A stretch of 32,785 nt of DNA from Alphaproteobacteria bacterium. GTDB taxonomy: Bacteria > Pseudomonadota > Alphaproteobacteria > ATCC43930 > CGMCC-115725. This document shows positions 1 to 32,785 of the stretch, one piece after another; within the stretch, counting starts at the first letter, position 1; every line of letters begins with the position of its first letter. The position numbers were made by a program, and so were the translations under genes. The DNA lies in assembly GCA_018971215.1 (NCBI GenBank), contig JAGXBG010000005.1, positions 1 through 32,785 on the forward strand. The letters run 5' to 3'. The notes beneath the pieces are model-generated. The model ran no database searches. It was not told where the DNA came from and saw only the letters and a program-made list of their open reading frames with translations.

Positions 1-49
1 CTCCGACGCCGCCAATCGGCACACACCCCTGAGCCGATAACGGACGATC

Positions 50-364
50 ATGGTATTCGGGCGCAAGCAGAAAACGGGGCAGCGGGGCGACGCCGCGACG
101 GCCAAGCCGTCGCTGTTGCGCCTCTTCCTGCCCGGCGCTGCGCTCGGATTGCTGCTCTTCGTTATCCAAGGCACTGCCTTTGATGAAGGCGTCTCGCCGT
201 GGAGCATCGGCGCGGTCATGGCGTCGCGGCTGGTCGCGGACGCGGTGGTCGGCGTCGTTGCGCTGTGTGCGTTCTACATCGCGTTTTATGCCGCCCGATG
301 GATTCTGGCGCAGGTCTGGGGCTGGACGCGCGCCACCGTGACGCGGCGCGGCATACGGTCATGA
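50..364 (+). CDS. small hypothetical membrane protein preceding fliH
   Basis: 104 aa ORF with two hydrophobic segments (LLRLFLPGAALGLLLFVIQG; ADAVVGVVALCAFYIAFYAA); its stop overlaps the proposed fliH start (ATGA at 361-364). Confidence 0.6.
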   Translation: MVFGRKQKTGQRGDAATAKPSLLRLFLPGAALGLLLFVIQGTAFDEGVSPWSIGAVMASRLVADAVVGVVALCAFYIAFYAARWILAQVWGWTRATVTRRGIRS

Positions 365-1128
365 TCAAGCGGCTCAAAACCCGCGACGCGCGCATCGCTC
401 GCTGGCATGCGCCGTCGCTGGTTCCCGACGAGGCCGAGGCGCCCCGCCTGTCGCACAAGTCATCGGCGGCAGAACCACGTCCGCCCGCGGCCGAGCCCAC
501 AAAGTCCGAGGCGGACGAAGCTGCGGCCGCAGCGGCTGCCGCCCTCGAAGCGCTGCGCGCCGAAAAGGCCGCTGCCGGTTATGCCGAAGGCTTGGCGCGC
601 GGCGTCGAAGAAGGGCGGGCGCAAGGCCACGGCGCGGGGCTTGATGCCGGCCGCCGCGCCGCCGAAGCCGATGCGGCGACCGCCGCCGCCCGGTTCGCCA
701 AGCTCTTCGACGCGCTCGGCGGCGAAATCAAGGTGCTCGACGACGCGGTCGAGGACGCCGTCGTGGCGCTGGCGCTCGAACTCGCGCGCCGCGTCGTCGG
801 TGCCGAGGTGGCGCGCAGCCGCGAGGCGCTCGCCGGTCTCATCCGCCAGGTCTTGGCGGAAATCCCAATCGACACCGGTACGCCGCGCGTCCTGCTTCAT
901 CCCGACGATCTTGCCGCCTTGCGCACGCATTTGCCCGACATCGGCAGTGGCAAGGTCGAGCTGGTCGCGGACGAAACCATCGAACCTGGCGGCTGCCGCG
1001 TTTTGGCGGACGGCGTCGACAACGCTACCCGGCCAGATCGGCGCTGGATCGAACGCAGCAGCCTGTTCGAGGGCGATCTGACGCTGGCGGCGCGCTGGCG
1101 GGCGGCGATGCTGGCCCTTTTCGACTAG
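361..1128 (+). CDS. fliH: flagellar assembly protein FliH
   Basis: Start re-assigned to ATG 361 (MIKRLKTRDARIARW) inside the longer ORF 199..1128; Ala/Glu-rich coiled N-terminus with GYAEGLARGVEEGRAQGHGAGLDAGR repeats, then LALELARRVVGAEVARSREALAGLIRQVL; directly upstream of fliI. Confidence 0.88.
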   Translation: MIKRLKTRDARIARWHAPSLVPDEAEAPRLSHKSSAAEPRPPAAEPTKSEADEAAAAAAAALEALRAEKAAAGYAEGLARGVEEGRAQGHGAGLDAGRRAAEADAATAAARFAKLFDALGGEIKVLDDAVEDAVVALALELARRVVGAEVARSREALAGLIRQVLAEIPIDTGTPRVLLHPDDLAALRTHLPDIGSGKVELVADETIEPGGCRVLADGVDNATRPDRRWIERSSLFEGDLTLAARWRAAMLALFD

Positions 1129-1137
1129 CGAACGAAG

Positions 1138-2499
1138 ATGCAGCTCACTGCCGAAGACAATGTTCGCCTGGTCGACGCCTTGCACCGTTATCGCGGCCGC
1201 TTCGCGAGCGCCGAACGCATCTCCCATGTCAGCGGCATCCTGACCCGGATCGTCGGTTTCGTCATGGAGGCACGCGGCATCCGCGTCAGCGTCGGCCAGC
1301 GCTGCTTCGTCGAGAGCGCGAATGGTCGGCTGGTGCCGGCCGAGGTCATCGGATTCGACGGCGGCCGCTCCTTTCTCATGGTCGAAGGCCACGCCGACGG
1401 ATTGGCCGCGGGCGCCCGGGTTATTCCGGCCGGCTCGGCGACCGAGGTGCCGGTCGGCAAGGCGCTGCTCGGCCGCGTCATCGACGGCGCCGGCCGGCCG
1501 CTCGACGGCAAGGGGCCGGTGCGCTGCACCGAACACATGCCGCTGTTCGGTCGTCCGACCAACCCGATGGCGCGCACCATCATCGATCAGCCGCTCGACG
1601 TTGGCGTGCGCTCGATCAACGCACTGTTCACCGTCGGCGAGGGCGCGCGGCTCGGCCTGTTCGCCGGCAGCGGCGTCGGCAAAAGCGTTCTGCTGGGCAT
1701 GATGGCGCGCTACACCGCCGCCGATATTGTCGTCGTCGGCCTGATCGGCGAGCGCGGCCGCGAAATCAAAGAATTCATCGAACGCAACCTGGCGCCCGAG
1801 GCGCTGGCCAAGGCGGTCATCGTCGCGGTGCCGGCCGACCAGTCGGCGCTGGCGCGCGTGCATGGCGCGCTGCGGGCGTCGACCATCGCCGAATATTTCC
1901 GCGACCAGGGCTGCAACGTGCTCCTACTCATGGATTCGCTGACGCGTTTCGCGATTGCGTCGCGCGAGATCGCGCTGGCGGTTGGCGAGGTGCCGTCGAG
2001 CCGCGGCTACCCGCCGTCGGTCTTCGGCCGGCTGGCGTCGCTGGTCGAGCGCGCTGGCACCGGCGGACCGCTCAACGGCAGCATCACCGCGTTCTACACG
2101 GTCCTGGTCGAAGGCGACGATCTCAACGATCCGGTGGCCGACGCCGCCCGCGCGATTTGTGACGGCCACATCGTGCTGTCGCGGCGCATCGCCGAACGCG
2201 GCCATTTTCCCGCGATCGACGTGGCGGCGTCGGTCAGCCGCGTGATGTTCTCCGTGGTGGCGCCGGCGCAGTTCGCTGCCGCCCGCGACTTCAGGGAGCT
2301 GCATACGCGCTACGAGGAAAGCCGCGACATGATCGCGATCGGCGGTTACCGGCCGGGGCACGACGCCGTGCTCGACCGCGCCGTCGCGCTGCACCCCGCA
2401 TTCGAGCGCTTCCTCCAGCAGGAAATGACCCAACGGGTCGTGTTCGCTCGGAGCATCGAAGACCTTTCGCAGACACTCGGTAAATCAGGAGGCGGTTGA
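1138..2499 (+). CDS. fliI: flagellum-specific ATP synthase FliI
   Basis: Walker A GLFAGSGVGKSVLLGMMARYT, Walker B NVLLLMDSLTRFA, GLIGERGREIKEFIE, SSRGYPPSVF typical of FliI/T3SS ATPases. Confidence 0.97.
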   Translation: MQLTAEDNVRLVDALHRYRGRFASAERISHVSGILTRIVGFVMEARGIRVSVGQRCFVESANGRLVPAEVIGFDGGRSFLMVEGHADGLAAGARVIPAGSATEVPVGKALLGRVIDGAGRPLDGKGPVRCTEHMPLFGRPTNPMARTIIDQPLDVGVRSINALFTVGEGARLGLFAGSGVGKSVLLGMMARYTAADIVVVGLIGERGREIKEFIERNLAPEALAKAVIVAVPADQSALARVHGALRASTIAEYFRDQGCNVLLLMDSLTRFAIASREIALAVGEVPSSRGYPPSVFGRLASLVERAGTGGPLNGSITAFYTVLVEGDDLNDPVADAARAICDGHIVLSRRIAERGHFPAIDVAASVSRVMFSVVAPAQFAAARDFRELHTRYEESRDMIAIGGYRPGHDAVLDRAVALHPAFERFLQQEMTQRVVFARSIEDLSQTLGKSGGG

Positions 2500-2939
2500 T
2501 GGCGTTGCATGCAATGGGAAAGCTGGCGGAGCGGCAGGTCGAGGAGGCGCAACGGCGATGGGCCGTGCTCGCCAAGGAATGCGCCGCCGCGCGCCGCAAG
2601 CTCAACCTGCTTCGCCAATACGGCGATTCCTATCGTGCGCAGCTCGAGGACGGCGGCCGGCAGGGCGTGGTGGCGTCGCAAGCGGCGTCGGTCGCGGCGT
2701 TCATCCGCCGCGTCGCCGACGTGGTGGCGCGTGAAGAGGCGCAGGTCCGGCAGCTCGAAGGCGCTTGCGAGCGCGAATGGGCCGACTTGGTCGTCGCTCG
2801 CCGCAACAAGCGCATGATCGAGATCCTGGTGGAGCGCCAGATGCTGCGCGAAGCCGAAGAGGCGCTGCGCCGCAGCCAGAGCGAAATCGACGACCTGATC
2901 GCGCGGGCCGGTATCTTCACCCGGGAATCGCGCGCGTGA
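2499..2939 (+). CDS. fliJ: flagellar protein FliJ
   Basis: Coiled-coil charged protein overlapping the fliI stop by one base (TGATG); position immediately after fliI. Confidence 0.8.
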   Translation: MALHAMGKLAERQVEEAQRRWAVLAKECAAARRKLNLLRQYGDSYRAQLEDGGRQGVVASQAASVAAFIRRVADVVAREEAQVRQLEGACEREWADLVVARRNKRMIEILVERQMLREAEEALRRSQSEIDDLIARAGIFTRESRA

Positions 2940-3018
2940 GGAGCCCAACGCGCGCCGCAGACGGGCGAAAATCGGCGCCCAAAGCCTTGTGCCGCCGGCG
3001 GTTTTGCGGCATGATATA

Positions 3019-3043
3019 TTGCCAAAAAAAGGAAAATCGGCAA
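3019..3043 (+). promoter_or_regulatory. repeated intergenic box, fliL copy
   Basis: TTGCCAAAAAAAGGAAAATCGGCAA; includes dyad TTGCC-N15-GGCAA; overlaps the first base of the fliL start codon. Confidence 0.7.
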
Positions 3044-3570
3044 TGGCAACCATAACACGCGATCCGCCCGCGGCGCGCCGGCGCACGCGCAAATCCGGCC
3101 GCTGGATCGTCATGCTGGCGGGGCTGGTGGTGGTCGCGGCCGGCGCCGCCGGTGGCTGGTATTACTGGCAGCACCGGAAGACGACGGTCGTCGAGGCGCC
3201 GCCGCAGCCGATTTACGTCGTGATCAAGCCGTTCGTCGTCACCATGCTCGACGACAATCAGACGACGCGCTTCGTTCAGGTCGGTGTCGATCTCGAGGTC
3301 ACGGACAAGGCCGCGAAAGAGCGCGTCGAGCAGGCGCTGCCGGCGATCCAGGACGCGATCCGCCTGCAGGTTCTGCAAAGCAAGGTCGCCGAGGTTACCT
3401 CGCCGCAAGGGGTCGAGCAGCTGCGCAAGTTGCTCATCGCCCAGGCCAACAACACGGTCAATTCCGTCATGCCGCTGCCGGCCGATCCGCACACGCCGCC
3501 GGCGAAGCCGGGTCAGGCCCCCCCGCCGCCGGTGCACAACGTCTTCTTCACCGAGCTCGTCGTCGAATGA
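3043..3570 (+). CDS. fliL: flagellar basal body-associated protein FliL
   Basis: Start re-assigned to ATG 3043 (MATITRDPPAARRRTRKSGRW + single TM); IKPFVVTMLDDNQTTRFVQVGVDLEVTDKAA ... VHNVFFTELVVE. Confidence 0.9.
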   Translation: MATITRDPPAARRRTRKSGRWIVMLAGLVVVAAGAAGGWYYWQHRKTTVVEAPPQPIYVVIKPFVVTMLDDNQTTRFVQVGVDLEVTDKAAKERVEQALPAIQDAIRLQVLQSKVAEVTSPQGVEQLRKLLIAQANNTVNSVMPLPADPHTPPAKPGQAPPPPVHNVFFTELVVE

Positions 3571-3965
3571 CCGGCCTTGGCGGCCTGACCGCGGATCCAA
3601 GCCACGCCTCGGTCTTCAGCGGCCTGATGCCGTTGCTCGTCGGCATGGGCGCCGTCGTGCTGGTGCTCGGCGGATTGCTCTGGCTGGTGCGCCGCCGTTT
3701 CGGACCGACCGGCCCGACCAAGATCGACTGCTCCGTGGTCGGCGGCCTGGCGGTCGGGCCGCGCGAACGCCTTGTCGTCGTGCGCGTCGAGGGCAAGCGA
3801 TTGCTGCTTGGCGTCACCGGCAGCGCCATCGGCCTGCTGTGCGAATTGCCGGACGTTGCCGCCCCGCCGTCGGTGCCGGCGCCGGCCGGTTTTAGCGCGG
3901 CGCTGGCGCAGGCGTTCGATCGCTGGCGCGGCGCCAAGCCTATGGATGGCGGCCATGCGCCTTAG
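3567..3965 (+). CDS. fliO: flagellar biosynthetic protein FliO
   Basis: Single TM then ERLVVVRVEGKRLLLGVTGSAIGLLCEL; between fliL and fliP. Confidence 0.82.
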   Translation: MTGLGGLTADPSHASVFSGLMPLLVGMGAVVLVLGGLLWLVRRRFGPTGPTKIDCSVVGGLAVGPRERLVVVRVEGKRLLLGVTGSAIGLLCELPDVAAPPSVPAPAGFSAALAQAFDRWRGAKPMDGGHAP

Positions 3966-4704
3966 CCGCATCCTCGTCGGCGCCGCCGGATTGTTTGTTC
4001 TGCCCATGGCCGCGCATGCCGCGCCGGCCGGTCTCGATGCCTTGATTGCCACGCCGGCCGCGCACGGCGCCGTGTCCTACACCGTGCCGATCCAGATTCT
4101 CTTGTTCATGACCGGGCTGGTGTTCCTGCCGGCCGTGCTGCTGGCGATGACGTCGTTCACCCGCATCATCATCGTGCTGTCGCTGCTGCGCCAGGCGCTC
4201 GGCCTGACTCAGACGCCGCCCAACCAGATTCTGGTCGGCCTGGCGCTTTTTCTCACCATGTTCGTCATGGCGCCGGTGTTCAACCAGGTGAACACGGCGG
4301 CGCTGCAGCCGCTGCTGCAAAACAAGATCTCGGTGGAAGAGGCTGCGACCCGCGCCGAACCCGAGCTCAAATCGTTCATGCTCAAGCAGACGCGGTCCGA
4401 CGATCTCGGCATGTTCATCAAGCTGGCCGGCGGCCAGACCTACGACAAGGCCGAAGACGTGCCGATGCGCCTGGTGGCGCCGGCGTTCCTGACGTCGGAG
4501 CTGCGCACCGCCTTCCAGATCGGCTTCCTCATCTTCCTGCCGTTCATGGTGATCGACATCGTGGTGGCGGCGGTGATGATGTCGCTCGGCATGATGCTGC
4601 TGTCGCCGGTGACAGTGTCGCTGCCGCTCAAGCTGATGGTCTTCGTGCTGGTCAACGGCTGGATGTTGGTGATCGGCTCGCTGGCGCAGGGATTCTTCTC
4701 GTGA
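3955..4704 (+). CDS. fliP: flagellar type III secretion system pore protein FliP
   Basis: Start at ATG 3955 inside ORF 3772..4704; signal peptide, MTSFTRIIIVLSLLRQALGLTQTPPNQILVGLALFLTMFVM, PFMVIDIVVAAVMMSLGMMLLSP. Confidence 0.97.
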   Translation: MRLSRILVGAAGLFVLPMAAHAAPAGLDALIATPAAHGAVSYTVPIQILLFMTGLVFLPAVLLAMTSFTRIIIVLSLLRQALGLTQTPPNQILVGLALFLTMFVMAPVFNQVNTAALQPLLQNKISVEEAATRAEPELKSFMLKQTRSDDLGMFIKLAGGQTYDKAEDVPMRLVAPAFLTSELRTAFQIGFLIFLPFMVIDIVVAAVMMSLGMMLLSPVTVSLPLKLMVFVLVNGWMLVIGSLAQGFFS

Positions 4705-4973
4705 ACCTGACCGGCGACATGGTGGCGCTCGCCGCCAACCGCATGCTGGTCGAGGCGCTGATCCTGGTGAGTCCGCCGCTCGCTGCCGTGCTGCTAGTAG
4801 GCCTGGTAGTGAGCCTCATTCAGGTCGGCACGCGCATGACCGATCTCACACTGGGGTTCGTACCGCGCTTTGCTGTCATCCTGCTGGTCACCGCGCTGAC
4901 GCTGCCGTGGATGGGCGCGCGGCTGTCGGCCTATTTCGTGTCCAACGTGGCGCAGGCCGCCGACCGGCCTTAG
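4701..4973 (+). CDS. fliQ: flagellar biosynthetic protein FliQ
   Basis: 90 aa, two TM helices, LVVSLIQVGTRMTDLTLGFVPRF; start overlaps the fliP stop. Confidence 0.93.
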   Translation: MNLTGDMVALAANRMLVEALILVSPPLAAVLLVGLVVSLIQVGTRMTDLTLGFVPRFAVILLVTALTLPWMGARLSAYFVSNVAQAADRP

Positions 4974-4981
4974 GCGCCATT

Positions 4982-5761
4982 ATGCTCGCCCTCACCGACG
5001 GCGACATCGCGCACTGGCTGGGCCTGCTGGTCTGGCCGCTGCTGCGCGGCCTGGCGCTGTTCGCTTTCGCGCCGGCCTTTGGTTCGAGCGCGGTGCCGGC
5101 GCCAGTGAAGGTCGCACTCGGCCTGGCGGTGGCGGCGGTCATCGGCGGCGTCGCCGGACCGATGGCGCCGCTCGATCTCTCATGGCAAACCGTGGCGCTG
5201 GTGTTCGAGCAGATTCTGGTCGGCGCCGCGATCGGCTTCGCCATGCGCGTGACCCTGTCGGTGATGGCGTTCGCCGGCGATCTCAGTGGCCTGCAGATGG
5301 GCTTCGGCTTCGCCACGCTGCTCGATCCGCAGGTCGGCGTGCCGATGCCGGCGATGGCCGATTTCTTCGATCTGCTCGGCACCGTGTTGTTCCTGGCGAT
5401 CGGCGGTCACCTGCTGCTGATTGCGGCATTGGTCAAAAGCTTCCAGATCGTGCCCGTAGCCGCGACCGTGGGCATCGTGCCCGCCGGCTGGGGCGCGCTC
5501 GCCGCATCGGGCGCTGCGCTGTTCCAGCTCGGCATTATTCTCGCGTTGCCGGTGGTTGCGGTCATGCTGGCGATCAATATCGCGATGGCGGTGGTGTCGC
5601 GCGTTGCGCCGCAGCTCAACATCATGTCGGTGGGTTTCGCGGTGTTCCTGTGGACGGGCATCGCCGCGACCGCGCTGCTGATGCCGTTCGTGACGCCGAC
5701 CGTCGAGCACCTGGTCGATGTCGGCTTGCGCCTGATCGAAGCGACGTTGCGCGGCGGGTGA
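4982..5761 (+). CDS. fliR: flagellar biosynthetic protein FliR
   Basis: Start at ATG 4982 (MLALTDGDIAHWLG); polytopic; GDLSGLQMGFGFATLLDP, RVAPQLNIMSVGF. Confidence 0.94.
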   Translation: MLALTDGDIAHWLGLLVWPLLRGLALFAFAPAFGSSAVPAPVKVALGLAVAAVIGGVAGPMAPLDLSWQTVALVFEQILVGAAIGFAMRVTLSVMAFAGDLSGLQMGFGFATLLDPQVGVPMPAMADFFDLLGTVLFLAIGGHLLLIAALVKSFQIVPVAATVGIVPAGWGALAASGAALFQLGIILALPVVAVMLAINIAMAVVSRVAPQLNIMSVGFAVFLWTGIAATALLMPFVTPTVEHLVDVGLRLIEATLRGG

Positions 5762-5764
5762 GCC

Positions 5765-6898
5765 ATGGCCGACGATCAGGCGAGCGAAAACAAAACTGAA
5801 GAACCGACAGGCAGGCGCCTGAGCAAGGCGCGCGAAGAAGGCTCGATCGCCCGGTCGCGCGAGCTGCCTTCGGCGATCATGCTGATGACCGGCGCCGCAA
5901 TCGTCTTCTGGGGCGGCACGATCGCGGTGTCGCTGCTCGAACGGATGGTCGCCGCCGGCTTGCATATCGATCCGCTGCTCGGCCGCGATCCGGCGCGGCT
6001 GCTGACCGGGGCGTGGATGATCGTCAAGCCGGCGCTCGAGGTCATCATCGTCTTCGGCGGCGGCATCGCGGTAATCGGCACGCTGTCGGCGTTACTGGTC
6101 GGCGGCCTGATGTTCTCGTGGCGGCCGGTGATGCCGGATCTTGCGCGGCTCGATCCGGTCCAAGGGTTCGCCCGGCTGTGGTCGCGCGACGCGCTGATCG
6201 AGATCGTCAAATCGGTGGTCAAGCTGCTCGGTGTCGCGGCCGTCGCCTATTGGTGGCTGCGCGGCGAAACGCGCAATTTCGCCGACTTGGCGCGCGCCGG
6301 CTGGCCGGGCGGCCTGTGGCAGGCCGGCAGTCTGCTCGGGCAACTGTTCCTGCTGACCTCGTTCTCGCTGGCGGTCGTCGTCCTGCTCGAAGTGCCGTAC
6401 CGGATCTGGAGTCACCGTCAGGATTTGCGCATGAGCCGCCAGGAATTGCGCGACGAGGCGCGCGAGGTCGAAGGCAATCCGCAGACCAAGCGGCGCGTCA
6501 AGCAACTGCGCCGCAAGGTGGCGCGGGCGCGCATGATGACGCAGGTGCCCAAGGCAGACGTCGTGTTGACCAACCCATCGCACGTCTCGGTCGCGCTGCG
6601 CTACCAGCAGGGCACGATGCGGGCGCCGCGGATGGTCGCCAAAGGCGTCGGGCTCGTGGCGTTGCGCATCCGCGAAGTCGCCGCCGCGCACGAGGTGCCA
6701 GTGGTCGAGGCGCCGCCGCTGGCGCGTTCGCTGCACCGCTACGTCGAGATCGAGGATGAAGTACCGGTCGCGCTCTATCGCGCGGTCGCCGAGGTGTTGG
6801 CGTTCGTCTATCGCCTGCGTGCGGCGCAGGCGGCCGGCAAGCCGGCGCCGACCGCGCCGAGCGCCAGCTTCGATCCGCCGGATGAGTTGCGGATCTAG
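5765..6898 (+). CDS. flhB: flagellar biosynthetic protein FlhB
   Basis: N-terminal KTEEPTGRRLSKAREEGSIARSREL, ADVVLTNPSHVSVALRY (NPTH-type cleavage loop, here NPSH). Confidence 0.97.
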   Translation: MADDQASENKTEEPTGRRLSKAREEGSIARSRELPSAIMLMTGAAIVFWGGTIAVSLLERMVAAGLHIDPLLGRDPARLLTGAWMIVKPALEVIIVFGGGIAVIGTLSALLVGGLMFSWRPVMPDLARLDPVQGFARLWSRDALIEIVKSVVKLLGVAAVAYWWLRGETRNFADLARAGWPGGLWQAGSLLGQLFLLTSFSLAVVVLLEVPYRIWSHRQDLRMSRQELRDEAREVEGNPQTKRRVKQLRRKVARARMMTQVPKADVVLTNPSHVSVALRYQQGTMRAPRMVAKGVGLVALRIREVAAAHEVPVVEAPPLARSLHRYVEIEDEVPVALYRAVAEVLAFVYRLRAAQAAGKPAPTAPSASFDPPDELRI

Positions 6899-7260
6899 GC
6901 CTTGCCGAGTGAACGGCGCGACGCGGCCGCGCGTTCGCCGCCGCTGGGGCCGTAGGAAGGATGGCGCTCGAGCCGCTGGAGCGTCGCCAGACCGGCACGG
7001 AAATGGCGCAGCATCTCGCCAGCGATAATGGCGTTGCCGCGACCGAGGCGGCGGATTTCAGTCAACAGGCCCGTCAGCTCGGCGTTGCGGCCGAGCGGAC
7101 CCGGCGTCACGTCGGCGAGTTGCTCCGCCAGCGCATCAGTCTCGCCGGTAATGGCGGTGACGGCGCCGAAATCGCCACGCAACAACGCCTCGCGGCCGCG
7201 GACGAGCTTGCGTTTCGTCTCGCGCAGAATGCCGACCAGCCCGGAAGGAGCGACGACCAT
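6895..7260 (-). CDS. flgN: FlgN-like flagellar chaperone
   Basis: Small helical protein (VGILRETKRKLVRGREALLRGDFGAVTAITGETDALAEQL...NAELTGLLTEIRRLGRGNAIIAGEMLRHFRAGL); start at 7260 preceded by an SD-like GGAGG; next to flgA. Confidence 0.65.
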   Translation of the reverse strand: MVVAPSGLVGILRETKRKLVRGREALLRGDFGAVTAITGETDALAEQLADVTPGPLGRNAELTGLLTEIRRLGRGNAIIAGEMLRHFRAGLATLQRLERHPSYGPSGGERAAASRRSLGKA

Positions 7261-7276
7261 GACAACCTCCATCAAA

Positions 7277-7978
7277 TCAAAGATGCATTTCGGCTTCACC
7301 GTCGGCGGTGACGGTCGCGCGGATGACCTTCTGGCTCCCCGGATTGCGCAGCGCGATGACGTCGCCGGCGCGGCCGTCCTGCTCGGCGACCACCGTGGTC
7401 TTCACCGTGACTGCGCCATCGTGCAGCGTGACGAGCACCCGCTGGTCGCGATGGACCAGGACCGGCGCCTCGAGCTGGGCGGCAAGGATCGGGCTGGCCG
7501 CCGGCACGTTGGTGCGCAACAGCTTGCCGATCGCGTCCGTCGGATCGCCGATGGGTGCGCTCGGCAGCGCCGCCGTATCGATGCGCGCCAGCGTCAGGTC
7601 GGCGGCGGTCAGTGGCCGGTTGGGCGGCAGCGCCGCGGCGGCGACGACGACGTTGCGCCATTGATGCAGCCGCACCGGCACATAGATTGTCCAGGTCGGC
7701 GCCGGGCAGGACACTTTCACGGTGATGAAGCTGCCACTCAGCGGCGGCACCGAAGTGGCCAGTGCCGGGCAGGCGGGCAGGTGGACTGCTGGATCGATGG
7801 CGGCAACGTCGACTTCGAGCATGGTCGCCGGCAGTCGCGGCGCCGCTTCCTGGACGGCGTCCGCCACGGCGGCGCGGATGGTTGCGGGATCGGCGTAGCC
7901 CGGGTCGGCCGCGGCCTTAACCGCCGGCGCCATGAGCATCACGGCGGCAAAAAGGGCCGTTCCAGCGCGGAAATCCAT
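7277..7978 (-). CDS. flgA: flagella basal body P-ring formation protein FlgA
   Basis: Signal peptide; SAF-like C-terminal half (LRTNVPAASPILAAQLEAPVLVHRDQRVLVTLHDGAVTVKTTVVAEQDGRAGDVIALRNPGSQKVIRATVTADGEAEM). Confidence 0.92.
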   Translation of the reverse strand: MDFRAGTALFAAVMLMAPAVKAAADPGYADPATIRAAVADAVQEAAPRLPATMLEVDVAAIDPAVHLPACPALATSVPPLSGSFITVKVSCPAPTWTIYVPVRLHQWRNVVVAAAALPPNRPLTAADLTLARIDTAALPSAPIGDPTDAIGKLLRTNVPAASPILAAQLEAPVLVHRDQRVLVTLHDGAVTVKTTVVAEQDGRAGDVIALRNPGSQKVIRATVTADGEAEMHL

Positions 7979-8014
7979 GCGCAAAAAACCTCTTGCAATC
8001 GGTCCGGAGGGAAA

Positions 8015-8040
8015 TTACCCTAAAAACGAAAATTCGGCAA
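8015..8040 (+). promoter_or_regulatory. repeated intergenic box, degenerate flgA-flgB copy
   Basis: TTACCCTAAAAACGAAAATTCGGCAA; same layout with a few substitutions and one extra base before the right arm. Confidence 0.45.
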
Positions 8041-8187
8041 GTTCTCGCTCCCCATCCGAACGGGCCTTTGCCGGAAGCCGAAACCGCCGCGGTTGCCGCC
8101 CCTTACCCTTCCCAGGGCGGCGCTGCCGGCGGCGGCGAATCCCGCGGTGGCCGTTGCCGGCGCGGAACGACGGGGGAGCGCGTACGA

Positions 8188-8676
8188 ATGCAAGGCCCAC
8201 TTTCAACGGGTCTCGACTATTTCCGGACGGTTCTCGATCTGCGCAGCTATCGCCAGCAGATCCTGTCCGCGAACATTGCCAACGGCAGCACGCCGGGCTT
8301 CAAAGCGGTTGACCTCGATTTTCAGTCTGCCTTGGCGGCGGCTACGGCGGCGCCGGGCGACAGCGGACAGCCGGCAACACCGCCGTCACCGTTCCTGCTG
8401 GTCGACGATCCGCCCCAGATCGGTGGCAACCCGTCCGGCCCGGCGAACGCGCCGAGCACGGAATCGCGGATCGCGGCCGCCGTGCAGAACCAGGTCAAAT
8501 ATCAGACCGGCGCGCCGGTGACGATCGACGGCAACAGCGTCGATCTCGATCTCGAAAAGCGCGAGGCCGCGGTCAACGCGCTGCAATACGAAGCCGCCGC
8601 CACCTTCACCACCGGCCGCATCAACATGCTGATGACGGCGATCCGTGGCTCGACCTCGTCGACCACGAACGGCTAG
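8188..8676 (+). CDS. flgB: flagellar basal body rod protein FlgB
   Basis: Start at ATG 8188 inside ORF 7993..8676; LRSYRQQILSANIANGSTPGFKAVDLDFQSAL. Confidence 0.93.
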   Translation: MQGPLSTGLDYFRTVLDLRSYRQQILSANIANGSTPGFKAVDLDFQSALAAATAAPGDSGQPATPPSPFLLVDDPPQIGGNPSGPANAPSTESRIAAAVQNQVKYQTGAPVTIDGNSVDLDLEKREAAVNALQYEAAATFTTGRINMLMTAIRGSTSSTTNG

Positions 8677-8686
8677 AGGCCCGCTC

Positions 8687-9124
8687 ATGTCGTTGCTTTC
8701 CGTGTTCCTGATCTCCGGTTCCGGCATGTCGGCCGAAACCGAGCGGCTCTCCGCGATCGCCAGCAATATCGCCAACGCCGACAGCGCCGCCAATTCGTCG
8801 GGCCAGCCCTATCGCGCCCGCGAAGTCGTGTTCACCGCCGCGCCGATCGCCGGCGGCGACGGCGACGTCCAGGCCGGCGGCAACGCCGCCGCGGCCGGCA
8901 TGTCGGGCGTGCGCATCGCCGGCGTCGTCGAAAGCCAGCAGCCGCTGAAGCAGGTCTACGACCCGAGCAGCCCGTACGCCGACGGCAATGGCTACGTCCG
9001 GATGCCGAACGTCAATCCGGTGGACGAGATGGTGAACATGATTTCGGCGACGCGGAACTATCAGGCCAATCTCGACGCCTTCAACGTCGCCAAGACCCTC
9101 GCCCTGAAGACTTTGTCGATCTGA
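8687..9124 (+). CDS. flgC: flagellar basal body rod protein FlgC
   Basis: SGMSAETERLSAIASNIANADSA ... GYVRMPNVNPVDEMVNMISATRNYQANLDAFNVAKTLALKTL. Confidence 0.96.
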   Translation: MSLLSVFLISGSGMSAETERLSAIASNIANADSAANSSGQPYRAREVVFTAAPIAGGDGDVQAGGNAAAAGMSGVRIAGVVESQQPLKQVYDPSSPYADGNGYVRMPNVNPVDEMVNMISATRNYQANLDAFNVAKTLALKTLSI

Positions 9125-9149
9125 TCACCCCGCGCAGGAGGACAGTGCA

Positions 9150-9845
9150 ATGATCGGAAGCGCCATGCCGGTGAATATCACCAATCTTCCCACCGGCACC
9201 CAGCTGCCGTCGGCGTCGAACAGCGCCACCAGCGGCAGCAACACGACGCTGACGCAGAACGATTTCTTCCGCCTGATGACCACGCAGCTCGAGTCACAGG
9301 ATCCGCTCAATCCGATGAACAGCGACCAGTACGCCGCGGAATTGGCGCAATTCTCGACTGCCAGCGGCGTGCAGCAGCTGCAGACGACGGTAAGCGGCAT
9401 CGGCCAGCAGATCGCCTCGGCCGCCGGCGTTCAGGCGTCGAGCCTCGTCGGCCACGACATCGCGGTCAACGGCAACCTGCTCGTCTTCGCTGGCAGCGGT
9501 TCGGCGCCGGGCGCTTTCAACCTGTCGTCGGCCGCTTCCAACGTCACCGTGACGGTCAAGGACGCGAACGGCAACCAGGTTGCGACCATCAATCTCGGCG
9601 CGCTCAATGCCGGGACTCAGAACTTCACCTGGAACGGCGCCAAGACCGGCGGCGGCACTGCCGCGGCTGGGGCTTACACCTTCCAGGTCAACGCGCTCGA
9701 CAGCAAGGGCAACGCGCTTACCGCCACGACGTACGCCGTCGTGCCGGTCGCCGGCGTGACCCTCAACGGCGCGAACGGCCCCACCGTCAGCCTCGCCGGC
9801 GGCCTCGGGTCCGTGACCCTCAACCAGATCCACGAAATCTACTGA
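9150..9845 (+). CDS. flgD: flagellar hook assembly protein FlgD
   Basis: LTQNDFFRLMTTQLESQDPLNPMNSDQYAAELAQFSTASGVQQLQ; FlgD Ig-like NFTWNGAKTGGGTAAAGAYTFQVNA. Confidence 0.95.
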   Translation: MIGSAMPVNITNLPTGTQLPSASNSATSGSNTTLTQNDFFRLMTTQLESQDPLNPMNSDQYAAELAQFSTASGVQQLQTTVSGIGQQIASAAGVQASSLVGHDIAVNGNLLVFAGSGSAPGAFNLSSAASNVTVTVKDANGNQVATINLGALNAGTQNFTWNGAKTGGGTAAAGAYTFQVNALDSKGNALTATTYAVVPVAGVTLNGANGPTVSLAGGLGSVTLNQIHEIY

Positions 9846-9883
9846 AACATCGATTCAAGCCGAAGCCACGGAGGACCAGAACC

Positions 9884-11137
9884 ATGTCGCTCAATACCGA
9901 ACTGATGGGCATCAATGCCGCCCAGACGAGCATCGACACGATCGGCAATAACATCGCCAACATGAATACCGAGGGCTTCAAAGGCTCGAAGATGGAATTC
10001 GCCGACCTCATCGGCACCTCGCTCGAAGGCACCTCGGGTAACACGCTGACCCCGGGCCAAGGCGTCGTCGCCTCGAACCTCTCGCAGCTCTTCACCGAGG
10101 GCACGATCTCGCAGACCGGCAATCCGCTCGACCTGGCGATCAACGGCCAGGGTTTCTTCCAGATGCAGACAGACCAGGGCATCATGTACACCCGCGCCGG
10201 CTCGTTCCAGGTGAGCACGGGCGGCTTTCTCGTCGATCCGTCCGGCAACAAGCTGATGGGCTACACCACGGCCGGCAGCGGCTCGGCGCTCGGCGCCGTC
10301 GGCGACATCCAGGTCAGCCGTTCGACGTTGCCCGCGACGGCGACGACGACGCTCGGCCTCAACGTCACGCTGCCGACCACCGATGCGGCGATCTCGGCGG
10401 CGTTCAATCCGTCGAATGCGTCGACCTTCGACGAAAGCTCCGCCACCACCGTCTACGACAGCGTCGGCACCGGCTATACGCTCACCAGCTATTTCACGCG
10501 CGTCAGCGGCAGCGGCACGCCCAACAAATGGCAAGTTGATTGGCAGCTCACCGATTCAACTTCCGGCAAGGCTCTTGCGTCGGGCACCGGACCGCGGCTC
10601 ACCTTCAGCAGCGCCGGCGCGCTGACCGGGGCGACCTCCGGCGCGGGCACGACCGTTTCGGTGCCGACCGCCAAGCTGCCGGATGGCGCGTCGCCGCTCA
10701 ACGTTGTCTACAATTTCACCGGCACGGCGCTGTCGAGCCAGACCTTCGGCGTCAACTCGATCGCCAACAACGGCAACAGCGCCGGCACCTTCACCGGGAT
10801 TCAGATCAACTCCACCGGTCAGATCGTCGGCCAGTATTCGAACGGCCAGACCAAGGCGTTCGGCACCATCGCGCTGGCCAATTTCGAGAATCCCGCAGGC
10901 TTGACACCGATGACCGGGACGTTCTGGCAGGCGACGCTGGCTTCGGGTCCGGCGCTGCTCGCCGCGCCGAACACGCAAGGTCTCGGCACGGTGCAATCCG
11001 GCGCGCTCGAGGGCTCGAACGTCGATCTCTCAACCCAGCTGGTCAGCCTCATCGTCGCCCAGCAGGCCTTCCAGGCCAACGCGCAGGCGATCAGCTACGA
11101 GCAGCAGAACATCCAGCACTTGCTCAACATCCAGTAA
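9884..11137 (+). CDS. flgE: flagellar hook protein FlgE
   Basis: IDTIGNNIANMNTEGFKGSKMEFADLIG ... GALEGSNVDLSTQLVSLIVAQQAFQANAQAISYEQQNIQHLLNIQ. Confidence 0.95.
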   Translation: MSLNTELMGINAAQTSIDTIGNNIANMNTEGFKGSKMEFADLIGTSLEGTSGNTLTPGQGVVASNLSQLFTEGTISQTGNPLDLAINGQGFFQMQTDQGIMYTRAGSFQVSTGGFLVDPSGNKLMGYTTAGSGSALGAVGDIQVSRSTLPATATTTLGLNVTLPTTDAAISAAFNPSNASTFDESSATTVYDSVGTGYTLTSYFTRVSGSGTPNKWQVDWQLTDSTSGKALASGTGPRLTFSSAGALTGATSGAGTTVSVPTAKLPDGASPLNVVYNFTGTALSSQTFGVNSIANNGNSAGTFTGIQINSTGQIVGQYSNGQTKAFGTIALANFENPAGLTPMTGTFWQATLASGPALLAAPNTQGLGTVQSGALEGSNVDLSTQLVSLIVAQQAFQANAQAISYEQQNIQHLLNIQ

Positions 11138-11153
11138 TCGAGGCCGTACCGCG

Positions 11154-11897
11154 ATGAGCGATCAGCTGATCTATCTGCTGATGACCGGCATGAACTCGAT
11201 TCAGGACCGGATGACCGCCTCGACCAACAATCTGGCCAATGTCGGCACCACGGGCTTCAAGGCCCAACAGCCGGCGTTCGAGGCGGTGCCGTTCTACGGC
11301 CAGGGGCTGCCCAATCGCGCCGACGTCGTGACGCGCGAGGAGCAGCCGAACTTTGCCTCGGGACCGGTTCAGGTCACCGGCCGGCCGCTCGACGTGGCGG
11401 TCAACGGTCCGGGCTGGATCGGCGTGCAGGCGCCAGACGGCAAGACCGCCTACACTCGTGACGGCTCGCTCTACATCGCACCGTCCGGCGCACTGCAGAC
11501 GGCGGGCGGCCATCCGGTTCTCGACCAGAGCGGCACGCCGATCGTGCTGCCGCCCTTGAGCCAGGTCACGATCGGCGCCGACGGCTCGATTTCGGGCGTG
11601 CCGCAGGGCCAGCAGCCCAACCAGATCATGGTCCTCGCGCGCATGGATCTCGCCAATCCGCCGGCGCAGAACATGCAGCGGCGACCGGACGGGCTGTTCC
11701 AGGACGGCAACGGCAAATTCAGCGTCGACGGCGGTGTGACGCTGCAGGTCGGCGCGCTCGAAGGCAGCAACGTCAGTTCGGTCGGCGTCATGGTCGACAT
11801 GATCAAGAACACGCGCCTGTTCCAGATGCAGACGCAAATGCTCCACGCGGTCGCGACGATGGGCGCGGGCAGTCAAAGCCCGCTCACCCTGCAATAG
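11154..11897 (+). CDS. flgF: flagellar basal-body rod protein FlgF
   Basis: MTASTNNLANVGTTGFKAQQPAFEAVPFYGQGLPNRADV ... GALEGSNVSSVGVMVDMIKNTRLFQMQTQML. Confidence 0.93.
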   Translation: MSDQLIYLLMTGMNSIQDRMTASTNNLANVGTTGFKAQQPAFEAVPFYGQGLPNRADVVTREEQPNFASGPVQVTGRPLDVAVNGPGWIGVQAPDGKTAYTRDGSLYIAPSGALQTAGGHPVLDQSGTPIVLPPLSQVTIGADGSISGVPQGQQPNQIMVLARMDLANPPAQNMQRRPDGLFQDGNGKFSVDGGVTLQVGALEGSNVSSVGVMVDMIKNTRLFQMQTQMLHAVATMGAGSQSPLTLQ

Positions 11898-11932
11898 GCA
11901 TGTGACCGTCAACCCACGGATCAGAGGACATC

Positions 11933-12721
11933 ATGATTCAATCTTTGGCGATCGTTCGCACCGGGCTCGAAGGCGAGCAAACCAAGATGGACGTCATCGC
12001 GAACAACCTGGCCAATCTCAACACCGCCGGCTTCAAGCAGATCCGGCCGATCTTCCAGGATCTGCTGTATCAGAACGCGACCCAGGCGGGCGGTTTTACC
12101 TCGCAGAACACCAATTATCCGTCGGGCTTGCAGACCGGCACCGGCGCCAACGTCATTTCCACCGAACCCATCATCACCCAAGGCGGCCTGCAGCAGACCG
12201 GCAACGCGCTCGACCTTGCGATCAACGGAAACGGCTATTTCCAGATTCTGATGCCGTCGGGCACGATCGCCTATACGCGCGACGGCAGTTTCGCGCTCAA
12301 CGCCCAGGGCCAGGTGGTGACCGCGAACGGTTATCAGCTCCAGCCGCCGATCACGATTCCGCCCGGCGCGCAGTCGGTCACCGTCGGCACGGATGGCACG
12401 GTCAGCGTCCAGCTTCAGGGTCAGTCGACGCCGACGCAGATCGGCCTCATCCAGCTCGCCAGTTTCATCAATCCGGCGGGTTTGCAGTCGATCGGCAACG
12501 ACCTCGCGATCCAGACGCAATCCTCCGGTTCACCGACGCCTGGCAAAGGCGGCAGCAACGGGCTCGGCTCGATCGATCAGGGTTATCTTGAGTCGTCCAA
12601 CGTCTCGGTGGTCAACGAAATGGTCGACATGATCGAGACCGAGCGCGCTTACGAGCTCAATACCCAGGCGGCCAAAAACGTCAACGACATGCTCGGTTTC
12701 CTCAACAACGTGACCGGGTGA
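11933..12721 (+). CDS. flgG: flagellar basal-body rod protein FlgG
   Basis: MDVIANNLANLNTAGFKQIRPIFQDLLYQ ... YLESSNVSVVNEMVDMIETERAYELNTQAAKNVNDMLGFLN. Confidence 0.96.
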   Translation: MIQSLAIVRTGLEGEQTKMDVIANNLANLNTAGFKQIRPIFQDLLYQNATQAGGFTSQNTNYPSGLQTGTGANVISTEPIITQGGLQQTGNALDLAINGNGYFQILMPSGTIAYTRDGSFALNAQGQVVTANGYQLQPPITIPPGAQSVTVGTDGTVSVQLQGQSTPTQIGLIQLASFINPAGLQSIGNDLAIQTQSSGSPTPGKGGSNGLGSIDQGYLESSNVSVVNEMVDMIETERAYELNTQAAKNVNDMLGFLNNVTG

Positions 12722-12728
12722 GCGAGCG

Positions 12729-13463
12729 ATGAGGCGCGCATCGGCACTGGTCACGCTGGCCGTGCTCGGCGCTGGCCTGGGCGGTTGCGAACAGCCGCCG
12801 GGCCATTTGCCGATGGCGAGCTCGGCGTTCGGCCCGTTGCCGGGCGACAAAGGCGAGCAGCTTCCCGCCACCAACGGCGCCATCTACCAGGCGACGCCCG
12901 AAGGCAACGGCGGCCTCGAGCTGTTCCAGGACCATCGCGCCTATCAGGTCGGCGACATCATCACCGTGGCGATCGCGCAGAGCGCGGCGGCCAGCAAGAA
13001 CGTCAGCCAGAATGTCGGCCGCAGCGACAGCATCACCAGCACGGTCAGCAACTTCTTCGGCATGCCGCTGGCTTTCGGCCGCAGCCACGACAACGGCACG
13101 ACGGTGCAAAAGTTCAACCCGAACCTGTCGTACAGCAGCGCCAATTCGCTCAAGGGCAGCGGCTCGACCGCTCAAAGCGACAGTGTCATCACCACGGTTT
13201 CGGCGATGGTGCAGCGCATCCGGCCGAACGGCGACCTCGTCATCAAGGGCGAGAACGTCGTCCAGCTCGTCGGTGGCAAGGAATTTATCCGCATCGCCGG
13301 CGTGGTGCGGCCGGAGGACATATCCAGCAACACCGTATCGTCGACCCGCATGGCCGAGGGCTACATCGAGTTCAGCGGCGACGGCGAAACCTATCTGGCG
13401 CCGAAGATGGGATTCCTCCAGCGCCTTTTCATGACGGTCAGCACGCTATGGCCCGATTTCTAG
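12729..13463 (+). CDS. flgH: flagellar L-ring protein FlgH
   Basis: Lipobox-like GAGLGGCEQ; YQVGDIITVAIAQSAAASKNVSQNVGRSDSIT; GDLVIKGENVVQLVGGKEFIRIAGVVRPEDISSNTVSSTRMAEGYIEFSGDGE. Confidence 0.96.
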   Translation: MRRASALVTLAVLGAGLGGCEQPPGHLPMASSAFGPLPGDKGEQLPATNGAIYQATPEGNGGLELFQDHRAYQVGDIITVAIAQSAAASKNVSQNVGRSDSITSTVSNFFGMPLAFGRSHDNGTTVQKFNPNLSYSSANSLKGSGSTAQSDSVITTVSAMVQRIRPNGDLVIKGENVVQLVGGKEFIRIAGVVRPEDISSNTVSSTRMAEGYIEFSGDGETYLAPKMGFLQRLFMTVSTLWPDF

Positions 13464-14560
13464 CCCTGATCCTTGCGGCTTTCGTGCTGACGCACGCCGG
13501 CGCCGCCCAAGCGGAACGCGTCAAGGATCTCGCCACGGTCGAAGGCCAGCGCGGCAACCAGCTGATCGGCTACGGCCTGGTCGTCGGCCTCGCCGGCACC
13601 GGCGACCAGACGACGCAGATCCCGTACAGCGTGCAGGCGATCCGCAACATGATCGCGCATATGGGATTGACGCTCGATCCCAACGCATTTCTTCAACCGA
13701 ACACGGTCGCGGCGGCGATGGTGACCGCGACGTTGCCGACCTTCCTGTCGGTCGGCCAGTCGATCGACGTGACCGTGTCGGCGATGGGCAACGCCCAAAG
13801 TCTGCGCGGCGGCGTGCTGCTGATGACCGAGCTGCGCGGCGCCGACGGCCAGGTCTATGCGATCGCCCAGGGTTCGGTCCTGGTCAGCGGCTTCAGCGCC
13901 ACCGGCCAAGCGGCGTCGGCGACCGTCAACGTGCCGACGGTCGGCCATATTCCCGACGGCGCGACCATCGAGCACGCGGTGCGGGCGCAATATGCCTCCG
14001 CCCGCGACGGCAGCATCCTGCTCAATCTCGACACGGCGTCGTTCGGCAACGCGACGCGCTTGGCCGACGCGCTCAACCGCCGCTTCGGTGCGGATACCGC
14101 GCTGCCGTTGGGTCCAGGCCAGGTACAGGTGCGCGGTCCGGTCGATCCGCAGCGGCAAGTGCCGTTCATGGCGAAGCTGCTCGACGTCGAGGTGACGCCC
14201 GACAGTCCGCCGGCTGAGGTCGTCATCGACGCGCAAAGCGGCACGGTGGTCATGGGTGCCGACGTCACGCTGACGGATGCCGCCGTGGCCTATGGCAATC
14301 TCTCGATCGCCATCGCCGAAACGCCGCAAGTCGCGCAGCCGCTGCCGTTCAGCAATACCGGCACGACGCAGGTCGTGAATCGTACACAGATCAACGCCGA
14401 GGAAAAGACGGCCAAGATTCTGGAAATTCGGCCGGCACCGAAAATCTCCGACATCGTGCGCAATCTCAACGCGATCGGCGCCACGTCGTCCGACCTGATC
14501 GCGATCTTGCAGGCGCTGCGTTCCGCGGGCGCACTGCACGCCCATCTTAAGGTGCTGTGA
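13448..14560 (+). CDS. flgI: flagellar P-ring protein FlgI
   Basis: Start at ATG 13448 inside ORF 12785..14560; signal peptide; ERVKDLATVEGQRGNQLIGYGLVVGLAGTGDQT; C-terminal LNAIGATSSDLIAILQALRSAGALHAHLKVL. Confidence 0.97.
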   Translation: MARFLALILAAFVLTHAGAAQAERVKDLATVEGQRGNQLIGYGLVVGLAGTGDQTTQIPYSVQAIRNMIAHMGLTLDPNAFLQPNTVAAAMVTATLPTFLSVGQSIDVTVSAMGNAQSLRGGVLLMTELRGADGQVYAIAQGSVLVSGFSATGQAASATVNVPTVGHIPDGATIEHAVRAQYASARDGSILLNLDTASFGNATRLADALNRRFGADTALPLGPGQVQVRGPVDPQRQVPFMAKLLDVEVTPDSPPAEVVIDAQSGTVVMGADVTLTDAAVAYGNLSIAIAETPQVAQPLPFSNTGTTQVVNRTQINAEEKTAKILEIRPAPKISDIVRNLNAIGATSSDLIAILQALRSAGALHAHLKVL

Positions 14561-14561
14561 G

Positions 14562-15665
14562 ATGGATGCATCGGTGGCGCAAAGCCTGGCCAGCGGCATC
14601 GATCCGACAGCAATCGCTGCGCTCAAAGGGCATCCGAACGATCCGGCGGTACGCCGCGCAGTCGCCAACCAGTTCGGCGCGATGCTGATGGAAAATCTGA
14701 TGCGCAACGCCGACGGCAGCGCGCTGTCGATGGTCGACGGCGTCGGCAGCGACACCGTCAACACGCTTTACGCCAACGTCATGAGCCAGGTCGCGGCATC
14801 GAGCAATCAGCTCGGTTTCGCCGACATGCTGCTGCAATCGATGCCGAAGGCCGCACCGCCAGCAGCGGCGAATGGCGCGGCGCCGGCTTCGCCTATGACG
14901 GCGCCGGCGACGACATCCGGCCCGGCCGCCGCCGGTCCGGGTTTCTCGCTTCAGCAGTATTGGCAGGGACACCACGTGAACGTCTCGCCGGGAGCGGCGT
15001 ACGCGATCGCGCCGTCACCGACGGGTGCACATCCCGTGGCGCCGGCCAGCCGTGCGCCCGGCGCCTTGCCGAGCGCGCCGTCGACCGCAGCGCCGTCGCC
15101 CTACGACGGGCCATCGAGTCCGGCGGCGCAGCTCACGCCGTCCGGCGGCGCCACCGCGACGGCCGCCGATCGCCAGCGCTTCGCCGCGACCCTGGCGCCG
15201 TTGCTGCAAGGCGCAGCGCAGACGCTTGGCGTCTCGCCGAACGTGCTGCTGGCGCAGGCAGCGCTCGAAAGCGGCTGGGGCCGTTCGATGCCGGGCAACA
15301 ATCTGTTCGGAGTCAAAGCCAGCGCCGGCTGGACTGGCGGCGCCGTGCAGGCCCACACGCACGAGGACTCCGCAGGCGGCGAAGTCGGCCAGATCACCGA
15401 ATTCCGCGCCTATCCCAGCCTGGCGGCGGCGGTCGCCGATTACGTTCAACTGATCGCGCACAATGCACGCTATCGCGTCGCGCTCGGCGTCGGCAGCGAT
15501 CCGCTGGCTTACGGACATGCGTTGGTCGCCGGCGGATATGCAACCGACCCAAACTATGCCGGTAAGCTTGCGGCCGTCGCCGGCAGTTCGACGATCACCG
15601 CCGCTCTCGCGACGCCGGCCCGTACCACGGTCGCACAGGCGGCGATCACCGGTGGTGCCGCATGA
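14562..15665 (+). CDS. flgJ: FlgJ, rod-binding domain plus glucosaminidase domain
   Basis: N-terminal VANQFGAMLMENLMRNADGSALSM...VMSQVAASSNQLGFADMLL; C-terminal muramidase-like VSPNVLLAQAALESGWGRSMPGNNLFGVKASAGW...EFRAYPSLAAAVADYVQLI. Confidence 0.93.
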   Translation: MDASVAQSLASGIDPTAIAALKGHPNDPAVRRAVANQFGAMLMENLMRNADGSALSMVDGVGSDTVNTLYANVMSQVAASSNQLGFADMLLQSMPKAAPPAAANGAAPASPMTAPATTSGPAAAGPGFSLQQYWQGHHVNVSPGAAYAIAPSPTGAHPVAPASRAPGALPSAPSTAAPSPYDGPSSPAAQLTPSGGATATAADRQRFAATLAPLLQGAAQTLGVSPNVLLAQAALESGWGRSMPGNNLFGVKASAGWTGGAVQAHTHEDSAGGEVGQITEFRAYPSLAAAVADYVQLIAHNARYRVALGVGSDPLAYGHALVAGGYATDPNYAGKLAAVAGSSTITAALATPARTTVAQAAITGGAA

Positions 15666-16030
15666 AAGGCGATCCGATGGTCGAGCAGGAGCGGCGCATG
15701 ATGCATCGCCTGTTGCGGCTTTTCCGGCTCGAGCGCGACGGCCGTCTCGAACGCTGGCCGATCGGCTTCGTCTTCGCGCTGATCACGCGCCGCCGCCAAT
15801 ATATCGAAGAGTTGATGAGCCTCGATGCCGAACGCCGCCGTCGCGGTGCCGCAACCGACGGCAGCTTGGATGACGCCGCGCGCGCGCTCGCACGCGAGAT
15901 CGGCGATACGCTGCAACCGGCCGAGACACGCGCCGAACGGCTGCGGTCCGACGTCAAGGCGCTGCGCGGCGAGGGCACGAATTCGGGCGTGAAAGGCTTT
16001 TCCAGCGGTCGGGTTTTGGGACGAGGCTGA
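15662..16030 (+). CDS. uncharacterised small basic protein between flgJ and flgK
   Basis: 122 aa ORF; start overlaps the flgJ stop (ATGA); charged and Arg-rich; no family recognised by eye. Confidence 0.6.
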   Translation: MKGDPMVEQERRMMHRLLRLFRLERDGRLERWPIGFVFALITRRRQYIEELMSLDAERRRRGAATDGSLDDAARALAREIGDTLQPAETRAERLRSDVKALRGEGTNSGVKGFSSGRVLGRG

Positions 16031-16032
16031 CG

Positions 16033-18015
16033 ATGGGCGGCATCAATCAAGTTCTCGACAGTGCGCTTTCCGGCCTGCTCGCGGCCCAGGCGGGCATGGC
16101 GACCGAGGCCAACAACACCTCGAACGTCAACACGCCAGGCTACGCGGTCGAAGGGCTCAACCAGATCGAAACCATGAGCGCCATGGGGCCGATCGGCGGC
16201 ATCGGCACCGGCACGTCGGTGGTCTCGATCCAGCGCAGCTTCGACCAATACGTCTATCAGGAGATGGTGCAGGCGGATTCCGTGAACCAGGCCGCGCAAG
16301 TCGTGCTGTCGGGCACGAGCTCGCTGTCGTCAGTGTTTCCACTGGCGTCCGCCGGCGCCGGCGGGCTCGGCAAGGTCATCGGCAGTTTTTTCACGGCCGC
16401 AAATACCGTCGCGCAGGACCCGGCGAATCTCTCCAATCGCGACGCCTTCTTGAGCAGCGCGCAGCAGGTGACGTCGCTGTTCCAGTCGGTCGGCAGCCAG
16501 CTCGCTTCCAACATCAGCACGGTGAACGGCCAGATCACCCAGTCGGTGGCGCAGATCGACAATCTCGCCACCCAGATCGCACAAATCAACAAAGACATCT
16601 TGAGCAAGAGCGGGCCGTCGGATTCGGCGACCAACAGCCTCATCGACCAGGCGGACCAGCTCGTCCAGCAGCTCGGCGAGCAAGTCGGAATCACCGTCGC
16701 GCCGGGCGCCAGTGGCACCATGGACGTCTATCTCGCGAACGGCATGGCGCTGGTCAACGGCGCGACGTCGTACAGTCTTTCGACCGCATCCGGCAGCTTC
16801 AACGACGGCACCTTGGCGGTGAAATACGCGCCGAACGGCGAAGATCTGACCAATCGGATTTCCGGTGGCCAGCTCGGCGGCCTGCTCAGCATGCGCTCGC
16901 AATATGTCAGCGCCAATGACAGCGTCGGCGGTCTCGCCGTCGCCTTGGCGTCGGCGATCAACGGCCAGCAGACGCTGGGGCTCACACTGAACGGCCAGCT
17001 CGGCAAGGCGTTGTTCTCGGTACCGGCGCCGGTGGTTTTTGCCGGCGCCGCCAACACCGGCGCTGCCACCGTCACCGCCACGGTCTCCAATCCCAACGCC
17101 TTCACGTCCGGCGATTACGTCCTGACGCGCATCGCCGGCGGCTATCAGGCAGTCAACGTCGCGACCGGGCAGACCACGTCGCTCGGCGCCGGGCCGACGC
17201 TGTCGCTCGACGGCATGACGATCCAGGTCACGGGCGCGGCCAATGTCGGCGATTCCTTCGAGATCGAGCCGACGCTCAAGGCGGCCACCGGGATCGCGGT
17301 CACCACGACCGATCCATCGGCGATCGCCGCGGCGGCGCCTTATGTCGCGACCGCCGGCGTCATGACCAGCGGCGGCATCAAGAACACCAACATCGGCAAC
17401 GTGACCATGACCGCCGGCGCGCCCACGACGAGCGGTTCGCTGCCGGCCGGCACCGTCATCCTGCCGGCGGCCGACTTCGGCCAGCAGATGAGCGTCAAAT
17501 TCACCTCGGCCACGAAGTTCAACGTGCTCAACAGCAGCAACGTCGTCGTCGCGTCGGGTACCTACAGTGGCACCAACGGCGCCGAAATCGCGGTCGCCTA
17601 TCCGTCGCCGCCGGCGCCAGCCGGCGAGGTGGCGACGCTCACGCTGTCGGCCGGAACGCCGGTGACCGGCGACAGCTTCGTAATGACGCCGGGCGGCACC
17701 GGCAGCAACGGCAACATGGTGGCAATGGCGAAATTGCAAACTGCCAGCCTGCTGTCCGGCCAAACGCTGAACGACGCTTATACCAAACTGGTGACCGACA
17801 TCGGCGATCGCGGCGCCGAGGCCAACGCGGCCGGACAGGCGGCGCAATCGGTCTTCACCCGGGCGCAAAGCAACCAGCAATCCATTTCAGGCGTCAACCT
17901 CGACGAAGAGGCGGCCAATCTTGTCCAGTTGCAGCAGGCCTATCAGGCCAATGCCCAGGTGATCGGCACGATCCAGTCGCTGATCTCGTCGCTGATCACG
18001 GCGATGCACGGATAA
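16033..18015 (+). CDS. flgK: flagellar hook-associated protein FlgK
   Basis: ALSGLLAAQAGMATEANNTSNVNTPGYAVEGLNQ ... SISGVNLDEEAANLVQLQQAYQANAQVIGTIQSLISSLI. Confidence 0.96.
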   Translation: MGGINQVLDSALSGLLAAQAGMATEANNTSNVNTPGYAVEGLNQIETMSAMGPIGGIGTGTSVVSIQRSFDQYVYQEMVQADSVNQAAQVVLSGTSSLSSVFPLASAGAGGLGKVIGSFFTAANTVAQDPANLSNRDAFLSSAQQVTSLFQSVGSQLASNISTVNGQITQSVAQIDNLATQIAQINKDILSKSGPSDSATNSLIDQADQLVQQLGEQVGITVAPGASGTMDVYLANGMALVNGATSYSLSTASGSFNDGTLAVKYAPNGEDLTNRISGGQLGGLLSMRSQYVSANDSVGGLAVALASAINGQQTLGLTLNGQLGKALFSVPAPVVFAGAANTGAATVTATVSNPNAFTSGDYVLTRIAGGYQAVNVATGQTTSLGAGPTLSLDGMTIQVTGAANVGDSFEIEPTLKAATGIAVTTTDPSAIAAAAPYVATAGVMTSGGIKNTNIGNVTMTAGAPTTSGSLPAGTVILPAADFGQQMSVKFTSATKFNVLNSSNVVVASGTYSGTNGAEIAVAYPSPPAPAGEVATLTLSAGTPVTGDSFVMTPGGTGSNGNMVAMAKLQTASLLSGQTLNDAYTKLVTDIGDRGAEANAAGQAAQSVFTRAQSNQQSISGVNLDEEAANLVQLQQAYQANAQVIGTIQSLISSLITAMHG

Positions 18016-18026
18016 CGGAGCCGGCC

Positions 18027-19295
18027 ATGCGCATCAGCACCAGCGAATTCTTCCTCGGCACGCTCAACGACATGCTGACGCAGGAATCGACCGTCAGCAA
18101 ACTCAACCAGCAGATCGCCAGCGGCCAGTCAGTGGTCAACGCCACCGACAATCCGTCGGCGGCCGCCGCGGTGCTCGATACCGCGAACCAGATCGACCAG
18201 ATCTCGACCAACATCGGCAACGCCCAGGCAGTGTCGAGCACCATGAACGAGACGCTCGGCGTGCTCAATCAGGTCGACAATCTGCTGAACCAGGTGCAGT
18301 CGACTGCGTTGCAGGGCGCGACGGCCACGTCGAGCAGCGCCGATCGTACGGCGCTTGCCACCGCCGTGCAGGGCTCGCTGCAGGAGCTGGTACAGCTCGC
18401 CAATACGCAATTGTCCAACGGCCAATATATCTTCGGCGGCTCGCAGGCGACCAACGCGCCGTTCCAGACGACGCCGACCGGCCAAGTCGTGTTCAAGGGC
18501 GACGCCGGCATCAACCAGATCGAGATCGGTCCCTCGCTGCTGGTGCCGGTCGCCGTCTCGGGCCAGTCGGTCTTCATGCAGGTTCCCGACGGCAACGGCA
18601 GCTTTGCGGTGGCCGCGTCGGGCACCAACACCGGGACTGGCGTGGCGGCGCTCGGCGGCGTTCTCAATTCGGCGCTGGTGACGTCCGAGCACCTCGCCAA
18701 CACCCAGTTCGAAGTCTCGTTCACCGCGGGCGCCGGCGGCACGCTCAACTACAAAATCGCCAGCGGAACGGGCGCGCCGGGCAGCGTTTCGTTCATCGCT
18801 AGCAGCGGCACCATCGCCTCGGGCGTCTACAACAGCTCCAGCTCCAGCGCCGCGCTGTCGTTCGGCGGCATGGACATCACCTTCAGCGGCATGCCGGCGG
18901 CGGGCGACCATTTCATGGTCCGCACCAGCCAGGCGACCAGCGCCTTCCAGGCGCTGCAGGACGTGATCGCCGCGCTGCAGGCGCCGGTCGCCGGCGCCAG
19001 CGGCACGCGGGCGCGCGCCGATCAGTTGATCCAGGATGCGTTAGCGACGCTTAACCAAGTCCATACCAGCATTCTGTCGGCCGAAGCATCGCTCGGCACC
19101 AGCCTCAGCGAGATCAACGCGGTCCAAAGCCAGGACGGCGCCATCACGACAACCGATCAGGCCAACCTCGCGGGGATTCAGAGCGCCAGTCTGCCCGAGG
19201 TGATGACGCAGTTCAGCGAAGGCGTTACCGCGCTGCAGGCGGCGCAAGCGGCGTTCGGCAAGATCAGCGGCCTGTCGCTTTTTAAATATATTTAG
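18027..19295 (+). CDS. flgL: flagellar hook-associated protein FlgL
   Basis: MRISTSEFFLGTLNDMLTQESTVSKLNQQIASGQSVVNATDNPSAAAAVL; LANTQLSNGQYIFGGSQATNAPF. Confidence 0.94.
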   Translation: MRISTSEFFLGTLNDMLTQESTVSKLNQQIASGQSVVNATDNPSAAAAVLDTANQIDQISTNIGNAQAVSSTMNETLGVLNQVDNLLNQVQSTALQGATATSSSADRTALATAVQGSLQELVQLANTQLSNGQYIFGGSQATNAPFQTTPTGQVVFKGDAGINQIEIGPSLLVPVAVSGQSVFMQVPDGNGSFAVAASGTNTGTGVAALGGVLNSALVTSEHLANTQFEVSFTAGAGGTLNYKIASGTGAPGSVSFIASSGTIASGVYNSSSSSAALSFGGMDITFSGMPAAGDHFMVRTSQATSAFQALQDVIAALQAPVAGASGTRARADQLIQDALATLNQVHTSILSAEASLGTSLSEINAVQSQDGAITTTDQANLAGIQSASLPEVMTQFSEGVTALQAAQAAFGKISGLSLFKYI

Positions 19296-19344
19296 CCCAA
19301 CCGCCGGTTTGAGCGGTAGTCCGCGGCTTTTCCTGTCTTTGGAA

Positions 19345-19369
19345 TTGCCAAAAAACGGAAAATCGATAT
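19345..19369 (+). promoter_or_regulatory. repeated intergenic box, glycosyltransferase copy
   Basis: TTGCCAAAAAACGGAAAATCGATAT; 20 of the first 21 bases identical to the fliL copy. Confidence 0.7.
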
Positions 19370-19408
19370 ATTCCGGAAAGTCATGCGCTGCAACAGGTGA
19401 TCAGGTCG

Positions 19409-22400
19409 ATGGACGCGATGGCTGCAATCGCCGACCCCGAGGTCGGCCCCGCGAAACCCACCGCCACGCAGGAGCCGCGGCCGGACAGCGCGCCAACCGA
19501 ACGGCGCGCTGTTTTCGTGCTCGGCATGCACCGCAGCGGCACCTCGGCGGTGACGCGCGTGCTCAACTTGCTGGGCGTCGAGCTTGGCCACGGCATGATG
19601 GCGGCGTCGCCCGACAACGAGCGCGGCTATTGGGAGCACATGGCGATCGTGCAGGAGCACCATCAGCTGCTCGAGGCGCTGGGGTCGAGTTGGGACGACG
19701 TGCGCGCCCTGCCAGCGAACTGGATGAAAACGCCGGCGGCGGCGAGCACGACGCATCGCCTCCGCACCATCGTCGAGCGCGAATTCGCCGCGGCGCCGCT
19801 GTGGGGCCTCAAGGACCCGCGTCTGTGCCGCTTGCTGCCATTGTGGCTGCCGCTGCTGCGTGCGCTGCGGATCACGCCACACTTCGTCCTGGTTCTGCGC
19901 CATCCGGCCGAGGTCGCCGCATCGCTTGCCAAGCGCGACCGCAAAAGCAACGCCGCGGCGGCGCTGCTGTGGCTGCGGCATATGCTCGAGGCCGAGCGCG
20001 CCACCCGCGGCTTGCCGCGCACCATCGTCAATTACGCGGACCTGATCGAAAATCCGCGCGACTGGACGACAGAATTCAACCGCGTGGCGGCGGAATGCGG
20101 TCTCCGTTGGTCGAACGCGTATCACGCCGTCGACGAAGCGGTTGCGGCGTTTCTGTCGCCCGGCCTGCGCCACCATCAGATCGCGGAAAAAAGCGACGGG
20201 GACGTTTGCGGCGCCTGGGTGCAGTCGGTTTACGATGCCTTGCGAACGCCCAAATGCCAGACCGGCGAATGCGACCGCGTCGCGGCCGAAATTGAGCGCG
20301 CGGACGAGGTGTGGGGACGGCTTGCCGGTGTGTCCGCCGATGCCCAACGCGGCCTATCGCCTGAGGCGATGCACGACGAGATCACGCGCTTGGAACACGT
20401 CAGCGCCGAGCTGCGCGACGCGGTATCACGCAAGGATATGGAGCTGCGCGAACTGCAAGCCTCCGTCCGCAAGTACGGCCGCGGTCCGTTGGCGACGCTG
20501 ACGGCAGCCGACGCTTACGCCAAGTGGATGGAAGGGTTCGCCAAGACGGCGACCGGTCGCGCCGACTGGGTCGCCGAACGCGTCGCGCAATGGCCGCAAC
20601 TGCCGCGCTTTGTCTTCGGCATGGTGGTGCCCGAGGGCATCGAGAGCAACGTCGCGCTGACGGTTGCATCGCTCCAGGCGTTGACCGTCGGCGACTGGCG
20701 ATTGTTCGTCGTCGGCGAGGGTCCGGCGCCGGCTGGAATCGCCGCCGATCAGCGGATCGTCTGGCAGGTTGCCGCCGACGAACGGCCGGTGGTGACGCTC
20801 AATCGACTGCTGCGCGACGCGGCGGCGGATTGGATCGGCCTGATCGACGCCGGCGACCAACTCGCGCCGCACGCTCTGTTCGCGCTCGCCGACGCCGGTT
20901 TCCGTCACGCCGACTGGTCGGCGATCTACTCCGACGAGGATCGGATCGACGGAAAAGGGCAATGCTCGAACCCGCAGTTCAAGCCCGATTTCAATATCGA
21001 CCTGATGCGCAGCATGCCCTATGTCGGCGGCCTGCTGGTGGTACGACCGGCCGAATTCGCCGCGTTGGGCGGTTTCGATGCCGAACGCGACGGTCTCGAG
21101 GAATACGATCTGGCGCTGCGGGTGGCGGAGCGCCTGGGCGCCAAGGGCTTCGGCCACGTCGCCGACGTGCTCTACCATCGTCTCGCCGGTAGCGGCCGCA
21201 CACGGCGCCCGATCCAGGAGATCATCGCCGAAGGTCCGCGCACGGTGGCCGCGCATCTCCAACGGCTCGGCTTCGATGCGACGGTTGAGTCCGGCGCGGT
21301 GCCGACGCAATTCCGCGTCCGTTATCGTCACGCCGGGCCGGAGCCGCTGGTCTCTATCATCATCCCGACCCGCGATCGGCTGCACCTGCTCAAGGAATGC
21401 ATCGAGACGCTGCTCGGCAAGACGAGCTACGCCAACTACGAAGTCATCATCATCGACAACGACAGCACCGCCCGCGACGCCCGCGAATATCTCGATCTGA
21501 TCGAGGCACGCCGCGGCGAGATCGGCTCGCGGTTGCGCGTCATCCGGCACCCAGGGCCGTTCAATTTCTCGGCGATGAACAACCGCGCCGTGCGCAACGA
21601 GGCGCGCGGCGACTATGTCTGCCTGCTCAACAACGATACCACGGTGTTCGAGCCGGAATGGCTCAGCGAGATGATGATGCACGCGCGCCGACCCGACGTC
21701 GGCGTCGTCGGCGCCAAGCTGTACTTTCCCAATCAAACCATCCAGCACGGCGGCGTGATTATGGGCGTCGGCTGGGGGGCGCCGGCCGAGCATCCCTATA
21801 TCGGCCAGCCCGAGAATGCGCCGGGTTATTGGGGTCGCCTGACGGCCGTGCAGGATTTCTCCGCCGTAACCGGCGCCTGCCTGGTGACGCGCCGCGCCCT
21901 ATACGACGAGCTCGGCGGTCTCGACGCCGACGCGCTGCACGACAATTTCCAGGACATCGACTATTGCCTGAAGGTTCGCCGCGCCGGCTACCGCGTCGTC
22001 TGGACGCCGTACGCGCGGCTGATGCACGAATCCGGCGTCAGCCGCCGCGACCGCGCGCGCAAGGAGCCGACGGCGGACCAACTGGCGCGCCTCAAACGCG
22101 AGCGCGACACAATGTACGATCGCTGGATGCCAGTGATCGCATTCGATCCGGCGTACAACCCCAACCTGTCGTCGGTCGGCACCGGTTTCGACATCGAAGC
22201 CGATCGCATGCGCTGCTGGAATCCGGAATTCCGGCCGCGGCCGCGCGTGATCGCGCACGCCGCCGATCGCGACGCTTGCGGCGAATACCGGATCATCGCG
22301 CCGAGCCGCGTACTGTTCGACGCCGGCGTGCTGCACGCCTGCGAGACCATGCGGCTGATGATGCCGCCCGAATATGCGCGCATCGCACCTGATACGGTCG

Positions 22401-23215
22401 TGTTCCAGCGCCAGATCGAAGACCACCAGATCGAGAAGATCGAGGAGATCAAACGGCACAGCCGCGCCTTTCGCGTGTTCGAACTCGACGATCTGCTCAC
22501 CAACCTGCCGCTCAAAAGCATTCATCGCCCGAACATTCCGCGCGACGTCGGTCAGCGCCTGCGCCGTGCGCTCGCCGCGTGCGATCGTCTCGTCGTCAGC
22601 ACCGAGCCGCTGGCGCAGGCCTATGGCGCGATGTGCGATCAGGTCGTGGTCCTGCCCAACCGGCTCGAGCGCAGCCACTGGCAGGGGTTGCGCGAGCAGC
22701 CGCGCACCGAAGGCCGGCCGCGCGTTGGCTGGGCGGGCGCACTCGGCCATCTCGGCGACCTGGAAATGATGGCCAGCGTGGTGGAGGAGACCGCGAAGGA
22801 AGTCGATTGGGTTTTCTTCGGCATGTGCCCGGATGCGTTGCGGCCGTTCGTGAAGGAGTTTCACGATTGGGTTCCGATCCCGGAATATCCGGCGAAACTC
22901 GCGTCGCTCGGCATCGATCTCGGCGTCGCGCCGCTCGAGTTCAATCCGTTCAACGAGGCCAAGAGCAATCTCCGGCTGCTCGAATACGGCGTGCTCGGCA
23001 TTCCGGTGATCTGCACCGACATCGTGCCGTATCAAGGCAATCTGCCGGTCCGTCGCGTCAAGAACCGTCATCGCGATTGGGTCAAGGCGATCCGCGAGGT
23101 GGCGGCGGACCGCGCGGCGTGCCGGCGCGAAGGCGAGGCGTTGCGCCAGGCGGTGCTTGCCGACTGGATGCTCGATCAGCATCTCGACGATTGGCGCAAG
23201 GCCTGGCTGCGATGA
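19409..23215 (+). CDS. multidomain sulfotransferase-like / GT2-like / GT2 / GT4-like glycosyltransferase fusion
   Basis: ORF 19397 (GTG) or ATG 19409 to 23215; N-terminal P-loop VFVLGMHRSGTSAVTRVLN with GLKDPRLCRLLPLW and LVLRHPAEVAASLAKRD; first GT-A-like domain (DWIGLIDAGDQLAPHAL...YSDEDRID); canonical GT2 (PLVSIIIPTRDRLHLLKECIETLL...VIIIDNDST...YVCLLNNDT); C-terminal GT-B-like (VLPNRLERS...PRVGWAGALGHLGDLE...PLEFNPFNEAKSNLRLLEYGVLGIPVICTD). Confidence 0.88.
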   Translation: MDAMAAIADPEVGPAKPTATQEPRPDSAPTERRAVFVLGMHRSGTSAVTRVLNLLGVELGHGMMAASPDNERGYWEHMAIVQEHHQLLEALGSSWDDVRALPANWMKTPAAASTTHRLRTIVEREFAAAPLWGLKDPRLCRLLPLWLPLLRALRITPHFVLVLRHPAEVAASLAKRDRKSNAAAALLWLRHMLEAERATRGLPRTIVNYADLIENPRDWTTEFNRVAAECGLRWSNAYHAVDEAVAAFLSPGLRHHQIAEKSDGDVCGAWVQSVYDALRTPKCQTGECDRVAAEIERADEVWGRLAGVSADAQRGLSPEAMHDEITRLEHVSAELRDAVSRKDMELRELQASVRKYGRGPLATLTAADAYAKWMEGFAKTATGRADWVAERVAQWPQLPRFVFGMVVPEGIESNVALTVASLQALTVGDWRLFVVGEGPAPAGIAADQRIVWQVAADERPVVTLNRLLRDAAADWIGLIDAGDQLAPHALFALADAGFRHADWSAIYSDEDRIDGKGQCSNPQFKPDFNIDLMRSMPYVGGLLVVRPAEFAALGGFDAERDGLEEYDLALRVAERLGAKGFGHVADVLYHRLAGSGRTRRPIQEIIAEGPRTVAAHLQRLGFDATVESGAVPTQFRVRYRHAGPEPLVSIIIPTRDRLHLLKECIETLLGKTSYANYEVIIIDNDSTARDAREYLDLIEARRGEIGSRLRVIRHPGPFNFSAMNNRAVRNEARGDYVCLLNNDTTVFEPEWLSEMMMHARRPDVGVVGAKLYFPNQTIQHGGVIMGVGWGAPAEHPYIGQPENAPGYWGRLTAVQDFSAVTGACLVTRRALYDELGGLDADALHDNFQDIDYCLKVRRAGYRVVWTPYARLMHESGVSRRDRARKEPTADQLARLKRERDTMYDRWMPVIAFDPAYNPNLSSVGTGFDIEADRMRCWNPEFRPRPRVIAHAADRDACGEYRIIAPSRVLFDAGVLHACETMRLMMPPEYARIAPDTVVFQRQIEDHQIEKIEEIKRHSRAFRVFELDDLLTNLPLKSIHRPNIPRDVGQRLRRALAACDRLVVSTEPLAQAYGAMCDQVVVLPNRLERSHWQGLREQPRTEGRPRVGWAGALGHLGDLEMMASVVEETAKEVDWVFFGMCPDALRPFVKEFHDWVPIPEYPAKLASLGIDLGVAPLEFNPFNEAKSNLRLLEYGVLGIPVICTDIVPYQGNLPVRRVKNRHRDWVKAIREVAADRAACRREGEALRQAVLADWMLDQHLDDWRKAWLR

Positions 23216-23826
23216 TGCGCGTCGCGCGCCAGCCGATCCCCGACATTCTCCTGCTGACGGGCGACCGTTTCCAGGACGGGCGCGGCTGGTTTCGCGAGAC
23301 CTATAGCGGGCGCACGTTTGCCGAGGCGGGCATCGACGTCGCTTTCGTACAGGACAACGAGTCCTGCTCGGCCCGGGCGGGCACGGTGCGCGGCCTGCAT
23401 TATCAACTGTCGCCGTTCGCCCAGGCCAAGCTGATGCGCGTCCTCAAAGGCGCGATCCTCGACGTCGCGGTCGATCTGCGGATCGGCTCGCCGACCTTCG
23501 GACGCCACGTCGCCGTGCGGCTCGATGCCGGCCGCGACGACGCGTTGTTTATTGCCGCCGGCTTCGCGCACGGGTTCTGTACGTTGGTCGACGACACGGT
23601 CGTCAGCTACAAGGTCTCGGCGCTCTATGCGCCGAAGTACGAGCGCGGCATCCGCTGGGACGATCCGGCGCTCGGCATTCCTTGGCCGCTCGCGGCGGCG
23701 CGCGCGGTCGTGTCGCCGAAGGACGCGGCGTGGCCGCCGCTCGCTGCGGTCAGCCGTGCCGAACTCTTCACCCGCCCGTCCGCCATCGGATTCGCGCGCA
23801 ACGTGTCCGGCGTGGTGGCGTCATGA
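23212..23826 (+). CDS. rfbC: dTDP-4-dehydrorhamnose 3,5-epimerase
   Basis: DGRGWFRETYSGRTFAEAGIDVAFVQDNESCSARAGTVRGLHYQLSPFAQAKLMRVLKGAILDVAVDLRIGSPTFG; FIAAGFAHGFCTL. Confidence 0.95.
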   Translation: MMRVARQPIPDILLLTGDRFQDGRGWFRETYSGRTFAEAGIDVAFVQDNESCSARAGTVRGLHYQLSPFAQAKLMRVLKGAILDVAVDLRIGSPTFGRHVAVRLDAGRDDALFIAAGFAHGFCTLVDDTVVSYKVSALYAPKYERGIRWDDPALGIPWPLAAARAVVSPKDAAWPPLAAVSRAELFTRPSAIGFARNVSGVVAS

Positions 23827-24722
23827 GCCGCACGATCCTCGTTCTCGGCAAAGGTAGCCAGGTTGCGCGTGAGCTGCTGAATGCGGCGTGGCCATGGGAC
23901 ATCAAGCCGATCTACGTCGGCCGCGAGATCGACATCGAGAATCAGGAGCTGGTGATCGGCCTGGCGCGCAGCTTGCGGCCGTCCCTGATCGTCAACACGG
24001 CCGCCTATACCGCCGTGGACAAGGCGGAAAACGAGCCCGACGCGGCGTTCGCGACCAACTTCGAGGCGGTCGTCAATATCGGCAAAGCGGCCGGCATCTG
24101 CGGCGCGACGGTGATCCATATGTCGACCGACTACGTCTTCGACGGCACCGGCAGCGCGCCTTATACCGAGACCGACGCCGTCAATCCGCAAAGCGTTTAC
24201 GGTCGCAGCAAACGGGCCGGTGAATCCGGCCTTGCAGCGATCGGCGTGCCGCACGTCGTCTTGCGCACCTCGACTATCTTCAGCCAATTCGAGCGCAGCC
24301 TGTTGCAACGAGTGCTGGTACGGCAGCGGCTGCAACACGACCTCGCCGGCGTGACCGACCGCGTGATCTGTCCGACTTCGGCGACCGATCTGGCGAACGC
24401 GATCGTTGCCATCGCCGCGGCGCTGCCGCGTGTCGGCGCCGCCGGCCACGGCATCTTTCATTTCGCCGGCCAGCCGGCGACGTCGGTCTTCGAGTTCATC
24501 ACCGCCGTGGTCGAGCGGGCGGCGCAGCTGGGGCTGGCGCCGGCGCAGCGGGTGCGGCCGACGGTGGCGGCGGAATGGCCCGCGGCCGCGCCGCGGCCAA
24601 GCAACGGCGCGCTCGACTGCACGAAAGTGGAGCGGGTCTGGGGAATCCGGCCACAGCCGTGGCGTGTCGCGCTCGACGCGTGCCTGCAACGCATGGCCAA
24701 GCAGACGACGGTGGCGGCATGA
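23823..24722 (+). CDS. rfbD: dTDP-4-dehydrorhamnose reductase
   Basis: LIVNTAAYTAVDKAENEPDAAFATNFEAV, MSTDYVFDGTGSAPYTETDAVNPQSVYGRSKRAGE (SDR YxxxK); ATGA overlap with rfbC. Confidence 0.94.
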   Translation: MSRTILVLGKGSQVARELLNAAWPWDIKPIYVGREIDIENQELVIGLARSLRPSLIVNTAAYTAVDKAENEPDAAFATNFEAVVNIGKAAGICGATVIHMSTDYVFDGTGSAPYTETDAVNPQSVYGRSKRAGESGLAAIGVPHVVLRTSTIFSQFERSLLQRVLVRQRLQHDLAGVTDRVICPTSATDLANAIVAIAAALPRVGAAGHGIFHFAGQPATSVFEFITAVVERAAQLGLAPAQRVRPTVAAEWPAAAPRPSNGALDCTKVERVWGIRPQPWRVALDACLQRMAKQTTVAA

Positions 24723-25630
24723 GCTTCGGCGCAGTCAACGAAATGAAAGGCATCGTGCTCGCCGGCGGCAACGGCACGCGGCTCTATCCGATGACCGTCG
24801 CGATGAGCAAGCAGCTCATCCCGGTTTACGACAAGCCGATGATCTACTACCCGATTTCGGCGCTGATGCTGGCGGGCATCCGCGAAATCCTGGTCATCAC
24901 CACGCCGCGCGACGCGGCGGCGTTCCGCGCGCTGCTCGGCGATGGCAGCCAGTGGGGCATTTCGCTCGACTACGCGGTGCAGCCGGCGCCCGAAGGTCTG
25001 CCGCAGGCGTTCCTGATCGCCGAGCCGTGGCTCGCCGGCGCGCGCGCGGCGCTGGTCCTCGGCGACAACATGTTCTACGGCCACGGCCTGACCGAACTGT
25101 TGCGGCGGGCCGCGCTGTTGCCGGCCGGCGAGACGATCTTCTGCTACGAGGTCTCCGATCCGGAGCGCTATGGCGTCGCCACCCTCGCGCCGAACGGGCA
25201 CGTCACCGACGTGGTCGAGAAGCCGATGGACCCGCGCTCGTCCTGGGCGGTCACCGGCCTGTATTTCGTCGACGAGCGCGCGTGCGATATCGTGCGGACG
25301 CTCAAGAAATCGAAGCGCGGCGAGTACGAGATCGTCGACCTGCACCGCGCCTATATGCGGATGGGTGCGCTGCGCGCCGAACGTCTCGGCCGCGGCTTTG
25401 CCTGGTTCGACATGGGAACGCCCGAAGCGCTGCTCGAAGCGGCGCAGTTCGTCCAGGCGATCGAACGGCGGCAGGGCCAGAAAGTCGCCTGTCTCGAAGA
25501 GATCGCCTATCGCCTCAACCTGATCGACGCGCGCGCCGTGGCCCATCTGACCAAGGGCCTCAACGCCAGCTACGGGCGCTACTTGGCCAAGCTCATTGGC
25601 GGCGTGAATCAAATCCGCCATTCGGCATGA
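24719..25630 (+). CDS. rfbA: glucose-1-phosphate thymidylyltransferase
   Basis: MKGIVLAGGNGTRLYPMTVAMSKQLIPVYDKPMIYYPISALMLAGIREILVITTPRD; GDNMFYGHGL; WAVTGLYFVD. Confidence 0.97.
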   Translation: MSFGAVNEMKGIVLAGGNGTRLYPMTVAMSKQLIPVYDKPMIYYPISALMLAGIREILVITTPRDAAAFRALLGDGSQWGISLDYAVQPAPEGLPQAFLIAEPWLAGARAALVLGDNMFYGHGLTELLRRAALLPAGETIFCYEVSDPERYGVATLAPNGHVTDVVEKPMDPRSSWAVTGLYFVDERACDIVRTLKKSKRGEYEIVDLHRAYMRMGALRAERLGRGFAWFDMGTPEALLEAAQFVQAIERRQGQKVACLEEIAYRLNLIDARAVAHLTKGLNASYGRYLAKLIGGVNQIRHSA

Positions 25631-25885
25631 TCGCTCGGGCGCGTCGGCCCGGACCGCGCCGCGTTTCGGACCCGGATGCACGGCGATTGCAGAAAACTTT
25701 CGCGAATTTGGATGCAGTGCCGCGCCGCGCCGTGTCGGCGCCGCCCGCAACAGGAATCGCGGCGTGCCGTCTATAGGGGTGTGGGCGGCAATTCGCGTGG
25801 CCAATCCAGTGCGCGCGGCGGGCAGCCAAACGTCAACCCCAACCCGGAGGCTCGCTCTCGCCAGGGGCGCGCCAAGGAGGACAAG

Positions 25886-27385
25886 ATGCTTTCAGGCGCG
25901 ATCAACACCAACGTCGATGCATTGTATGCATTGAATTCGTTGAACACGACGACCAACAAGACCAACACCCTCGAGCAGGAACTATCGTCCGGCTTGGCCA
26001 TCAACAGCCCGGCCGACAACCCTGCCGGTTACATTGCGGCGCAGGGCTTCACCACCCAGCTCGGTGGCGTCACCCAGGCGATCTCCAACGTCAACCAGGC
26101 GGTTTCGCTCGTGCAGACCGCCGACGGCGCGGTGCAGCAGCAGATCAACATCCTGCAGCAGCTCCGCACCATCGCCGACCAGGCGGCCAACGGCGGCCAA
26201 ACCACCTCGCAGCTCGCTTCGTTGCAACAGGTGGTGTCGCAGTTGCAGACCCAGGTGACGACGATTTCGCAGCAGGCGCAGTTCAACAACCAGAGCCTGC
26301 TCGACGGCACCTTCCAGGGCGTGCAGTTCCAGGTCGGTCCGAACGACGGTCAGACGATCCAGATCTCGATCGGCAACACCGCCGCCAATCAGCTCGGCGT
26401 CTATCAGTCGTCGCCGAATACGGCGGCCGGCATCTTCAAGGTCAACGGCGTCGCCACCGGCGGCGTCAGCGACAACACCGGTGCGTCGTACATCATCACG
26501 TCGGGCGCGGCGGGCGGCTTCACCGCTGGCTCGATCGGCGTGTCGGGTTCGGCCGGCGGCTCGAGTGTCACCGTGACCAAGGCGGAAGCGGCGAGCGATA
26601 TCGTCGCATCGGTCAACAGCGTCCAAGCCAAGACCAACGTCAGTGCGGTGGCCGATACCAGCGCCGCCTTCACGGTGACCTCGGGATCGTTCTCGTTCAC
26701 GCTGGGTGACGTCAACGCCAGCGCGAGCAACACGGTCAACATCTCGGCGACCGTGACCGGCACCGTGAACGCCAGCAGCCTCGCGGGCCTGGTGAGCGCC
26801 ATCAACCAGCAGAGCGGCACGACCGGCATCACCGCGACCGTCAATAGCAGCAACCAGCTGGTGCTGACGCAGTCGGCGGGCGACAACATCACGGTCACCG
26901 GCTACACGGGTACGGGTACCCTGAAGGCCGGTGGCACCACGCAAGTCACTCTGGGTGGCGCCACGACTTCGGCGACCGTCCAGGGCGTGGTGACGATGCA
27001 GTCGGCACAAAGCTTCGCCTTGAGCGCGGCTGCGTCCGACATCGGCCTGCAGGCCAGTTCGGCGCTGTCGAAGTTGTCGGCGGCGAACGTAGGCACGGTC
27101 GCCGGCGCCGACGCGGCCTTGAACGTGGTGGACTTCGCCATCCAGCAGCTGGAGAACGTCGGCGGTCAGCTCGGCGCCATCCAGCAACGGTTGCAAGCGA
27201 GCGTGTCCAACCTGCAAACCACGCAGGTGAACATGACCTCGGCGCTGTCCACCATTCAGGACGCGAACATACCCGCGGTCACGACCCAGCTGACGCAGGA
27301 GCAGATCCTGCAACAGGCCGGCGTCGACGCGCTCGCCAAGTCCGGTGCATTGCAGCAGAGCTTCCTCCGGTTGCTGCAACAGTAG
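25886..27385 (+). CDS. flagellin
   Basis: Start at ATG 25886 with upstream AAGGAGG; N-terminal MLSGAINTNVDALYALNSLNTTTNKTNTLEQELSSGLAINSPADNPAGYIAA; C-terminal GAIQQRLQASVSNLQTTQVNMTSALSTIQDANIPAVTTQLTQEQILQQAGVDALAKSG; Ser/Thr/Ala/Gly-rich central domain. Confidence 0.95.
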   Translation: MLSGAINTNVDALYALNSLNTTTNKTNTLEQELSSGLAINSPADNPAGYIAAQGFTTQLGGVTQAISNVNQAVSLVQTADGAVQQQINILQQLRTIADQAANGGQTTSQLASLQQVVSQLQTQVTTISQQAQFNNQSLLDGTFQGVQFQVGPNDGQTIQISIGNTAANQLGVYQSSPNTAAGIFKVNGVATGGVSDNTGASYIITSGAAGGFTAGSIGVSGSAGGSSVTVTKAEAASDIVASVNSVQAKTNVSAVADTSAAFTVTSGSFSFTLGDVNASASNTVNISATVTGTVNASSLAGLVSAINQQSGTTGITATVNSSNQLVLTQSAGDNITVTGYTGTGTLKAGGTTQVTLGGATTSATVQGVVTMQSAQSFALSAAASDIGLQASSALSKLSAANVGTVAGADAALNVVDFAIQQLENVGGQLGAIQQRLQASVSNLQTTQVNMTSALSTIQDANIPAVTTQLTQEQILQQAGVDALAKSGALQQSFLRLLQQ

Positions 27386-27391
27386 GCTAGG

Positions 27392-27454
27392 ACTCGGGAG
27401 TCGAGGGAGCCATCCCGGTTGTCCGTTACCGGGATGGTTTCCTCGCTTCCGAGT
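27392..27454 (+). terminator. extended stem-loop following flagellin, probable terminator
   Basis: Perfect 9 bp inverted repeat CCATCCCGG (27410-27418) / CCGGGATGG (27429-27437), extended outward by GAGGGAG/TTTCCTC (with G-U pairs) and by ACTCGG (27392-27397) / CCGAGT (27449-27454); short TTT after the inner stem. Confidence 0.7.
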
Positions 27455-27500
27455 GATGTGAAGGTCCGGAGGCGGTGAGGCGATTGCTGAGGAGGCAGCA

Positions 27501-29084
27501 ATGACAACGCTCAGCGGTATATTGAGTTCGAGCCAGATCGCGAGCCTGATCCAGCAGGCGAATACCGCATTCCAGATGCCTGCCCTTTTGATTCAGAGCC
27601 AGGAAAAGCCGATCCAGGCGGAGATCTCGGCGCTCGGCCAGGTACAAAACACGCTCTCGAGCCTGCAATCGGCAATGGCGCAACTCGCCCATCTGTCGTC
27701 GACGCCACCGCGCACGGTCACCGCCACGCCCAACGCGTCGGTTTCCGGTACGGCAACTGCGACGGCCGTGCCCGGAACCTATTCGTTGTCCAGCATCGTT
27801 CTCGCCCACGCCGAGAATCTGATTTCGAGCCGCTTCACCAGCCAGAGCAGTTCGCTCGGCAGCGGCACGGTTTCGATCAAGGTCGGCACCGGCTCGGCCG
27901 TCGTGGTCAACGTGCCCACCGGTCAGGATACGCTCGCCGGCGTCGCGTCCGCGATCAACGCCAAGAATGCCGGCGTTTCCGCCGCAGTGGTTTTCGACGG
28001 CACCGGCTATGAGCTGACCCTGACGGGCAGCAAGACCGGTTCGGCGAACGGCTTCACCGTCACCGGCACCGGCGGCCTCACCGGCCTGAGCTATCACGGC
28101 AGCGGCAGCCCGATGACGCAATCTCAGGCGGCGTCGAACGCAAGCTTCACGCTCAACGGCATCGCGGTCTCCAGCGGTTCCAACATCGTCACCGGCACCG
28201 TGCCCGGCGTCAGCCTGACGCTGCAGGCCAGCGGCTCGGCGACCGTCACGGTCGGCACCGATACGTCGAGCCTGTCGACGGCCGCGCAAGCCGTCGTCAG
28301 CGCACTCAACAGCGCGGTCACCACGATCGGCAAGTACGATACCTACAATGCCGCCAGCGGCGCCGGCCCGCTTCTCGGCGATGTCGGCATCGAGACGCTG
28401 CGCCAGAATCTGTTGAACGCGGTTTCAGGTCCCGGCGGCACCGGCCTGCCGTCGGGGACGGCCTACGGCTCGCTCAGTTCGATCGGTTTCGCGGTGACGT
28501 CCAGTGGCACGGTGACGTTCAACAGCACCACGTTCTCAAGCGCGCTGAACACCAATTATGCCGCCGTGGCGGCGCTCCTCGGCAGCATCGGCACGGTCAC
28601 CAGCGCGAATGTCATCGTCGCCGGCGTCGGCATCGCCAAGCCCGGCGTTTATGCCGTCAACATCACGTCGAATACCGGCGGCACCGTGATCGGCACGGTC
28701 AACGGCCAGGCGGCCAGCGGCACAGGTGGCGTGCTCGTCGTCAACGGCGCCGGCGCCGCCAGCGGCCTGTCACTCGACATCGCCGCCGGCGTCACCGGTG
28801 CGCTTGGCATGGTCAGCGTCAGCTCGGGTCTGTACAGCCAGATCAGCGGCATGCTCAACGGCGCGTTGGCGCCGTCGACCGGCTCGGTGACGCAGGAAAT
28901 CAGCAATCTCAATTCGACGCTGACCGCGATGAACAAGCAGATCACGTCGCTGCAACAGCAAGCACAGCAGCAGACCGCGTTGCTGACCCAGCAATACAGC
29001 GCCGCGCAGCAAACGTTGCAGCAGCTCACCACCGTCAGCAGCTTCCTTACGCAATACTTCTCCGCTTCATCAACCACGAGCTGA
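27501..29084 (+). CDS. fliD: flagellar filament capping protein FliD
   Basis: QIASLIQQANTAFQMPALLIQSQEKPIQAEISALGQVQNTLSSLQSAMAQLAHLS; C-terminal coiled coil MNKQITSLQQQAQQQTALLTQQYSAAQQTLQQLTTVSSFLTQYF. Confidence 0.94.
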   Translation: MTTLSGILSSSQIASLIQQANTAFQMPALLIQSQEKPIQAEISALGQVQNTLSSLQSAMAQLAHLSSTPPRTVTATPNASVSGTATATAVPGTYSLSSIVLAHAENLISSRFTSQSSSLGSGTVSIKVGTGSAVVVNVPTGQDTLAGVASAINAKNAGVSAAVVFDGTGYELTLTGSKTGSANGFTVTGTGGLTGLSYHGSGSPMTQSQAASNASFTLNGIAVSSGSNIVTGTVPGVSLTLQASGSATVTVGTDTSSLSTAAQAVVSALNSAVTTIGKYDTYNAASGAGPLLGDVGIETLRQNLLNAVSGPGGTGLPSGTAYGSLSSIGFAVTSSGTVTFNSTTFSSALNTNYAAVAALLGSIGTVTSANVIVAGVGIAKPGVYAVNITSNTGGTVIGTVNGQAASGTGGVLVVNGAGAASGLSLDIAAGVTGALGMVSVSSGLYSQISGMLNGALAPSTGSVTQEISNLNSTLTAMNKQITSLQQQAQQQTALLTQQYSAAQQTLQQLTTVSSFLTQYFSASSTTS

Positions 29085-29087
29085 ACC

Positions 29088-29471
29088 ATGAGCCCGACCC
29101 CACTCGTAGCCTATCGCAGCGTCGATTGTGCCGGCGTTTCATCCGAGCGCCTGATGATGGTGGCGCTCGATGCCGTGCATTTCTTCCTGACGCGGGCCGA
29201 AACCGCCATCGACGACGACAACCGGCAGGAGAAGGCGCGCGTTCTGGCGCGCGCGGGCCGGGTCATGGAATTCATGCTCGGCCTGACCGGCGTGCAGCCG
29301 GGAGAGCTGAGCGTCCGCCTCGCCAAGCTCTATCGCTTCGTCATCGATGGCATCGTCAAGGGGAATGCCAACGACGACAAGGACGCGATCGTCTCGGCGC
29401 GGGCCGTGATCGAAGACGTCGGCAAATTCTGGCGGATGCGGTTTCCGCACGCCGATCTGTCCGTGCAATGA
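29088..29471 (+). CDS. fliS: flagellar export chaperone FliS
   Basis: SSERLMMVALDAVHFFLTRAETAIDDDNRQEKARVLARAGRVMEFMLGL; directly after fliD. Confidence 0.85.
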   Translation: MSPTPLVAYRSVDCAGVSSERLMMVALDAVHFFLTRAETAIDDDNRQEKARVLARAGRVMEFMLGLTGVQPGELSVRLAKLYRFVIDGIVKGNANDDKDAIVSARAVIEDVGKFWRMRFPHADLSVQ

Positions 29472-29529
29472 CCATGCGATGGCATTGCGGGTCAGGAGCA
29501 GCAGGGAACGTTCCAGCAAGGAGTGGACG

Positions 29530-29856
29530 ATGACGACCAATCCCATCAGTGGCGTGACCAATCCAATCGTTGCCGATGCCACGGCGCCGGGCACCCAGGC
29601 CGCGGGCGGCGCCAAACCCGATAGCGGACCGTCGGGTGTCGCCGCGACTTCCGTCGACAGCGGCGAGGTTTCGCATGCTCAAACGCTTCTCAACGCGATC
29701 AGCACCATGGCGCAGAACATCCCGTCGGTGGACCAACAGCGTGTCGACCAAATCCGCGCGGCGATCGCACAGGGTAAACTGTCGGTTAACGCCCAGAATA
29801 TCGCCCAGCGCTTGGCCGAGATCGAAGCCCAGCTCGGCGCGCCGTCGTCGGGTTGA
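29530..29856 (+). CDS. flgM: anti-sigma-28 factor FlgM-like protein
   Basis: Start at ATG 29530; C-terminal VDQQRVDQIRAAIAQGKLSVNAQNIAQRLAEIEAQL matches the FlgM C-terminal pattern. Confidence 0.8.
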   Translation: MTTNPISGVTNPIVADATAPGTQAAGGAKPDSGPSGVAATSVDSGEVSHAQTLLNAISTMAQNIPSVDQQRVDQIRAAIAQGKLSVNAQNIAQRLAEIEAQLGAPSSG

Positions 29857-29862
29857 GACAGG

Positions 29863-29880
29863 CCACGGTGGAAGCCGTGG
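29863..29880 (+). terminator. short stem-loop after flgM
   Basis: CCACGG-tggaag-CCGTGG perfect 6 bp inverted repeat; no U-tract, so terminator function is uncertain. Confidence 0.35.
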
Positions 29881-29907
29881 ATAACGGGGAAAATCGCGAA
29901 ATTGTTA

Positions 29908-29932
29908 TTGCAAAAAATAGGAAAATCGCTAA
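29908..29932 (+). promoter_or_regulatory. repeated intergenic box, dual-HTH regulator copy
   Basis: TTGCAAAAAATAGGAAAATCGCTAA; same spacing as the fliL and glycosyltransferase copies. Confidence 0.68.
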
Positions 29933-29990
29933 CTTATTTCCCATGCTGCGGGCCTCCTCCAGAACCCCCTGACGGCGATACGAGAGATCC

Positions 29991-31115
29991 ATGGCAGAGC
30001 ATCACGACCATCGCGTAACCGAACTCACCGGCCGTATGGCGCTGGCCTCGACGAGCGGGCGCAATGTCGTGCGCGGCGAGGTGGTCTTCCCGAACAATAT
30101 CGAGCGGCTGCGCAAGGCGAAGGGCCTGACGCAGTCTGATCTCGGCCGTTTGCTCACGCCGCAGATGGGCGTGTCGACGATCTCGAAAGTCGAATCCGGC
30201 GCCCGTCGCCTGACCAACCTGCAGATCGAAGACATCGCGCGCGCGCTCGGCGTCCGGGCCGACGAGATTCCGGTGGTCAAGGGCCGTGACGCCGCCGCCG
30301 ACGTCCGCGAATGGGGCCGCGTTCAGCGCGACACCGTGCGGTGGAGCGTCGAGTCGGGCGCGGCGGCGATCGCCTATGTGCTGGCGGCGCTGCGCACCAA
30401 GCATCGCAAGACGCTGACGGAGGTCGCGCTGGCTATCGGCAAGACGATCTCGGTCTATCACCGCATCGAGATGGCGACCCGGCTCGCGACCGCCGAAGAG
30501 CTCAAGGCGATCGCGGAGTTCTACAAGCTGACGGAACGCACGCTGCACAAGATGATCGAGGAGCGGATCGCCATCCATCAGCAGGAGCTGAAGAAAGGCG
30601 TCGCGCCCGAGGATTTGCTGCCGCGCCGGCCGCGCGCCCTGTTGTGGGACAACGAGCGTTTTGCGGGCGTCGGCGTGCTCGAGCGCGAGGCGCTGCGTCG
30701 CTCGCTGCGCGTTGTGACGCCACGGACGATCGAGACGCTGCCGGTCTACGGCGAGATGAGCGGTGCGCCGAACCCCGAATTCGTCTTCGACCGGACGGCG
30801 GCGATCGGCACGGTGCCGATTCCGGATTTCTGCGGCAACGGCGAGGGCTGGTTCGCCGCGCGCGCCTATTCCAACCGCGTCGGCATCGCGTTGCGGCCGG
30901 GCTCGCTGGTCTACGTCAACACCAGGCGGGTGCCGACCGTCGGCGATCTCGTGCTGTTCGTGCGCGCCAAGGGCAAGCAGGCCGACTGCGCGGTTGTCGT
31001 CGGCGACGGGTTCAAGGACACGCGATTGCGCATGTACAATCCCGACGAAGAGATTGCGCTCAACGATCCGACGATCGCGGAAGTCTTCCGGATCGCGGCG
31101 GCTGTTTATCCGTGA
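29991..31115 (+). CDS. transcriptional regulator with two HTH (XRE-like) domains and an S24/LexA-like C-terminal domain
   Basis: HTH1 NIERLRKAKGLTQSDLGRLLTPQMGVSTISKVESGARRLTNLQIEDIARALGV; HTH2 LRTKHRKTLTEVALAIGKTISVYHRIEMATRLATAEELKAIAEFYKL; C-terminal RPGSLVYVNTRRVPTVGDLVLFVRAKGKQADCAVVVGDGFKDTRLRMYNPDEEI. Confidence 0.85.
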   Translation: MAEHHDHRVTELTGRMALASTSGRNVVRGEVVFPNNIERLRKAKGLTQSDLGRLLTPQMGVSTISKVESGARRLTNLQIEDIARALGVRADEIPVVKGRDAAADVREWGRVQRDTVRWSVESGAAAIAYVLAALRTKHRKTLTEVALAIGKTISVYHRIEMATRLATAEELKAIAEFYKLTERTLHKMIEERIAIHQQELKKGVAPEDLLPRRPRALLWDNERFAGVGVLEREALRRSLRVVTPRTIETLPVYGEMSGAPNPEFVFDRTAAIGTVPIPDFCGNGEGWFAARAYSNRVGIALRPGSLVYVNTRRVPTVGDLVLFVRAKGKQADCAVVVGDGFKDTRLRMYNPDEEIALNDPTIAEVFRIAAAVYP

Positions 31116-31146
31116 AGCCGACGACGCGCGCCGGCTCGCTATACCC

Positions 31147-31392
31147 TCAAAGGTCCTCGTACCGTGCCATCTCGCGTTGCACCCACGCGCGGATCATGGC
31201 AAGGCGCCGCTCAGCGGCGACGAGGTCGGAAAAATATCCGATGTCGAGCGCCAGGTCGGCGACGGCTTCGAGGCACTGATCGATATCGTCGATCGGCGCC
31301 ACGGGCTGGGGCTCGACTTCACCCCGGGACTCGTTGGAATAGCTGCTGTCGGATAGATCGCGAACGGCACAAGCCGCAACTTGCTCAACCAT
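31147..31392 (-). CDS. hypothetical small acidic protein
   Basis: 81 aa ORF, ATG start with SD-like GGGGGAGAG upstream on the minus strand; convergent with the regulator. Confidence 0.55.
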   Translation of the reverse strand: MVEQVAACAVRDLSDSSYSNESRGEVEPQPVAPIDDIDQCLEAVADLALDIGYFSDLVAAERRLAMIRAWVQREMARYEDL

Positions 31393-31768
31393 TAACTCTC
31401 CCCCGGTTAAGCTCTTTTCACACTGTTATCGGCGCGTTCTGCACCGTTCCCGATCATTCCAGTCGGGCCCCTTTACGACGTGCGATGTGGCGCGCGTGGC
31501 TTGTACGCCGCGCTGCGCCGCGAAATCGAACTCTGCATCGGATTGTCCATCGAACGTTCGTTCCATTATCCGTTTGCCGGTGGGTCCGATGAAGGATCCG
31601 AGACGCCGGCCGTTTATCGTCCGATCAAGTTCGAAAACTATCGCCGAATCGGTGCATACCGGTCAAGCGGATAGACCGACAATTTGGCGTGGATTCAATG
31701 GGATAGAGACAAAATAGACACGCGTTTGTTAGCATTCTGTAATGCTACGGCAGGTGTGGGCGACATGG

Positions 31769-32392
31769 TTAATTTTTGACTGACTGAGCCCCGATAAATG
31801 GGGGGTAGGGTTGATCAAATCCGCTGCCGGCGGCGTGGAACGACCGTTGCCGTTTGACCACACCGGAATAGGAATGTGCGTAGTCGAAATTGCCGCTGTT
31901 GCCGAACCACGCACCACGCCACTCGATGGCGTCGCCCGGAAATTCGAATCGCATCGCCGTCAGGAATTGCCGGATCGTCGTACCGTCTTCGGCGAGCGGC
32001 ATCAGCAGCCGGTGGCACACCAACGACACCGGCCGGCTCGAATGGTAGCGATTGACCACGAGGACCGGACTCTTGCTCTCACAAACGGCGCGGTAGTTGG
32101 CTTCGGCATAACGCAGACGCTGCCCGGAATAAATCTCGTCCATGTATTTCCCCGTCAGGTCGGCGCCGTAGGCCTCGACGATGCCGGTGCCGACCAGGCG
32201 ATAGCGGATCCGCCCGGTGCTCTCGACGCGCTCGGTGATCTGCAAATAGGGCAGGAGCGACGGGGGAATTTCGGTGGCGTCGATGTCGCGACGGGCCGGT
32301 ATGAGGCGCGACCCGCATTTTCTTTCCCAGTAGGCCAAGGCGGGCCCCAGAACCGGATCGCGACGAATTTCGCCGTAGAGTTGTGCACCCAA
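31769..32392 (-). CDS. PAS domain-containing protein (PAS_5-like)
   Basis: LAYWERKCGSRLIPARRDIDATEIPPSLLPYLQITERVESTGRIRYRLVGTGIVEAYGADLTGKYMDEIYSG; predicted TTG start. Confidence 0.75.
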   Translation of the reverse strand: MGAQLYGEIRRDPVLGPALAYWERKCGSRLIPARRDIDATEIPPSLLPYLQITERVESTGRIRYRLVGTGIVEAYGADLTGKYMDEIYSGQRLRYAEANYRAVCESKSPVLVVNRYHSSRPVSLVCHRLLMPLAEDGTTIRQFLTAMRFEFPGDAIEWRGAWFGNSGNFDYAHSYSGVVKRQRSFHAAGSGFDQPYPPFIGAQSVKN

Positions 32393-32541
32393 GGGATATT
32401 CCCCCGTTCATCGAATCCGCTTCAAAACGGGGCGGATCGACAGGTTAGGTAATATCCTCCGGTGTATGCAGGCTGGTCCCAAATCCTTAACTCCGGGTAA
32501 AAGTCGCGGCGCACAACTGCGACGTGTGGGCGCCGTCCCAA

Positions 32542-32785
32542 TCATCCCCGCTCGCGCGCCAGGCGCTTGCGTATCGCCAGCAGCTCGCGGCGGCGGGCGC
32601 GCGTCGTTTCCGGATAGTCGAGACGCAACCCCTCGAGCGTCTCGAGCAGGATCTGCGACACGATCAGGCGCGCATTCGGCTTGTCGTCGGCGGGCACGAC
32701 GTACCACGGCGCGTGGTCGGTGCTGGTTGCGGCGAGGCATTTCTCGTAGGCCTTCATGTAGCGTTTCCAGAAGCGGCGCTCCTCG
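32542..32785 (-). CDS. polyphosphate kinase 2 family protein, C-terminal part (runs off window)
   Basis: [58 protein letters not shown], characteristic PPK2 C-terminus; truncated by window edge. Confidence 0.85.

Follow-up and report, generated by a model that had tools for sequence, protein, structure and literature searches.

The window analysed here, a stretch of 32,785 nucleotides (GC content 66%) from an alphaproteobacterial contig, carries part of a flagellar gene cluster in which A-rich boxes recur in the gaps ahead of several transcription units. The genes and elements concerned, with positions counted from the first base of the window, are:

2987-3015, + strand: candidate core promoter of fliL, TTGTGC-N17-CATGAT, ending 3 nt before box 1 (a consensus match only)
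3019-3043, + strand: box 1, TTGCCAAAAAAAGGAAAATCGGCAA, between fliJ and fliL, ending on the A of the fliL ATG (3043)
3043-3570, + strand: fliL, opening the export-gate unit fliL-fliO-fliP-fliQ-fliR-flhB; assigned from its position, the gene order and matches in relatives
8016-8040, + strand: box 2, TACCCTAAAAACGAAAATTCGGCAA, between the divergent flgA and flgB
19345-19369, + strand: box 3, TTGCCAAAAAACGGAAAATCGATAT, in the flgL-glycosyltransferase gap
19397-23215, + strand: giant glycosyltransferase following box 3, with Sulfotransfer_3 and GT2 domains; possible starts are GTG 19397 and ATG 19409
29479-29856, + strand: flgM (anti-sigma-28), the gene immediately preceding that of the regulator
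29908-29932, + strand: box 4, TTGCAAAAAATAGGAAAATCGCTAA, in the flgM-regulator gap
29991-31115, + strand: 374-aa regulator, the candidate binder, with a pair of XRE-type HTHs, at about residues 37-93 and 131-185, and a C-terminal domain with a predicted lambda CI/LexA-like fold

A sequence-only reading of this DNA had proposed a gapless box of about 21 bp at 3019, 19345 and 29908, and three exact copies of TTGCNAAAAANNGGAAAATCG, alignable without gaps, are indeed found at these positions, with no match in 100 dinucleotide-preserving shuffles of the window. In the whole 2.54-Mb assembly they are the sole matches with up to two mismatches, a fourth match with three mismatches lying on another contig. 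As the same reading had also noted, none of the window copies lies in coding sequence. The weaker copy that it placed between flgA and flgB at 8015 is genuine, though its best alignment starts one base further on and covers 8016-8040. Likewise, the shared box stands but its length does not: the conserved element spans 25 bp rather than 21 and forms an imperfect dyad with a consensus of approximately TTGMCGAAAANCGGAAATTCGGCAA, in which 5.65 of 12 pairs are complementary against 2.94 +/- 0.29 in shuffles.

Genome comparison revealed a fifth target outside the window, where a box lies in reverse orientation upstream of tPilZ-fliE-fliF on another contig. Each of the six genomes with a match (the window genome G000, G002, G008, G022, G034 and G061) carries this copy inverted, which points to a DNA operator and not to a directional promoter. 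It is thus very improbable that the box serves as a promoter element for an alternative sigma factor, or that it works as RNA within the 5' leader, even though the fliL box abuts the start codon and contains AGGA, the TTGCC/GGCAA ends could pair and, at the glycosyltransferase gene, TATATT lies at a fitting distance of 16 nt downstream of the box motif. The boxes also lie at differing distances from the start codon, between 3 and more than 60 nt, and known signals of these kinds are unmatched. The sigma-54 pattern TGGCAC-N5-TTGC does not occur at any box (31 matches in the window with up to two mismatches against 39 expected), the FliA pattern TAAA-N15-GCCGATAA has no match in the window with spacers of 13-17, none of the near-matches to GCCGATAA alone falls on a box, and the Rfam leader families gave no match at the gathering score. 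These pattern searches agree with the earlier judgement that neither the sigma-54 nor the FliA consensus is present, and upstream of fliL CtrA sites are unmatched too. Two narrower candidates were also rejected: a role as a -35 element only (TTGCCA/TTGACG) would place the fliL start inside the gene and is at odds with the inverted fliE copy, which likewise rules out an RNA hairpin or a CsrA-like site.

In G002, a genome of the same genus, the box lies in the matching gaps while the flanks have diverged: identity to the window genome is 21/21, 21/21, 20/21, 25/25 and 25/25 within the boxes and 59-87% outside them. A diverged but still ungapped version is present at the matching promoters in a second genus and in one genome of a third. 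The fliL box occupies the same place in G002 and G001, with a related element at fliL in G022, G008, G030 and G034; G036 and G061 have a degraded fliL box or none. The flgA-flgB box is retained at 25/25 in G002, and six genomes of two other genera (G008, G022, G030, G034, G036 and G061) carry clear counterparts there. The glycosyltransferase box is found in the same gap in G002 (on two contigs) and is diverged in G036; G022 and G034, whose flgL and glycosyltransferase genes are nearly contiguous, lack it. Counterparts of the box before the regulator gene are found in G002, G022, G008, G030 and G036, and that of G034 is weak.

Pattern searches and contig scans further support this target set. 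When each promoter was left out in turn, 27 of the 30 held-out sites ranked first and the remaining ones second or third. All listed sites score at least 20.9, whereas no position in 128.8 kb of control contigs reaches 14. Together with the absence of shuffle matches and the conservation at the same promoters across genera, this refutes the notion of chance A-rich repeats, suggested by the A-rich character of the boxes in a window of 66% GC. Two sites scoring at least 14 inside coding sequence, in the regulator gene of G008 (L224:7432) and in flgA of G061 (L228:16384), were set aside. In 384 other alphaproteobacteria the box is absent beyond chance; single matches in 10 of them are at chance level, a reversed-pattern control having given 8. 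It was likewise not found in FlbD-type relatives or in a second flagellar set. What the comparisons show directly is the box itself, how it is conserved and which promoters carry it, all of them flagellar; the flagellar regulon first proposed is supported by cross-genus conservation, leave-one-out prediction, the fifth flagellar promoter and the absence elsewhere, with the restriction that it is limited to one uncultured alphaproteobacterial lineage.

Few master regulators are known to run flagellar hierarchies, CtrA and FlbD/sigma-54 being the principal ones in alphaproteobacteria. In Caulobacter crescentus, FlbD binds short ftr elements at several flagellar operons, and its binding to ftr4 represses the early fliF promoter (PMC3930126). 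The system described here is similar, by description, in that a dedicated regulator would act through a short element shared among flagellar operons. FlbD, however, is an NtrC-family sigma-54 activator, whereas the proposed binder is a tandem XRE/CI-like protein; moreover, no sigma-54 promoter coincides with the boxes and no FlbD was found in the window genome. Two of its proteins match PF00158 strongly, and these were assigned as NtrX (711 bits, cut-off 600) and NtrC (720 bits, cut-off 558.6); the FlbD model NF050807 gives them 276 and 344 against a cut-off of 750. FlbD is hence ruled out as the binder; the flagellated, box-less G010 does have it. CtrA acts at early promoters such as fliF, fliL and flgB, recognizes TTAA-N7-TTAA, TTAACCAT or TTAA half-sites, and represses where a half-site overlaps the -10 (PMC6180460). 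The proposed one-regulator control of early promoters like fliF, fliL and flgB recalls CtrA class II promoters, but the fliL boxes contain neither TTAA-N7-TTAA nor TTAACCAT nor TTAA half-sites, and no TTAA-N7-TTAA or TTAACC-type site occurs upstream of fliL in G000, G002, G022, G034 and G008.

Sequence profile analysis of the regulator encoded downstream of box 4 recovered HTH_3 (PF01381; 6.9e-18, 64.9 bits against a curated cut-off of 23) in two stretches, and the domain was matched in all four orthologues tested. Its sequence has no match among PDB sequences; an AlphaFold2 model of moderate quality (pLDDT 74.5, pTM 0.45) gave as best PDB matches the lambda repressor (4.0e-5 and 5.5e-5) and LexA (2.6e-4), with a TM-score of 0.66 to the CI fragment (target length). 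Residue 294 is S in the seven close orthologues and S, T or A among all 28, and the sequence alignment revealed no conserved lysine in residues 284-345 that could complete a Ser-Lys self-cleavage dyad; self-cleavage is therefore unlikely. Of the nine genomes with this flagellar cluster, eight carry an orthologue (G000, G002, G008, G022, G030, G034, G036 and G061), the box lies in the regulator's own promoter in both genera, and elsewhere in the family there are weak partial matches only, close orthologues being confined to genomes with the cluster. This co-occurrence comes from one lineage and thus represents few independent events. It is plausible, with indirect support from these sequence and model-based observations, that the dual-HTH protein binds the box. 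Alternatively, the box might be the site of a different, unlinked factor, with the dual-HTH gene merely one of its targets, given that the ninth cluster genome, G001, retains the fliL box without a detectable regulator. The G001 contig, however, ends in flgN with the other half of the cluster unassembled; furthermore, the regulator is confined to box-bearing genomes and has the box in its own promoter, the sole strong sigma-54 activators of the window genome, NtrC and NtrX, are general nitrogen regulators, and the CtrA consensus is not matched by the box at fliL. An unlinked factor hence appears distinctly unlikely.

The position of the boxes bears on the sign of the control. The spacing of the candidate fliL promoter is identical in relatives (TTGCGC-N17-CACTAT in G002, TTGCGC-N17-CATCAT in G001), and the 21-bp copy ends 3 nt ahead of the fliL ATG, so that the ribosome-binding region is also covered by the box. 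The left end of box 2 overlaps a candidate -10, TACCCT, whose -35 would be TTGCAA at 7993-7998 (spacer 17, consensus match), while boxes 3 and 4 might have built-in elements, TTGCCA-N16-TATATT (19345-19372) and TTGCAA-N16-TAACTT, respectively. All these assignments are consensus matches, several of the -10 elements being poor, and in genus g6, where the boxes have CTTGACG at the left end, no comparable upstream promoter is evident at fliL and the regulator gene. In the window genus the box overlaps the candidate -35, -10 or start region at each target, making repression the most likely mode. The same protein and operator might instead activate the early operons by aiding RNA polymerase at weak CTTGC-type promoters, which is unlikely, if slightly less so than an unlinked factor. 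Consistent with activation are the weak candidate -10 elements, the CTTGACG of the g6 boxes, which could adjoin or act as a -35, the possibility of -35 contact by an activator, and the frequency with which cluster-encoded regulators that switch genes together activate; lambda CI itself can do so. Against it, a box on or after the -10 at fliE, flgB and fliL, and spanning -35 to -10 at the glycosyltransferase and regulator genes, would be unusual for an activator, and the fold is like that of the lambda CI/LexA repressors.

Which protein binds the box, that it acts negatively and that a signal relieves it are inferences. The 25-bp dyad would be the operator of one transcription factor over the early flagellar units, namely tPilZ-fliE-fliF, fliL-flhB, flgB and the glycosyltransferase/flagellin segment, along with the gene for the regulator. 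Its most likely binder would be the cluster-encoded tandem-HTH protein with the CI/LexA fold, whose two HTHs might read the two halves of the site, and which would act as an autoregulated repressor, relieved by some signal, in a genome without FlbD. Taken as a whole, this autoregulated repression model seems to us somewhat better than an even proposition. It resembles lambda CI/LexA in the XRE-type HTH (of CI) and the predicted C-terminal fold, as well as in the proposed autoregulation and placement of the operator over the core promoter; it differs in having two HTHs per chain, no conserved catalytic lysine seen, and flagellar targets. XrpA of Cereibacter sphaeroides belongs to the XRE family and reduces flagellar gene expression through direct DNA binding; it is RpoN3-dependent and binds ctrA and chpT, acting indirectly on flagella (PMC11999139). 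By description it is similar as an XRE-family protein, but the box described here lies at structural operons. Literature on the ftr consensus, on XRE proteins in relation to flagella and on CI/LexA-like motility repressors yielded only XrpA and general reviews, and no description of the box or regulon was found in the literature searched, which lay mostly outside subscription journals.

Judged from these sequence comparisons, the box is probably the switch by which the regulator controls flagellum building, replacing the usual FlbD system. A further-reaching proposition, which we advance tentatively as falling short of even likelihood, is that the lineage swapped its FlbD/sigma-54 checkpoint for a cluster-encoded, phage-repressor-like tandem-HTH protein that keeps its own gene and every early flagellar operon in check via the common dyad operator. 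The targets, the 25-bp site and the single candidate protein make the system testable in vitro without culture, and the regulator and box together could serve as a metagenome marker for this flagellar type. If true, a CI-like protein with an operator at every early operon, in the absence of FlbD, would be an independent solution to flagellar control and would illustrate the rewiring of a regulon.

A pattern search for TTGCNAAAAANNGGAAAATCG recovered three exact plus-strand copies in the window and none in its dinucleotide shuffles, bearing out the three gapless, intergenic boxes that the sequence-only reading had aligned before fliL, the giant glycosyltransferase gene and the dual-HTH regulator gene:

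3019, plus strand: box copy in the fliJ-fliL gap, ending 3 nt upstream of the fliL start codon (3043)
19345, plus strand: box copy in the flgL-glycosyltransferase gap
29908, plus strand: box copy in the flgM-regulator gap

Across the 2.54-Mb assembly these are the only matches with up to two mismatches, and a single additional match with three mismatches lies on another contig. A partial second copy, GGGGAAAATCGCG (29884-29896), precedes the regulator's box by 32 bp, is nearly kept in the same-genus MAG G002, and may be an auxiliary site. The glycosyltransferase (19397-23215) possesses a sulfotransferase-like N-terminal domain in addition to its GT2 domain.

The box recurs in the same gaps of related genomes, in diverged forms in other genera. 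G002 carries it at fliL, the glycosyltransferase gene (on two contigs) and the regulator gene, and in pairwise gap alignments with the window's genome the boxes are 20-21/21 and 25/25 identical as against 59-87% outside them. The weaker box claimed between flgA and flgB was likewise recovered: six genomes from two genera have ATAACGAAAAATGGAAATTCGGCAAGTT, or a sequence much like it, at that place. This gap is 87% identical throughout between the window's genome and G002, so that its box conservation alone adds little at that distance. In a second genus of the family (G008, G022, G030 and G034) an ungapped relative such as TTGACGTAAAGCGGGAATTCG lies directly upstream of the fliL ATG, and regulator orthologs of 45-50% identity are preceded by TTGACGATAA.... 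The flgL-glycosyltransferase gap of G036 contains ATGACGAATTTCGGGAATTCC. Within the window's own genus, G001 has the box at fliL, the one target that can be judged there as its contig terminates in flgN and flgC is absent from the assembly, while G003 lacks fliL, flgC, the regulator and the box. G002 also shows two similar, non-identical flgK-flgL-glycosyltransferase starts (L034 on C89 and L036 on C271), perhaps a strain mixture or a duplication. Once all copies are aligned, the element grows to 25 bp and shows dyad symmetry (mean 5.65 of 12 complementary pairs versus 2.94 +/- 0.29 in shuffled sites).

A matrix built from the remaining sites revealed a fifth promoter, upstream of fliE-fliF, in G022, G034 and G061, and then, once their fliF contigs were located, in the window's genome, G002 and G008; in each of these six genomes the box points opposite to the gene. 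On contig 15 of the window's genome (G000:C15) the features are:

4424-4448, minus strand: fliE-fliF box, on the fliF contig
4491-5183 (locus L247): c-di-GMP receptor-like tPilZ gene (PF16823), under a box, heading the operon that continues with fliE-fliF

The position of the tPilZ gene suggests that c-di-GMP feeds into the early steps of flagellar assembly. When each promoter in turn was left out of the matrix, 27 of the 30 held-out sites outscored every other untrained position on the flagellar contigs of their genome, and the other three came second or third; the fliE sites were found with matrices not containing them, whereas those at fliL, the glycosyltransferase and the regulator were first chosen by eye, making their ranks a weaker test.

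All listed sites score at least 20.9 with the final matrix, and no position reaches 14 in 128.8 kb of control DNA, which includes G010's flagellar region, of the FlbD type, and the second flagellar set of G034. The latter (G034:C322, L274 and L275) is divergent and box-free. Relatives that lack the regulator reach at most 7.1 upstream of fliL, and the full consensus with three mismatches matched once each in 10 of 384 other alphaproteobacteria (reversed control pattern, 8 hits). Given these background levels, the box seems to be confined to this lineage.

The regulator, whose gene starts at 29991, has two XRE-type HTHs. In an AlphaFold2 model of the protein (28 homologs; mean pLDDT 74.5, pTM 0.45) the top PDB matches of the C-terminal domain are lambda repressor and LexA; the alignment has no conserved catalytic lysine, and RecA-type self-cleavage is therefore unlikely on sequence grounds. 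Close orthologs (at least 45% identity) occur in G000, G002, G008, G022, G030, G034 and G036, and G061 has a fragment at the edge of a contig; together these are all the genomes with this flagellar cluster type except the half-assembled G001. We infer that the regulator binds the box, their co-occurrence in a single lineage amounting to few independent events; the box in the regulator's own promoter suggests autoregulation. Gut alphaproteobacteria encode distant relatives (~26% identity) that have no flagellar cluster in their vicinity; in these MAGs (L082-L155) the second recognition helix of the dual-HTH/CI-like proteins is almost invariant (SVYHR.EM). Adjoining the regulator gene is a minus-strand ORF of ~80 codons (about 31150-31392; MVEQVAACAVRDLSD...WVQREMARYEDL), whose second-genus relatives lie in divergent orientation between flgM and the regulator and have a C-terminal helix motif in common; its product is possibly a partner of the regulator.

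In the window genus, the box at fliE, flgB and fliL directly follows a candidate promoter (-35 of TTGC or TTGT type, spacer of 16-18, weak -10) and so covers the -10/start region, while at the glycosyltransferase and regulator genes its left end is a possible -35, with TATATT or TAACTT 16 nt downstream. In either position a bound protein would obstruct RNA polymerase. This placement and the CI-like fold favor repression, which might be lifted on arrival of some signal, though the regulator could conceivably act as an activator instead. Speculatively, the tandem HTHs would simply account for the unlike site halves and asymmetric center.

Both FliA and FlgM are present, and the late flagellar class is thus probably under FliA, with no match to the E. 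coli-type FliA consensus within the window. The only two strong sigma-54 activators of the window's genome score as NtrC and NtrX, and the flagellated, regulator-less relative G010 encodes, 32 kb from fliL, a protein that exceeds the cut-off for FlbD. This is consistent with FlbD control having been replaced in the lineage that carries the box.

The boxes seen in the sequence-only reading are confirmed, and the proposed flagellar regulon with a shared box is supported and extended. While a shared operator in a flagellar regulon is ordinary, the regulator-box pair and its target set, in a lineage without FlbD, are new.
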